From: Alphaproteobacteria bacterium | GTDB lineage: Bacteria; Pseudomonadota; Alphaproteobacteria; Micropepsales; Micropepsaceae | Reading direction: 5' to 3' | DNA length: 64,000 nt | Assembly: GCA_015654635.1 (NCBI GenBank) | Contig: JAATGP010000069.1 | Span: 1-64,000 of the forward strand | Part shown: positions 1 through 64,000 of the stretch, piece by piece | Layout: each line of letters opens with the position of its first letter | Position numbering within the stretch: position 1 is the first letter of the stretch | Position numbers and translations under genes: made by a program | The notes under the pieces: model-generated | Told to the model about the DNA's origin: nothing | What the model saw: only the letters and a program-made list of their open reading frames with translations | The model's database searches: none

Positions 1-1296
1 GGCCGGCCCGGCCCGGTCGTGGTCGACATCCCCAAGGACATCCAATTCAAGACCGGCGGCTATATCGGCCCTGAGTCGGTCGTGCACCGCACCTATCGTC
101 CGCCCTATGAGCCCGACATCCAGGCTATCGAGCAAGCGGTGAAGATGATGGCCAACGCCAGGCGTCCGATTTTCTATACCGGCGGCGGCATCATCAATGC
201 CGGCCCCAAGGCGAGCGAAGCCCTGCGCGAACTGGTCGAACTCACCGGCTTTCCCGTTACCTCAACCTTGATGGGGCTGGGTGCTTATCCTGCTTCGGGC
301 GACAAATGGCTCGGCATGCTGGGGATGCACGGCACCTACGAAGCCAACAATGCCATGCATGATTGCGATCTGATGATCTGCCTCGGCGCGCGCTTCGATG
401 ATCGCGTCACCGGCCGCATGGATGCCTTCTCCCCGGGCTCGAAGAAGATCCATCTGGATATCGATCCTTCGCAGATCAACAAGAATGTCCATATCGATCT
501 GCCCATCATCGCCGATGCCGGCCGCGCCATCGAGGCGATGGTCAAAGAATGGAAATTCCGCGATTACAAAGCCGATCGCATCGCGCTCTCCGAATGGTGG
601 GAGCAGATAACCCGCTGGCGCGCTAAGCGTTGTCTCGATTACCGCGGCTCGAATGATCTGATCAAACCGCAATATGCCATCGACCGGCTCTATCAATTGA
701 CCAAAGGCCGCGACGTCTACATCACCACCGAAGTCGGTCAGCATCAGATGTGGGCCGCGCAGCGCTTTCATTTTGACGAACCCAATCGTTGGATGACCTC
801 CGGCGGCCTCGGCACCATGGGTTATGGCTTACCCGCCGCCATGGGGGTGCAGATGGCCCACCCGGACAGTCTTGTCGTCGACATTGCCGGCGAAGGCTCC
901 GTGCAGATGACGATGCAGGAAATGTCGACGGCGGTGCAGTACAATCTGCCGATCAAAATTTTCATCCTCAACAACCGCTATCTCGGTATGGTGCGTCAAT
1001 GGCAGCAATTGCTGCATGGCGGGCGCTATTCGCATTCCTATTCCGAAACGCTGCCGGATTTCGTCAAACTGGCGGAAGCCTTTGGTTGCGTCGGCATCCG
1101 CGCAACACAGCCCGATGAGCTTGATGCAGCCATTCAGAAAATGATCGATGTGAAACGCCCGGTTCTCTTCGATTGCGTCGTCGATCAAAAGGAAAATTGC
1201 TATCCCATGATCCCGTCTGGCGCCGCCCATAACGAAATGATCCTCTGCGATGCCGAGGATCATACGGTCACCGACGCTGGCAAGATGCTGGTCTGA
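1..1296 (+). CDS. ilvB: acetolactate synthase large subunit, C-terminal part (5' end outside window)
   Basis: Open frame runs in from base 1. TPP-enzyme motifs (GARFDDRVTGR, GLGTMGYGLPAAMG, GEGSVQMTMQEMSTAVQYNLPIKIFILNN). Followed by ilvN and ilvC. Confidence 0.95.
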   Translation, partial: GRPGPVVVDIPKDIQFKTGGYIGPESVVHRTYRPPYEPDIQAIEQAVKMMANARRPIFYTGGGIINAGPKASEALRELVELTGFPVTSTLMGLGAYPASGDKWLGMLGMHGTYEANNAMHDCDLMICLGARFDDRVTGRMDAFSPGSKKIHLDIDPSQINKNVHIDLPIIADAGRAIEAMVKEWKFRDYKADRIALSEWWEQITRWRAKRCLDYRGSNDLIKPQYAIDRLYQLTKGRDVYITTEVGQHQMWAAQRFHFDEPNRWMTSGGLGTMGYGLPAAMGVQMAHPDSLVVDIAGEGSVQMTMQEMSTAVQYNLPIKIFILNNRYLGMVRQWQQLLHGGRYSHSYSETLPDFVKLAEAFGCVGIRATQPDELDAAIQKMIDVKRPVLFDCVVDQKENCYPMIPSGAAHNEMILCDAEDHTVTDAGKMLV

Positions 1297-1307
1297 ACGA
1301 GGGCGCG

Positions 1308-1558
1308 ATGCGGTATCTTTATATCAAGTGGGTGCACAAAAATCCCAGCGACCCGGTGCATCTCTATAGCGAGATTGGCGACGATTCCTATGAGCGCCGC
1401 CGGGTCGAAATTTGGGCTGACGGGCGCAAGGGCTTTGCCGATGAAAGCGAAGAAAAGGGCGCCAGCCTCAGCAGCATGAAGGTCCCTTCGCTGAAGGAAA
1501 TTGCGGCACAACCGGAATTTCAGCCCAAATTTATCGAGGCAGAGGAATTTCAAAAAAT

Positions 1559-1577
<19 letters not shown>
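1308..1577 (+). CDS. small uncharacterised protein (DUF6881-like) lying between ilvB/I and ilvN
   Basis: 89 aa ORF MRYLYIKWVHKNPSDPVHLYSEIGDD..., overlaps the ilvN start by about 19 nt. Resembles DUF6881-type small proteins from memory. Confidence 0.6.
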
Positions 1578-3275
<1,698 letters not shown>

Positions 3276-3301
3276 GCCCTCGAGTAAGGACTTTCATGAG
3301 A

Positions 3302-3330
3302 GGCGGCGTCGCAAGCGCCGCCTTTTGTTT
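3302..3330 (+). terminator. Rho-independent terminator downstream of ilvC
   Basis: GGCGGCG-tcgcaag-CGCCGCC followed by TTTTGTTT. Confidence 0.8.
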
Positions 3331-3353
3331 GCCCATAGCAAAGGAAATGAGCG

Positions 3354-3821
3354 ATGAAGCTTCCCGCCTTTCCCATCTCCGGTGGTTGTGCTTGTGGGAG
3401 CGTTCGTTACAGCCTCAAGGCGCGGCCTTTGTCGGTCTATCTTTGCCACTGCAAACGTTGCCAAGTTTATGGCGGTGTCGGCACGCTAGCGGTGCTCACG
3501 CGGCGTAGCGATGTGGCCTTATCAGGCGCGGAGGCTATCCGACATGGTGAGCCCACCGACAGCGGTCGCATAGCCGAGATGTTCTTCTGCCCCAACTGTC
3601 ATGTCCGCGTTTATCACACCCCGGCCGATCGCGCGCTGTTCACCCTCATGGGGGGCACGCTGGACGATCCGACTTGGCTGGTCCCGGTTGCTCATATATT
3701 CACGCGCAGCAAGCAAGATGGTGTGCTGACGGGCGGTACACCTTGCTTCGATGGCCCCATACCCTCGCGTGATATCTTTTATGCGTTGTTCGCATCTGCC
3801 CTCGCGGGAAAGGGACCGTAA
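3354..3821 (+). CDS. GFA (glutathione-dependent formaldehyde-activating enzyme/CENP-V) family protein
   Basis: Zn-binding Cys pattern GGCACGSVRYSL, LCHCKRCQ, FFCPNCHVRVY. Confidence 0.85.
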   Translation: MKLPAFPISGGCACGSVRYSLKARPLSVYLCHCKRCQVYGGVGTLAVLTRRSDVALSGAEAIRHGEPTDSGRIAEMFFCPNCHVRVYHTPADRALFTLMGGTLDDPTWLVPVAHIFTRSKQDGVLTGGTPCFDGPIPSRDIFYALFASALAGKGP

Positions 3822-3909
3822 CAATTTCGTGTTGCGACGCCGAAACGGTTCGACAAGCGCAGGCCAGGAAGGGCATCATCGCTCTATTCGCTTTTAAGGC
3901 TGCCTCGCT

Positions 3910-5280
3910 ATGTTCAAACTTCCGCTGGCCGTAATGGTGGCAGCCGCCTGTATCTGTACGTCTTCGTTGGCTGGAGATCTGAAAACTGCAGCCGATCTGC
4001 GCGATAAGGCACTCAGCGATCCGACCGCCTGGAGTATCCTGGAATCGCTCACCACAGAGGTTGGCGCCCGTTCCATCGGCAGCCCGGCCTATGATCGCGC
4101 CCGCGAATGGGGTGTGGCCAAGCTGACCGCGCTCGGCTTCAGCAATGTGCATGTCGAGACTTTTGCCAAGCCGGCATGGCGTCGTGGCGCCGAGAGCGCC
4201 GAGGTGATCGCCCCTTTCCCGCAGAAGCTCGCCATCATCGGTCTTGGCAATTCGTTGCCCACGCCCAAGAAAAGTATCGAGGCGGAGGTCGTCGTTCTCA
4301 AAAGCTATGCCGAGTTGCTGGCGGCTCCGCAAAGCGCGTTTAAAGGCAAGATCGTCCTCGTCAACCAACCGATGGTGCGCACCGAAGACGGCTCGGGTTA
4401 TGGCGCCGCGGTGCGCGCCCGCTATGGCGATAGCGAAGCCGCCAAGCGTGGCGCGCTGGCCTATCTGTTGCGCTCTGTCTCCACCAGCCAGAGCCGCACT
4501 CCGCATACCGGCACCTCCGATGGCCCTGGCCCGCATATTCCTGCGGCCGCGCTCGGTGTTCCCGATGCCGACCTTTTGGAGCATATGGCGGCGCGCGGAC
4601 CCGTCCGTATTCGGCTTAATCTTGCTTCCACCACCGATCCCAAATCGGTGTGCTGGAATATCTCGGGCGAGATCAAAGGCAGCGAAAAGCCGGACGAAGT
4701 GATTGTTATCGGTGGGCATCTGGATTCTTGGGATCCTGGCACCGGGGCTATCGACGATGGGGCGGGGGTCGCCATCACCACCGCTGCTGCATATCTGATC
4801 GGTGCGTTGCCCAAGCATCCACGCCGCACTATCCGCGTGGTTTTGTTCGGTTCGGAAGAAAACGGCGGCTCCAATATCGCTTATCTCGAAGCCCATAAAG
4901 GCGAACTCGCCCACATCGTCTTGGCCAGCGAGGCCGATCTCGGCGCCGACCGCGCCCTCAAGCTCGAATTGCCGGAAGGGGCCGTCAAGGCGCCGGAGTT
5001 TGCGATCCTGCCGACTCTGTTGGCGCCCCTGAAAATTATTGTGGCATCCACCGCGCCGGGATATGCGGGTTCGGATATCGAAAGCCTGCAAGGCGCGGGC
5101 GTCCCTGTGTTCAGCTTCCACCAGGACGCCAGCCGTTATTTCGATTACCACCACAGCGCTGACGATACGCTCGCCATCGTGGACGCCGCGGGGCTCAATC
5201 AAAACGTCGCCGCCTGGGCATCAACACTGTATCTACTGGCAGATTCGGCGATAGATTTCCGGGCGCAGCCGGCGAACTAG
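3910..5280 (+). CDS. M28 family metallopeptidase, exported
   Basis: Signal peptide MFKLPLAVMVAAACICTSSLAG; GGHLDSWDPGTGAIDDGAGV and GSEENGGSN motifs. Confidence 0.88.
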   Translation: MFKLPLAVMVAAACICTSSLAGDLKTAADLRDKALSDPTAWSILESLTTEVGARSIGSPAYDRAREWGVAKLTALGFSNVHVETFAKPAWRRGAESAEVIAPFPQKLAIIGLGNSLPTPKKSIEAEVVVLKSYAELLAAPQSAFKGKIVLVNQPMVRTEDGSGYGAAVRARYGDSEAAKRGALAYLLRSVSTSQSRTPHTGTSDGPGPHIPAAALGVPDADLLEHMAARGPVRIRLNLASTTDPKSVCWNISGEIKGSEKPDEVIVIGGHLDSWDPGTGAIDDGAGVAITTAAAYLIGALPKHPRRTIRVVLFGSEENGGSNIAYLEAHKGELAHIVLASEADLGADRALKLELPEGAVKAPEFAILPTLLAPLKIIVASTAPGYAGSDIESLQGAGVPVFSFHQDASRYFDYHHSADDTLAIVDAAGLNQNVAAWASTLYLLADSAIDFRAQPAN

Positions 5281-5289
5281 GAGAGACCT

Positions 5290-5688
5290 ATGCACGTCGA
5301 TGGTCATTGTTATTGCGGTAATATCCGTTTTGAGGCCGCAGCCGATCCGGCCACGGTGGTGATTTGCCATTGCACCGATTGCCAGGAATTGACCGGCTCG
5401 GCCTATCGCGCCGTGGTCACCGCCAAGAATTTAAAAATTCTCTCGGGCACGCCCAAGGTCTGGATCAAGACCGCGCAAAGCGGGCGCCAGCGGGTCCATT
5501 CCTTCTGTGCCGATTGCGGTTCACCGATTTATTCCGGCGCCACCAACGGCAGTTTGGAAACCGTAAGCTTGCGCCTCGGCACACTCACCCAGCGCCGGGA
5601 GTTAGAGCCACAAAAGCAAATCTGGGCACAGTCATCACTGCCATGGGCGCTCGATCTTCTCGGCCTCGAATGGCATGAGGGGCAATAA
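5290..5688 (+). CDS. GFA family protein (second copy in the neighbourhood)
   Basis: GHCYCGNIRFEA, CHCTDCQELTGSAY, FCADCGSPIY. Confidence 0.85.
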   Translation: MHVDGHCYCGNIRFEAAADPATVVICHCTDCQELTGSAYRAVVTAKNLKILSGTPKVWIKTAQSGRQRVHSFCADCGSPIYSGATNGSLETVSLRLGTLTQRRELEPQKQIWAQSSLPWALDLLGLEWHEGQ

Positions 5689-5756
5689 ACCTTTCGTCAT
5701 CCTGGGGTGCGAGCGAAGCGAGCCTCGAAGGACGCACTAGCCCTCGAAGCACATAG

Positions 5757-7046
5757 TTAGGTCGGGTTTTCCAGGCTGAAGGTCTCGCTTTCGTCGTCAT
5801 AGGAAAACAGCTCGGCAAAACGGGCCCAGCTGATCATGGCGCGCAGTGTTTCATCCGCGGCGTCTTCGCTCATTTTGTCTTCCAGCTCGTCGATGAAGCG
5901 GCGGCGTGGAGCGGTGTGATTGCTGCGTTCGTCGAGCACGCGGCGGATATGGGCGGCAAAAGGCACATTGTTCATCAGGGCGCGGTTGACGATTTCCTTG
6001 CGCTCATTGGTGTCGGCATCGGCAAAACGCTTGCCCATATGGGTCAGCTTCAAGTCACCGCCTTCGAGATCGGCGAGCCGCAGCATCTGTAGCGCTTCGG
6101 CAATCGGAAAGAGTTCATCGATTTCGAGCTGCACGTCATAGGCGATGTCGGGCAAGTCGGCCTTGCCGTCATATTGCGGATTGGCCAGCGCCTCGATCAG
6201 GCCGGCGATGGAGTTGGAAGAGACCGGACTGATCGGCGCATCCGGTATCACATCGATGGCTTGCACGGTGCGCTGGCGCTCGACCTTGCGCGCCGTCATC
6301 TCGACATAGATGCGGTCGACGTAATCCTCAAAACGTGGGTCGGAACGGTCGCGCGGATGCGGCAAATCGATCTTGATCTCGGTCGTCACCCGTCCCGGAT
6401 TGGAGGAAAACAGAAGTGCGCGGTCGCACATCTGTACCGCTTCTTCGATGTTATGCGTCACCAGCAGAATGGATTTGATCGGAAGCTTTTTGTTCTGCCA
6501 CAACTCGATGAGATCGGTGCGCAGGTTTTCCGCGGTCAGCACATCGAGGGCCGAAAAAGGTTCGTCCATCAGCAAGATATTGGGATGGACCACCAGGGCC
6601 CGGGCAAAGCCGACGCGTTGGCGCATGCCGCCGGAAAGCTCGCGCGGATAAGCGCTCTCGTAACCGTCCAGACCGATCAGATCGATGGCAGCCAGCGCGC
6701 GCTTGCGGATTTTCTTGTCTGGCAGGCCCAACGCCTCCAGACCAAGCTGCACATTCTCCAGCACGGTTAGCCAAGGGAACAGGGCAAAACTCTGGAACAC
6801 CATGGCGATGCCGCTCGCCGGTCCGTTAATGGGCGCTCCCATGTAGTCGAGATGTCCGCCTTGCGGTTGGGCGAGCCCCGCTATCAGACGCAGAAAGGTG
6901 GATTTGCCCGACCCCGAACGGCCGAGCAGACCCACGATCTCACCCTCATTCAAGCTGAGATTGACGCCATCCAGCACCAGCAAATCTTCGCCGCCTACAC
7001 GCGGGAAGGAGCGGCGCACATCGGTCGCTTGCAGCAAAGTGTCCAT
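5757..7046 (-). CDS. ABC transporter ATP-binding protein (nitrate/sulfonate-type) with extended C-terminal AAA-associated domain
   Basis: Walker [40 protein letters not shown]; about 190 aa extra C-terminus. Confidence 0.88.
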
Positions 7047-7058
7047 TCGCGCCTCCTG

Positions 7059-8786
7059 TTATGTCATCTTGAACTTGCGTTCGGCGTACCAATAGAGTGG
7101 CCGCCAGAACAGACGGTTCACCACCACCACGAAAAAGCTCATCACAAAAATGCCGAGCACGATGCGGTGGAAATCCCCGGCCACCGTGGCATCGAAGATA
7201 TAGGCACCCAGGCCATAGGCATGCAGCGTGCGATTGCCCCAGCTTGCCACCTCGGCGACAATGGCCGCATTCCAGGAACCGCCAGAGGCGGTGATGGCGC
7301 CTGTCACGTAATAGGGCATGACCGCGGGGATGCCGACTTTCTTCCACCACAGCCAGCCTTTGACTTGGAAGTTGGCAGCGGCGTCTCGCATTTCGCGCGG
7401 CAGGGCCGATGCACCGGCGATGACATTGAAGAGGATGTACCACTGCGTGCCTAGCACCATTAGCGGCGACAGCCAGATGTCGGGGTTGGCATTCCAGAGC
7501 AGGATTAAAGATACCGCGACGGGAAAGACCAGATTGGCTGGGAAGGCGGCAAGGAACTGCGCGATCGGCTGGACCACGCGCGTCAGATGCGGCCGCAGTC
7601 CGACATAGATTCCGACCGGCACCCAGATCAGGCTGGCCAAGGCAATCAGAACGATGACGCGTGTCAGGGTCGCCATGCCGCGCAAGAAAGCCCCGACGAC
7701 ATCGGAAAAGCCCAGGGCAGCGCCGACAAAGCTCGTTACCCGCCACACCACATAGGCCCCGAAAACCACCAGGATCGCATACCAGAGGCCCACGGCAAGC
7801 CATGGCGGGATGATGCTCTTGGTTACGATCTGCGTTTTGCTTTTCGGTGGCGCGATCTTGTAGCTGCGCCGCATCAATATATCGAACGGCGTCCCAATGG
7901 CATCGATCAGCCTGGAGCGGCGATACATCTTCAGCGCCCAAGATTCCGCCTCCTCATCGCCGGGCTCCGCATCGATGCGGAAGCGGTCAGCCCAGGCAAC
8001 CAAAGGTCTGAAGAGAAGCTGGTCGAAAATCACAATCACCACCAGCATGGCTCCGATGGCCCAGAAAATGGCCGTCAGACTTTTGGCCTGGACCGCGGCA
8101 GCGATGTAGGAGCCGATTCCTGGTAAAGTGATAGAGGTATTGCCGACCGTGAAGGCTTCGGAGGCCACCAGCATGAACCAAGCGCCCGACATCGACATCA
8201 TCATGTTCCAGATGAGTTGGGGCATGCCGAATGGCACTTCGATCTGCCAGAATCGGCTCCAGCCCGACATGCCAAAGGTTCTTCCGGCTTCATCGAGCTC
8301 AATCGGGACGGTGCGCAGCGACTGATAGAAGCTGAAGGCCATGTTCCAGGCTTGGCTGGTGAAGATCAGGAAGATGGCCGCAAATTCGGCGCCCAGAATC
8401 CGGCCCGGGGCCAGGGACAGAAAGAAAACCAGGGTGACAGACAAAAATCCTAAAATAGGAATAGATTGTAGAATGTCGAGCAGCGGAACAAGCAGCATTC
8501 CGGCTCGTTTGCTCTTAGCGGCCCAGGTCGCATAGGTGAAGGTAAAAATTAGCGAAAAAGCCAACGCCACCAGCATCCTAAGCGCGGTGCGGAAGGCGTA
8601 ATTGGGCAGGTTTGCGGGGTCCAGCGAGACAGGATGGCGCGCCAAGCTCGAGAGCGGCTGGATCACTTCCCGGCTTGCTTCAGCACAGAAGATGATAGCA
8701 CCAAGGACAAAAATCCCCGCCAACAGGTCCCAAGACCGCGGCAACAACCGGCGTGTCTCGATCGAGACGGGGGGAAAAAGTTTCAT
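7059..8786 (-). CDS. ABC transporter permease, apparently two fused binding-protein-dependent permease domains
   Basis: About 575 aa from MKLFPPVSIETRR; two permease modules (IPILGFLSVTL... and ...FLAAFPANLVFPVAV). Overlong ORF start at 8984 not adopted. Confidence 0.82.
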   Translation of the reverse strand: MKLFPPVSIETRRLLPRSWDLLAGIFVLGAIIFCAEASREVIQPLSSLARHPVSLDPANLPNYAFRTALRMLVALAFSLIFTFTYATWAAKSKRAGMLLVPLLDILQSIPILGFLSVTLVFFLSLAPGRILGAEFAAIFLIFTSQAWNMAFSFYQSLRTVPIELDEAGRTFGMSGWSRFWQIEVPFGMPQLIWNMMMSMSGAWFMLVASEAFTVGNTSITLPGIGSYIAAAVQAKSLTAIFWAIGAMLVVIVIFDQLLFRPLVAWADRFRIDAEPGDEEAESWALKMYRRSRLIDAIGTPFDILMRRSYKIAPPKSKTQIVTKSIIPPWLAVGLWYAILVVFGAYVVWRVTSFVGAALGFSDVVGAFLRGMATLTRVIVLIALASLIWVPVGIYVGLRPHLTRVVQPIAQFLAAFPANLVFPVAVSLILLWNANPDIWLSPLMVLGTQWYILFNVIAGASALPREMRDAAANFQVKGWLWWKKVGIPAVMPYYVTGAITASGGSWNAAIVAEVASWGNRTLHAYGLGAYIFDATVAGDFHRIVLGIFVMSFFVVVVNRLFWRPLYWYAERKFKMT

Positions 8787-9068
8787 GTCCGGGGCGCTTC
8801 TAAGGGTAGAATTGTGGGCCACGTAACCATGCGTTGGAGCCCTCCGCCAAGTGAATTTCCGAACAAACTGCACTCGTCGCTGAGGATTTTCCGGTCTTCC
8901 GGCGGACCTTAAATTTATTCGCACAAACAGGGGTTTGACTTGCGCGTCCACGTCGTTCCAGCGTAAATACCGCGCGAAGGGCAATGTCCGGCTTTTCGTG
9001 AGTGTTTTAGGACATTTCGTTAAAGTTTAGCGAGCAGAAAACTCGGCGGGCGGAACGGCGATCCGGCG

Positions 9069-9194
9069 ATGACGCAAGGTGCGACAGAGCATGACGTAAA
9101 GAGCGGATTCTCCGCTAGCGTCGGCGTGCGTGCAACGCCCCGTCCTTCCCTCGGTTTGCTGAATGGCGTGCTTCTCCTCCTTAGGGGCCCCTAG
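9069..9194 (+). CDS. putative leu leader peptide, Leu-rich C-terminus
   Basis: Short ORF ATG 9069 to TAG 9192-9194: MTQGATEHDVKSGFSASVGVRATPRPSLGLLNGVLLLLRGP. Seven of the last 15 residues are Leu, four consecutive (ctt ctc ctc ctt), immediately upstream of leuA. An internal GTG start at 9126 is possible. Confidence 0.65.
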   Translation: MTQGATEHDVKSGFSASVGVRATPRPSLGLLNGVLLLLRGP

Positions 9195-9235
9195 GCGCCG
9201 GCGGGTGTGGGTCATCCACACCGGGTGTTTAGGGG
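9182..9235 (+). promoter_or_regulatory. attenuator-like competing RNA structures upstream of leuA
   Basis: TAGGGG(9182-9187) / CCCCTA(9188-9193) / TAGGGG(9230-9235): the middle segment can pair with either outer copy. Internal hairpin GGTGTGG(9204-9210)-gtcat-CCACACC(9216-9222). Confidence 0.6.
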
Positions 9236-9296
9236 ACTTTCGAATGAAAGGAGCGATAGAAGCCGCAAGAGCGGCAAGCGGAAGGAATTTGTGACC

Positions 9297-10892
9297 ATGA
9301 CAACGAATACCGACACTCCCCACCCAGCCGACATCCCCAATAGCACCGAAGCTCAGCGGGTTCGGATTTTTGACACCACCTTGCGCGATGGCGAACAGTC
9401 GCCCGGCGCAGCGATGACCTTTGAGGAAAAGCTCGAGGTCGCCGATTATCTCGACGCCATGGGTGTTGATATCATCGAAGCCGGTTTTCCCATTGCCAGC
9501 CAAGGCGATTTCGACGCCGTGGCCGAGATTGCGCGACGGGTCGAAAATGCAACCGTCTGCGGCCTGTCGCGGGCGGGTTTCAAGGATATCGATCGCGCGG
9601 CTGCCGCGCTGAAACAGGCTAAGCGCCCGCGGATTCACACGTTCATTTCCACCAGTCCCGTTCATATGAAACATAAACTCAATATGGGCGCTAATGCGGT
9701 GTTGGATGCGGTGGGGGCTTCCGTCTCTCACGCCCGCAAACTGGTGGATGACGTGCAGTGGAGCGCCGAAGATGCCACCCGCACCGAGCATGATTTTCTC
9801 TGCCGTTGCGTGGAGCTGGCAATCCGCTCCGGTGCCACCACGATCAACATTCCCGATACGGTGGGCTATGCCACGCCGCAGGAGTTCTTTGAACTCATTA
9901 CGATGTTGCTCAATCGCGTGCCCAATATCGACAAAGCCGTCATCGCCACCCATTGTCACAATGATTTGGGCTTGGCCGTGGCCAATTCCCTGGCCGGGGT
10001 GCTGGCTGGGGCCCGTCAGATCGAATGTACGATCAATGGTATCGGCGAGCGGGCGGGTAACGCCGCCTTGGAGGAGATCGTAATGGCACTCAAGGTCCGC
10101 AAGGACCGCATGCCATTCCTCACCGGCATCGACACCACGATGCTGTCCCGGGCTTCCAAACTCGTTTCCAACGTCACTGGGTTCCCGGTGCAGTACAACA
10201 AGGCCATCGTCGGCAAGAACGCCTTCAGCCACGAGAGCGGCATCCACCAGGATGGTATGCTGAAGAACGTCGAGACCTACGAAATCATGCGCCCTGAGAC
10301 GGTTGGGGTGAAGGAGACTTCGCTGGTCCTGGGCAAGCTGTCTGGCCGCCATGCCTTCCGTGACAAGCTCGCTTTGCTGGGCTACGAGCTGACCGATGCC
10401 GCCTTCGAAGATGCCTTCCGGCGCTTTAAGGCATTGGCAGATAAGAAGAAAACCGTTTTTGACGACGATATTGTGGCCTTGGTGGATGATGAGATCGTCC
10501 GCGCCGCCGATTTCATTTCCGTCAAAGCCCTGCGGGTCTCCACCGGTGTGGGTATTGCGCCAACCGCCGCCATGACGCTTCTGGTCGAGGGCGAGGAAAA
10601 GACGGCTGAGGTCAGCGGCGACGGCGCCGTGGATGCCATCTTTAACGTCATCCGTGAAATTTACCCGCACACCGTGAATCTGCAACTTTATCAGGTGAAG
10701 GCGGTGACCGAGGGCACGGATGCCCAGGCCGATGTCAGCATCCGGCTTGAGGAAGATGGTCGCACGGTGACTGGACGCGGGGCAGATACAGATACGCTTG
10801 TGGCATCTGCCTATGCGTATGTTAATGCTCTCAACAAGCTCTTGGTGAAACGCAGGAAGCAGGCACCTGAAACCTTGAACGTCGCACAATGA
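9297..10892 (+). CDS. leuA: 2-isopropylmalate synthase
   Basis: RIFDTTLRDGEQSPGAAM, THCHNDLGLAVANSLAGV, FSHESGIHQDGMLK; start chosen at MTTNTDTPHPA. Confidence 0.96.
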   Translation: MTTNTDTPHPADIPNSTEAQRVRIFDTTLRDGEQSPGAAMTFEEKLEVADYLDAMGVDIIEAGFPIASQGDFDAVAEIARRVENATVCGLSRAGFKDIDRAAAALKQAKRPRIHTFISTSPVHMKHKLNMGANAVLDAVGASVSHARKLVDDVQWSAEDATRTEHDFLCRCVELAIRSGATTINIPDTVGYATPQEFFELITMLLNRVPNIDKAVIATHCHNDLGLAVANSLAGVLAGARQIECTINGIGERAGNAALEEIVMALKVRKDRMPFLTGIDTTMLSRASKLVSNVTGFPVQYNKAIVGKNAFSHESGIHQDGMLKNVETYEIMRPETVGVKETSLVLGKLSGRHAFRDKLALLGYELTDAAFEDAFRRFKALADKKKTVFDDDIVALVDDEIVRAADFISVKALRVSTGVGIAPTAAMTLLVEGEEKTAEVSGDGAVDAIFNVIREIYPHTVNLQLYQVKAVTEGTDAQADVSIRLEEDGRTVTGRGADTDTLVASAYAYVNALNKLLVKRRKQAPETLNVAQ

Positions 10893-10911
10893 ATCGATCC
10901 GGCCCTGGTGA

Positions 10912-12024
<1,113 letters not shown>

Positions 12025-12069
12025 TCACTGCCTGCTAGTTGTTTAAGGAGGCCGTGCGTCGGAGTTGGT

Positions 12070-13098
12070 ATGGGCAATGGGATCTGGAGGATTTCGCGCG
12101 CGCGCGGCAGAGCCCATCTGCCGCTGGCCGTTGTCGGCGCCTTGGCCGTCATCCTCATCCTGTTCGGCAAAGCGGAAACCTCTCTCTTTGACCGGGCCCG
12201 CACCGATGTGATCGATTGGATGCGCCCCGCCCTGGTGACGACGCGTGTGCCTATGGAGGCCATGAGCCGCTGGGCTGGTTCCATCGGAAACATTTTCTGG
12301 GTTTATCAGGAGAATCTGAAGCTCAAGGAAGAGAATGCGCGCCTCAAGCAGTGGCATAACACGGCACAGGTCTTGACCGAGCGCTTGCAGCGCTACCAGC
12401 TTTTGTTGAATGCTGTGCCGGATCCGGCCCTCTCCACCGTGGTGGCACGGGTCATCGGGCGTGCCAACCATCCCTTCCTGCAGACCATGATCCTCGATGC
12501 TGGCAAGGCCAATGGCGTCAAACCCGGTCAGGCGGTGATGGATCAGCGCGGTATGATCGGGCGGGTTTACCTCACGGGCGAGCATACCTCTTGGGTCATT
12601 CTGCTCACCGATCTGAACAGCCGGGTTCCGGTGTCGATCGAGCCCAATACCGATCAGGCCATCATGGGCGGCGACAACTCACCGATGCCGTTGATCGAAA
12701 CCATGGCGCATGGCGTGCAACTCAAGGCCGATTCGCAAGTCGTCACCTCGGGCGACGGCGATATTCTGCCTGCCGGGATTCCCATCGGTGTAATAGTGCC
12801 CGACGGGCGCAGCTATCGCGTGGCGCTCTTTGCCGACCAGACCACGGCGCAGGATGTGCAAATTGTCGATTACAAGCAAAAGCCGGAACACCCTCCCAGT
12901 GTGGCGCAGCAGGAACTGCCGGTGACGGCCGCGGGTCTTGCCCCAGTCGCGCCACAGCCCCAGGTCACGAGCCAGCAACAGGTTGCGCCGTTGCCACCGC
13001 CTCTGTTCAAACCGCCGCCAGTACAGGCCGCGCCGCAGAAAACCCCGGTGCAACCCGCGCCCCAACCCGGCGCTGACGCCGACCCAGGCAATCAGTGA
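12070..13098 (+). CDS. mreC: rod shape-determining protein MreC with Pro/Gln-rich C-terminus
   Basis: MreC core VVARVIGRANHPFLQTMILDAGKANGVKPGQAVMDQRGMIGRV; operon position. Confidence 0.92.
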   Translation: MGNGIWRISRARGRAHLPLAVVGALAVILILFGKAETSLFDRARTDVIDWMRPALVTTRVPMEAMSRWAGSIGNIFWVYQENLKLKEENARLKQWHNTAQVLTERLQRYQLLLNAVPDPALSTVVARVIGRANHPFLQTMILDAGKANGVKPGQAVMDQRGMIGRVYLTGEHTSWVILLTDLNSRVPVSIEPNTDQAIMGGDNSPMPLIETMAHGVQLKADSQVVTSGDGDILPAGIPIGVIVPDGRSYRVALFADQTTAQDVQIVDYKQKPEHPPSVAQQELPVTAAGLAPVAPQPQVTSQQQVAPLPPPLFKPPPVQAAPQKTPVQPAPQPGADADPGNQ

Positions 13099-13634
13099 GG
13101 GCCGCCGTGGAACGATTGGGCAGTCTGTGGGGGGGGAAATTCTTCGCAAACCTCATTCCTGTGCTGTTCGGGCTGCTTGGGGTAATCATCACCAATCTAC
13201 CCTTCTCGGTTCTGGGCAATTGGATCCCGTCGCCGATGTACGCCCTCATGCCGGTATATTACTGGTGTCTGGTGCGCCCAGATCTGATGACGCCGGGCAG
13301 GGCCTTTCTGATCGGCGTCGCCCATGATGTGATCTCGGGTGAGCCGCCGGGCATCTGGGCCGCGGCCTTCGTCGCCACCTATGCAGCGATCGACAAACAG
13401 CGCGACGCTTTTGCCGGACTCTCGGGCCTGGGTGCCATTTTGGGCTTTGCCACGGCCACATTGGTGGCCTGCGGTGTCCATTACGTCATCTTCTCGCTTT
13501 ATCGTTGGCAGCTGATGCCGGTAACCGGCTCGATCAAGGAATTCGCCGTCACCTCGATCCTCTACATCCCGGTGGTGGTCGTCCTCGCCTCTGTGCACCG
13601 CCGTTTTGTTGGTCCATTGCGGAGAGAATTCTGA
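13095..13634 (+). CDS. mreD: rod shape-determining protein MreD
   Basis: Polytopic small membrane protein between mreC and PBP2; GTGA overlap with mreC. Confidence 0.85.
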   Translation: MRAAVERLGSLWGGKFFANLIPVLFGLLGVIITNLPFSVLGNWIPSPMYALMPVYYWCLVRPDLMTPGRAFLIGVAHDVISGEPPGIWAAAFVATYAAIDKQRDAFAGLSGLGAILGFATATLVACGVHYVIFSLYRWQLMPVTGSIKEFAVTSILYIPVVVVLASVHRRFVGPLRREF

Positions 13635-15523
13635 TGCCGCTGTTCGACCGCAAAGACAAAAGCCGCTACGCGACGTTTACCCGTCGCACGCTGATGCTGT
13701 CGGGCGGCATGGGCGGCATTCTTGCCGTCCTGGGCGGGCGCTTCTATCAGCTCCAGATTCTGAAGGGCAAAGAGTATAGCGTCGAAGCGGAGGACAATCG
13801 CGTCAGCCAGCGTTTCATTTTTCCGCCGCGCGGCCGCATCTTCGACCGGTTCGGTGTGGAGCTCGCCACGAACCGGCGCAATTATCGCGTCGTAATCGTG
13901 GCCGAGCAGGCCACCCAAGGTGTCGAGGCCGCCCTCGACGCGGTGGGCAAGATCATTGAAATCGATCCGCGCCAGCGCGACCGCGTCCTGCACGAGATTG
14001 CCCAGAATAAGAAGTTTGCCCAGGTTCCTGTTGCCGAGAATCTGACCTGGGACGAATTTGCCCGCATCAATCTGCATCTACCCTATCTGCCGGGGGTGCA
14101 GCCCGATGTTGGCGAGACGCGGGCGTATCCCTACGGGACGGAGATGAGCCATGTCCTGGGTTATGTGGCCTCCGCAAGCGTGAAGGATCAGCAGAACGAT
14201 GACGATCCGCTGCTGACCCAGCCGGGATTCCGGGTCGGCAAGCGCGGCATCGAAAAGCAATACGATTCCCAAATGCGCGGCCAAGCGGGTGGCAGCCGCG
14301 TCGAAGTGAATGCTTATGGCCGCGTCATTCGCGAGCTTTCCAATATTCCCGGGGCGCCGGGCAAGGATGTCTATCTCACCCTCGATTGTCAGATGCAGCG
14401 CTATGCCGAGGAACGGCTGGGCGAGGAAAGCGCGGCCTGCGTGGTGATGGACGTCGCCAATGGCGATATTCTCGCGTTGGCCTCGACTCCGGGCTACGAC
14501 CCCAACCATTTCAATGTCGGCATTACCAATACCCAGTGGCAGGACCTTTTACACAACGACCACAAACCATTGGTCAACAAAGCGCTCAGCGGCGCCTATC
14601 CGCCGGGATCGACCTTCAAGCCGGCGATGGCGCTGGCCGCCTACGATAACGGCTTGGCAGATTTGCAAGTCTTCTGCAGCGGCTCGGTGACAATCGGCAA
14701 CCACACCTTCCATTGTTATAAAAAGGAAGGACATGGCCACGTCGACCTCAAACGCGGCATCCAAGTCTCCTGCGACGTCTTTTTCTACGAAGTGGCGCGC
14801 CGGCTGGGTATCGACAAGATGGAAGCGGCGGCCCGCGCATTGGGTCTTGGTGCGCCCACTGGCGTCGAGATGCCGGGCGAGGTTGGCGGCTTTATTCCCA
14901 GCCAATCCTGGAAACTGGCGCGCTATGGCGTGCCTTGGCAGCTTGGCGACACCATCAGCGCCGGCATTGGCCAGGGCTATGTGGTGGTGACCCCGATCCA
15001 GCTTTGCACGATGGCTGCGCGTATCGCCTCGGGCAAGGCGCTGGTGCCGCGCATTGCCCATGTGGTCGGTAGTCGTTTCCAGCCCCAGCCGATGCCGGGG
15101 GCGCTGCCGTTTTCGCCGGAGGCCTTTGCGGTGGTGCGCGAAGGGCTGTGGAAGGTGTGCAATGAAGCGGGCGGCACCGCATTCGCTTGGCGCATCAATG
15201 AGCCGGGCTTTGAGATGTCGGGCAAGACCGGCACCGCCCAGGTCCGCCTCATCACCAAGCAGGAACATGACGCCGGCGTGCGCAAGAACGAATCCTTGCC
15301 GTGGAATTTGCGCGATCACGCGCTGTACTTCGCCTTTGCCCCATCCGATGCACCGCGTTACGCCTGTATGGTGCTGATGGAACATGGCGCGGTCGGCGCT
15401 CATCCTCATGTCCAGATGGCGCGCGATATCTTGCTGTTTGCCCAGCGGCGCGATCCGGCGAAACTACCCACTGCCTATCCGGTGCGTGCTGCGGAGACTG
15501 ATCTGGTCGGGGAGAAGACCTGA
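13634..15523 (+). CDS. mrdA: penicillin-binding protein 2
   Basis: FPPRGRIFDRFGVELATNRRNY, GAYPPGSTFKPAMAL (SxxK), SGKTGTAQV; start MPLFDRKDKSRY overlapping the mreD stop. Confidence 0.95.
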   Translation: MPLFDRKDKSRYATFTRRTLMLSGGMGGILAVLGGRFYQLQILKGKEYSVEAEDNRVSQRFIFPPRGRIFDRFGVELATNRRNYRVVIVAEQATQGVEAALDAVGKIIEIDPRQRDRVLHEIAQNKKFAQVPVAENLTWDEFARINLHLPYLPGVQPDVGETRAYPYGTEMSHVLGYVASASVKDQQNDDDPLLTQPGFRVGKRGIEKQYDSQMRGQAGGSRVEVNAYGRVIRELSNIPGAPGKDVYLTLDCQMQRYAEERLGEESAACVVMDVANGDILALASTPGYDPNHFNVGITNTQWQDLLHNDHKPLVNKALSGAYPPGSTFKPAMALAAYDNGLADLQVFCSGSVTIGNHTFHCYKKEGHGHVDLKRGIQVSCDVFFYEVARRLGIDKMEAAARALGLGAPTGVEMPGEVGGFIPSQSWKLARYGVPWQLGDTISAGIGQGYVVVTPIQLCTMAARIASGKALVPRIAHVVGSRFQPQPMPGALPFSPEAFAVVREGLWKVCNEAGGTAFAWRINEPGFEMSGKTGTAQVRLITKQEHDAGVRKNESLPWNLRDHALYFAFAPSDAPRYACMVLMEHGAVGAHPHVQMARDILLFAQRRDPAKLPTAYPVRAAETDLVGEKT

Positions 15524-16674
15524 TGCTTCGACCCTATGCCGCCGCCAGACGCACGCTTTCGGTCGCCGATAAGCTTTATGAGATCAATTGGGGCTTGGTG
15601 CTGCTCATCACCATTATCGCCTCGATAGGCTTTGCCATGCAGTATTCGGTGGCGGGCGGCTCATGGGATCCCTGGGCCGGCAAGCAACTTGTCCGCTTCA
15701 TTATTGGCTTTGGCATCATGATCGCGGTGGCGATGGTCGATATCCGCGTCTGGATGAACTTCGCCTATCCTTTTTACGCCGCTTCCCTGCTCCTACTTTT
15801 GGGGGTGGAGTTGATGGGCATGGCCCATCTGGGTGCGCAACGCTGGATCACTTTGGGCCCCTTAGAACTGCAACCATCCGAGCCGATGAAGATTGCCCTC
15901 ATTCTGGCACTTGCCAAATTCATGCACGGCCAGAGTGTGGAGGATATTTCCAAACCTTTGCGCTTGTTGATCCCGCTCGCCATGATCGCCATGCCGGCCG
16001 TGTTGGTCGCCCTCCAGCCGAACCTCGGCACCACCATCATCCTGACACTGGATGGCTGTTCGTTGCTCTTTCTGGCGGGGCTTTCATGGTTCTGGATCGT
16101 ACCGGTCGTCGCTGCGGTGGCGGCCGCCGTTCCTTTGGCATGGCGCTTTGTGCTGCACGATTATCAAAAGGCCCGGGTCATGACCTTCCTGAACCCGGAA
16201 TCGGACGCTTTGGGCGCGGGCTGGAACATCACCCAGGCCAAGATCGCGGTAGGTTCGGGCGGCGCTGCTGGCAAGGGGTTTCTGGAGGGAACCCAGAGCC
16301 GTCTTAACTTCCTGCCTGAAAAGCAGACCGACTTCATCCTCACCAACTATGCCGAGGAATTCGGTTTTGTCGGCTGCATCGCGCTGCTGATCCTATTTGC
16401 GACCGTCATCGGCTATGGTGTGCAGACGGCGGTGCAGGCCCGCAGCCAGTTCGGTCGCCTCCTGGCCATGGGCATCACCCTCAACTTTTTCTTTTACATT
16501 ATGATCAATGGGCTGATGGTGATGGGCCTGATCCCGGTGGTGGGCATTCCGATGCCGTTGATCTCTTATGGCGGGACGGCCATGCTGGCGGTGATGTTCG
16601 GCTTCGGCCTGCTGCTCTGCGTGCATGTGCACAGGCTGGTGGAAATCCCCCGTCACTCCACGGGAATCATCTGA
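15523..16674 (+). CDS. rodA: rod shape-determining protein RodA (SEDS glycosyltransferase)
   Basis: SEDS motifs: GAQRWITLGPLELQPSEPMKIALIL, FLPEKQTDFILTNYAEEFGFVG, PVVGIPMPLISYGGTAML. Confidence 0.96.
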   Translation: MLRPYAAARRTLSVADKLYEINWGLVLLITIIASIGFAMQYSVAGGSWDPWAGKQLVRFIIGFGIMIAVAMVDIRVWMNFAYPFYAASLLLLLGVELMGMAHLGAQRWITLGPLELQPSEPMKIALILALAKFMHGQSVEDISKPLRLLIPLAMIAMPAVLVALQPNLGTTIILTLDGCSLLFLAGLSWFWIVPVVAAVAAAVPLAWRFVLHDYQKARVMTFLNPESDALGAGWNITQAKIAVGSGGAAGKGFLEGTQSRLNFLPEKQTDFILTNYAEEFGFVGCIALLILFATVIGYGVQTAVQARSQFGRLLAMGITLNFFFYIMINGLMVMGLIPVVGIPMPLISYGGTAMLAVMFGFGLLLCVHVHRLVEIPRHSTGII

Positions 16675-16797
16675 AAAATCAGCCTTCTGGGCCAGCTTTG
16701 GGGGCTATCCCCAGAATCCTGGGCGGAGGGCGAAATTGGCGCACACTCCTGCGTAGACAGGCTAGGCTACCTCTGTTATACGCCCGCCTCCTTAGTT

Positions 16798-16873
<76 letters not shown>

Positions 16874-16909
16874 TTCCGTTTCTCACGGCCCCCGGAATGG
16901 CTTAGCGGC

Positions 16910-16931
16910 AGGCCGCGTTTAGCGGCCTTTC
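16910..16931 (+). terminator. likely terminator after tRNA-Lys
   Basis: AGGCCGC-gttta-GCGGCCT followed by TTCT. Confidence 0.55.
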
Positions 16932-17040
16932 TGAATCATAGCGGTAAACTCCCAGCCGCATCTTCGCCCTCGAAGCGGTCGCCGACTTTGCAGCCTTTCG
17001 CTGGAAATAGGTCGGCTTGGCGGAGCTGTCTTGCTGCCTC

Positions 17041-17577
17041 TCAGCGATAGGTGTTGTTGGAGGTGTGGTCGCCATTCAGCCAGCGCCATAGCTCCTGATG
17101 GGCGTTGGCGCGCCTGGTCTTGTTGATCGCATCGGCCTCAGGCGCATCGAGTGTGAACTCAAGGATCATGCCGTTGGGATCAGTGATATAGACTGAGCGG
17201 CAATAGCCGTGTTCCAGGATGTAGGTATCCGGTTCCTTGTAGCCCGCCAGCTTGACACGCTCCTCGATGCCTTTTTGGGTCTCGGCATCGACCGTGAGCG
17301 CGATGTGATGGAACGGCGAGGGCGGCATTTGGGGCCCGAATTCTTTTTGATCGTCTGGATCGGAAAATTGGAAGAAGGCCAGCGCCCCGCCATCACCGAT
17401 GCCGAAGAAGCAATGGCAATAGGTTCTGACTTTGCCAAACAGTTCGTCGGATTCACTCCATGTGGCCACCAGCGGCAGCCCCACGACTTCTTCGTAGAAT
17501 TTGCGCGTTGCCTCCATATCGCGGGTAACATAGGCCGTATGATGAAGGCGGGAGGGTAGCGTTGCATCTTTGCCCAT
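17041..17577 (-). CDS. VOC (glyoxalase/extradiol dioxygenase-like) family protein
   Basis: LHHTAYVTRDMEATRKFYEEVVGLPLVATW, SPFHHIALTVD, YITDPNGMILEFT. Confidence 0.88.
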   Translation of the reverse strand: MGKDATLPSRLHHTAYVTRDMEATRKFYEEVVGLPLVATWSESDELFGKVRTYCHCFFGIGDGGALAFFQFSDPDDQKEFGPQMPPSPFHHIALTVDAETQKGIEERVKLAGYKEPDTYILEHGYCRSVYITDPNGMILEFTLDAPEADAINKTRRANAHQELWRWLNGDHTSNNTYR

Positions 17578-17635
17578 CGGTCTAATCCCTTTGCGTTTCC
17601 TGACCCTTTTGCGTGGCGCCTATGGCGTTCTTATT

Positions 17636-18778
17636 TTACCAGAATTTCTTGGATGCAATCCTTGCGCCCTCTGCCAGGGCTGCGAGCTTGGCCCAAACGA
17701 CATCGGGATCGACCCCGCCTTGGCCAACGTGAATGCTGAAGCCGCAATCGACCCCGGCCATGACATTTTCGCGGCCCACCAGATGGGCATAACGCTCGAG
17801 GCGCTGGGCCACGAGTTCGGGATGCTCAATGTAGTTTGACTGGCATTCGATTACACCGGGCACCAGCACTTTGCCCTCCGGTGGTTTGACGGTTTCAAAC
17901 ATCTGCCATTCATGGGCGTGGCGCGGATTGGCCGCCTCGAACAGGATGGCCGTCGGCTTGGCAAGGGCCAGCACGTCGATGATATCGGCGAAGGGGACAT
18001 CGCAGTGATGCGGGCCAGGGTAATTGCCCCAGCACATATGCATCCGCAATTGCTCCGGCGGAATATTGCGCACGGCATGGTTTAGCGCCTCGATATGAAG
18101 CTGCATGCGCTTGCGAAATTCGGTCAGGCTTAGCTCGGCGTATTGCACATGCCGCCCCATCGCCAAATCCGGGCAGTCGAGTTGCAGTGTCAGGCCGCCC
18201 GCAGCAATGGCCTCATATTCAAAGCGCATCGCTTCGGCGATGGCGTAGAGATAATCTTCGTGCGACCTGTAATATTCGTTGCGGAAGAAGAGCGAAATCA
18301 CCCCAGGAGAAGCAGCGCTGGAGAACAGACCCGCCGGCGCATAATCCACGACCGCTGCCTTCAAATTGTCGACGTCTGTGACCGGCGATACCCAGTCGCG
18401 GACGCTGATCGGGCCGTTGCAGGCAGGGGTCTTGCGGCTCTTGCGTCCCGGATTGGCAAAGACACGCTCCGCGGTTTTGGGAAAATCGACTAGATCTTGG
18501 AAGACAAAGCTGTTGCCGGCGCCGCCAAAGCCGTCAAGGCGATCCTTCACATAGGTGGCATAGCTGGGCTTGGACATCTCGCCGTCATTGATGATGTCGA
18601 TTCCGGCTTCGCTTTGGCGGCGCACCATTTCACCGACCGCTGCCTGCACCCGCGCGCCCAGCGCCTCGGCATCCACTGGCACGCCCTCTTCTTTGGCGAA
18701 CATCATCTGAATCAGATCATCCGGGCGGGGCAGGCTGCCGGTATGCGTCGTCCGAAAGCGATCCGAGCTGCGCGGCAT
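17636..18778 (-). CDS. cobalamin-independent methionine synthase-like (MetE C-terminal/UROD superfamily) protein
   Basis: RTTHTGSLPRPDDL, GGLTLQLDCPDLAM, HMCWGNYPGPHHCDVPFADI; single-domain (380 aa), not full MetE. Confidence 0.8.
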   Translation of the reverse strand: MPRSSDRFRTTHTGSLPRPDDLIQMMFAKEEGVPVDAEALGARVQAAVGEMVRRQSEAGIDIINDGEMSKPSYATYVKDRLDGFGGAGNSFVFQDLVDFPKTAERVFANPGRKSRKTPACNGPISVRDWVSPVTDVDNLKAAVVDYAPAGLFSSAASPGVISLFFRNEYYRSHEDYLYAIAEAMRFEYEAIAAGGLTLQLDCPDLAMGRHVQYAELSLTEFRKRMQLHIEALNHAVRNIPPEQLRMHMCWGNYPGPHHCDVPFADIIDVLALAKPTAILFEAANPRHAHEWQMFETVKPPEGKVLVPGVIECQSNYIEHPELVAQRLERYAHLVGRENVMAGVDCGFSIHVGQGGVDPDVVWAKLAALAEGARIASKKFW

Positions 18779-18788
18779 AATTTATCCG

Positions 18789-18812
18789 TATATCGAAGTA
18801 TCTTTCGGTATA
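18789..18812. promoter_or_regulatory. dyad operator-like site TATAtCGAA-GTATCT-TTCGgTATA upstream of the MetE-like gene
   Basis: Inverted repeat read directly; shared core with sites at 19712 and 21025. Confidence 0.6.
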
Positions 18813-18865
18813 AGGATATCGCGATAGTGGCCAAAATGTAAAGGTTGCTGTCGGACGCGGCCTCA

Positions 18866-19651
18866 CTACAGGGCTTTTTTGCCGTCATAATGGATCGCTT
18901 CGGCAGCGGCATGGGAAAGGATAAAGCCAATCGGGCGCTCATGTTCTTCTTGCAGATGGGCCAGCAGGCCTGCGGTGCGGGCCAGGATGGAAATCCCTTT
19001 AAGGGCCGTTACCGGAAAGCCGATTTCGAGCAGGATGGCGGGGATGGCACCGTTGATATTGATCGGCAGCGGACGGCCCAGCGCCTCGGGCAGGACCTGC
19101 GCAATCGTATGCAGCATGGAGAGATAGGGGCCATTCAGACTGCGCTCTTCGGCAAGGGAAAGAAGAAGATTGGCGCGCGGATCACCGCCGGAATGTTGCG
19201 GGTGGCCGAACCCAGGGATAGGCGTCTTGGTCTGGCGCATCTGCCGAACCCGTTCGAGTGCGATTTCATGGGCATTTCCGCCCTCTGCCGCCCGCACGAG
19301 TTCATCCAGCAAATGGCCTGCCGTTTCCGCACTGCCGAGCACGACGGAGCCGGAACCAAGCAAGCCTGCCGCGACCGCTCCTTGCAGGGCCTCTGGAGCT
19401 GCGGCCAGTGTCATGCGCGCCGCTTGCACACTGGGGACGAGCCCATGCTCGGCGATGCCGACCAAGAGTGCGTTGAGGAAGAATCGTTGATGTTCCGTCG
19501 GCGGAGTTCCCAGCATGAGCAGGACGAAATAATCGACAAAATCGATCTTGCCGATAAGATCCTGGCATAGATCGCGGCCGCGCACGGTGATGGAGGCGGC
19601 GTCGGCGGTCGAAATGGCGGTATAAGGTGCATCCTGCTTGCCAATACGCAT
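18866..19651 (-). CDS. citryl-CoA lyase-like / citrate synthase-superfamily protein
   Basis: GRDLCQDLIGKIDFVDYFVLLMLG, IPGFGHPQHSGGDPRANLLL (citrate synthase-like GxGHP). Confidence 0.75.
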   Translation of the reverse strand: MRIGKQDAPYTAISTADAASITVRGRDLCQDLIGKIDFVDYFVLLMLGTPPTEHQRFFLNALLVGIAEHGLVPSVQAARMTLAAAPEALQGAVAAGLLGSGSVVLGSAETAGHLLDELVRAAEGGNAHEIALERVRQMRQTKTPIPGFGHPQHSGGDPRANLLLSLAEERSLNGPYLSMLHTIAQVLPEALGRPLPININGAIPAILLEIGFPVTALKGISILARTAGLLAHLQEEHERPIGFILSHAAAEAIHYDGKKAL

Positions 19652-19711
19652 TATGGCTTCCTTTCGCTAGTCCTCCGATGGGACGCACCAACAACGTTCA
19701 AAATTATACCA

Positions 19712-19730
19712 TATAACGAAATTGACTTCG
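19712..19730. promoter_or_regulatory. operator-like site TATAaCGAA-ATTGAC-TTCG between divergent citryl-CoA lyase-like and CoA-transferase genes
   Basis: Matches the 21025 site including the identical ATTGAC spacer. Confidence 0.6.
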
Positions 19731-19830
19731 GCAAACGAAAAAAGATAACCTCCTTTTCAGCCTCGCCGGTCGTTGATGGCATGCTGCTGTTTGCGGAAGC
19801 GGCGCGTCCGGCGACGTCGTTGGAGGCGAT

Positions 19831-21000
19831 ATGATCAAGGTCCTGGATGGTGTCCGTGTTTTGGAAATGGGCACGTTTATCACCGGCCCGGCGGCGGCCA
19901 TGTTTCTGGCCGATATGGGCGCAGACGTCGTCAAGATTGAGCGCCCCCGTACGGGCGATCCCTTCCGGGCTTTCAAGGGCGGTCTCTATAGCCCCCATTT
20001 CCAGACCTACAATCGCAACAAGCGCAGTATCACGGTGGATACGCGCGATGCGGACGCGCTTAAGCGGCTTGATCAATTGGTCCGCGATGCCGACGTTTTC
20101 ATCCAGAATTTCCGTCCCGGCGTGGCCGAGGATCTCAATGTCGGGGCTGAACGGCTACAGAAGATCAACCCGGCGCTCATCTATTGCGGCATCTCTGGCT
20201 TCGGCAAGGATGGCCCCGCTTCTGGCCGGCCAGCTTACGATACCGTGGCGCAGGCCGCCAGCGGCTGGCTCAGGCTGCTCATCAATCCCAAAAATCCGCG
20301 TGTCGTGGGGCCTGCCATTGCCGATGCGATGACTGGCTTCTATGCCGCCTTCGGCATTCTCGGCGCTCTTTACGAGCGACAAAAGACCGGGCGTGGCCGC
20401 TGGGTCGAGGTTTCCATGCTGGAGGCGATGTGCCACTTCAACCTTGACGATTTCACCCACTATTTCTCCATGGGGGAGATCATGGGACCGTTCAGCCGCC
20501 CCAGCGTGTCGCAGTCTTATGTCTTCGAGTGCGCCGATGCGAAATGGCTGGCGTTGCATATGTCGTCACCGGAAAAGTTCTGGGAGGGGCTGGCGGCGGC
20601 GATGGATCGCCCCGAACTTCTGCAGGACCCGCGTTTCGCCGACCGCACAGGGCGGATCACCCGTCAGGATGAGCTGATTACGCTGATGACGCCCATCTTC
20701 AAGGCACGCTCTCGGGCGGAGTGGTGCAGCGTTCTGGAAAAAGAGGGGGTGCCCTTTGCTCCGGTCTATGATTCCAGCGAAGCCCTTCAGGACCCGCAGG
20801 CCAAACATCTCGGCATAGAGATAGAAGCGCTGCATCCGACGATGGGGCGATTCCGTACCGTCCGCTTCCCGGTCAATTTCGACGGCCAAACCTTTTCCAA
20901 AATTGAGCCGCCGCCGACACTTGGCGAGCATGACGCGGATGCCAAAGCGCATCCGGCGCGCTTCTGGCGCGACCAGCGCACCAATGACGCGGCGGAGTAA
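19831..21000 (+). CDS. CaiB/BaiF (family III) CoA-transferase
   Basis: GVRVLEMGTFITGPAAAMFLADMGADVVKIERPRTGDPFR, AYDTVAQAASGW. Confidence 0.92.
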   Translation: MIKVLDGVRVLEMGTFITGPAAAMFLADMGADVVKIERPRTGDPFRAFKGGLYSPHFQTYNRNKRSITVDTRDADALKRLDQLVRDADVFIQNFRPGVAEDLNVGAERLQKINPALIYCGISGFGKDGPASGRPAYDTVAQAASGWLRLLINPKNPRVVGPAIADAMTGFYAAFGILGALYERQKTGRGRWVEVSMLEAMCHFNLDDFTHYFSMGEIMGPFSRPSVSQSYVFECADAKWLALHMSSPEKFWEGLAAAMDRPELLQDPRFADRTGRITRQDELITLMTPIFKARSRAEWCSVLEKEGVPFAPVYDSSEALQDPQAKHLGIEIEALHPTMGRFRTVRFPVNFDGQTFSKIEPPPTLGEHDADAKAHPARFWRDQRTNDAAE

Positions 21001-21024
21001 AATCGCGCGCCTCGAGAAAATTCG

Positions 21025-21043
21025 TATATCGAAATTGACTTCG
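21025..21043. promoter_or_regulatory. operator-like site TATAtCGAA-ATTGAC-TTCG upstream of the TonB-dependent receptor
   Basis: Same dyad core as 18789 and 19712; followed by AAATCGAAATTCG. Confidence 0.6.
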
Positions 21044-21207
21044 TAAATCGAAATTCGTACCTTCGGTGAACAGGAAGAGTCTATGATGCCGGACTGCATG
21101 TCCCGGCCGGAGTGCGCCAATGGCGCTTCTCCACACGGGAGCCGCAGCGAGTTCAATAGTTCCGCAGTGGCGCAGGTGACGGACATGGGCGAGGGAAACG
21201 CCAGGAG

Positions 21208-23499
21208 ATGGGAAACCGTCACATGATGCTTTTCGGTCAGGGGATTCGCTGCCGGGTCGCCAGAGGTCTGTTGTGCAGTTCGGCGCTGGTTGGTTCGCTG
21301 TTAGGCACGGCGCAGGCAAGGGCGCAGGATCCGGATACCGGCGCAGTTGCCGCGAATGATAGCGCAATGTTGGAAACCATCACTGTCACCGCGCGTCAGC
21401 GCAAAGAAGATATTCAAAAAGTCCCGGCCCAGGTGACGGCCTTCACGGCGGATACGATTGCCTCCAAAGGCATCGAAACGCCTTCGGATTTTCTCAATGC
21501 GGTTCCGAACGTCACTTTCGTGGCGACTCAGAATGCCGGTACCAGCTTCATCGTTATTCGCGGCATTTCACAGGCGCGCAACAGCGAGCCCTCCGCCGCG
21601 ATTGTCGTCGATGGCGTGCCCATGACCCAGCCGGCGGAGTTCAATCAGGAACTGCTCGACATCCAACAGATCGAAGTGCTCAAAGGGCCGCAAGGCGCTC
21701 TCTATGGCCGCAACGCGATCGGTGGTGCCATTCTCATCACTACCAAGCAGCCGACCGACACTTGGGAAGGCCACTTCACGGCGGGATATGAGGATGGTCC
21801 TGGTGGCAAGGTGCAGGGTGTGGTCAGCGGCCCCGTCACCGACACGTTGAAGATTCGCGCCGCAGCATCGTATTTCAACACCGACGGGCATTTGGATAAC
21901 ATCGACACCAAAGACCAATCGGCAGCGCGCAATGCCGATCCGGTGAAGGATTTCAATGCCCGGGTTTCGTTCCTCTATGACCCAAGCGATGCCTTCAGCG
22001 CCGATTTGCGCCTGTCCATGGACCAGCTGCTCACCCGCGGGCTCTATTATATCGTGCCGCCCTTCGGCTCACCCAACTTCAACAATCCCAACTTTACCGG
22101 TCAGCCCATCAACCTCAACAATTCTGGCAAGGACGATCGCAATATTTATGATGCCGCCTTGAAGCTGAACTACGACGCCGGTTTTGGCACCTTCACCTCA
22201 ATCACCGGTTACAGCACCGTTCGCGAAATCCTCACCGGCGACGGGTACAGCTTTGATCCGTTCAGCCAGTCGAAAGTCAATTTCGATTACAGTCAGAGTC
22301 AGTTTCTGACGGCAAAGACCTTCAGCCAGGAACTGCGCTTCACCTCACCATCCGATTCGCACGTGCGTTGGATCACCGGTGCGGAAATCTTCAGCACCGA
22401 TCGCTTCATCTCGACCGGCAATATGTATGACATTGCCGACGGCGGCGTCACACCGATCTACCGCACACCCAATTCGCCCGCTTTCGGCCCGCACGGTCAG
22501 ATTTCATTCCTGTCAGATTCTCAGAAGCAGTTCGCGTGGGCGGCTTATTTCGATGCCTCGGCCAATCTCACCGAAGCTTTAGAACTCTCGCTCAACATCC
22601 GCTACGACAATGATCATCGCAAGAATACGACCGATACGCCGCAGATATTCCTCACCATGGCCGGTATTCCGGGCGCGACCGGCGACACGCGCGCGCATAC
22701 CTGGTCCGCTTTTCAGCCCCAGGCAATCTTGCGTTATCAGGTGACCGACAATCTCAACCTTTACACCAGCTGGAGCCGCGGCTTTCGCAGTGGCGGCTTC
22801 AACCAGACCGGCGTCGCCACCGCCGCCACTGCTGCGGGTTTCGACAATGTCAGCGATATGTTCAACGCGGAAACCGCCAACACCTGGGAGGTGGGCTTCA
22901 AGAGCAGCCTGTTCGGGGACAGGCTGAACCTGAACGGCAGCCTCTATACCACCCAGGACCATGGCGACTATTATTTCGTGTTCTTGGCTTCGAACTCGAC
23001 ACAAAATCTCGGCAACATCCAGGGCACACGTTTCCAGGGCTTCGATCTGGATGCTACCGCCCGCCTCACCGACGATCTGACGTTCAATGCCGGGTTTGGT
23101 TATACCGACAGTAAGATCACCAAATTTCCTGGCGCCTCCAGCGCCCTGGTGGTGGGGTCAAAGGCACCGTTGGTGTCCGATTACACAGCCAACTTCGGGC
23201 TACAATATTTGCACCCGCTTTGGGATGGCGTGAGCGCCGTGATTCGGCTTGACGACAATGTGATCGGCCCTACCACCTTTGTCATTCCCGTGCCGGCGGC
23301 GGGCGAGCCGGCCCCTATTGCCCGCGATCCGGTCAATCTGTTCGATTTGCGCGCCGGGCTGCAATCGCAGAGCTGGAAAATCATCGTCTGGTCGAAGAAT
23401 CTCTTCGACAAGAGATACAACACCGAATACTCGACGGGCGGTTTTATCTTCAAAGGCGAACCGCGCACATGGGGAATCGATCTGACCAAAAACTTCTGA
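21208..23499 (+). CDS. TonB-dependent receptor
   Basis: TonB-like/plug region ETITVTARQRKEDIQKVPAQVTAFTADTI, IQQIEVLKGPQGALYGRNAIGGAILITTK; C-terminal GIDLTKNF. Confidence 0.93.
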   Translation: MGNRHMMLFGQGIRCRVARGLLCSSALVGSLLGTAQARAQDPDTGAVAANDSAMLETITVTARQRKEDIQKVPAQVTAFTADTIASKGIETPSDFLNAVPNVTFVATQNAGTSFIVIRGISQARNSEPSAAIVVDGVPMTQPAEFNQELLDIQQIEVLKGPQGALYGRNAIGGAILITTKQPTDTWEGHFTAGYEDGPGGKVQGVVSGPVTDTLKIRAAASYFNTDGHLDNIDTKDQSAARNADPVKDFNARVSFLYDPSDAFSADLRLSMDQLLTRGLYYIVPPFGSPNFNNPNFTGQPINLNNSGKDDRNIYDAALKLNYDAGFGTFTSITGYSTVREILTGDGYSFDPFSQSKVNFDYSQSQFLTAKTFSQELRFTSPSDSHVRWITGAEIFSTDRFISTGNMYDIADGGVTPIYRTPNSPAFGPHGQISFLSDSQKQFAWAAYFDASANLTEALELSLNIRYDNDHRKNTTDTPQIFLTMAGIPGATGDTRAHTWSAFQPQAILRYQVTDNLNLYTSWSRGFRSGGFNQTGVATAATAAGFDNVSDMFNAETANTWEVGFKSSLFGDRLNLNGSLYTTQDHGDYYFVFLASNSTQNLGNIQGTRFQGFDLDATARLTDDLTFNAGFGYTDSKITKFPGASSALVVGSKAPLVSDYTANFGLQYLHPLWDGVSAVIRLDDNVIGPTTFVIPVPAAGEPAPIARDPVNLFDLRAGLQSQSWKIIVWSKNLFDKRYNTEYSTGGFIFKGEPRTWGIDLTKNF

Positions 23500-23505
23500 G
23501 GCGGA

Positions 23506-24375
23506 TCAGCCCGGGTGTACAGAGTGCAGCAGGAAAGGCTGGCGGCGCAGGCCCGTTTCGATAAAGCGCGCGGCATTGCGCAAGACCGGAAGACGGGTGC
23601 GGATCAATTCCTCTTTGCCGACGCGCGAGGTCGAAGTGGAACAGTTAATGGCGGCCAGGGAGCGGCCGGTTTCATCGAGGATCGGAACGGCGATCGAGAT
23701 CAGTCCGTAATCGAGTTCGTCCTGAATCACGGCGAAACCGGCTTTGCGGACCTCTTCCAGGATGCGCCGCAACTCCGTTTTGGAGGTCACGGTGTGTTCG
23801 GTAAACGCGGTGAAGGTGCACGTATTGAGATAATGGGCCCAAACATCCTCTCCTTCGAAAGCCAGCAAGGCACGCCCCATCGAAGTGGCATAGGCGGGAT
23901 AGCGGGTGCCGACCCCAGCTGCGAGCCGCCCCATGCGGTTGGTCGAGACATGCACCAGATAAAGAATGTCCTTGCCGCTCAGCACCGCAAGGGACGAGCT
24001 ATCGCCTGTTTCGTCCCGCAAGGTCTGCAGATGCGGGCGCACCAGCTCTCCCAGGCTCATGGAATCGAGATAGGCGGAGGCAAAGCTCATGACTTCCGGC
24101 CGCAGCAGGAATTGACGGTGATGCTTGGCAACATAGCCCAGCTTCACCAGCGTGTTGAGGCAGCGCCGCGCTGTCGCCGGCGAAAGCTGGGTGGCTTCTG
24201 CAACTTCGCTGAGCGTCATCTGCGGCGTATCGCGGCCAAACGCGCTCAGCACCGACAGGCCACGCTGCAAGGTCGACAGATACTCGCTATCCGCAAGCGT
24301 CTCGCCGTTTTCGTCGGCATTGGCGGAACGGCGCTTGACCGGTGTTGGCGGGGTAAGGGCTTGGCGCTTGATCAT
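23506..24375 (-). CDS. IclR family transcriptional regulator
   Basis: LQRGLSVLSAFGRDTPQMTLSEVAEATQLSPATARRCLNTLVKLGYV; effector domain ...SMGRALLAF... Confidence 0.9.
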   Translation of the reverse strand: MIKRQALTPPTPVKRRSANADENGETLADSEYLSTLQRGLSVLSAFGRDTPQMTLSEVAEATQLSPATARRCLNTLVKLGYVAKHHRQFLLRPEVMSFASAYLDSMSLGELVRPHLQTLRDETGDSSSLAVLSGKDILYLVHVSTNRMGRLAAGVGTRYPAYATSMGRALLAFEGEDVWAHYLNTCTFTAFTEHTVTSKTELRRILEEVRKAGFAVIQDELDYGLISIAVPILDETGRSLAAINCSTSTSRVGKEELIRTRLPVLRNAARFIETGLRRQPFLLHSVHPG

Positions 24376-24404
24376 GATGGCAATCCTGCAGGCGGGTCCA
24401 CTGT

Positions 24405-24440
24405 TTCGATTATCGAATATATCGCCGGGTATCGAATAAA
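24405..24440. promoter_or_regulatory. TTCGATTATCGAA palindrome plus further TATCGAA half-sites upstream of the iclR-type gene
   Basis: TTCGATtATCGAA 24405-24417 perfect palindrome; TATCGAATA repeated at about 24430. Confidence 0.5.
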
Positions 24441-24603
24441 TGGAATATCGTTGGGCATTCAGACCAGAGGCCTATTACCACAGGCAAGAAGAACGATGAA
24501 ATGCTCGGCCGGTGGCCAAGCTGGTCCGCAGGCGGCAACCCCGCGGTGCAATCGAGGTTGGCGCATTGGGCGAACCGCGTTCTCGGTAGAAAATTAGGGC
24601 TCG

Positions 24604-25323
24604 GTGATGGGCGACCGGCAGCATCTGCTCTTACTTCCTGGGATGTTGTGCGACGACGTGTTTTGGCGGGCGCAGACGGCAGCACTGGCTGATATTTGTC
24701 CCGTCACGGTGGTGCGCTACGGCGCGGCGGGCAGCATCGGCGCTATGGCGCAAGCGGTCCTTGCCCATGCCGCCGGGAGCTTTGCACTGGCCGGCCATTC
24801 CTTGGGCGGCAGGGTCGCGCTCAGCGTCTATGCCCATGTCCCTGAGCGCGTCCGCAAACTGGGGTTGTTGTGTACGGATTATCGCGGCCATGTCAGCGAA
24901 GCGGCGCGGGTTGCAGAAATCGCGGCCCGGAGCGATCTGCTCCACTGCGCGCGGACGGAGGGGATGCTTGGGGTGGCGCGGAAATGGGCCGCTCATGTTT
25001 TGCCGCCAGCCCGGCTTTCAGACACCGAACTCGTCTCTGCCATTATCGCCATGGCGGCCCGGCAGAGCCCGGCGGAGCTTGCCGCGCAAATCCAAGCAGG
25101 GCTGACACGTCCCGATTTCGCCAGTTTGCTGCCTACGATCACTAGTCCAACCCTCATCTGCGCGGGAGCAGAGGACAGCATGCGTCCTGTGGCTGTTCAC
25201 CAGGCGATGGCCGCCGCCATTCCGGCAAGCCAGCTCACGATCTTCCCTGACGCTGGCCATATGATTGCGATGGAAAAGCCCGAAGCCGTCAGCGCGGCGA
25301 TGCGGCACTGGCTGACATCTTGA
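24604..25323 (+). CDS. alpha/beta hydrolase
   Basis: [44 protein letters not shown]. Confidence 0.88.
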
Positions 25324-25387
25324 TCTGTCTGAGACGCACGTTTCTATCCGCCGCTCCACGCCACAGCGGATTAATCCTATCCACTTC

Positions 25388-25519
25388 ATGGAGCGCAGCA
25401 GTTTGTCGCCATATAGCGCGATAGCGAAAAAGATCTTCGCCCTGGCGCCGGAGAGCGGGCATTATCACATCCCGCTGCTGGTCTCGCCTTTCGGCTATTC
25501 CACCTATCGCGGCAGCTAA
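25388..25519 (+). CDS. possible 43 aa small ORF, tail-to-tail with pgm
   Basis: ATG 25388: [46 protein letters not shown] 25517-25519. Confidence 0.2.
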
Positions 25520-27165
25520 GCCTTGGCGAATACAGCGCTGATCGCTGTCTGTGCTTCACTCTGAATTTTCTTTAAGTGCTCGTCACTGACGAAGCTCTCG
25601 GCATAGATCTTATAGACGTCCTCGGTGCCCGATGGCCGCGCCGCGAACCAGCCGTTTTTGGTCACGACTTTAAGGCCGCCAATCGGCTGATTATTGCCAG
25701 GGGCGAGGGTCAACTTCGCTTCGATGGCTTCACCGGCCAGCTCCGTCGCCTCGAACTGTTCCGGGTTCAAAGCTGCCAGCTTCTTTTTCTGCTCGCCCGA
25801 GGCGGGCGCATCTATGCGCTGATAATGCGAATGGCCCAGCTCGGCGGTGACGGAATCATATAGCTTCTGCGGATCTTGCCCGGTCTTGGCGGTGATTTCG
25901 GCGGCCAGCAAACCCAGGATCAGCCCGTCCTTATCCGTCGTCCACACCCCGCCGTCGCGCCGCAAGAAGGAAGCGCCTGCGCTCTCCTCGCCGCCGAAGC
26001 CGAGCGAGCCGTCGCTGAGGCCGGGTACGAACCATTTGAAGCCCACGGGCACTTCCACCAGCTTACGGCCAAGTTTGGCCGCCACGCGGTCGATCATGCT
26101 GCTGGAGACCGCGGTCTTGCCGATGCCGCTATCGCCGCGCCACTCGGGCCGATGGGCGTAGAGATATGCCACGGCGGCCGCCAGATAGGTGTTCGGATTC
26201 ATCAGCCCACTGGGGCAGACAATGCCATGGCGGTCCGCGTCGGTGTCATTGGCAAAAGCGATATCGAATTTGTCGCGCAGCGCAATCAAGCTCGCCATGG
26301 CGTAAGGCGAGGAGCAATCCATCCGGATCTTGCCATCCCAATCGACGGTCATAAAGCGGAAGGTGGGATCGACGGCCGGGTTCACCACTCTGGCATCAAT
26401 CTTGTAGTGTTCGATCAGCGGTTGCCAATAATGCACGGCAGCGCCGCCCAAAGGATCGATGCCGATCTTGACGCCCGCAGACCGGATCGCATCCATATCC
26501 ACCACGGCGGCGAGGTCGGCGATATAGGGTATGACGTAGTCGTAGGCGTGAATGCATGCCGTTTTGCGCGCGCGTTCATAAGCAATGCGCGCAATGCCGT
26601 CGAGTTTTTTGGCCAGGAAGTCATTGGCCGCATCTTGAATCCAACGGGTAATATCGACATCCGCAGGGCCACCATTGGTCGGATTGTATTTGAAGCCGCC
26701 CTCATCCGGCGGGTTGTGCGAGGGGCTGATCACGATGCCGTCGGCAAGGCCTGTCGTGCGGCCCCGGTTATAGGCGAGGATCGCATGGCTGATCACGGGC
26801 GTCGGCGTATAGCCGCTGTCAGCATCGATCATGGTCTCGACGCTATTTGCGGCCAGCACTTCGAGAGCGCTGATGAATGCAGGCTCTGACAGCGCGTGGG
26901 TGTCCATGCCGAGGAATAGCGGACCGTCATTGCCCGCCTTCTTGCGATAGAGGCAAACCGCTTGGGTGATGGCCAGAATATGGGCTTCGTTGAACGCTGT
27001 GTTGAAGGCCGAACCGCGATGGCCGGAGGTGCCGAATGCAACGCGCTGTGCCGCAATGGCAGGATCGGGCGTTTGCGTAAAATAGGCGCTGACCAGGCGG
27101 GGAACATTGACCAGCAGGGAAGAGGGAACCGGTTTGCCCGCCAAAGGGCTTATCGTCTCAGCCAT
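25516..27165 (-). CDS. pgm: phosphoglucomutase (alpha-D-glucose phosphate-specific)
   Basis: [56 protein letters not shown]; start [13 protein letters not shown]. Confidence 0.94.
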
Positions 27166-27308
27166 ATCAATCCTCGCGTCGTGCTGCACCGTAATAGCCG
27201 TACCGGATGTGGGCCACGATTTCAAACCGCTCTGAGTAGCTTCCGAAGCTATCGCAGGGTGACATCGCCCAATACCGTATTGCCCGCCCAACCAGCAGGA
27301 GAAGCCTT

Positions 27309-27662
27309 ATGCTCATTCAGGTGAACACGGACGCCAATATCGAAGGTGGTGAAAAATTCGTTCGTTACGTCGAGGGCGAAATGGACCGCCTCTTGAGCCG
27401 GTTTCGCGACAATCTCTCCCGGTTGGACATTCACCTCAGCGACGAAAACGGCGCCAAGCAGGGTCCCATCGACAAGCGTTGTCTTCTTGAGGCGCACCGC
27501 AGTGGACATCCAGCAGTGGTCGTGAGCCACGAAGCGGCCACGTTGGAGGAAGCCTGGACCGGTGCCGCCAAGAAGCTGCTGCACGTGCTGGAATCGAATC
27601 TGGGCCGCAATGAGGATCACAAGGGCGGTGCCTCGATTAGGACGGGCGAACCGGCGGTGTAA
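27309..27662 (+). CDS. HPF/RaiA family ribosome-associated protein
   Basis: LSRLDIHLSDENGAKQGPIDKRCLLEAHRSGHPAVVVSHEAATLEEAWTGAAKKLLHVLE. Confidence 0.7.
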   Translation: MLIQVNTDANIEGGEKFVRYVEGEMDRLLSRFRDNLSRLDIHLSDENGAKQGPIDKRCLLEAHRSGHPAVVVSHEAATLEEAWTGAAKKLLHVLESNLGRNEDHKGGASIRTGEPAV

Positions 27663-27740
27663 GCAATTCTGCCGAGCGCAGGCAGTGTTGGCAGGTCACA
27701 ACCGCCGTTCCCTCTGCTATAGTGGCATTAGCGAAGCGGC

Positions 27741-28094
27741 TTGGGCCGCTTCATGCCCGAAACCCCGCAGCGTCCGGCCATGGTCCTCAAACACCTTTCG
27801 CCCCAAGAGGTTGCCGATCTGCTGGCACAGGACGCGATTGTCCTGATCGACGTGCGCGAATCGGTTGAGTACGCCGCAGCGCACATCAAAGGCGCCAAGC
27901 TGGTGCCGCTTTCAACCTTTGATCCCCAGGCGCTTCCGAATAGCGGCGGCAAGCCGATTGTATTTCACTGCGGTATCGGCGCGCGTTCGGCCAAAGCGGT
28001 AGCGGTGTGTCAGGCGGCAGGCCTTACTCTCGACAGCCACCTGCAGGGCGGCATCCAAGCCTGGGTTGCGGCCGGATTGCCCATCGAGGCCTGA
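27741..28094 (+). CDS. rhodanese-like domain protein
   Basis: IVLIDVRESVEYAAAHIKGAKLVPLS, VFHCGIGARSAKA (active-site Cys). Confidence 0.88.
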   Translation: MGRFMPETPQRPAMVLKHLSPQEVADLLAQDAIVLIDVRESVEYAAAHIKGAKLVPLSTFDPQALPNSGGKPIVFHCGIGARSAKAVAVCQAAGLTLDSHLQGGIQAWVAAGLPIEA

Positions 28095-28216
28095 TTTCGC
28101 GAACGGACTGGCGGCGAAGCACCACACGGTGATTTGTGTCCGCTCCGGGCTCTTGACGTTGTATGTGGGCATTCAGCTTGGCTACAACGATGCCGCGCGG
28201 ACAGGGAGATAATAAA

Positions 28217-30802
28217 ATGAAAATCAGATGGGCGGTCACCGGCTTGGTTATGATGGTTTCGGCGGCCAATGCGGCCAGCTGCGATCGTCCCGTGTCCGTC
28301 TGCCCCTCGGCCCAAGCGGGCAGCTTCGCGCTGATCCAAGGGGGGCATCCTGCCGCCCTTTATATCGACAGCACCGCCGATCCTGCGGTGCAGCACGTGG
28401 CGGATAGTTTCGCTGCTGATCTCGTCCGCGTCAGCGGGCAGGCGCCGGTGCGCTTGACGAATTTGAAAAATGCCAAAGGCCCGCTGGTGGTGATCGGCGT
28501 GACAGGCCAAAGTCCGGTGATCGACAGTCTGATACGCAGCGGTAAGATCGATGTGCGGGATATTTCCGGTCAATGGGAAGCGTTCCGTCAAATCGTGGTG
28601 AAAAACCCCTTTGCGCATGTGAGCGAAGCCCTGGTTATCGTTGGCGCCGATCGCCGCGGCGCCGTGTTCGGCACTTACGACATCTCCGAAAAAATGGGGG
28701 TATCGCCGCTCTATTGGTTTGCCGATGTCCCGGTGGTCAAAAGCGCCAATCTCTTCGTTACCGCGGGCAGCCGCCGCGATCAGCCCAAGGTGAAATACCG
28801 CGGCATCTTCATCAATGACGAAGCGCCCGCCTTTTCCACCTGGACGACGGAAAAATTTGGCGGCGCCAATGCCAAAGCCTATGAGCATATCTTCGAGCTT
28901 ATCCTGCGCATGAAGGGCAATTATCTCTGGCCCGCGATGTGGGACCCTCGCGCCTTCAATGCGGACGACCCGCAGAACTATATTCTGGCGGACGCCATGG
29001 GTGTCGTGATGGGCACCAGCCATCATGAGCCGATGACGCGCGCACACGACGAGTGGCATCGCAACACCGATCAGGGCGTCACCGGCGGCAAATGGGATTA
29101 CACCGCCAATGCCGAAAACTTGCGTAAGTTCTGGCGCGGCGGCATCGAGCGTATGATGTCCAAAGGCGACGGCAAGGGTTACGAAAACGTCGTGACCGTG
29201 GGTATGCGCGGCGATGGCGATGAGCCGATGTCCCAGGGCACGGCCACCAAACTGCTCGAGACCATCGTCACCGATCAGCGCAAAATTATAGCCGACGTCA
29301 CTGGCAAACTGGCCGATCAGATACCGCAATCCTGGGCGCTCTACAAAGAGGTGCAGGATTATTACGATGCTGGCATGACCGTGCCGGACGATGTCACGCT
29401 GCTTTTCTCGGATGACAATTGGGGCCAGAACCGCCGCCTGCCGACCAAGGACCTGAACCGCAAAGGTGGCTTTGGCGTCTATTATCACTTCGATTACGTG
29501 GGTGGTCCGCGCAACTACAAATGGATCAATACCAATCAGATCGAAAAGACCTGGCAGCAGATGGATCTGGCCTACAACCGCGGCGCCAAGACACTGTGGA
29601 TCGTCAATGTCGGTGACATCAAGCCAATGGAATATCCCATCAACTTCTTCCTCCAGATGGCGTGGAATCCGGAGGCGATGAATATCGCCGCGCTTGATGC
29701 CTATCCGCAAGATTGGGCCCGCGCCAATTTCGTGCCGTCTGAGGCCGATGCCATCGGGCATATCATCACGCGTTATGCCCAACTCGTCGCACGGCGCAAG
29801 CCGGAATTGATCGACGCGTCCAGCTTTGCGCTCGGCGATGGAACTGGCGCCACGCTGAATGGCGGTGAATTCGGCCAGATGATGAAAGAATGGCTCGAGC
29901 TCGAGCGCGATGCCGAAGCGGTGAAGGCCAAGCTGCCGAAAGAGCAATATGATGCCTATTTCGAGCTTGTCGAGCATCCCGTCTTGGCGATGTCGAACCT
30001 CTACCAGCTTTACTATGCCGTGGCCTGGAACCGCCGCTTGGCCGCGGCCAAAGACCCGCGCGCCAATGGCTTTGCCGACACGGCCGAGGCCGCCTTCCGC
30101 CACGATCATGAACTGTCGGATCAGTATCATCACATTGCAGGCGGCAAATGGGATGGCATGATGCTGCAGACCCATATCGGCTACACCAGCTGGCGCGATC
30201 CCAAGACGGACATCATGCCGGCTGTTACGCGCGTGCCGGGCACCGCCCCTGCGCCGGTCTTCGCAGAACCAACGGTGCAGATCGAAGACGTCATCGCCAT
30301 CGAGGCACCGAATTTCACCCGCAGCTTTGGCGGCCAAGGGCTGAACTGGGCGGTTATCCCGCATCTGGGGCGGACGGATGGTGCGGTCACCGCCTTGCCG
30401 CAAGGCGCGCCGCCGACTTCGCAAGCGGATGCGGTGCGACTCGAATACGATGTCACCCTGGCAAAGGCAGGCGACGCCAATGTGCAAATCTACCTGGTGC
30501 CGACGCTCGACACGATTGGGTCATCGGGCCTCAAACTGGGTGTCTCGCTCGATGGCGGGCCCGTGCAGAGCCTCACCTTCAACCTGATCCCCTCGGCCGA
30601 TCCGGCCCAATCGATCGAGAAGAAGGCCTGGGAGGCTGCGGTGTCGAACAACGCGCATCTTCTCACCGCGTCCTTCGCCGGTGTTGCCGCTGGCCGTCAC
30701 ACCATCAAGATTTGGCGTCTGGACGACGATGTGGTGCTGCAAAAGCTGGTGATCGCCAGCGGCCCCATTCCGTCGACCTACTTGGGGCCGCGCCCAAAAT
30801 GA
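28217..30802 (+). CDS. GH115-family glycoside hydrolase (xylan alpha-glucuronidase type), exported
   Basis: Signal peptide MKIRWAVTGLVMMVSAANA; YRGIFINDEAPAFSTWTTEKFGG, LWPAMWDPRAFNADDPQN, FLQMAWNPEAMN. Confidence 0.88.
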   Translation: MKIRWAVTGLVMMVSAANAASCDRPVSVCPSAQAGSFALIQGGHPAALYIDSTADPAVQHVADSFAADLVRVSGQAPVRLTNLKNAKGPLVVIGVTGQSPVIDSLIRSGKIDVRDISGQWEAFRQIVVKNPFAHVSEALVIVGADRRGAVFGTYDISEKMGVSPLYWFADVPVVKSANLFVTAGSRRDQPKVKYRGIFINDEAPAFSTWTTEKFGGANAKAYEHIFELILRMKGNYLWPAMWDPRAFNADDPQNYILADAMGVVMGTSHHEPMTRAHDEWHRNTDQGVTGGKWDYTANAENLRKFWRGGIERMMSKGDGKGYENVVTVGMRGDGDEPMSQGTATKLLETIVTDQRKIIADVTGKLADQIPQSWALYKEVQDYYDAGMTVPDDVTLLFSDDNWGQNRRLPTKDLNRKGGFGVYYHFDYVGGPRNYKWINTNQIEKTWQQMDLAYNRGAKTLWIVNVGDIKPMEYPINFFLQMAWNPEAMNIAALDAYPQDWARANFVPSEADAIGHIITRYAQLVARRKPELIDASSFALGDGTGATLNGGEFGQMMKEWLELERDAEAVKAKLPKEQYDAYFELVEHPVLAMSNLYQLYYAVAWNRRLAAAKDPRANGFADTAEAAFRHDHELSDQYHHIAGGKWDGMMLQTHIGYTSWRDPKTDIMPAVTRVPGTAPAPVFAEPTVQIEDVIAIEAPNFTRSFGGQGLNWAVIPHLGRTDGAVTALPQGAPPTSQADAVRLEYDVTLAKAGDANVQIYLVPTLDTIGSSGLKLGVSLDGGPVQSLTFNLIPSADPAQSIEKKAWEAAVSNNAHLLTASFAGVAAGRHTIKIWRLDDDVVLQKLVIASGPIPSTYLGPRPK

Positions 30803-31479
30803 CGGAAGGGGCCGATCTAGGCGCGTGGCAGGGCGCGGCTGTGCCGCAACGGGTGCTGTTCGAAGGGCGCTACACGCGCCTTGAGCCACTCGATTGCGTG
30901 CGCCATGAAAGCGATCTTTTGCCCCTAGCCATCGCCCCCGATGCCGAGGATCGCTTTCGCTATCTTCCCGATATGCCGCCCGCCAACGGCGCTGCATTTC
31001 ATGCTTGGATGACGGCGTCCTGCGCCTCCACGGATCCCCTCTTCTTTGCCGTAATCGACAATGCCACGGGGCTTGCCGGTGGCCGCCAAGCTCTTATGCA
31101 CATTGTCCCGGCGCATGGCGCCATTGAGTTCGGCCATGTCCTCTGGGGGCCCGCCATTGCCCGCACCAGGGTGGTGACGGAAGCTCTTTTTCTTTCGGCC
31201 CGGTATGTCTTCGAAGACCTTGGCTACCGTCGCTTCGAGTGGAAGTGCAACACGCTTAACGCGCCGTCCCAGCGCGCCGCGTTACGCTTTGGCTTTCGTT
31301 TCGAAGGCGTTTTCCGCAATCATATGGTGGTCAAGGGCCAAAGTCGCGACACGGCGTGGTTTGCCATGACCGATGGCGATTGGCCGTCGATCAAAGCTGG
31401 CTTCCTGACATGGCTGGCGCCCGAAAATTTCGATGCTGCCGGGCGTCAGAAATCTCTTTTATCTGTGGCGGCAAATTGA
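30799..31479 (+). CDS. GNAT family N-acetyltransferase, overlapping the GH115 stop (ATGA)
   Basis: RYTRLEPLDCVRHESDLLPLAI, YRRFEWKCNTLNAPSQRAALRFGFRFEGVFRNHMVVKGQSRDTAWFAM. Confidence 0.85.
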   Translation: MTEGADLGAWQGAAVPQRVLFEGRYTRLEPLDCVRHESDLLPLAIAPDAEDRFRYLPDMPPANGAAFHAWMTASCASTDPLFFAVIDNATGLAGGRQALMHIVPAHGAIEFGHVLWGPAIARTRVVTEALFLSARYVFEDLGYRRFEWKCNTLNAPSQRAALRFGFRFEGVFRNHMVVKGQSRDTAWFAMTDGDWPSIKAGFLTWLAPENFDAAGRQKSLLSVAAN

Positions 31480-31513
31480 CCTTCGGCGTTGTTCGATACA
31501 GGGAGTAACTGAG

Positions 31514-33064
31514 ATGGCATTCGCCAAAGCGCTGGCAACGGCTCTATTTCTTGCTGCCGCATCGGCCTCTGCCGCCCCACTGGCGACGCTGACGATTCAT
31601 GCCGATCGGCCGGGCGCCGTCATAAACAAAAACGTCTACGGACAATTCTCCGAGCATCTTGGTAGCGGCATCTATGGCGGCATTTATGTTGGTGAGCATT
31701 CCCCCATCCCCAACACCAAAGGTATGCGCAACGACGTTATCGCCGCCCTCAAAGAGCTGAAGGTGCCGCTGGTGCGCTGGCCGGGCGGCTGTTATGCCGA
31801 CGAATACCATTGGCGCGATGGCATCGGCCCCAAGCGTATCACGCGCGTCAATACCAATTGGGGTGGGGTGCCGGAAAGCAATGCCTTCGGCACCCATGAG
31901 TTTTTCGAATTTGCCGAACAAATCGGCGCCGAAGCATATGTCAATGCCAATATGGGCAGCGGCACGCCCGCCGAAGCTGCGCAATGGCTCGAATATATGA
32001 CAGGCGATCAGGACACCACGCTTGTCAAAGAACGCAAAGCCAATGGCCGCGACAAGCCCTTCAAGGTAGCAATCTATGCCATCGGCAATGAGAGTTGGGG
32101 CTGCGGTGGCAATATGCGGCCCGAATATTACGCCGATCTCTATAATCAGTATGCGTCCTTCGTGAAGACCATACAGACCCCACGGCCCGAGATGCTCGCG
32201 GTGGGCGATTCCGATGGCAAAACCGATTTCACTGCCACGTTGCTCGCAAATGCGCGCGCCCCGCTGGATGCGGTTTCGCTGCATTATTACACGATCCTGG
32301 GCCCCAAATGGGAAGACAAGGACACCGCCACCGGTTTCAGCGAATCCGGCTGGATCAACATCCTGGCCAACACGCTCAAGATCGAAGACTTCATCAAAAG
32401 CCACGACGCACTGATGACGGCGCTGGAAAAGAAGCTCGATAAGCCGCGCAAGATCGGTCTTTACATCGACGAATGGGGTACTTGGTACAAGCCCGATCCC
32501 GGCTCCAATCCCGGCTTTCTGGTGCAGCAGAACAGCTTGCGCGATGGGCTCGTGGCGGCGGCGAATTTCAACATCTTCCACAAATACGCTGACCGCGTGC
32601 GCATGACCTCCATCGCTCAGACTATCAATGTGCTGCAGGCCATGATCCTGACCGATGGTCCGAAGATGCTGCTGACGCCGACCTATCACGTCTTTCACAT
32701 GTATAGGCCGTTCCAGGGTGCCACTTCACTGCCGCTCGAGATCAAGACCCAGGCCTACAATTACGGCAAATGGTCGGTGCCGCAGGTCAGCGCTTCCGCT
32801 GCCAGGATCAAAGACGGCAAGATCGTGATCGGCCTTGCCAATCTCGATCCGCATCAAGCCGCTGATGTCTCTGCGCTTCTCGCTGGCGCCACGTTTTTCT
32901 CCGTCTCGGGTGAAATCCTCACCGCCGACGCCATGGATGCACACAACACTTTCGATGCCCCCAACACTGTCTATCCGGTGGCCTTCACAGGGGCCAGCCT
33001 CTCCGGCGGTAAGCTCAGCCTGACCCTGCCGCCGAAAAGCGTGGTCGTGCTGACGCTGCAGTAA
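31514..33064 (+). CDS. alpha-L-arabinofuranosidase (GH51), exported
   Basis: ADRPGAVINKNVYGQFSEHLG, LVRWPGGCYADEYHWRDGIGP, YAIGNESWGCGG, IGLYIDEWGTWY. Confidence 0.93.
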   Translation: MAFAKALATALFLAAASASAAPLATLTIHADRPGAVINKNVYGQFSEHLGSGIYGGIYVGEHSPIPNTKGMRNDVIAALKELKVPLVRWPGGCYADEYHWRDGIGPKRITRVNTNWGGVPESNAFGTHEFFEFAEQIGAEAYVNANMGSGTPAEAAQWLEYMTGDQDTTLVKERKANGRDKPFKVAIYAIGNESWGCGGNMRPEYYADLYNQYASFVKTIQTPRPEMLAVGDSDGKTDFTATLLANARAPLDAVSLHYYTILGPKWEDKDTATGFSESGWINILANTLKIEDFIKSHDALMTALEKKLDKPRKIGLYIDEWGTWYKPDPGSNPGFLVQQNSLRDGLVAAANFNIFHKYADRVRMTSIAQTINVLQAMILTDGPKMLLTPTYHVFHMYRPFQGATSLPLEIKTQAYNYGKWSVPQVSASAARIKDGKIVIGLANLDPHQAADVSALLAGATFFSVSGEILTADAMDAHNTFDAPNTVYPVAFTGASLSGGKLSLTLPPKSVVVLTLQ

Positions 33065-33072
33065 CTGCCCCG

Positions 33073-34182
33073 TTATTCGGTGCGGAACAAGAGCACGGTT
33101 TCGCTATGGAAGGTCTCGCCGGGCCGCAGCACCGTCGAGGGGAAATTGGCGTGGTTGGGGGAGTCGGGGAAGTGCTGCGTTTCGAGGGCGACGCCGATAG
33201 GGTGCCCCGAGCTTGCACTATTCATGATGTTGCCGGAATAAAACTGCAGCCCGGGCTCTTCCGTGCGCACGATCAGCACCCGCCCGCTCACCGGATCGGA
33301 AAGAACCGCCGCCCCGGTCATGCCCCCGGCCTTGGGCTTGTTCAGCACCCAATTAAGATCATAGCCTTTGGTGAGGGCCATTTGCGCATCGGCCTCTTTG
33401 AGGCGGGCACCAATCCCGGTGGCGGTACGAAAATCAAACGGTGTGCCCGCGACGGGCTTGATCTCGCCGGTCGGAATCAGCGTGCCATCCACCGGCGTGT
33501 ACCGGTCGGCATTGATCGACAGCAGATTGCCGGTGATCGGCGTTTCGGGATTGCCCGAAAGATTGAAATAGCTGTGATTGGTGAAATTGATCACCGTCGG
33601 TTTGGTCGCCGTCGCCTCATAGCCGATGCTGAGCGCATTGTCCTGCCGTAGCTGATAGGTCACGGTCAGCGTCACCGTACCGGGAAAACCTTCTTCGCCA
33701 TCGGCGCTGACATAGGTCAGTTTCACGCCATTTCTGCCGGACAGGCGCTCCGCCGTCCATAACCGCTTGTGGAAGCCTTTGATGCCGCCATGCAGAGTGT
33801 TGAGCCCGCTATTGATCGGCAGTTGATAGGTCTTGCCATCCAGTGTGAAGCGGCCCGCGGCAATGCGATTGGCGTAGCGTCCAATGGTGGCGCCGTAATA
33901 CGATCCGCTCTGCTCATAGGCCTCAGCATTATCGAAGCCGAGCACGATATTGGTGAGCCTTCCCGCGCGGTCCGGCGCTTTCAGCGACACCAGCACCGCG
34001 CCAAAGCACGAGATGCGCGCTTCCAGACCGTTGTTGTTGGTCAAGGTGTAGATTTCCACCTGCTGACCGTCCGCCGTGGTTCCGAAATTGGCCTTTTCCA
34101 CCGCTGCTTGGGCTGCCAAGCTCAGCACGATTGCGGCGAACACGCAAAGGCCCGCCCGGCGTATCATCTGTTCGGTAAACAT
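33073..34182 (-). CDS. galM: aldose 1-epimerase (galactose mutarotase), exported
   Basis: LTNIVLGFDNAEAYEQSGSYYGATIGRYANRIAAGRFTLDGKTYQLPIN, NFTNHSYFNLSG. Confidence 0.92.
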   Translation of the reverse strand: MFTEQMIRRAGLCVFAAIVLSLAAQAAVEKANFGTTADGQQVEIYTLTNNNGLEARISCFGAVLVSLKAPDRAGRLTNIVLGFDNAEAYEQSGSYYGATIGRYANRIAAGRFTLDGKTYQLPINSGLNTLHGGIKGFHKRLWTAERLSGRNGVKLTYVSADGEEGFPGTVTLTVTYQLRQDNALSIGYEATATKPTVINFTNHSYFNLSGNPETPITGNLLSINADRYTPVDGTLIPTGEIKPVAGTPFDFRTATGIGARLKEADAQMALTKGYDLNWVLNKPKAGGMTGAAVLSDPVSGRVLIVRTEEPGLQFYSGNIMNSASSGHPIGVALETQHFPDSPNHANFPSTVLRPGETFHSETVLLFRTE

Positions 34183-34307
34183 GCTGATCCCATCCCCGTT
34201 TTGTCCCGCTGCTGCGGCGCCTTTGCGAGCATATTAGGTCGGACAAAACCCAATTCAATCTTTATGCTGGCGCTCTCGATTGCCTATCCTTCGCAGGGTC
34301 TTTGACG

Positions 34308-35600
34308 ATGACAGCCTCCGCCGACCATCTTCTTGCTTTTTTGAACAAGGCGCCGTCGCCCTATCATGCGGTGGTCGAATCCGCAGACCTGCTCATGGCC
34401 GCCGGTTTTCGCGAATTGCATGAAGCCGGGCGCTGGCAGCTCGAGGCGGGCAAAGGCTACTTCGTCATCCGCGGCGGCAAGACCATCGTCGCTTGGCGCC
34501 AAGGTACTGGCGTTGCGGCGGAGGAGGGTTTCCGCATCGTCGTTGCCCATACCGACAGCCCCACGCTGAAGCTGCGCCCGCGCCCGGATATGAAGGCCCG
34601 CAGCCTTCGCTATCTCACGACCGAAATTTATGGCGGCCCGCTGTTGTATAGCTGGATGGATCGCGATCTGAAACTCTCCGGCGCGCTTTACTGCGGCGAC
34701 ACCGCCATCACCCGCGTGCTCATCTCACTCGACCAATTGCCGGTACGCGCCGTCTCGCTCGCCATTCATCTGCGCCAGGACAAAGCCAGCGACAGCTACA
34801 GCTTTGACCGCGAGAAGGATTTCGCCCTCGTCATCGGCGATGGCGAGGCGAGCGGTCTCGAACTCATTGCCGAAGCCGCGAAAGCCCAATTGGGCCGCGA
34901 TCCCGGTCCCATTCTCAGCCTCGATCTGGAAGCATCGGATGCCGATCCCGCCCGCCGCATCGGCGCGGGCGGCTCTCTCATCAGCGCTCCCCGCCTCGAC
35001 AATCTTTTCAGTTGCTATACGGCGCTGGCAGCGCTTCTGACCGCGCCCGATGCCGCGCCGTGGACGCAAGTGGTGGCGCTTTATGATTCCGAGGAGATCG
35101 GCAGCCAAACCTACACCGGCGCGCGCTCCAACACGGTGGATGGCATCCTCCACCGGCTCGTTGATGCCACGGCCGAAGAAGATGTCTGGCGTGCCAAGGC
35201 CCGCTCCATCGTGGTCAGCGCCGATATGGCCCATGGCGAGCATCCGGGCTTCATCAGCGCCACCGATCCCGGCCATGTGCCGGAGCTGAACAAAGGCCTC
35301 GCGCTCAAGAGCGGTTCGATGGGCAATTATGCCATCGGGCCCGGCGCCGAGGCATGGTTCTCGCTCATCTGCCAGAAAGCGGGCGTGCCGCTGCAGCGCT
35401 TCCGCTATCGCTGCGATCATGGCCGCGGCAGCTCGATTGGCCCCATCATGACCACCAATCTCGGTATCAGCGGTATCGATGTCGGCTCGCCCATGCTGGC
35501 GATGCATTCGGCGCGCGAACTGGCCGGTGCCGCCGATGTCGCCCTCACCACCGCCGCTTTCACCGCCTTCTTCGCGACGGAAGAGCCCTTGCCGGTTTAG
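34308..35600 (+). CDS. apeB: M18 family aminopeptidase
   Basis: SPYHAVVESADLL, VVAHTDSPTLKLRPRPD, LYDSEEIGSQTYTGARSN, SADMAHGEHPGF. Confidence 0.93.
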   Translation: MTASADHLLAFLNKAPSPYHAVVESADLLMAAGFRELHEAGRWQLEAGKGYFVIRGGKTIVAWRQGTGVAAEEGFRIVVAHTDSPTLKLRPRPDMKARSLRYLTTEIYGGPLLYSWMDRDLKLSGALYCGDTAITRVLISLDQLPVRAVSLAIHLRQDKASDSYSFDREKDFALVIGDGEASGLELIAEAAKAQLGRDPGPILSLDLEASDADPARRIGAGGSLISAPRLDNLFSCYTALAALLTAPDAAPWTQVVALYDSEEIGSQTYTGARSNTVDGILHRLVDATAEEDVWRAKARSIVVSADMAHGEHPGFISATDPGHVPELNKGLALKSGSMGNYAIGPGAEAWFSLICQKAGVPLQRFRYRCDHGRGSSIGPIMTTNLGISGIDVGSPMLAMHSARELAGAADVALTTAAFTAFFATEEPLPV

Positions 35601-36048
35601 CGTGAAAGCCTTTCGCTCGAACCCAGAAGTTGGTGCCGCAGTGGTGCAAACCGCAAGCGCTTGATCATTGTTTGTACGAATCCGGGAGAGAAGAGGAGGG
35701 CAGAGGGTCCGCGCCGGGATGGGATAGAGAAAGGGGAGTTTCGTTTTTTGAGGTTCAATTCCCCGATTCCAGCCTTATCCCTTTGAATGCGCGCGATTTT
35801 CGCTGGAAAATTAACCACCTCGCCAAACCAGGGCGCAGCGAGCGGTGCGAGGCGCCTGCGCAAACGTCGTTTCACCAAGTCAAAGAGCTCACCAAAGATG
35901 GGGAGCGCAGCGGATAGGTTCAAGGGGGAGCGTCCGCTTTGGGCCAATACTCATCCAATGCAATCCCACTCAGGGGAGCAATTCAAAGGCGGACTTTCGC
36001 ACCGAATTTCTGCACCAGATAAGTCGCTGATTTTCCTCTCACCGTTTT

Positions 36049-36078
36049 GTGGTGCATAATTCTTGAATTACGCACCAC
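36049..36078. repeat. inverted repeat GTGGTGCATAATT-cttg-AATTACGCACCAC
   Basis: 12 of 13 positions of the two arms are complementary. Confidence 0.55.
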
Positions 36079-36199
36079 GTCGAATGCCCGGAATTGGTTG
36101 TTGCCAGCATCTCTCCCCGGACTGACGAATGGCGACAAGTGGCGTAACGCAACCTCGAAGCGCTGCGTGCTTCGACCCGTGCGGGTGACCGGCGTGGCG

Positions 36200-36279
36200 T
36201 AGCTGGACGGAGGGGATGTCGCCTCACCACCGCTGCCTGTACGGCCTTCTTCGCAGCGGCGGGGCCGTTGCTGGGTTAG
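36200..36279 (+). pseudogene. diverged duplicate of the 3' end of the upstream M18 aminopeptidase gene
   Basis: GATGTCGCC-TCACCACCGCTGCCTGTACGGCCTTCTTCGC...GCCGTTGCTGGGTTAGGCGTG aligns with apeB 35517-35604 with a 1-nt frameshift. Confidence 0.65.
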
Positions 36280-36308
36280 GCGTGGTTGTCTTCGGCATTA
36301 TCCGAAAT

Positions 36309-36525
36309 TGTCATCCCCGGCCGAATGATCCGAGCGCAAGCGAGGAGCATGAGGGAAAGGGGACCCAGGTTTGGACGGCCAGACAATATATTGTAGGACC
36401 AGCAGGAACTGCGCACGACTGTCAGCATAGTGCGTGTGTTTCCACCTGGGTCCCGCCATTACGCTGTCGCTATGGCACCCCTCGTTCCGCTCACTTGCGT
36501 TCGCGGCTCTTGGCCGGGGATGACA
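36309..36525. repeat. about 217-bp inverted-repeat element (TGTCATCCCCGGCC ... GGCCGGGGATGACA) with inner arms GGGACCCAGGT/ACCTGGGTCCC
   Basis: Outer 14-bp arms 36309-36322 / 36512-36525; inner 11-bp arms 36360-36370 / 36444-36454; central ACAATATATTGT palindrome 36383-36394. Confidence 0.75.
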
Positions 36526-36557
36526 ACTGTGGTTGCGTGGGGCGATCGCAACCGGCT

Positions 36558-37763
36558 CTACCGCTTAATCGCCAAGACCGCGTTGTGGCCGCCGAAGGCG
36601 AAGGAGTTGGAGATCGCGACCTTCACCTTCGCGTCCCGTGCTGTGTTGGGCACGTAGTCGAGGTCGCAGGCCGGATCGGGTTCCTGATAATTGGCCGTAG
36701 GCGGAATAAAGCCGCCTTGCATCGCCACCAGTGTGGCCGCCAATTCCAGCGCGCCGGCCCCGCCCAAAGCGTGGCCATGCATGGATTTGGTGGAAGAGAC
36801 GGGAATCTTTTTTGCGGCCTCGCCGAACACGGCATGAATGGCTTTGGTCTCGGTGGCATCATTGGCATAGGTGCCGGTGCCGTGGGCATTGATGTAATCG
36901 ACATCGCCCGGATTGAGCCCGGCATCGTCGAGGCAAGCCTGGATTGCCGCGCCCGCTCCGCTGACCGAAGGCAGCACAATATCGGCAGCGTCCGAACTCA
37001 TGCCGAAGCCGATGATCTCACCCAGAATCTCGGCGCCGCGCGCCTGGGCCCGTTCCAAGGTTTCGAGCACGAAAATACCGGCACCTTCCGCCAGCACCAT
37101 GCCGGCGCGGCCTTTGGAGAAGGGGCGGCAGGTGTCGGGCGCCATCACCCGCAAGGCTTCCCAGGCTTTGAAGCTGCCATAGCAGAATATCGCTTCCGTC
37201 CCGCCGGTCACCGCCGCCTCGACCATGCCCGAGCGCACCATCTGATAAGCAAGGCCGATGGCGTGATTGGAGGAGGCGCAAGCGCTCGCCACGGTAAAGG
37301 ACGGCCCGGTGATGCCGTGTTCCATGGTGATATGGCTCATGGCGGCGGAGATCATCAGCTTGGGAACGGTCAAGGGGTGGGCTCGGCGCGCCCCTTCGGC
37401 ATAGATGCGATGAAAACTCTCATCCAGGGTCTGCATACCGCCGACACCGGCGCCGATAATGGTGGCGGTCTTGACCCCCAACCCGTCGCGAAAGGCAAGG
37501 CCGCTTTGGGCCACGGCTTGGCGCGATGCCAGAACGGCCAGCTGCGCACAACGGTCCATCAGCCCCAGCTGCTTATCCGTGAAATGGGCCGCGGGATCGT
37601 AATTTTTGACCTCGGCGCCGATCTTGATGAGGAGGCCGTCATGGGGCACCGATTGTATCGGCCCAATACCACTTGCGCCCTTCGCCAAGCTTTCGCGCAT
37701 CTCATCAGCATTGTTGCCGAGCGGCGAGACAATCCCCATGCCCGTGATGACGACGCGATTCAT
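36558..37763 (-). CDS. beta-ketoacyl-ACP synthase II-type (FabF/NodE-like)
   Basis: MNRVVITGMGIVSPLGNNADE, active site ASACASSNHAIG, NAHGTGTYANDATE, STKSMHGHALGGAGA. Confidence 0.92.
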   Translation of the reverse strand: MNRVVITGMGIVSPLGNNADEMRESLAKGASGIGPIQSVPHDGLLIKIGAEVKNYDPAAHFTDKQLGLMDRCAQLAVLASRQAVAQSGLAFRDGLGVKTATIIGAGVGGMQTLDESFHRIYAEGARRAHPLTVPKLMISAAMSHITMEHGITGPSFTVASACASSNHAIGLAYQMVRSGMVEAAVTGGTEAIFCYGSFKAWEALRVMAPDTCRPFSKGRAGMVLAEGAGIFVLETLERAQARGAEILGEIIGFGMSSDAADIVLPSVSGAGAAIQACLDDAGLNPGDVDYINAHGTGTYANDATETKAIHAVFGEAAKKIPVSSTKSMHGHALGGAGALELAATLVAMQGGFIPPTANYQEPDPACDLDYVPNTARDAKVKVAISNSFAFGGHNAVLAIKR

Positions 37764-37776
37764 GCGGCTATGTCTT

Positions 37777-38055
37777 TCAAGGCGAGTCAGGCCGTGGCGG
37801 GTGCTGCTCAGCGACCAGCTTGTTAACGGCCACAACGATCTCGCCCACGGATTTGAACGAGATCCCGGCGGTGTCCTGATCGCTGGGCGAATAGGGCACT
37901 TGAATATCGAATTTCTCTTCGATGGCGAAGACGAGTTCGACCACGTCGATGGACTGCAGGTCGAGGTCGGTCAGCAGGACGTCCGCCGTCAAGGCCGAGG
38001 GCTCCACCTTGGCTTGCTTGGCGACAATCTCGAAAATGTCCCTTTCGTCGATCAT
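37777..38055 (-). CDS. acyl carrier protein (dedicated paralogue)
   Basis: 92 aa, LLTDLDLQSIDVVELVFAIEEKFDIQVP (phosphopantetheine Ser in DLxS); next to KAS. Confidence 0.88.
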   Translation of the reverse strand: MIDERDIFEIVAKQAKVEPSALTADVLLTDLDLQSIDVVELVFAIEEKFDIQVPYSPSDQDTAGISFKSVGEIVVAVNKLVAEQHPPRPDSP

Positions 38056-38221
38056 GAGCTGGCGTCCCCGGCGGTGGGGCTGCGCGCAGGCAGCCCGAAA
38101 GGCGTTTTGGTTCTAACGGCCTCATTCTTAATGGGAAAACCCCATCCGAACCAAGCCCCAATGGGGGCTGGCTGGCGGATTTGCTGGGCATGAACCTTCA
38201 CCCGGCCGCGCTTTGCGCCGG

Positions 38222-39469
38222 TTAAGGCGCTTCCTGGGTGATTCGGAACATTTCTTCCTGCAATCGGCGGGCATGTTTACGGGAGTCAAAGTCCCGTTCG
38301 ATGCGCGCTCGTGCCGCAGCGCCGTGGCGCTCGCGCAGTGCCGAATCGCGGAAATAGGCCAGGCACCCCTCTGCCAGCCCCTCGATGTCCGGGGGATTGC
38401 CGCTGTAAAGCCGCCCTTCGGTTCCGTCCGCCACCATTTCGGCGATGCCGCCCATGGCAAAAGCGAGGATGGCTTTGCCCATCGCCATGGCTTCCATCAC
38501 GGCGCGCGGCAGCGGGTCTTCATAGATGCTGGGGACCACGGCAACATCGAAATCGGCGACATAGGCTCTGGGATCGGCACGAAAACCGATGAACTGAACG
38601 AAACCTCTCAGGCCCAGCGCCTCCGCCAGGGTCTGGCACTCCGCCCGGTGGTCGGGGTGCATATCCTGCGGTGTGTCGCCGAGCACGATAAAGCGGCAAC
38701 GCGAGCGCTCTTCTTCGCTCAGCTTGCTATGGACGATCTTGGCGGCGCGGACCATTTCGATATAGCCCTTGCGCGGCACGATGCGGCCATGGCTGCCGAA
38801 GATCACGGTGTCCGCAGAGCACTTCAGTTCGCGCCGCAACGCGGGTTTGACGCCGCGCCCATCGAATTCCTCGATATCGAGTGCGGTCTGGATGGCACGC
38901 ACCTTGTCCCGGCAATGATCGAATTGCGGCTCACAGGGCTTGGAAACACAAATGATCAGCTTCACATATTTGCCCGCAGCCAGGCGCCGATGCAGTCCGC
39001 GGATGGCGGGCGCCACGGAGGGGTAGAGCACATGCCAGATGGCGGGAACGCCGGTTACGGCTGCCAAGGCTCCGCCCAGAAATCCAGCCGCGGTGCCATT
39101 GCAGAAGATGAGATCGTATTTCTCGCGTCTTATGCGCCGCCACAGCCGCACAAAGCCAGCCGTTGCCCGCCCGATATTGCCCGCCAGACGCGCCAATTTG
39201 AGGGGCAGGGGCGCGGCAAAATCCTCGCGCTCCATCGGCCGCGACAAAGGCTCGAAGGGATGCTCGATCAGGCCCGCCTCATGGAACAGCACTTCGGCGG
39301 CACCGGCTGCGATCAGCCGCTTGCTGACGATGCCTTCGCGCGGGATCAAGATGGTGCGGTGAACCAGCGTGGGATCGAGGAATTTGGTGATGTAAAGAAT
39401 GGTCCGCCCCGGGCCGCCATTGCGCGAGGTGTCGTTGATGAACAGAACGCGCAAAGGCTTGGATGGCAT
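38222..39469 (-). CDS. glycosyltransferase family 4
   Basis: RVLFINDTSRNGGPGRTILYI, GRIVPRKGYIEMVRA, VVPSIYEDPLPRAVMEAMAMGKAILAFAMGGIAEMV. Confidence 0.88.
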   Translation of the reverse strand: MPSKPLRVLFINDTSRNGGPGRTILYITKFLDPTLVHRTILIPREGIVSKRLIAAGAAEVLFHEAGLIEHPFEPLSRPMEREDFAAPLPLKLARLAGNIGRATAGFVRLWRRIRREKYDLIFCNGTAAGFLGGALAAVTGVPAIWHVLYPSVAPAIRGLHRRLAAGKYVKLIICVSKPCEPQFDHCRDKVRAIQTALDIEEFDGRGVKPALRRELKCSADTVIFGSHGRIVPRKGYIEMVRAAKIVHSKLSEEERSRCRFIVLGDTPQDMHPDHRAECQTLAEALGLRGFVQFIGFRADPRAYVADFDVAVVPSIYEDPLPRAVMEAMAMGKAILAFAMGGIAEMVADGTEGRLYSGNPPDIEGLAEGCLAYFRDSALRERHGAAARARIERDFDSRKHARRLQEEMFRITQEAP

Positions 39470-39501
39470 AGCGGGATCACGCTGGTTGAATATGGCAAGC
39501 G

Positions 39502-40614
39502 CTAGAGCGCTGCAGGAGCGGGCTCGATCAGGGCGCTATAAACGAGCCCGTAGCGTTTGCACATAGTGTCGATATCGAAGCGGCTTTCCACCCAAGTGCG
39601 GGCGGCATGGCCATAGCGTTCGGCAAGATCACGGCGCGCCCCGGCTTGGCGAAGCGCGGCCGCCCAGCTCTCGGTCGTATCGTCCCGTACCAGCCAGCCG
39701 GTCTTTTGATCCTGCACCACTTCGGGCATGCCGCCACCGGCAAAGCCCAGCGTCGGCCTCGCCATCGCCGCACCTTCCAGCACCGCGAGAGGCAGGCCCT
39801 CGGCGCGGGTGGTGTTGAGAAGCGCATCACAGCCAGCAATCGCCGCCCGCGGATCGGACAAATGACCGAGAAAATGCACGCGGGACTCCAGCCCATGGCG
39901 GCGCACCAGCGCCTCCAGCATGCTGCGTTCGCCGCCGTCGCCGACGATGTTCAGATGCACATCTTGGGTCCTTGCCATCGCCGCAATGGCGATTGGCAGC
40001 CGCTTGACCGGGTTCAGGCGCCCCACTGCCGCGAAAGTGAAGGGGCCGCTTTCAGGCGGCGGTACAGGCGCAAAGCGCGCCATGTCGATGCCGTTGAGAA
40101 CGACCTCAATTTTTTCCGCCGCCTCTGGCGCCACGCGCATCACGAAGTCTGCAACATAGCGGCTGACGGCCGCGATGCGGCTGGTGTGTCGCAGCGCCCA
40201 GTGACGATAGAGCCCGCAACTGGGATCGCGGTAATGGCGGGTGCCATGTTCGGTGCGCAGCACCGGCAGCCCCAGGCGCAATCCGGTTCGCACCGCCAAG
40301 AGGTGTGAGCCATAGGTATGGGCATGTAGAAGACTGGCCTTCTCTTCCTGTGCCACCCGCGCCAGCCAAGCAATGTCCCAAGGCCCTAGACTGCGTGTCA
40401 GCGTGGCGAGCGGATTTTCCCGCACCGGCCCCCTATCGCGCAGCGCCAAACCCGCTTCGACAAATAACGCCCGCAGCTTCGGGTTCGGCGTCATCACCGC
40501 CACCGCATGCTCTGCCCCGGAAAGCGCGGGGCGGCTGGCGAGATTGACCAGGAATTGCTCCGCGCCGCCCACCGCCCCCGCCACAACAACGTGCAAAACC
40601 TTGGGCCGCGACAT
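39502..40614 (-). CDS. glycosyltransferase family 4
   Basis: KVLHVVVAGAVGGAEQFLVNLA, VGRLNPVKRLPIAIAAMA, TTRAEGLPLAVLEGAAMARPTLGFAGGGMPEVV; start MSRPK at 40614. Confidence 0.88.
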   Translation of the reverse strand: MSRPKVLHVVVAGAVGGAEQFLVNLASRPALSGAEHAVAVMTPNPKLRALFVEAGLALRDRGPVRENPLATLTRSLGPWDIAWLARVAQEEKASLLHAHTYGSHLLAVRTGLRLGLPVLRTEHGTRHYRDPSCGLYRHWALRHTSRIAAVSRYVADFVMRVAPEAAEKIEVVLNGIDMARFAPVPPPESGPFTFAAVGRLNPVKRLPIAIAAMARTQDVHLNIVGDGGERSMLEALVRRHGLESRVHFLGHLSDPRAAIAGCDALLNTTRAEGLPLAVLEGAAMARPTLGFAGGGMPEVVQDQKTGWLVRDDTTESWAAALRQAGARRDLAERYGHAARTWVESRFDIDTMCKRYGLVYSALIEPAPAAL

Positions 40615-41594
40615 CACTTTCCCAAGCGCCGTTTTTCCCAAGCCAGGGCGTGGTCAACGATGGCATCGATATCGTTCCATTTGGGCTGCCAGTCGATCAA
40701 CTGATGCAGCAGATCGGTCGAGGCGACGGAAACCGCCGGGTCTCCGGGGCGCCGCGGGCTGAAGCGGACAGGAAATTCTCGTCCTGCCGCGCGCTCGACC
40801 GCGCCCAACACCTCAAGCACCGAAAAGCCGCGCCCATAGCCGCAATTGACGATCTGGCTTTTTTTCGTCTCGCGCAGATGGTCCAACAGCAACAGATGCG
40901 CCTCGACCAGATCCGAGACATGGATGTAGTCGCGCACGCCGGTGCCATCGGGGGTCTCGAAATCGCTGCCGAAGACCTCGATCGCGGGCCGCAGACCCAG
41001 GGCGGTTTCGCAGGCGGCCTTGATCAGGTGCGAGGCTTTGGCGGTCGACTGGCCGCAGCGTCCGCTGGGATCGGCACCGGCCACATTAAAGTAACGCAGC
41101 GCGGCATAGTGAAAATCGTGCGCCCGCGCCGTATCGGCCAGCATCATCTCGGTCATCAGCTTGGAGGCGCCATAAGGCGACATCGGATTGGTCAGGGCAT
41201 CTTCGCGAATGGGAACGGTTTTGGGATTGCCGTAGACCGAGGCGGTTGACGAAAACAGGAAGGTTTTGACGCCGCCCCGCACCGCCGCCGCGATCAGGGT
41301 GCGCGATTTGCCGGTGTTATTGCCATAATACGCCAGGGGATCGGTGACACTCTCTGGCACCACGCTGGAAGCGGCAAAGTGAATGATGGTGTCGACCGCC
41401 TGCTCCCGCAAGGTGCGGTCGAGCAGTCTGCCGTCGCCGATATCGCCGCGCACCAGCGTCACATCATCGGGAATCGCCCAGTCGAAGCCGGTGGAGAGGT
41501 TGTCGAGCACCACGGCGCGCACGCCCCGGTCGCGCAAGGCCCAGACCAAGTGGCAACCGATATAGCCGCACCCTCCCGTCACCAATACCGTCAT
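40614..41594 (-). CDS. galE: UDP-glucose 4-epimerase
   Basis: MTVLVTGGCGYIGCHLVWALRDRG, SPYGASKLMTEMML, RDYIHVSDLVEAHLLLL; TGATG overlap with the downstream glycosyltransferase. Confidence 0.93.
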   Translation of the reverse strand: MTVLVTGGCGYIGCHLVWALRDRGVRAVVLDNLSTGFDWAIPDDVTLVRGDIGDGRLLDRTLREQAVDTIIHFAASSVVPESVTDPLAYYGNNTGKSRTLIAAAVRGGVKTFLFSSTASVYGNPKTVPIREDALTNPMSPYGASKLMTEMMLADTARAHDFHYAALRYFNVAGADPSGRCGQSTAKASHLIKAACETALGLRPAIEVFGSDFETPDGTGVRDYIHVSDLVEAHLLLLDHLRETKKSQIVNCGYGRGFSVLEVLGAVERAAGREFPVRFSPRRPGDPAVSVASTDLLHQLIDWQPKWNDIDAIVDHALAWEKRRLGK

Positions 41595-42057
41595 AAATAT
41601 CTTCTCTGGAGTCTTGATGAAGTGGAACGCCGCCGTCCGGCGGCTCGCGGAGGGTGGGAGCATAGCCCATCCCGTTAAGGCAAGAGACAATTTACACCAG
41701 TCCCAGCCCGGCGAGCCCGCCGCCGGGGGTAAATCCCGCCGCTGCGGACGCTGTAAGGCGCCCAAAATTGTCCAAATTTTACTTATGGCACAACATGTTG
41801 CGACAAATTGCGACAGTTTCGGGAGGTGGCAACATTCCTGGATGACATCCGCCGCGGCATTCTCCGCCTCTTCCACACAAAGTCGGCGAAGTGCACGGAG
41901 TGGGTGCAATTTACGACATTTCTCGCGATGCGCGTTGGTCGCTGAGCCCCGGTGGTGACAGCGGCCTGCATCCCGCTCGAAGGCGAACCCGACCCCAAAC
42001 GTGCTAGCAACGCGGAATTCAAGTATGGCTTTTCCCATACCGAAATTTCATTGGTGC

Positions 42058-43005
42058 ATGAGCATGTCCGCTGGTTCTGACGGGTCCAAGATTTATCTTT
42101 GTGTTTCCATTGATTGTGAGTGCGATAAGGGGCCGGGTTGGAAGACCAGAAAGCCGCTGTCCTTTGCTGCCATCACCACCGGCATAGCCGAGCGCCTGCA
42201 GCCCTTGTTCCGCCGCCATGGCGCCAAGCCCACCTATCTGTTGTCGCCGGAAGTGATCCGCGATCCCGCTTCGGTTGAAGCGCTGACAGCCATCGCGTCC
42301 GAATGCGAACTCGGCACCCATCTGCATGGCGAATTTGCCGAGCCCGGCGCCTTCGAGCCGGAGGTAACGTCCGTCTTCCAATGCCATTACGACCGCGCCA
42401 CCGAGCAGGAAAAGCTGCGCGGTCTGACGGCGCTTTTCGCCGATGCCTTCCTGACCAAGCCGCGCTCCTTCCGGGCGGGCCGTTTCGGCATCGGCCGCCA
42501 TTCGCTCGGTATCCTGGCCGATCTTGGCTATACGGTGGATTCCAGCGTCACACCGTTCAAGGACTGGGCTCAGGCCGGCGCGCCGGAAGCCTCTTTTCGC
42601 CAAGCCCCGACCCAGCCTTATTGGCCGGTCTTGGAAAAACCCGCCCAAATCGCCTCTGAGCCTGGCTCGCTCTTTGAGGTGCCCGTTACCATCCGCCCGG
42701 GGGCGCTGTCCTGGCTGCCGTTGATCGGGCGGCATTTCGAGCCGCGCTGGCTGCGGCCCACCAAAGGCAGCCTTGGCGGGCTCATTTCCGTGGCCAAAGA
42801 CGAAATCGCCGCCGCAAGCGGCCGCCCGATCCTGCTCAATTGCATGTTCCATAATGTGGAAATCATGCCGGGCCTCAGCCCTTATGCCCAAAGCCAAGCG
42901 GAGGCCGACGCCATACTGAACCGGCTCGACGGCCTGCTGGCCTTTGCCGCCCGCCAGGGCATTGCCACTATCGGATTGGGTGACGTCCCCGGCCTGTTCT
43001 GTTAA
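42058..43005 (+). CDS. polysaccharide deacetylase-like protein
   Basis: IYLCVSIDCECDKGPGW, ELGTHLHGEFAEPGAFEP, RAGRFGIGRHSLGILADLGYTVDSSVTPFKDW. Confidence 0.7.
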   Translation: MSMSAGSDGSKIYLCVSIDCECDKGPGWKTRKPLSFAAITTGIAERLQPLFRRHGAKPTYLLSPEVIRDPASVEALTAIASECELGTHLHGEFAEPGAFEPEVTSVFQCHYDRATEQEKLRGLTALFADAFLTKPRSFRAGRFGIGRHSLGILADLGYTVDSSVTPFKDWAQAGAPEASFRQAPTQPYWPVLEKPAQIASEPGSLFEVPVTIRPGALSWLPLIGRHFEPRWLRPTKGSLGGLISVAKDEIAAASGRPILLNCMFHNVEIMPGLSPYAQSQAEADAILNRLDGLLAFAARQGIATIGLGDVPGLFC

Positions 43006-43130
43006 AGGGTGCGTACCGTAATCGTGGCTCTTCGTTAACAGCCTGACAGGTCTTGGTTTTAGGCCTGTACAGCAGTTCCAATGGCCTTGTATCGTCGCCC
43101 AAAGGCGGCCATGCATGGCTGGATGAGGTC

Positions 43131-43847
43131 ATGTTATCCGTACAGCATTTGGTGAAGTCGCTCGGGGGACGGCGCATCATCGAGGACGTGACCTTAGAGG
43201 TCGCGCGCGGTGAAATCGTCGGCCTATTGGGGCGCAACGGGGCGGGCAAAAGCACCAGCTTCAAGATGCTGACCGGGTTGATCGTGCCCGATTCGGGGCA
43301 TATCACCCTTGATGGCAATGACATTACCAAGCTGCCGTTTTACGAGCGGGCCCGGCGCGGGATCAGCTATCTGCCGCAGGATACCTTCGTTCCCCGCGCC
43401 CTTTCGGTCGAAACCAACCTGATGATGGTGCTGGAGGTGCGCGAGCCCTCGGCCAAAAAACGCAAAGCCATCGCTGAAGGCCTGCTCGAGCAATTCCACA
43501 TCGCCGATCTGCGCAAATTGCCGGTCGGCACCCTCTCGGGCGGCCAGCGGCGGCGCTGCGAGATCGCCATCACACTGGCTTGCGAGCCCAGTTTTGCCTT
43601 GCTCGACGAGCCTTTCGCCCGGGTCGATCCCCAGGCCATCGAGGAGATTGCGGGCCTTGTGCGGGCTCTGGCCGAACGCAACATCGGGGTCTTGATCACG
43701 GATCATAATGCCCGCGAACTCTTGGGCATGGTGGCGCGCTCCTATGTGATCGAGAGCGGCCGGGTGCTGGCCCATGGCACGCCGGAGGAGCTGCTCGACA
43801 ATGCCGATGTCCGCCGGGTCTATCTCGGCGAGGAGTTCCGCATATGA
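43131..43847 (+). CDS. LptB-like ABC transporter ATP-binding protein
   Basis: GLLGRNGAGKSTSFKMLTGLIVPDSGHITLDGNDITKLPFYERARRGISYLPQD, LSGGQRRRCEIAITLA; LptB-type signature. Confidence 0.88.
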   Translation: MLSVQHLVKSLGGRRIIEDVTLEVARGEIVGLLGRNGAGKSTSFKMLTGLIVPDSGHITLDGNDITKLPFYERARRGISYLPQDTFVPRALSVETNLMMVLEVREPSAKKRKAIAEGLLEQFHIADLRKLPVGTLSGGQRRRCEIAITLACEPSFALLDEPFARVDPQAIEEIAGLVRALAERNIGVLITDHNARELLGMVARSYVIESGRVLAHGTPEELLDNADVRRVYLGEEFRI

Positions 43848-45094
43848 GGCGCCCCGGCATTTCCGGTGTTCTGGCGCGTGCCGCCTCCTGGTTTGTGCGC
43901 TTGCTGGCCGGTCCTTTGGCCCAGCTTTTTGCCCAGCGTTTTTTCAGCGGCGTGGCCCTCTTGGTCTTCATCGTCATGGTGCTGTTCGAGGCGGTATTCC
44001 TGGCCGAGCGCTTCCCCATGGTATTCCGCGCCGTGTTCGAGCATCACGCCGATCCCAGCGCCTCGCTGATCCTTTTGCTATGGAACAGCACTCAGGTGGT
44101 GGATCTGGCGTTGGCGATTGCGGTGCTCGTCGCCGTCTATTGGACCACTTTGCGCCTTCGAGAAAACCGTGAGCTGCTGGTTTTGGTCGCGGCCGGAACG
44201 GGGCCGTATCAGTTGATCAACCTCGTCGTCATGGTGGCGGTGCTGGCTTTGATTTCCTCGATCACTGTTTCGGGCATTTTGGATCCCGCTGCCCGGTTTG
44301 CCGAGCGCCAGCTGCTTTTCAATGCCGAGTTTCAGGCTCTGCGCACCGGAATCAACACCGGCCAGTTCTACGAATTCTCTGGCCGCGTCGCCTTTGCCCC
44401 GGCGCGCAAAGCCGGGGTGGCAAAACGCGCCGCCGCCTATCAGACGCGCGGCCTCTTTGTTTATGAGGATGTGGCGCCGGGCAAATTCCGGGTTGTGACG
44501 GCCGATCATGCCAGCCTCGAAGGTCCGGATGCGATTGGCCGCGTTGTCCTAAAGCTTGGCGGTTTTACCTCTCAAACCTTCACCAGCGCCGGGCGTGGTG
44601 GCTGCACCAATTGCACGCCGGACGACAAATCGAATTCGCGCATGGCGCTGCTCTCGGGCGACGTCACCCAGGCGATGATGGCCGATCAGCTTCTCACCTT
44701 CGAGCCGCGCGGCAGCAGCGCCGACGAGCTGTCGATCTTCGACCAGTTCGCCGAGACGGGATACTCGACCGATCCGCGCCACCGCGAAGATATGCGCCTT
44801 TTGGGCGAGCGGCTGGCGCGCTGTTTTCTCTGCCTGCTGGCGCCGTTCGTGGCGCTCGCCTGTGTCTGTCTGACCAATCGGAGGACCAATTACTTCGCCC
44901 TGCCGCTTGCCTGCATGGCGCTGATGAGTCTCAACGTCGCCAGCGTCTGGCTGATCCGCGTCATTGTTCCACTGGACCCCTGGGGTGCGGTGCGGGCTCC
45001 CGCCATCGTCACCGGGCTGCTGGCAGTGTTGCTTCTGGCCGAAATTTACCGCGAGCAAGGCAAGCTCGCCCAACCGCAATTGGGGCGCCCATGA
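43844..45094 (+). CDS. LptF/LptG family permease (divergent)
   Basis: N- and C-terminal TM bundles, RENRELLVLVAAGTGPYQL coupling region; immediately follows lptB-like gene (ATGA overlap). Confidence 0.75.
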   Translation: MRRPGISGVLARAASWFVRLLAGPLAQLFAQRFFSGVALLVFIVMVLFEAVFLAERFPMVFRAVFEHHADPSASLILLLWNSTQVVDLALAIAVLVAVYWTTLRLRENRELLVLVAAGTGPYQLINLVVMVAVLALISSITVSGILDPAARFAERQLLFNAEFQALRTGINTGQFYEFSGRVAFAPARKAGVAKRAAAYQTRGLFVYEDVAPGKFRVVTADHASLEGPDAIGRVVLKLGGFTSQTFTSAGRGGCTNCTPDDKSNSRMALLSGDVTQAMMADQLLTFEPRGSSADELSIFDQFAETGYSTDPRHREDMRLLGERLARCFLCLLAPFVALACVCLTNRRTNYFALPLACMALMSLNVASVWLIRVIVPLDPWGAVRAPAIVTGLLAVLLLAEIYREQGKLAQPQLGRP

Positions 45095-46287
45095 ACCCGC
45101 CCCCGACGGATGGTGTTGCCAAAGCCGAGCGCCGTATCGTGCTGGCGCCTTTTGGCCGTCACACCCGCTATCTCCTCAGCGGCTATCTGCGCAACGTCTT
45201 CACCGTGCTGTCGATTCTGCTCGCCATCGCTCTCACCATCGATCTGTGGCCGCAATTTCAGTCGGTGGCGGCCCATGGCTCGACCGGTCTGATGGCCTTT
45301 TGGAGCGTGGTGCGCTTTGCCGCGTTGCGCGCGCCGGGATTGATTGCGCCGCTCTTGCCCTTTGCCACCTTCATTGGCGTGGTCTGGACCGAGGTCGCCC
45401 ATACCCAATCGGGCGAGCGTATGCTGGTGTGGAATAGTGGCCGCGCGCCGCTCGATTGCCTGGCACCAGCGCTCATCCTCGGCCTTGTTCTCGGTGCCGC
45501 CGATTTCACCATGGATGCGTTTCTGGGGCCGGCCTCCATGGGCATTCAAATGCATGAGCGTTTGGGCCGCGATGGCGAAACTCTGGATCGCAGCGCGCTC
45601 TCCAAACCCGCCTGGATCGCCCTCTCGAATGACCTCCTCAAGGCCAGTATCAAATTCGGCCCGCCGCCGGTCTTGCATGATCTTGCGGTCTTCCGGCGCG
45701 ATAGCGATGGCCGCCTCTTGGAAGTCGATAGCGCACCCATAGCCCAGCTCGATACGGTCACCGGCCTTTGGCAATTGTCCAACGGCCAATATTGGGTGGC
45801 CGCGAACCCGCATGCACCGCAAGTCGCCTTCGGTGGTGCCACGCATCAGACCATGACGCCGTTTAAAGAACGCAGCGTCGCGCTCGCTCTCAACCCCTTA
45901 TGGCTCAGCTGGTACAATCTGGTGCCGCAATATATCCCGCTGCCAATTCTCCACCGCTTGGCGCATTCGAGCAATATTCCCGATGCCCACGGCCAATATG
46001 CGACGCGCTACTATGTCGTCATCGCCGAAGCTTTCCTGCCTGCTGGCATGGCGCTGTTGGCTGCTTCTCTGGCGATGCTGTTTCTGGCCTATGGCACTTC
46101 GGCACCGGCGCTGATCGGCATCGTGTTTGCGGGCTATACTGCGCATTTCGCCATCAAGGCGGGCCTCATCCTGGGGCAGAACGGATTCATTCCGCCGCTC
46201 CTGGCCGGTTTCACCGTGCCGGCGCTGCTCTTTGCCGCCACCGCGATGGTGCTTGCCATCTGCGCCCGCCAAGCCCGCGCACGTTAG
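45091..46287 (+). CDS. LptF/LptG family permease
   Basis: GRHTRYLLSGYLRNVFTVLSILLAIALTIDLWPQ, APGLIAPLLPFATFIGVVWTEVAHTQSGERMLVWNSGRAP; overlaps the previous ORF. Confidence 0.8.
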   Translation: MNPPPTDGVAKAERRIVLAPFGRHTRYLLSGYLRNVFTVLSILLAIALTIDLWPQFQSVAAHGSTGLMAFWSVVRFAALRAPGLIAPLLPFATFIGVVWTEVAHTQSGERMLVWNSGRAPLDCLAPALILGLVLGAADFTMDAFLGPASMGIQMHERLGRDGETLDRSALSKPAWIALSNDLLKASIKFGPPPVLHDLAVFRRDSDGRLLEVDSAPIAQLDTVTGLWQLSNGQYWVAANPHAPQVAFGGATHQTMTPFKERSVALALNPLWLSWYNLVPQYIPLPILHRLAHSSNIPDAHGQYATRYYVVIAEAFLPAGMALLAASLAMLFLAYGTSAPALIGIVFAGYTAHFAIKAGLILGQNGFIPPLLAGFTVPALLFAATAMVLAICARQARAR

Positions 46288-46291
46288 GGGC

Positions 46292-46894
46292 CTAGTTGTG
46301 CAGGATATGCTCGTGCAGCGCTTTGCCGGTCTCGCGATCGGTGCCGAAAATGTCGAGCGAGGGGACTTGCGGCAACAGCCCCTTATCGATCACTTCAAGA
46401 TAAATGTAGGAGAGCTTGGCCCAGCGATTGCCGATCCTGCCGAAGACTTCGGGCACGCCTTTGGCATCCTGCCCGATATAGAGCGTGCGTTCGGGCATGG
46501 CGGCAATCTTGAAGCTATAGGCGCCATTGGGCCCGTCATGCTTCACCGCTTTGACGCCATAGGCCATCATCCGTTCGGCGAAGTTGAGATCTTTCTTGTG
46601 GCCATCGACATTGTACCAGCGCCAATAGCCGATAATGGGCTCGTCTTTATTGAGCTTGCCGTCTGGCCCCAGATTGGCGGCATAGACCACGGTGTTCGCA
46701 TTTGACGAACGCTCGATATAAAAAACTTGGTTCGGCTCGTTCGGCACCGGGTATTCGGGATGCACGCGCGGGATTTTGTCGAGTTCGCTGATCTCGCTCT
46801 TCATGCTGGCGCCGAGCGCCGGGCCCGCCGCAACGATGGCGGCAAGCGCCAAAAACTGGCCAATTCTACAGAGCTTCTGGCGCAACATCGGCAT
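46292..46894 (-). CDS. exported DUF4833-like protein
   Basis: Signal peptide; NQVFYIERSSNANTVVYAANLGPDGKLNKDEPIIGYWRWYNVDGHKKDLNFAER. Confidence 0.65.
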   Translation of the reverse strand: MPMLRQKLCRIGQFLALAAIVAAGPALGASMKSEISELDKIPRVHPEYPVPNEPNQVFYIERSSNANTVVYAANLGPDGKLNKDEPIIGYWRWYNVDGHKKDLNFAERMMAYGVKAVKHDGPNGAYSFKIAAMPERTLYIGQDAKGVPEVFGRIGNRWAKLSYIYLEVIDKGLLPQVPSLDIFGTDRETGKALHEHILHN

Positions 46895-48101
46895 CCTCAG
46901 GAATAGCGGGCCTTGTGTCCCTGACCACGCCGCTCAATTTCTTGCGCTGCATAGCCTGGGTAAAGAGGGCGAACAGCGTATCGAAATGGCTGTCGAGATC
47001 TCCAATCCGCCGCTTGGCCGCCTCGGCTGCTGCCGCAGAGAGCACAGTGCGGTCGCGTTCCAAAAGCGCGAGCAGACTCTTTGCCGCCGCCGCAGCATCG
47101 CCCGGAGTATACGTCTCGGCATAGGCCGCAGATGCCAGATCGGCAGCACCGCCGCTATTGGGCACCACCACGGGCGTGCCACAGCACAAGGCTTCGGCGA
47201 CCGCAAAGCCATAGGTTTCCGCACTCGAACCATGCAGCAGCACATCGGCACTGGCGAGCACGCGCGCCAGTGTGGTGCGATCCTTCAGCCAGCCTGCCAG
47301 ATGGACATGGGCCGCGCTTTCCGCCTTGGTTTTGATACTGCCGTGAATGAAGCCGTCGCCGACAACATAAAATCCGATTGCACGATCCTGTTGCGCAATG
47401 CTGACCGCGTCGATCAACGTATGCACGCGCTTTTCGGGATGATGCCGCCCGATATTCAGCACCAGTGCCGCTTCGGGTCCAAGGCCACATTGCGCCAGCA
47501 TCGCCGTGCGCAGGGCTTCATCGCGAAGGCCCGGCTTGAACCAGCTCGTCTCGACACCAAAGGGCGCCACATGAAGATTGCGGAGGCCATACCGTGCAAA
47601 GCGTTTGGCGAGCCAGGAACCGGCCACCACCGTGCCATCGAAATGGCCCGCCAGCCTGCGCAAATATGCCCAATACCAGCCGAACAATTTGTCGATGGTG
47701 GCGGGTTTCATTTTCCCCATCAAAAGGGTCTGCGGATACACCGCCACCGGATCGGCATGCATGAAGAGAAGCTTGACTGCTTTGCCCGGCCATTTGGCCG
47801 CCAGCCAGCCGCCGCGCCAGGGCGACGAGCCTTCCAGGACGTCGGGCGCTTCGGCGTCGATGGCGGCAAACACGGCGCGCTTGGACCAGAACATGCGGTA
47901 ATTGGCATCGAAAGGCAGTTGCGGGGTCTTGATCCAGACGATCTTGCCGCCCACACGCATCTCAACGCGATCTTCCGTACCCGGAGCAATAACGACCAGA
48001 TCGTGGCCATGGCGCGCCGCCGCCAGGAATTTGCGATTCACATACTGGCGCACGCCGCCGCCCGTCGGCGAATAGAATTCGGAAATGTCGACGATCTTCA
48101 C
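46866..48101 (-). CDS. glycosyltransferase family 4
   Basis: MKIVDISEFYSPTGGGVRQYV, NIGRHHPEKRVHTLIDAV, HGSSAETYGFAVAEALCCGTPVVVPNSGGAADL. Confidence 0.9.
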   Translation of the reverse strand: MKIVDISEFYSPTGGGVRQYVNRKFLAAARHGHDLVVIAPGTEDRVEMRVGGKIVWIKTPQLPFDANYRMFWSKRAVFAAIDAEAPDVLEGSSPWRGGWLAAKWPGKAVKLLFMHADPVAVYPQTLLMGKMKPATIDKLFGWYWAYLRRLAGHFDGTVVAGSWLAKRFARYGLRNLHVAPFGVETSWFKPGLRDEALRTAMLAQCGLGPEAALVLNIGRHHPEKRVHTLIDAVSIAQQDRAIGFYVVGDGFIHGSIKTKAESAAHVHLAGWLKDRTTLARVLASADVLLHGSSAETYGFAVAEALCCGTPVVVPNSGGAADLASAAYAETYTPGDAAAAAKSLLALLERDRTVLSAAAAEAAKRRIGDLDSHFDTLFALFTQAMQRKKLSGVVRDTRPAIPEDADVAPEAL

Positions 48102-49378
48102 GCGGCCGCCTCGTCTTTACCAACCAGCGCCCGGTAATAACCCAGAATCCGCCCCATGCAATCATCCCAACTGAAGGTCAGCGCCCGCGCCCTCGCGGCT
48201 TCGCTCAGCCGTGCCCGCAAACCCGCATTCTCCGCTATTTCGCCGAGGCGCATCGCAAACATATCACTATTGCGCGGCTCTACCAGAAATCCCGTCTGCC
48301 CCTGCACCACCAGCGAGCGGCTTCCCGTAGCATCGGCACAGACGCAAGGCAGGCCCGAGGCCATCGCTTCTAACGTAACATTTCCAAATGTTTCAGTTTC
48401 GCTCGGAAACAGGAAGACATCCGCCGCCGCATAAGCCTCGGCCAGGTCTTTGCCCTTCAAAAAGCCGGTGAAGATGGCCGTGGGCAAATCGCGCTCCATC
48501 TGGGCCCGGTCGGGTCCGTCGCCGACAATGACGGCGCGATGTGCAATGCCGCGCGCTTCCAGCCGCCGCAATGTCGCCACCACGGTGTCGAGTTCTTTCT
48601 CCCGCACCAGCCGCGAGACGAAGGTGACGACGAATTCATCTGGCGCGATGGCGTGGTGCGCGCGGAAATTGCTGCGGCGCTGCGCCGGGCTGAACAAATC
48701 GGTATCGACGCCGCGCGGCCACAGTTTGAAATTGTCCCGCATGCCATCGGCCAGAAGCGCATCCACCATGGATTGCGACGGCACATAGACTTCGCGGCAT
48801 CTGCCATAAGCATATTTGAGATAGGCCTTGAGCAGCCCCTCGACCCAGCGCGAATAGGGATAATGCTTGAGATAAGTTTCAAAGCGCGTGTGGCAAGAGG
48901 CGACCATGGGAATTCCCATGGCACTGGCGGTTTTCAGCACGCTATAGCCCAGCGGATCGGGCGCCAGCGCGAGATGAATCACATCGGGCGCAAAGGCTTT
49001 CAGCCGCGCGCGATTGGCTTTGGTGAGGCCGAAGGCAATGCGGTATTCGGGCCGTCCCGGCGCCGCGATCGAAGGCACCGCCACCAGCGTTCCGGCATGC
49101 TCAAGGGCAGGGGTCTTGCCGACCGGCGCGAAGACGACAACCTCCACGCCTTGCTTTTCCAAATACGCCACCAACCGGTTCAGCGTCAGCGCGACGCCAT
49201 CCCGGATGTAATTGTAAGAACTCGCTATGATTGCGATGCGCAGCGGAGCATTGCGGTCCGGTGAACCGTTTGTCCTGCCTGCGGCGCGTGCTTGATCATG
49301 GGATGGGTCTGTCACGAACACGCTGCGTATGCTTTTCTGCTTGCCCCTGTGGCGGACTTTACAAGAGGTCGCAGCCAT
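48098..49378 (-). CDS. glycosyltransferase family 4 (PimB/MgtA-like); start uncertain (49378 or about 49315)
   Basis: RIAIIASSYNYIRDGVALTLNRLVAYLEKQGVEVVVFAP, FVSRLVREKELDTVVATLRRLE, FPSETETFGNVTLEAMASGLPCVCADATGSRSLV. Confidence 0.9.
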   Translation of the reverse strand: MAATSCKVRHRGKQKSIRSVFVTDPSHDQARAAGRTNGSPDRNAPLRIAIIASSYNYIRDGVALTLNRLVAYLEKQGVEVVVFAPVGKTPALEHAGTLVAVPSIAAPGRPEYRIAFGLTKANRARLKAFAPDVIHLALAPDPLGYSVLKTASAMGIPMVASCHTRFETYLKHYPYSRWVEGLLKAYLKYAYGRCREVYVPSQSMVDALLADGMRDNFKLWPRGVDTDLFSPAQRRSNFRAHHAIAPDEFVVTFVSRLVREKELDTVVATLRRLEARGIAHRAVIVGDGPDRAQMERDLPTAIFTGFLKGKDLAEAYAAADVFLFPSETETFGNVTLEAMASGLPCVCADATGSRSLVVQGQTGFLVEPRNSDMFAMRLGEIAENAGLRARLSEAARARALTFSWDDCMGRILGYYRALVGKDEAAA

Positions 49379-49428
49379 GGCTTTGTCAACCTTCCGCCGT
49401 AAAACCCTTTCGCATTAAGCGCATAACC

Positions 49429-50181
49429 ATGGTCAGCAACAGCATTCTCATCACCGGCGCCTCCAGCGGTATTGGGGCTGCTTTGGCGCGAGTTTATGCC
49501 GGGCAAGGCAGGCGCCTTTTTCTCTGGGGCCGCGATAACGCCCGCCTGGAGACGGTCGCCGCGGCGTGCCGCGCGCGGGGCGCATACGTAGAAACACGAT
49601 GTTTCGATATCGTGGATTTTTCCGCGCTGATCCAAGAACTCGACGGGCTCGATAGCAAAAATCCGCTCGATCTTGTCTTCTTCAATGCGGGGCTTGGCGG
49701 CAGTCTGCCGCAGGATCGCGCGGGTCAGGATCCGCACACTGCCGAGAAAATGGCGGGTGTGAACTTCACCGCCCCCGCCATTGGCGCCAATCTTATGGCC
49801 GAGCGCATGGCAAAGCGCGGGGCAGGACAAATTGTGCTGGTAGGCTCGGTGGCGGCATCCTTTCCTTTGCCCATGGCACCGCTTTATTCGGGCTCTAAGG
49901 CCGGTCTTGCCATGTTTGCCGAAGCGCTTGGTCTCAGGCTGAAGCGCCATGGCGTCTTTGTTACATTGGTTTCGCCCGGCTTTATCGATACGCCCATGAG
50001 CCAGTCTCTGACCGAGCCGCGGCCCTTTCTCATCACCGCCGACCATGCTGCTGCCATCATTGCGCGCAAAGTGGCGCGTCACGCCCGGCGCGTTGTCATA
50101 CCTTGGCAATTTGCAATGATTCTGGCGGTGTCCAAATGCGTACCGCGCGTTGTGATGCGGGCCGTTTTGGCGGCGTTCTAA
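49429..50181 (+). CDS. short-chain dehydrogenase/reductase
   Basis: ILITGASSGIGAALARVYAGQGRRLFLWGRD, LYSGSKAGLAMFAEALGLRLKRHGVFVTLVSPGFIDTPM. Confidence 0.9.
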   Translation: MVSNSILITGASSGIGAALARVYAGQGRRLFLWGRDNARLETVAAACRARGAYVETRCFDIVDFSALIQELDGLDSKNPLDLVFFNAGLGGSLPQDRAGQDPHTAEKMAGVNFTAPAIGANLMAERMAKRGAGQIVLVGSVAASFPLPMAPLYSGSKAGLAMFAEALGLRLKRHGVFVTLVSPGFIDTPMSQSLTEPRPFLITADHAAAIIARKVARHARRVVIPWQFAMILAVSKCVPRVVMRAVLAAF

Positions 50182-50206
50182 GAGCGCAGACGCGGAGCAT
50201 GGCCGC

Positions 50207-51220
50207 TTGCGGCTCTGTGGTATAGGTTTTGCGAAAATGGCGGAGAGGCCGGTCCTGAATAATCTGCACACGTATCTTAAGGAGTGGGGGCTGAGGCTGA
50301 AGGCCCCGGCACAAGACTTCTACGCGCGCTGGGGCAGGGTTTTGCGTCCCGCGCTGCGCTTTGGCGTGCCGTTGCTGCTGCTGGCGCTGATCGGCTACGG
50401 CCTCACTCATGTGGGCTGGGCGAATATCTATCAGGCCCGGCCGACCGCGCTCAGCTTTTATCTTGTGGTTTTGGTGCCGTTCTTCGTGCAGCCGATTGCC
50501 GATCTTTGCATCTATCGCAATCTCTTAAGGGCTGGCGGCGCACTGCCGCTCACCATCTTCCTGCGCAAGCGCTACATGAACAACATCATGCTGGATTATT
50601 CCGGCGAGGTGTATTTCTTCCTCTGGGCCCGCAAGAATCTGAAGATCAAGGATTCGACGCTGTTGCACGCCGTGAAGGATTCCAGCGTGCTCTCGGCCTC
50701 GGCCGGGCTCATTGTGCTGTGGGTAATGCTGCTTGCGCTTGTGGTTGCCGGCATCGTGAAAATTCCCGTGGTTTCGCGCGGCACCTGGTGGGTGGTGGCG
50801 GCTGGCTCCTTGCCGCTGGTCTTCGCGGCGGCGCTGTTTCTTGGACAAAAGCAACTCAGCCAGACCAGCCGCAAGGACATGGTCATCACCTTCGTCCTTC
50901 ATTTTGCCCGCGCCCTCACGGTGATGGGGCTCGAATTTCTGACTTGGCTGTTTTCGGGCGCTCTGCCCAGCACCGGCGATTGCCTCAAATTCGTCGCCTT
51001 GCGCTTGTTGGTGACGCGCCTGCCGCTGGTGCCCAATAAGGAGCTGGTGTTTGTCGGTGTCGGTGTGGCGGCGGCGGGGCTGATGCATATCTCCGCTCCC
51101 AAGGTGGCGGCCGTTCTGGTGCTGATCACAGTGATCGACCGCTGTCAGGATTTTCTCATCGTGGGTTTGCCGTGGCTGCTTGAACAACTGCCTCTGCGCC
51201 GCAGCGCAGCCAAGCTTTGA
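50207..51220 (+). CDS. polytopic membrane protein (flippase-like/LPG synthase TM-region-like), uncharacterised
   Basis: About 8 hydrophobic segments; no motif definitively recognised. Start may be 50237. Confidence 0.6.
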   Translation: MRLCGIGFAKMAERPVLNNLHTYLKEWGLRLKAPAQDFYARWGRVLRPALRFGVPLLLLALIGYGLTHVGWANIYQARPTALSFYLVVLVPFFVQPIADLCIYRNLLRAGGALPLTIFLRKRYMNNIMLDYSGEVYFFLWARKNLKIKDSTLLHAVKDSSVLSASAGLIVLWVMLLALVVAGIVKIPVVSRGTWWVVAAGSLPLVFAAALFLGQKQLSQTSRKDMVITFVLHFARALTVMGLEFLTWLFSGALPSTGDCLKFVALRLLVTRLPLVPNKELVFVGVGVAAAGLMHISAPKVAAVLVLITVIDRCQDFLIVGLPWLLEQLPLRRSAAKL

Positions 51221-51226
51221 GGGCCC

Positions 51227-53119
51227 ATGCGGATCGCAGCAACCCTTTCTACTTGGCGCCGTTCGCCGCTGTTTTGGATCCTTCTTGGGGCCGGGCTGCT
51301 CCGCATCGCTGGTCTCTTCTGGGGTTTGCCGGGCGCGGATGGCTGGGATGATGATGGGGTGGCGCCGCGCAATTTCCTCGTTGGCTTGGCGCAGACTTAC
51401 ACGCCCGGCGCGCACTTCACTTATCCGCCGTTCCATATGTTCATTTTGGGCCTCCTCAGCCTGCCGGGAATCGTCATCGCCATTGCCTCGGCGCCTTCCC
51501 TGCATCCGCAGGATGTGATCGGCACGATCACGCACGTCCCCTATATGACGTTCTTTGCCGTGGTGGCCCGGCTGGTCAGTATTGCCTTCAGCTTCGGCAC
51601 CATCGTCATCGTCGGTAAAATGGCGGAGCTGCTGGCCGGGCGCAGGGCGGGGCTTTTTGCCGCTGCAGCGTTGGCGCTCAATGCGGCGCTCACCTATTAC
51701 GGCGTCGCTACCAATCTCGACGGGCCTGCGATTTTTTGGGCGGTGCTGGCGGTCTATTTTTTTATGCGCGTAATGGCGCTGAAGGAGTTGCCCGCGATTC
51801 GGTGGGCCCTCTTAAGTGCCGCCGCCGCCGTGGCCACCAAGGATCAGGCCTATGCAGTCTTTGCGCTGGCTTTCCCTGCGGGTCTGGCGCTGTGGTTTGT
51901 CACCGATGCTTGGGCCAGAGCCCATGCAAGCCGCCTTCTCATCCCGATTCTTCTGTGGAGTGTTGCCGCTCTGTTGGCGGTGCTGCTGGTCGATGGCGCC
52001 ATTACCAACCCGCATGGCTTCGCCGATCGTCTCGCTTTCCTTACCGGCCCCGCCAGCAAGGATTACGCCCAATACGAAGCGGGCCCGGCGGGGTGGGGGG
52101 CGTTGCTGGTCGATATGCTGAATTTCTCCAGCCGCTATTACCCGGGTCTGTTCTTTCTCTTGGCGCTGGCGGGCATGGCCCGGCTCGCATGCCGTTTTCA
52201 TTTGCAGTCTGGTGCCAATCCAGCGGGATTCTTGCCCCTTCTGGCGGCACTATCCTTCACCCTTGCCTTCAATTTTGTGGCGCTTCGCAGCGAGCCTCGC
52301 TTCTTCCTGCCGCAGTCGGTGTTTCTTGCCGTTTATATCGGTATTGCCGTGGACGGGGTGGAGCATGTGGCGAAAGGCTGGCGCCGCACGGCACTAAGGG
52401 CGCTGTGCGTGGTTGCGGTCTTTCTGGCTTTTACGCGCTGTGCGGGCATTAGCGCCGCCTTTCTGGCCGATCCGCGCTACGATGCAGAGCGTTGGATGGC
52501 GGCGCATATGCGCCCTGGCGATAAGGTCGAAATCTACGGTCTGAACACCTATTTGCCGCGTTTTCCGGCAGGGCTCGCGCTCACGCGCGTCGGCCCCAAA
52601 CCGCTCAAGGCGCGCAATCCGCTTCCTGGCGTCATCGAACTTCGCGAGCCCTATGGCGCGCTCTTTCGCCGCCAGCCGCGCTTCCTTGTGGTCCCGGCTG
52701 CCTGGGTCGCCGTTTACCGCGATGATGTTTCCCATCTGGCGGGGCGGGGGCGAATTGTGCAAAAGGTTCTTGCAGCTTCCCAACTTGACGTGGACGCGCG
52801 GAACTACTTTGGTGCACTCTTCGCCGGGCGGCTTCCCTATCGCTTGGCCCATAAATCCGCTTATGCGGAGCCCCTGGGGCCTAGTGTTAATGAATATGAG
52901 AGTCTAACGCAGACCATGTTGGTGTTTGAGCGAGAGCCAAAGAAGGAATTTGAGCCAATTGTCACAGTTCCCAAACCCGAAGCCAAAAGGCAGGCAAACT
53001 CCCCACACGGGAACTTTCGCCATTTGGCCGGATGGGGAGCAGACGTGCTATGGCTGCCGGGACTTGCTTTCGTTTCCAGGGGTTATCATATTGACCACAC
53101 TTGGGGTTGGGACGCGTAA
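51227..53119 (+). CDS. GT39/ArnT-like polytopic glycosyltransferase
   Basis: LLGAGLLRIAGLFWGLPGADGWDDDG, many TM segments, periplasmic C-terminal domain. Confidence 0.7.
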   Translation: MRIAATLSTWRRSPLFWILLGAGLLRIAGLFWGLPGADGWDDDGVAPRNFLVGLAQTYTPGAHFTYPPFHMFILGLLSLPGIVIAIASAPSLHPQDVIGTITHVPYMTFFAVVARLVSIAFSFGTIVIVGKMAELLAGRRAGLFAAAALALNAALTYYGVATNLDGPAIFWAVLAVYFFMRVMALKELPAIRWALLSAAAAVATKDQAYAVFALAFPAGLALWFVTDAWARAHASRLLIPILLWSVAALLAVLLVDGAITNPHGFADRLAFLTGPASKDYAQYEAGPAGWGALLVDMLNFSSRYYPGLFFLLALAGMARLACRFHLQSGANPAGFLPLLAALSFTLAFNFVALRSEPRFFLPQSVFLAVYIGIAVDGVEHVAKGWRRTALRALCVVAVFLAFTRCAGISAAFLADPRYDAERWMAAHMRPGDKVEIYGLNTYLPRFPAGLALTRVGPKPLKARNPLPGVIELREPYGALFRRQPRFLVVPAAWVAVYRDDVSHLAGRGRIVQKVLAASQLDVDARNYFGALFAGRLPYRLAHKSAYAEPLGPSVNEYESLTQTMLVFEREPKKEFEPIVTVPKPEAKRQANSPHGNFRHLAGWGADVLWLPGLAFVSRGYHIDHTWGWDA

Positions 53120-54348
53120 TGGCATCTGATTACTCATTGGCGGGCCATATCGTCCGGCGGGCGCGTTTGGCTGGGGCTGCGGTTTTAGAAAACGGCAATC
53201 CTTTCTTCGCGCCGCTGGATCGCCTGCAGGCCGATGCCATACGTGCTGGCGGTGTTCTCACCAGCTTTGCCAACTACGATTATCTGGGTATTTCCGACCA
53301 CGCCGCGATTCGCGACGCAGCCCATCTGGCGCTGGATCGCGTTGGCGTCGGTGCTCTGGGTTCGCGCCTTGTCGGCGGCGAGCGCTTGATTCATGCCGAT
53401 TTCGAGAATGCGCTGGCGAAATTCGTTGGCACTGGGGCTTGCCTTACTTTGGTGAGCGGCTATCTCACCAACCTCACCACCATTTCGCATCTGCTCGGCA
53501 AGCGCGATCTCGTCATCTATGATGAGCTTAGCCACAACTCCATCGTGGCCGGCGTTGCCTCGTGCAAAGCCACGCCGATGGAATTCCGCCATAACGATAT
53601 GGACCATTTGCGCCACCTGCTCACGGAAGCGCGCGGCAATTATCGCAACTGCCTGATCGTGGTCGAAAGCCTCTACAGCATGGATGGCGACATCGCCAAT
53701 CTGCCGGAGCTTTTGAACCTCAAGGACGAATTCCATTCCTGGCTGCTCGTCGATGAAGCCCATTCGATCGGTGTTTTGGGTGAGACCGGCCGCGGCATCT
53801 GCGAATATTTCAAGGAAGATCCCGAGCGGATCGATCTCATCATCGGCACCTTGTCCAAGACCTTTGTCTCCTGCGGCGGCTTCATCTGCGCCCAGAAGCC
53901 GGTGCTCGATTGGATGAAGTTCCTCTTGCCGGGCTTTGTTTATAGTGTGGGCCTGCCGCCGGTGATTGCCGCGGCGGCCAATGCCGCTTTGCAGCTCATC
54001 ATCAAAGAGCCTGAGCGTGTCGGCAAGCTGCAAGCCAATTCCAAGCATTTCCTCGAAAAGGCCAAGGCTGCGGGCCTGTCGACCGGGCCTGCCGAAGGCT
54101 ATGCCGTCGTGCCGGTGCATTTCTCCGACATGCGTACCACCATGGCCGCCTCCGACCATCTCATGAAGAACGGCGTTTACGCGCCGCCGATCGTGCAGAT
54201 GGGGGTGCCCAAGGGTCTGCCGCGCATCCGCTTTTTCATCTCGGCCCGCCACAGCTTCGACGAGATCGACCGCACGGTGGAACTCCTGCGCAGCTTCTCG
54301 GCGACGCTCGCCAAAGCGCCGGTCGAAAGCCAAGCCGCGCTGGCCTAA
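53119..54348 (+). CDS. alpha-oxoamine synthase family aminotransferase, serine palmitoyltransferase-like
   Basis: FANYDYLGISDHAAIRDAA, GVGALGSRLVGGERLIHADFENALAKF, LLVDEAHSIGVLGETGRGI, IIGTLSKTFVSCGGFI (PLP Lys); TAATG overlap with the upstream gene. Confidence 0.82.
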   Translation: MASDYSLAGHIVRRARLAGAAVLENGNPFFAPLDRLQADAIRAGGVLTSFANYDYLGISDHAAIRDAAHLALDRVGVGALGSRLVGGERLIHADFENALAKFVGTGACLTLVSGYLTNLTTISHLLGKRDLVIYDELSHNSIVAGVASCKATPMEFRHNDMDHLRHLLTEARGNYRNCLIVVESLYSMDGDIANLPELLNLKDEFHSWLLVDEAHSIGVLGETGRGICEYFKEDPERIDLIIGTLSKTFVSCGGFICAQKPVLDWMKFLLPGFVYSVGLPPVIAAAANAALQLIIKEPERVGKLQANSKHFLEKAKAAGLSTGPAEGYAVVPVHFSDMRTTMAASDHLMKNGVYAPPIVQMGVPKGLPRIRFFISARHSFDEIDRTVELLRSFSATLAKAPVESQAALA

Positions 54349-54351
54349 AGG

Positions 54352-55512
54352 CTAGCCCAGCGGCTTTTCGAAGATGCGGTAGCGTTTGGAGGCGGTGGCG
54401 CCGAATTGGGCGATGACGGCCTTGATGCGCTCGTTCGAATCCAGCACCCAGGAGAGTTCGCCGGTTTCCACCTTGCGGGCGAAATCGCTTCTCTGGCAGG
54501 TCTGAACCATCATCAACGCGGTGATGGCACCGACCGGTGAACTCCAATATTTGCGCCGCACCCCCATCAGGGCCAGCCGCCCCGAGCGCACGCCGCTGAC
54601 CTTCAGCCGCCAGAGGAATTTGACAATACCAAAGGGAAACAGCTTGCCGTTGAGGTCGCGGGCGCATTCGTTGATGTTGGGCAGCATCATGGCAACGCCA
54701 ATGGGCTCGCCATCGTACTCGCCGATTACCAGCGCCTCGGGCTTTAGGAAAACCTTGAACAGCGAGGCGATTTCTTCGACTTCGGCCTCGGTCATGGGCA
54801 CAAAGCCCCAATTCTCCGCCCAGGCGTCGTTGACGATATCGCGGATCAGCGCCACTTCGCCGGGGAAGTTCTTTTTGTCCATCCGCGCCGGGCGGAAGAC
54901 GAAGCTATGCTTTTCCTGCATCTTGCCGATCAGGCGCTGGACGTTCTCGGCAAAGGGCTTTTTCACCGGATAGGTGTAGGCCAGAAGGTCCTGAGTCTTG
55001 GCGTATCCCTGCGCCGTAATCAGATCCTGGTAATAGGGCAGGTGATGGCCCATCAGCACGTTGGGCGGGCTGCCGAAGCCGTCGACCAACAGCCCCGGCT
55101 CATCCCACATATTGAAGCTGACCGGCCCCAGGACTCGCGTCATGCCCTCAGACTTGAGCCAAGCTTCGGCGGTGGCGAGGAGGGCGGCGAACACCGCCGG
55201 GTCATTAATGCCTTCCAGAAAACCGAAATGGCCTGTGGCGTCGTGGTGCTGGGCCAGATGCAAGGCATCGATCTGTGCAGTGATGCGGCCTGCCGGCACG
55301 CCGTCTTTCAGCGCCAGCCAGAACTTGCCCTTGGCGTGCTTGAAAAAGGCATTGTGCTTGGTGTCGAAGTGAAACTGCCGCTCCAGCAGCAGCGGCGCCA
55401 CAAAATTTGGATCATCACGGTAGATCGTCTGCGGCAAGGCATGAAATGCACGCCATTGCGCCTTGCTCTCGACTTCGACGATGGTGATTTCAGCGGGTCT
55501 GGACTGCGACAC
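54352..55512 (-). CDS. GNAT-fold protein, candidate bacterial ceramide synthase (bCerS-like)
   Basis: VEVESKAQWRAFHALPQTIYRDDPNFVAPLLLERQFHFDTKHNAFFKHAKGKFWLALKDGVPAGRITAQID, VLGPVSFNMWDEPGLLVDGF; convergent with the SPT-like gene. GTG start at 55512. Confidence 0.6.
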   Translation of the reverse strand: MSQSRPAEITIVEVESKAQWRAFHALPQTIYRDDPNFVAPLLLERQFHFDTKHNAFFKHAKGKFWLALKDGVPAGRITAQIDALHLAQHHDATGHFGFLEGINDPAVFAALLATAEAWLKSEGMTRVLGPVSFNMWDEPGLLVDGFGSPPNVLMGHHLPYYQDLITAQGYAKTQDLLAYTYPVKKPFAENVQRLIGKMQEKHSFVFRPARMDKKNFPGEVALIRDIVNDAWAENWGFVPMTEAEVEEIASLFKVFLKPEALVIGEYDGEPIGVAMMLPNINECARDLNGKLFPFGIVKFLWRLKVSGVRSGRLALMGVRRKYWSSPVGAITALMMVQTCQRSDFARKVETGELSWVLDSNERIKAVIAQFGATASKRYRIFEKPLG

Positions 55513-55709
55513 GGCTTTCGCCCCCAAAGGTTTGGGGCTGCTTAGGCAAAGACCGGCGCCAGTGCAATCTGCTTTTCCGTAACCTTCCCCACCGAGAGAG
55601 AAACGAAAGCCGCCCGGGTGGCCGTTCAGAGATATTTTTGTCAGGACGCGATGGGATCGTTTAGCCTGACCGTGCCGGGCGCGATCACAGCGCGAGGAAG
55701 GACATTTCA

Positions 55710-56882
55710 GTGCTTGATTTTCTTGGTGGCCGCCTCGACACCGCTGTCTTGACCGAGACTGCGCTTCGCCGTGCGGGGCGGACCCGTTACTCGGACACAT
55801 CGTTTCACGAGCCCTTGATCAAACTTCTCACTGCCTATGAAGAGGAAGCCGAGCTAAGCCTGTTCGGACGTTTCGCGGCGCGTTTCGACATCTTGCGCTG
55901 CCTCACCAATTTGCTTCAACTCGACGCCGCTGAGGAAGCCGATCCCAGCATCACGCGGCGTCCGATCACAGCGCCGCTTTTCATTACCGGCCTGCCGCGC
56001 TCGAGCACAACCTTTCTGCACACGCTACTGGCCCAGGATCCGGCCACGGCCGTGCCGCTGTGCTGGCAACTCATCTATCCCTTCCCGCCGCGCCGTCCAT
56101 GGTTCGGGAAGGATCGCCGCCGCGATATCGTCGAAGGACAATTTCGTATTTTCAAACTGTTGTCGCCGGGGATATCCGATCTGCATCCCTTGAGCGCCGA
56201 TGCGCCGCAGGAATGCACCGACATCACCGCCCAGGTCTTCCAGAGTCTGCGCTTCGACAGCACCCACCACATCCCTTCCTATCAAGCCTGGCTTGACGAT
56301 CATGGGCAGGATGACGCCTTCCGCTTCCACCGCCGCTTTCTGCAAAATCTGGATGCGCAGGCGCCTGGCCGAAGCTGGGTGCTGAAATCGCCGGATCATA
56401 TTTTTTGTTTGGATGCCATCCAAACCACCTATCCCGATGCGCGCATCGTCTTTTTGCACCGCGATCCGCTCAGCGTGGTGGCGTCTTGTGCCAAGCTGAC
56501 AGAAGCTTTGCGCAAACCCTTTAGCCGCGCCGTAGACCCGCTGGTGGTGGGCAAAAACGTTGCCGACCGTCTGGTGGCCTCGGCGCAGCGCATGGCAGCG
56601 GCCGATGGCGCCGAGAATATCCTGCATCTGTATTTCCGCGATGTCATCGCCGATCCCATGGCGGCGGTGGCGAAAGTGTATGCCCATTGCGGCCGCGACC
56701 TGTCGCCTGCGGCCAAGCTCAAAATGCTGAGCTGGCTTGCTCGCTGCCCGCGCACGCGCACCCGCCACAGCTATAATCTGGCCGAATTCGGGCTCAAGGC
56801 GGGGGTGCTGCGCGAACGCTTCTCCGGCTACATGACTCGCTTCGCTGTGCCCATGGAGCGCCACGCCGGGGAATTGGTGTGA
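55710..56882 (+). CDS. sulfotransferase family protein
   Basis: PAPS-binding-type loop FITGLPRSSTTFLHTLL; RIVFLHRDPLSVVASCAKL. Confidence 0.85.
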   Translation: MLDFLGGRLDTAVLTETALRRAGRTRYSDTSFHEPLIKLLTAYEEEAELSLFGRFAARFDILRCLTNLLQLDAAEEADPSITRRPITAPLFITGLPRSSTTFLHTLLAQDPATAVPLCWQLIYPFPPRRPWFGKDRRRDIVEGQFRIFKLLSPGISDLHPLSADAPQECTDITAQVFQSLRFDSTHHIPSYQAWLDDHGQDDAFRFHRRFLQNLDAQAPGRSWVLKSPDHIFCLDAIQTTYPDARIVFLHRDPLSVVASCAKLTEALRKPFSRAVDPLVVGKNVADRLVASAQRMAAADGAENILHLYFRDVIADPMAAVAKVYAHCGRDLSPAAKLKMLSWLARCPRTRTRHSYNLAEFGLKAGVLRERFSGYMTRFAVPMERHAGELV

Positions 56883-57805
56883 AGCGGGCGCTGATCTTCG
56901 CCGTTGGTTGTGTGCTCCTCATCGCCCTTGCCTGGTTCGCGGGGGCGGCCGCCATTGCCACAGCCCTGGTCCATTTGGGTGTCGGCGGGCTCATCGTTGC
57001 AGGTCTTATCCATCTTCCCATTGTCGCTTTGATGGGCGTGGCCTTCTGGTTCGCGGGCGGTAAAACTGCTCCGCTCACAGATTATATTGCGGCCCGCGTG
57101 GTGCGCGATGCGGCTGCCGATCTTCTGCCCTTCTCGCAATTTGGCGGCTTTGCCGCGGGCTTGCGTATCTTGCAGCTGCGCAGCGGCACCGTCCTGGCAA
57201 ATGCGCTCACCATTTTTCTCGATCTGGTGATGGAGTTTGCTGCCAAAGCCCCGCACACTGCCACGGGCCTCGTCCTGTTGATCATCTTCGTATCCGGCTC
57301 CGCCCTGGCGACGCCGCTGGCGCTTCTGCTTGCCGCTTTGGTCCTCGCCAGCGCCGCGGCCGTTCTGTTCCGCCGCCGCTTGGGTCAAGCCTGTGCCGCC
57401 GCGGCGCGCCGGATTCTGTCGCGCTGGGCAGAGGCCGACAGCAGCGGCCTCATCGCACAGGGTTTTGAGGCCGCCCGCTTGCTGCCGTCATTCGCTTTGC
57501 ATGTGCTGTGCTGGTTTTTGGGCTCGCTGGAGACCTATGTGGTCTTCGCGCTTTTGCACCATCCGGTGAGCTTGGCTGAAGCGGTGGTGATCGACAGCCT
57601 CGCCAACACGCTGAAGACTTTCGCCTTCCTCATTCCGGCGGCTGCCGGGGTGCAAGAGGGGGCTTATGTGCTCGTTTGCGCCGCGCTCGGCATCGGGGCG
57701 GCGCCCGCGATGGCCTTTTCGCTGGCCCGGCGCGCCCGCGAGCTTCTCATCGGCCTGCCGGCGTTGGGCCTTTGGAACGTCTTGGAGACGCGGCGGAGCC
57801 GTTAG
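56879..57805 (+). CDS. polytopic membrane protein, LPG synthase TM-region/flippase-like
   Basis: SQFGGFAAGLRILQLRSGTVLANALTIFLDLVMEF..., IPAAAGVQEGAYVLVCAALGIG; ATGA-type overlap with the sulfotransferase gene. Confidence 0.7.
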   Translation: MKRALIFAVGCVLLIALAWFAGAAAIATALVHLGVGGLIVAGLIHLPIVALMGVAFWFAGGKTAPLTDYIAARVVRDAAADLLPFSQFGGFAAGLRILQLRSGTVLANALTIFLDLVMEFAAKAPHTATGLVLLIIFVSGSALATPLALLLAALVLASAAAVLFRRRLGQACAAAARRILSRWAEADSSGLIAQGFEAARLLPSFALHVLCWFLGSLETYVVFALLHHPVSLAEAVVIDSLANTLKTFAFLIPAAAGVQEGAYVLVCAALGIGAAPAMAFSLARRARELLIGLPALGLWNVLETRRSR

Positions 57806-58776
57806 CGCCGGACGAAGGCGCGCAATGCGGCCTCACCGGCCCCCAGCAATGCGGCATAGGGGTGGACGATCACCTTGGTCGGAACGATGCCGACATAGTT
57901 GCCAAAGCGCCCCTTATCCTCAAAGCAGCGGCGGAAAGTGCCGTTGTTGAGTTCTCTGATAAAGCGCGGCGCGATGCCGCCGCCCAGATAGACGCCGCCG
58001 CGGGCGCCATAAGCCAGCGCAATATCGCCCGCGAAGCGCCCATAGATGCCGAGGAACACCTCGAAGGCTTTCTGGCAATGGGGATCGGCTTTGGCAACGG
58101 CGCGCTTGGCGACTTCGGCGGGGTCGAGCGGGGCGATGTCCAGCCCTGAAAGCCGCGTCAGCGCCCAATGGATGTTGGAAAGCCCTGGGCCGGACAGCAG
58201 CCGCTCGGCCGAGACGCGGCCATAGCGCACTTTCAGCACGTTCAGAATGGCATATTCGGTATCGTCAACCGGTGAAAAGGCGATATGGCCACCTTCGGTG
58301 ACCATGACCGAGCTGGAAAACTTGTCGCGCACCAACGCGGCCACGCCGAGGCCAGTGCCGGCCCCGACCACGCCGACCGTCTCGCCGGGGATGCCGGGAT
58401 GATCGCCGCCAATGGTGGCCAAATCGTCGCCGCTCAAATGCTCCACGGCATAAGCCAGCGCTGCATAATCGTTGATGACCAGGGCGTCCTTGAAACCGCG
58501 GGCGCGCAAAACCGCCTCGCTGATCACCCATTTGCCATTGGTGAGCTTGACCACGCCGTCTTTGCTGGGTCCCGCCACGGCCACCACGATGGCGTCGGGG
58601 ATGGGGCCGCCGCTTTCCTTCAGATAGAGGTCAACCACCTCTTCAAAGGTCGCATAGCCGGCACGGGGCAGGCTTTTGGGAGCGGAGATTTTGGGTGAGC
58701 CGTCGGTCAGATCGGCAAGGGCGAGGCGCACATTGGTGCCTCCGATATCGCCCACAAGACAGTTTTTGGTGGTCAC
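57802..58776 (-). CDS. glk: glucokinase
   Basis: LVGDIGGTNVRLALADL, VVAVAGPSKDGVVKLTNGKWVIS, VGAGTGLGVAAL, EGGHIAFSP. Confidence 0.93.
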   Translation of the reverse strand: MTTKNCLVGDIGGTNVRLALADLTDGSPKISAPKSLPRAGYATFEEVVDLYLKESGGPIPDAIVVAVAGPSKDGVVKLTNGKWVISEAVLRARGFKDALVINDYAALAYAVEHLSGDDLATIGGDHPGIPGETVGVVGAGTGLGVAALVRDKFSSSVMVTEGGHIAFSPVDDTEYAILNVLKVRYGRVSAERLLSGPGLSNIHWALTRLSGLDIAPLDPAEVAKRAVAKADPHCQKAFEVFLGIYGRFAGDIALAYGARGGVYLGGGIAPRFIRELNNGTFRRCFEDKGRFGNYVGIVPTKVIVHPYAALLGAGEAALRAFVRR

Positions 58777-58913
58777 GCGCGTGTCACTCCGGCGGTCCGG
58801 GAAGGTTAACTGTGCGGGCGGCTCAGCCCCAGGGCGGCGACCATAACACGACGACAGCGCTGTCTACGCCCAGTGCGCAGGCGTTTAAGGGGTCAATCGT
58901 CGCACGGCAAGTG

Positions 58914-60115
58914 CTATTCGTGCCGAAGGGCCTCAATTGGGTCCAGCCGGGCCGCCCGGCGTGCCGGAAAGAAGCCGAAGGCAACCCCCACTGCCGCCGA
59001 AAACAACACCGCGATCACAACAATCCCCGGATCGAAGATAAAGGGCAAGCCCAAGGCGAATGTGGCCGCTGCCGCACCGCCCAACCCCAGGGCAAGCCCA
59101 ACAATGCCGCCAAGCGCACACAAAACCACGGCCTCGATCAAAAATTGCAACAACACGTCGCGCTCACGCGCTCCGATGGCCAGGCGAATGCCGATTTCGC
59201 GCGTGCGTTCAGTAACCGAGACCAGCATGACATTCATGATACCGATACCACCGACCAACAGGCTGACCGCCGCGATCGCCGCCAGGAAAAGAGTCAAGAC
59301 GCCGGTGATATTGGAGAGGATTTTGCCGAACTCGCCCAAATCCTGAACGTCGAAATTGTCTTTCAGATTCCCCGAAATGTGGCGGCGCATGCGCATCACC
59401 TTGACGATCTCTTCCTTGGCATGGGGAATGCCAGCTTCGCTCTGCACTTCGACCATGATGGTCACGACGTCGTTGTTGCCGACCAGCCGGCGCTGCACCG
59501 CGCGGATCGGCATGATGACGTAATCGTCTTGGTCCTGGCCAAAGGTGTTGCGGCCCTTGGCGGCCAGAAGTCCGATCACCTCGCAGGTGATTTTGTTGAG
59601 GCGAATGTGCTGGCCGACAGGGTCCTGCGCGCCGAACAATTCGTGGCGCACCGTCTCGCCGATAACGCAAACCGACTTGCCGGTTTTGTCTTCGGTTTCG
59701 TTGAAGGGGCGGCCCGAAGGAATTTTCCAGTTGCGCGCTGCAAAATATTCGGTGGTCCCGCCGGTCACTGTGGTGGTGTGATTGTGGTTGCCCAGGATCG
59801 CCGAGGCCGAGGCCTGCGCCAGTGGCACCACATGGGAAAGGCTCAAGACCTCGCGCCGCAGCATATCGGCATCGGCAATCTGGAAATTCGGCGCGACCGT
59901 TGGCGGGCCGCCATCGCGATGTGCGCCCGGCGTGACAAACAAAAGGTTGTTGCCGATTGAGGAAACCGTATTGGTGACGGAAGCGGTGGCGCCATTGCCC
60001 AGCGTGACCAGCGCGATCACTGCGCCCACGCCGATGACGATGCCCAGCGTCGTCAATATCGCGCGCATCAGATTGTTGCGGATTTCCCGCAAAGCCAGGA
60101 TGAAGGCGTTGCCGA

Positions 60116-60119
<4 letters not shown>
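58914..60119 (-). CDS. MacB-type ABC transporter permease
   Basis: NAFILALREIRNNLMRAILTTLGIVIGVGAVIALVTLGNGA; FtsX C-terminal GIMNVMLVSVTERTREIGIRLAIGAR. Confidence 0.92.
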
Positions 60120-60819
<700 letters not shown>

Positions 60820-60823
<4 letters not shown>

Positions 60824-61998
60824 GGCGTCCCGGGCATCTTGGAGTCGGTCACCACTTGGTCGCCGGGCTTGAGATCGCCGTGAAGCATCTGGGTGACGTG
60901 CCCGTCCGTGCCGCCGAGTTTCAGATCATGGAGCTTCAGCGTTTTGTTGACCAGGGTCCAAACCCGTCCAAGGCCCGTGCCGACCGGTGCGGGTGCAATG
61001 CCTTGGGTCTCTGTGGCGGGGGGGACAAAGCGCAAGGCAGCATTTGGCACCAGGACTGCGATAGGCAGGTGGCCGATGATGACCTCGGCTGTCGCCGTCA
61101 TGCCGGGCCGCAGCAGCAGCTTGGCGTTGTCGACCAGCAGCACGCCCTTATAGGTCACGACATTCTGGACGGTCTGCGCGTTGGTGCGCACTTGGATCAG
61201 CTGGGCGTCGAAGGATTTGTCGGGATAGGCGCCGACGGTGAAATGCGCCGTCTGCCCGCTGTGCGCAACACCCACATCGGCTTCGTCGATATCGACATCC
61301 AGCTCCATCTGTTTCAGATCGCTGGCCAGCGTGAACAGCACCGGGGTGCTGAACGAGGCAACCACGGTCTGGCCTTTGGAGACTTTGCGATCGAGCACAA
61401 CGCCATCGATGGGGGCATAAATCGTGGCCTTCTGCAAACTGGTCTCAATCTGCTGCACTTGGGCTTGGCCAAGCGCGACACCCGCCTTGGCGCGCATATA
61501 ATCGCCCTTGGCGACGTCGTAATCCTGCTGCGACATCGAGTTGGTACGGACCAGCGCGGCCAAGCGTTTCATTCTGGCGTCGCTTTGGACAAGCGTCGCC
61601 TGCAGCTGTTCCAAGGTCGCACGCTGCTGGTCGAGCTGGGCGACGATTTGATCGGTGTTGATCTGGGCCAGCTTCTGACCCTTGGCAACATGGTCGTTGT
61701 AGTCGACGTAAAGCTCGTCGATGCGGCCGGAGACTTCGGCGCCCACATCCACGGAGACCCGCGGTGCCAAGGTGCCGGTGGCACTGACGATCAGGGTGAG
61801 ACCGCCTTTGCTGACCGGCTGGAAGGTGTAGGTTGGGTGCGCTTTGGGGCCGAACATCACGAACAGAATGATGGCGAGGATGACAGCCGCTGCAATCTCC
61901 CACCACAGATAGCGGCGCCACCAGGGCCTCGGTTTGGTCCGGCCAAGGCGTTCATTAATTCCGGGGCTCCCAAATGCCCCGCCGGACTGCTCGTTCAA
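60820..61998 (-). CDS. MacA-like periplasmic adaptor (HlyD family)
   Basis: TLAPRVSVDVGAEVSGRIDELYVDYNDHVAKGQKLAQINTDQ, YAPIDGVVLDRKVSKGQTV. Confidence 0.92.
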
Positions 61999-62227
61999 AT
62001 GCCCCTCCTGGCCAACTTGATAGCAAGATAGGTGACGTAGCGGCGAACTTTAAGGGGGCGGCAGGACTTTCTGCGCTTTGCCCTTGGTTAATGTGCTTTG
62101 GCGTCTTTACACTTTCTTGAGCAAACATTGCAGTATCGGTGGGACATGTTTGCATGCTTGACGATCCAGAAAGACCTCGGCGCCCAAATTCGCCCCAAGA
62201 GCAATAAAATCAGGGTGTATTGGGCCT

Positions 62228-63382
62228 ATGCGGGTAGCGGCAGTCTTTCGAGAGCGCAAAGAGGTTCGCAGTTTTCACAAGCTGAGGCGGACCAGCTCCG
62301 GGCGTGTGCTCAATCTCATCCTTTTGAGCGATGCTGCGACCAGTTCTAATGCGGGCGTGCGCCCAGCCAAGATCCCCAAGCTGTTTTATTCCAACACTCT
62401 CAATTACGCGATTCTGACCAAACACAATCTGCGCGACAATGAACGCGATCTGTTTGCCCGTGCCCTGCATGTGGCGACCAAGATCTTCATTCCTTTCGAC
62501 CCCAAGCGGCTCGAGATTGGCGGACGCTCCTTCTTCATCGAGGAATTCCAGTTCAAGGACCATTTGCGCGACCTGTTGCACCTCGATCCCGCACAGGGCG
62601 ATCCCAGCGTTCTGCACGACATCAAGGTGTTGGAGGCTTTGAGCCGTTCGCCGACCTTGGACCCCTTCATCGTGGCCGAGTACATGCGTTCGGAAGGGTT
62701 GCGGGCGGAGCCGGCGTTTTTCGCCGAGAGTTATGGTCTCGCCGGCAAAACCTCTTCCGAAGTCTTTCAGGTGTTTCAGCCGCTGCTGCAAAAAGCCCTC
62801 GGCAAAACAGCGTCGCCCGAAGAGATGGCCCGCTTTGTCGATCAGGTATGGAACGTCTCGGCTGGCACCACCGACAATCTGTTCCTGGAAGCGTTACAGA
62901 TTCCGCAACGCGAATGGGCCAATGTGATCTTCTCCTGGAAGGCACTGATCTATTACGACCTTGTTTCGCGCGGCACCGGCACCCGGCTGGATGCGGTTTT
63001 GCAGGTGTTGCGAGAGACGACGCCCAGGATGCGCCCTTCGCAGGTTCTGGCGACGCGGATCGAAGAGCAAAAACGCGATCTCGCCCGCAATCTCTATAAG
63101 CTGCATGAGGGCTCCACCGGCTATATTCGTGTGGCTTTGACGCAAGTCGTGGGTGCTATATTGGGCGACCAATCGGCGGGCAAACTGTCCGAAACATTGC
63201 GCGATATGGCCGATCATATTTCCGCGGTGGGGATGAACGTCGTTCTCTTCGATCAGGTGACGTCGTATTTCCTCTATCTTTTCCCGCGGCCGTCCAATGG
63301 TGTCGTCGATGCGGAAGAATTTGAAGCCGAACTGACCAATCTCTGCGACATCGTTCAACTGCGCGACACCGCGTTCGGGTAG
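62228..63382 (+). CDS. hypothetical protein, no family recognised
   Basis: 384 aa ORF with normal codon texture and no competing frame; soluble, Arg/Leu-rich. Confidence 0.7.
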   Translation: MRVAAVFRERKEVRSFHKLRRTSSGRVLNLILLSDAATSSNAGVRPAKIPKLFYSNTLNYAILTKHNLRDNERDLFARALHVATKIFIPFDPKRLEIGGRSFFIEEFQFKDHLRDLLHLDPAQGDPSVLHDIKVLEALSRSPTLDPFIVAEYMRSEGLRAEPAFFAESYGLAGKTSSEVFQVFQPLLQKALGKTASPEEMARFVDQVWNVSAGTTDNLFLEALQIPQREWANVIFSWKALIYYDLVSRGTGTRLDAVLQVLRETTPRMRPSQVLATRIEEQKRDLARNLYKLHEGSTGYIRVALTQVVGAILGDQSAGKLSETLRDMADHISAVGMNVVLFDQVTSYFLYLFPRPSNGVVDAEEFEAELTNLCDIVQLRDTAFG

Positions 63383-63439
63383 AGGTAAGGCCTGAAAAGC
63401 GAATTGCAGGTTGAAAGAATCTCCAACCCTCCCTCAAGG

Positions 63440-63630
63440 GCAGGGCTATCGCTTATGGACCAAACCCTATTTGTCATGGCCCGTTACAACGGGCCATCCA
63501 GTGGGTGTCGCTCTGCTGTATGAGCTTTAGATCAGCGTTTTCCTGAAGCAGCCGTGCCACGAGAGCTGGGTGGCCCGCTTTTGCGGGCCATGACAAGAAG
63601 GGTCATGATACCCAAAAGCGATATCCCCTC
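63440..63630. repeat. nested inverted-repeat element, about 190 bp
   Basis: Hairpins TGGCCCG-ttacaa-CGGGCCA (about 63477-63497) and TGGCCCGC-ttttg-CGGGCCA (about 63571-63590), themselves mirrored (TTGTCATGGCCCG ... CGGGCCATGACAA), with outer arms GGGCTATCGCTT / AAGCGATATCCC. Confidence 0.7.
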
Positions 63631-63633
63631 CCT

Positions 63634-64000
63634 CTACAGATAATAGCTCGACAGCAAGAGGCTGGTCTCCGAGGCTGAGACGCCGGCAATCTGACGGATG
63701 CGGTGGAGAGCGCGGTCGAAGCCTTCCAGGCTTTCGGTAGCCAGTTCGATCACCATATCCCAGCGCCCATTGGTGGTGTGCACCACACGCACCTCGGGAT
63801 AGCCGCGCAGAACCTTCAGGATATGATCGGAGCGTTCGCCTTCCACTGCGAGCATCATGATGGCGCGGATGCTGGGTGGCCCTGCGTCCGGTTTGGCCCG
63901 CACGGTAAAGCCCTGGAGGATGCCTTGCGCCAGCAAGCGATCGATGCGGTTTTGCACGGTACCGCGCGAGACGCCCAAGCTCTTGGCCAGGCTGGCGATG
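63634..64000 (-). CDS. Lrp/AsnC family transcriptional regulator (N-terminus beyond the window)
   Basis: IASLAKSLGVSRGTVQNRIDRLLAQGILQGFTVRAKPD..., C-terminal AsnC domain VHTTNGRWDMVIELATESLEGFDRALHRIRQIAGVSASETSLLLSSYYL; frame open through 64000. Confidence 0.88.
   Translation of the reverse strand, partial: IASLAKSLGVSRGTVQNRIDRLLAQGILQGFTVRAKPDAGPPSIRAIMMLAVEGERSDHILKVLRGYPEVRVVHTTNGRWDMVIELATESLEGFDRALHRIRQIAGVSASETSLLLSSYYL

Follow-up and report, generated by a model that had tools for sequence, protein, structure and literature searches.

A gene cluster predicted to make, glycosylate and export a ceramide-like glycolipid in Rhizomicrobium-type Alphaproteobacteria

The window, a 64,000-nucleotide stretch of DNA from a soil MAG of the Rhizomicrobium type (G000), carries at positions 36558-57805 a gene cluster that probably serves to build a ceramide-like lipid, attach sugars to it and export it. 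The observations made here concern gene content, conservation, homology, phylogeny and presence/absence, and all of the chemistry is predicted from the genes. This reading draws on four lines of evidence: the homology of a GNAT-fold protein to the bacterial ceramide synthase bCerS, the mutually exclusive distribution of the cluster's alpha-oxoamine synthase (AOS) and the serine palmitoyltransferase (SPT) and CerR enzymes of known systems, the extra LptB, LptF and LptG copies, and a pair of GT4 glycosyltransferases shared with Caulobacter.

Gene content and conservation of the cluster

The features of the locus, with the evidence for each assignment, are the following:

36558-37763, minus strand: KAS II (FabF-like), accessory; Pfam ketoacyl-synt, PRK07314 above cut-off
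37777-38055, minus: acyl carrier protein of 92 aa, accessory; weak ACP models only
38222-39469, minus: GT4a; Pfam and synteny; part of the type A core, with occurrences in Acetobacteraceae and some type B clusters as well
39502-40614, minus: GT4b; Pfam and synteny
40614-41594, minus: galE (UDP-glucose 4-epimerase), accessory; TIGR01179, 404 bits (cut-off 262)
42058-43005, plus: protein conserved in type A
43131-43847, plus: LptB-like ATPase, the genome's second LptB; TIGR04406, 306 bits (cut-off 240)
43844-45094, plus: LptF-like permease, 6 predicted TM; PF03739, 88 bits, under the TIGR04407 equivalog cut-off
45091-46287, plus: LptG-like permease; TIGR04408, 94.5 bits (cut-off of 240 not reached), LptFG tree
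46292-46894, minus: DUF4833, secreted all-beta protein, signature gene; PF16117, 8e-31
46866-48101, minus: GT4c, lipid-type, of an Sgt1/Sgt2-like pair; best NCBIfam model N-acetylglucosaminyl-PG synthase, below cut-off
48098-49378 (start codon uncertain), minus: GT4d, lipid-type; NCBIfam model, Caulobacter homology
49429-50181, plus: classical SDR reductase, proposed CerR replacement; Pfam adh_short, in type A and B clusters
50237-51220, plus: polytopic membrane protein, 6 predicted TM, no family match
51227-53119, plus: GT-C fold membrane glycosyltransferase, ArnT-like, 630 aa; Foldseek match to ArnT 5f15
53119-54348, plus: AOS of its own clade with catalytic residues kept, proposed SPT-function enzyme
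54352-55512, minus: GNAT-fold N-acyltransferase, bCerS homologue
55710-56882, plus: sulfotransferase, accessory; PF13469, 8e-42, synteny
56879-57805, plus: HpnL/UPF0104-type membrane protein, accessory; PF03706, TIGR03476 at 176 bits (below the cut-off of 196)

Every gene named in the initial annotation is present where it had been placed, with the limits of the KAS II and ACP genes corrected and the DUF4833 gene, which had been overlooked, added. A core set (LptB-LptF-LptG, DUF4833, two lipid-type GT4s, the SDR, the membrane protein, the GT-C transferase, the AOS and the GNAT) recurs, in two arrangements, in roughly 25 of the 60 genomes of the host's group. One gene order is shared by 11 genomes (type A), and about 14 others (type B) carry the genes in a rearranged one, with the AOS, SDR, GNAT, glycosyltransferase and Lpt genes co-occurring in both types, so the grouping is not due to chance and the expected conservation of the neighbourhood among relatives is borne out.

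Several members are poorly conserved. The KAS II and ACP genes, considered as a dedicated acyl supply, are found near some type A clusters but also in genomes with no cluster, and no KAS II gene lies close to the cluster in G053, G020, G026 or type B, so this role was downgraded. A galE gene adjoins the cluster in no genomes other than G000, G053 and L117, and the sulfotransferase and HpnL-type genes occur only in two close genomes (G000 and G025); neither galE nor the sulfotransferase, both listed in the initial annotation, is thus part of the core. Since the sulfotransferase is not core, the suggestion of a possibly sulfated product may apply to two genomes at most and was rejected as a general trait. 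The label of polysaccharide deacetylase-like protein given to the 42058-43005 product found no backing, as no Pfam or NCBIfam model matched it.

Synthesis of the predicted ceramide-like backbone

The AOS had been described as SPT-like, a description that its scores and phylogeny do not uphold. It falls below all of the curated SPT models (CFB 282.8 against a cut-off of 640, BetaP 278.2 against 500, AlphaP 198.7 against 670), whereas the positive controls L033 (835.6 against 670) and L034 (627 against 500) exceed them, and it stays likewise under the cut-offs for bioF (333.6 against 426), ALAS (235 against 339) and KBL. In the tree, the AOS forms a clade of its own (100/100), outside the SPT clade (100/99) and separate from the BioF, KBL and ALAS clades, so that it does not group with KBL, BioF or HemA either. 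The placement of this clade next to SPT is tentative (79/57, compared with the 100/100 of the clade itself), and a sister position of BioF would also be compatible with the tree data (p-AU 0.265). Alignment with 3a2b and others shows that the PLP lysine, the aspartate, the stacking histidine and the carboxylate arginine are all kept, and that the SR-x-LNG sequence of SPTs is missing. Besides this enzyme, G000 carries a separate ALAS (L002) and a BioF-like gene (L003).

The distribution of these enzymes is mutually exclusive. No genome combines the type A or B AOS with a canonical SPT, and an SPT above cut-off is found in 10/10 GT4c-bearing genomes outside the Rhizomicrobium group (four of them Acetobacteraceae) versus 0/3 inside it; these and the other presence/absence counts given here compare relatives and cannot be taken as independent observations. 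CerR, an extended SDR, follows the same pattern, with homologues at E 1e-15 in all six SPT genomes versus none of the 11 A/B genomes. The GNAT is instead common to both systems: a homologue is present in 34/34 relatives that carry a type A or B AOS or an SPT versus 2/66 others. Its comparison with bCerS, proposed at the outset, revealed full-length homology (39% over 378 aa, E 3e-93) to the gene that occupies the cerS position in Caulobacter vibrioides OR37, a reference picked by gene order. We therefore regard it as a bCerS homologue, predicted from its sequence to N-acylate a long-chain base. Taken together, these patterns suggest that the AOS and the classical SDR may take over from SPT and CerR, with the N-acyltransferase shared. 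The SDR has no signal sequence and is thus probably cytoplasmic, in contrast to the periplasmic CerR.

Enzymes of the AOS family use several different amino acids. This range, together with the position of the AOS outside the SPT clade and under all SPT cut-offs, would fit an enzyme making another aminolipid base, either a 1-deoxy base built from glycine or alanine or a sulfonolipid base built from cysteate, which the GNAT would acylate to a sphingolipid-like product rather than a true serine ceramide. Cysteate-C-fatty acyltransferase does appear among the PDB matches of the AOS, but at 144 bits compared with 213 bits for SPT. Moreover, the AOS substitutes for SPT in its distribution across the genomes, and the retained ceramide-type glycosyltransferase pair would imply a sugar-accepting hydroxyl, such as the C1-OH of serine. 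We consider such an alternative base unlikely, and serine the most probable substrate.

Predicted glycosylation and export

GT4c is 47-50% identical to a Caulobacter GT4 that adjoins the homologue of GT4d; GT4d is in turn 40-45% identical to this counterpart and also matches at 43% a GT4 inside the Caulobacter sphingolipid cluster. The adjacent Caulobacter pair is probably Sgt1/Sgt2, the Caulobacter ceramide glycosyltransferases (PMC6445935), matched to ccna_00792/00793 by description and not by locus tag; a simple pattern search found no Pho box upstream of it. In the window, this tandem pair is placed within a lipid and export cluster. The enzyme initially named GT39-like has a GT-C fold according to its model (pLDDT 74.5), whose best Foldseek match in the PDB is ArnT 5f15 (E 8e-8, probability 1.00; ALG9 and OST also reach 1.00), with TM-scores of 0.4-0.5, while its matches to PMT models are sub-threshold. 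Two polytopic membrane proteins had been recorded; that at 56879-57805 proved to be of the HpnL/UPF0104 type and that at 50237-51220 has no family, its relationship to HpnL being rejected by hhalign (probability 0.1%). A homologue of the latter adjoins GT4c in Sphingomonas and Caulobacter.

LptB and two permeases with LptF/G domains share one operon, in which the LptF frame overlaps LptB by 4 nt. Cluster genomes have two LptB and four LptF/G copies, compared with one and two otherwise: two LptB were found in 8/8 cluster genomes versus one in 4/4 without the cluster, and at least four LptF/G in 17/17 cluster or SPT genomes versus 0/20 others. The trio is thus, as initially proposed, private to the cluster and additional to the LPS set, and its lipid cargo is a prediction from this context. 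Like the LPS exporter LptB2FG, it has an LptB above the equivalog cut-off and the LptF/G Pfam domain, but its permeases are far under the equivalog cut-offs and, in a tree built with Caulobacter's own LptF2/LptG2 copies left out, form a lineage apart from both the LPS LptFG and the LptFG of SPT clusters. LpxC is retained in the type A genomes searched, which indicates that LPS is made in addition to the cluster product; LPS loss as the reason for the cluster was rejected, as LpxC and two further LptF/G are still present. A Pfam and NCBIfam search of the locus found no LptC, LptA or LptD partner. In the class sample, DUF4833 exceeds its cut-off only in G000 and G080, each time adjoining this AOS type; its model (pLDDT 85.7) has no significant PDB match, including to LptA/LptC-like jellyrolls, and we found no mention of it in the open-access literature.

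The four GT4s, galE and the GT-C enzyme, the glyceroglycolipid synthase models that best match GT4c/d, and the Acetobacteraceae with the same glycosyltransferases and LptBFG but no adjoining AOS or GNAT could also describe a surface polysaccharide or glycolipid cluster, where the AOS, SDR and GNAT would serve acyl modification and the Lpt trio would export a glycoglycerolipid or LPS variant; the canonical SPT of all ten outside GT4c genomes checked, four Acetobacteraceae included, and the association of all these genes in both cluster types make this improbable.

Proposed route and known systems

For a ceramide-like glycolipid, the AOS would join an acyl thioester to an amino acid, most likely serine, to give a 3-keto long-chain base, which the bCerS-like GNAT would N-acylate, with reduction of the ketone by the SDR either preceding or following this step. 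Sugars would be added on the cytoplasmic side by the GT4c/d pair with GT4a/b; some flippase, perhaps the 50237-51220 protein, would turn the lipid over, and the ArnT-like enzyme may add a further sugar periplasmically from a polyprenyl donor. Finally, the private LptB2FG would extract the lipid for delivery to the outer membrane, a step in which DUF4833 is a candidate periplasmic partner. We tentatively propose, at somewhat below even chances, a second bacterial ceramide-like route, in which a non-SPT AOS and a classical SDR displace SPT and CerR while bCerS is kept, and to which a third LptFG lineage, equipped with an LptB of its own and the signature DUF4833, is linked as a dedicated glycosphingolipid exporter.

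The co-location of synthesis and a private Lpt transporter had been thought little described. However, the Caulobacter region CC_1168-CC_1152 (aasR-cerR-acpR-spt ... lptF2-lptG2-cerS) holds the LptC2/F2/G2 genes inside the sphingolipid cluster, and phosphosphingolipid transport has been proposed for them (PMC11324152), so that co-location itself is not new; what is new is this lineage and its parts. Both regions place sphingolipid genes beside extra Lpt permeases, with homologues of bCerS and GT4d. Contrary to Caulobacter, the window has an AOS outside the SPT clade, a classical SDR and no CerR homologue, its own LptB and a separate LptFG lineage, with DUF4833 and the ArnT-like enzyme added, and its predicted tailoring is of the glyco- rather than the phosphoglycerate type. 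The Acetobacteraceae clusters (L124-L126) share the four GT4s, the membrane protein and the LptFG clade, but AOS and GNAT are not alongside, and a canonical SPT is encoded elsewhere with its own LptFG genes.

We found no report of sphingolipids in Rhizomicrobium in the open-access literature. If the AOS makes a long-chain base, Rhizomicrobium and related genomes would join the alphaproteobacterial sphingolipid producers, and surveys limited to the known SPT clade, such as that in PMC11334938, would miss producers. PMC11324152 describes the route of sphingolipids to the bacterial outer membrane as unknown, and the cluster offers compact, conserved export candidates in LptB, LptF, LptG and DUF4833. 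As the relatives retain LPS genes, the cargo of the exporter could be tested with LPS maintained, and the system also occurs in Rhizomicrobium electricum DSM 21034, a type strain available in culture.

Content and conservation of the cluster

The MAG to which the window belongs, as contig C33, measures 3.9 Mb (G000); its nearest named relatives bearing the same cluster are Rhizomicrobium electricum DSM 21034 and one Rhizomicrobium MAG. Every gene named in the initial annotation was found in the window, together with a conserved one that had been overlooked there, encoding a DUF4833 protein predicted to be secreted. The genes referred to by abbreviation are the following:

38222-49378: four glycosyltransferases, GT4a to GT4d, within this interval
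43131-46287: LptB-LptF-LptG
46292-46894: DUF4833 protein
49429-50181: SDR
50237-51220: membrane protein MP1
51227-53119: 630-aa membrane protein GT-C
53119-54348: alpha-oxoamine synthase (AOS)
54352-55512: bCerS-like acyltransferase (GNAT)

The locus is genuine and conserved, and represents a variant of a type of system that was already known. The arrangement seen in the window (type A) is present in 11 genomes including G000, with AOS identities of 70-96%, and wherever the contigs extend far enough the order is GT4a-GT4b-[42058 gene]-LptB-LptF-LptG-DUF4833-GT4c-GT4d-SDR-MP1-GT-C-AOS-GNAT. A second arrangement (type B), found in approximately 14 genomes, has the same core in a rearranged order and an AOS around 40% identical. 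The sulfotransferase and HpnL genes are limited to the window and its closest relative, G025, galE to 3 genomes, and the KAS II/ACP genes to a subset of type A genomes. Due to this patchy distribution, the system has to be understood as the core and not as the full 21 kb gene list proposed initially, of which the neighbourhood kept in types A and B stands and these accessory genes do not. The co-location of synthesis and Lpt genes had also been considered little described; however, the sphingolipid region of Caulobacter was already shown to contain LptC2/F2/G2, for which a role in transport has been proposed (PMC11324152). As for the function of the locus, we infer it from homology, synteny, and presence or absence across genomes.

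An alpha-oxoamine synthase as proposed replacement of serine palmitoyltransferase

Judged by its sequence, the window AOS is not a known serine palmitoyltransferase (SPT). With curated profile models, it falls under all the SPT, BioF, KBL, and ALAS cut-offs, while control enzymes from its relatives exceed their own. In a bootstrap tree, the type A and B enzymes form a single clade (100/100), the other one (100/99) being formed by the SPTs, Sphingobacterium 3a2b, and one sequence from the related genome G093. Both results speak against the SPT-like label given to this protein at first, and the alternative grouping with BioF, KBL, or ALAS is disfavoured by the same cut-offs. G000 has a separate ALAS gene, above its cut-off, and a BioF-like gene, narrowly below it, so that both roles look covered. 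All the catalytic residues of the AOS are retained.

The SPT-clade gene of G093 (L243) adjoins a bCerS-like GNAT as well as an SDR that shares 43% identity with the one of the window, a possible intermediate arrangement. Two AOS genes of the type B branch (L104 in G030, L105 in G008) lie beside an unrelated SDR, with no LptFG or GNAT nearby, and perhaps serve a different product.

The relationship of the GNAT-fold protein with bCerS was borne out, since it aligns over its whole length, at 39% identity, with a gene of C. vibrioides OR37 which comes after lptF2-lptG2 in the aasR-cerR-acpR-spt region, that is, in the cerS position. Among 100 relatives, 34 genomes possess either a canonical SPT or a type A/B AOS, never both, and every one of them has the GNAT, against 2 of the remaining 66; CerR homologues were found in 6/6 SPT genomes tested and in 0/11 with type A/B enzymes, although, these genomes being related, such counts do not represent independent events. 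Outside the group, an SPT above the cut-off accompanies GT4c in the ten genomes checked (Acetobacter, Brytella, Acidomonas, Caulobacter, Phenylobacterium, and Sphingomonas) and is lacking from R. electricum as well as from two type B genomes. Because of the GNAT homology, the mutual exclusion of AOS and SPT, and the CerR and GT4c/SPT distributions, our reading is that the AOS occupies the place expected of SPT, and that AOS plus a classical SDR would replace SPT plus CerR. Contrary to CerR, which has been assigned to the periplasm, with SPT and the ceramide synthase being cytoplasmic (PMC11087976), the window SDR has no visible signal sequence. AOS enzymes outside the Spt-like clade have been regarded as probably not sphingolipid enzymes (PMC11334938), a rule to which this locus would be a candidate exception, unless the broader clade B of that work takes it in.

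G000 encodes a second bCerS-like GNAT, 56% identical (L242, G000:C52:30438-31574); the 6 kb examined there hold nothing else of the cluster.

Export and sugar transfer

Genomes with the cluster carry at least 4 LptF/G genes versus 2 in the others, and 2 LptB genes versus 1, and LpxC is retained in the type A genomes searched. In the LptF/G tree, the window pair groups with the copies from type B genomes and from Acetobacteraceae, in a clade separate from the LPS LptFG and from the LptFG of SPT clusters, the latter taken from three relatives. Acetobacter oeni, Brytella, and A. garciniae have the window-type LptBFG together with GT4a-d (L124, L125, and L126), and other LptFG genes at their SPT loci (L251, L252, and L254), a division suggesting that the probable cargo of the window-type transporter comes from the glycolipid branch. 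The SPT genome G070 has only two LptF/G genes, both adjoining SPT (L079, G070:C1:1318092-1321894), and LpxC was not detected in it.

The best models for GT4c and GT4d are lipid glycosyltransferases, with scores below the cut-off. Their Caulobacter homologues are an adjacent, divergent GT4 pair, which fits Sgt1/Sgt2, paired here by description: GT4 genes with adjacent numbers and closest relatives in Sphingomonadaceae (PMC6445935). The predicted model of the GT-C protein (pLDDT 74.5) is of the GT-C type, with ArnT as top match (E 8e-8, prob 1.00), suggesting that a sugar may be transferred in the periplasm from a polyprenyl donor.

DUF4833 and a related locus in another family

When 385 genomes sampled evenly across the class were searched, DUF4833 exceeded the cut-off in just two, G000 and G080, the second from another family, and in both it adjoins an AOS of the type described here. 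Its predicted model is confident (pLDDT 85.7), with no fold match among solved structures. In the G080 genome no GNAT homologue was found. Its related AOS is grouped with DUF4833, a myo-inositol-1-phosphate synthase, and a cytidylyltransferase-family protein, and the locus further holds LptF/LptG, a GT4, and a CDP-alcohol phosphotransferase (L071:18024-19250, L071:19253-19885, L115:1944-3056, and L072); it is possibly an inositol-lipid version.
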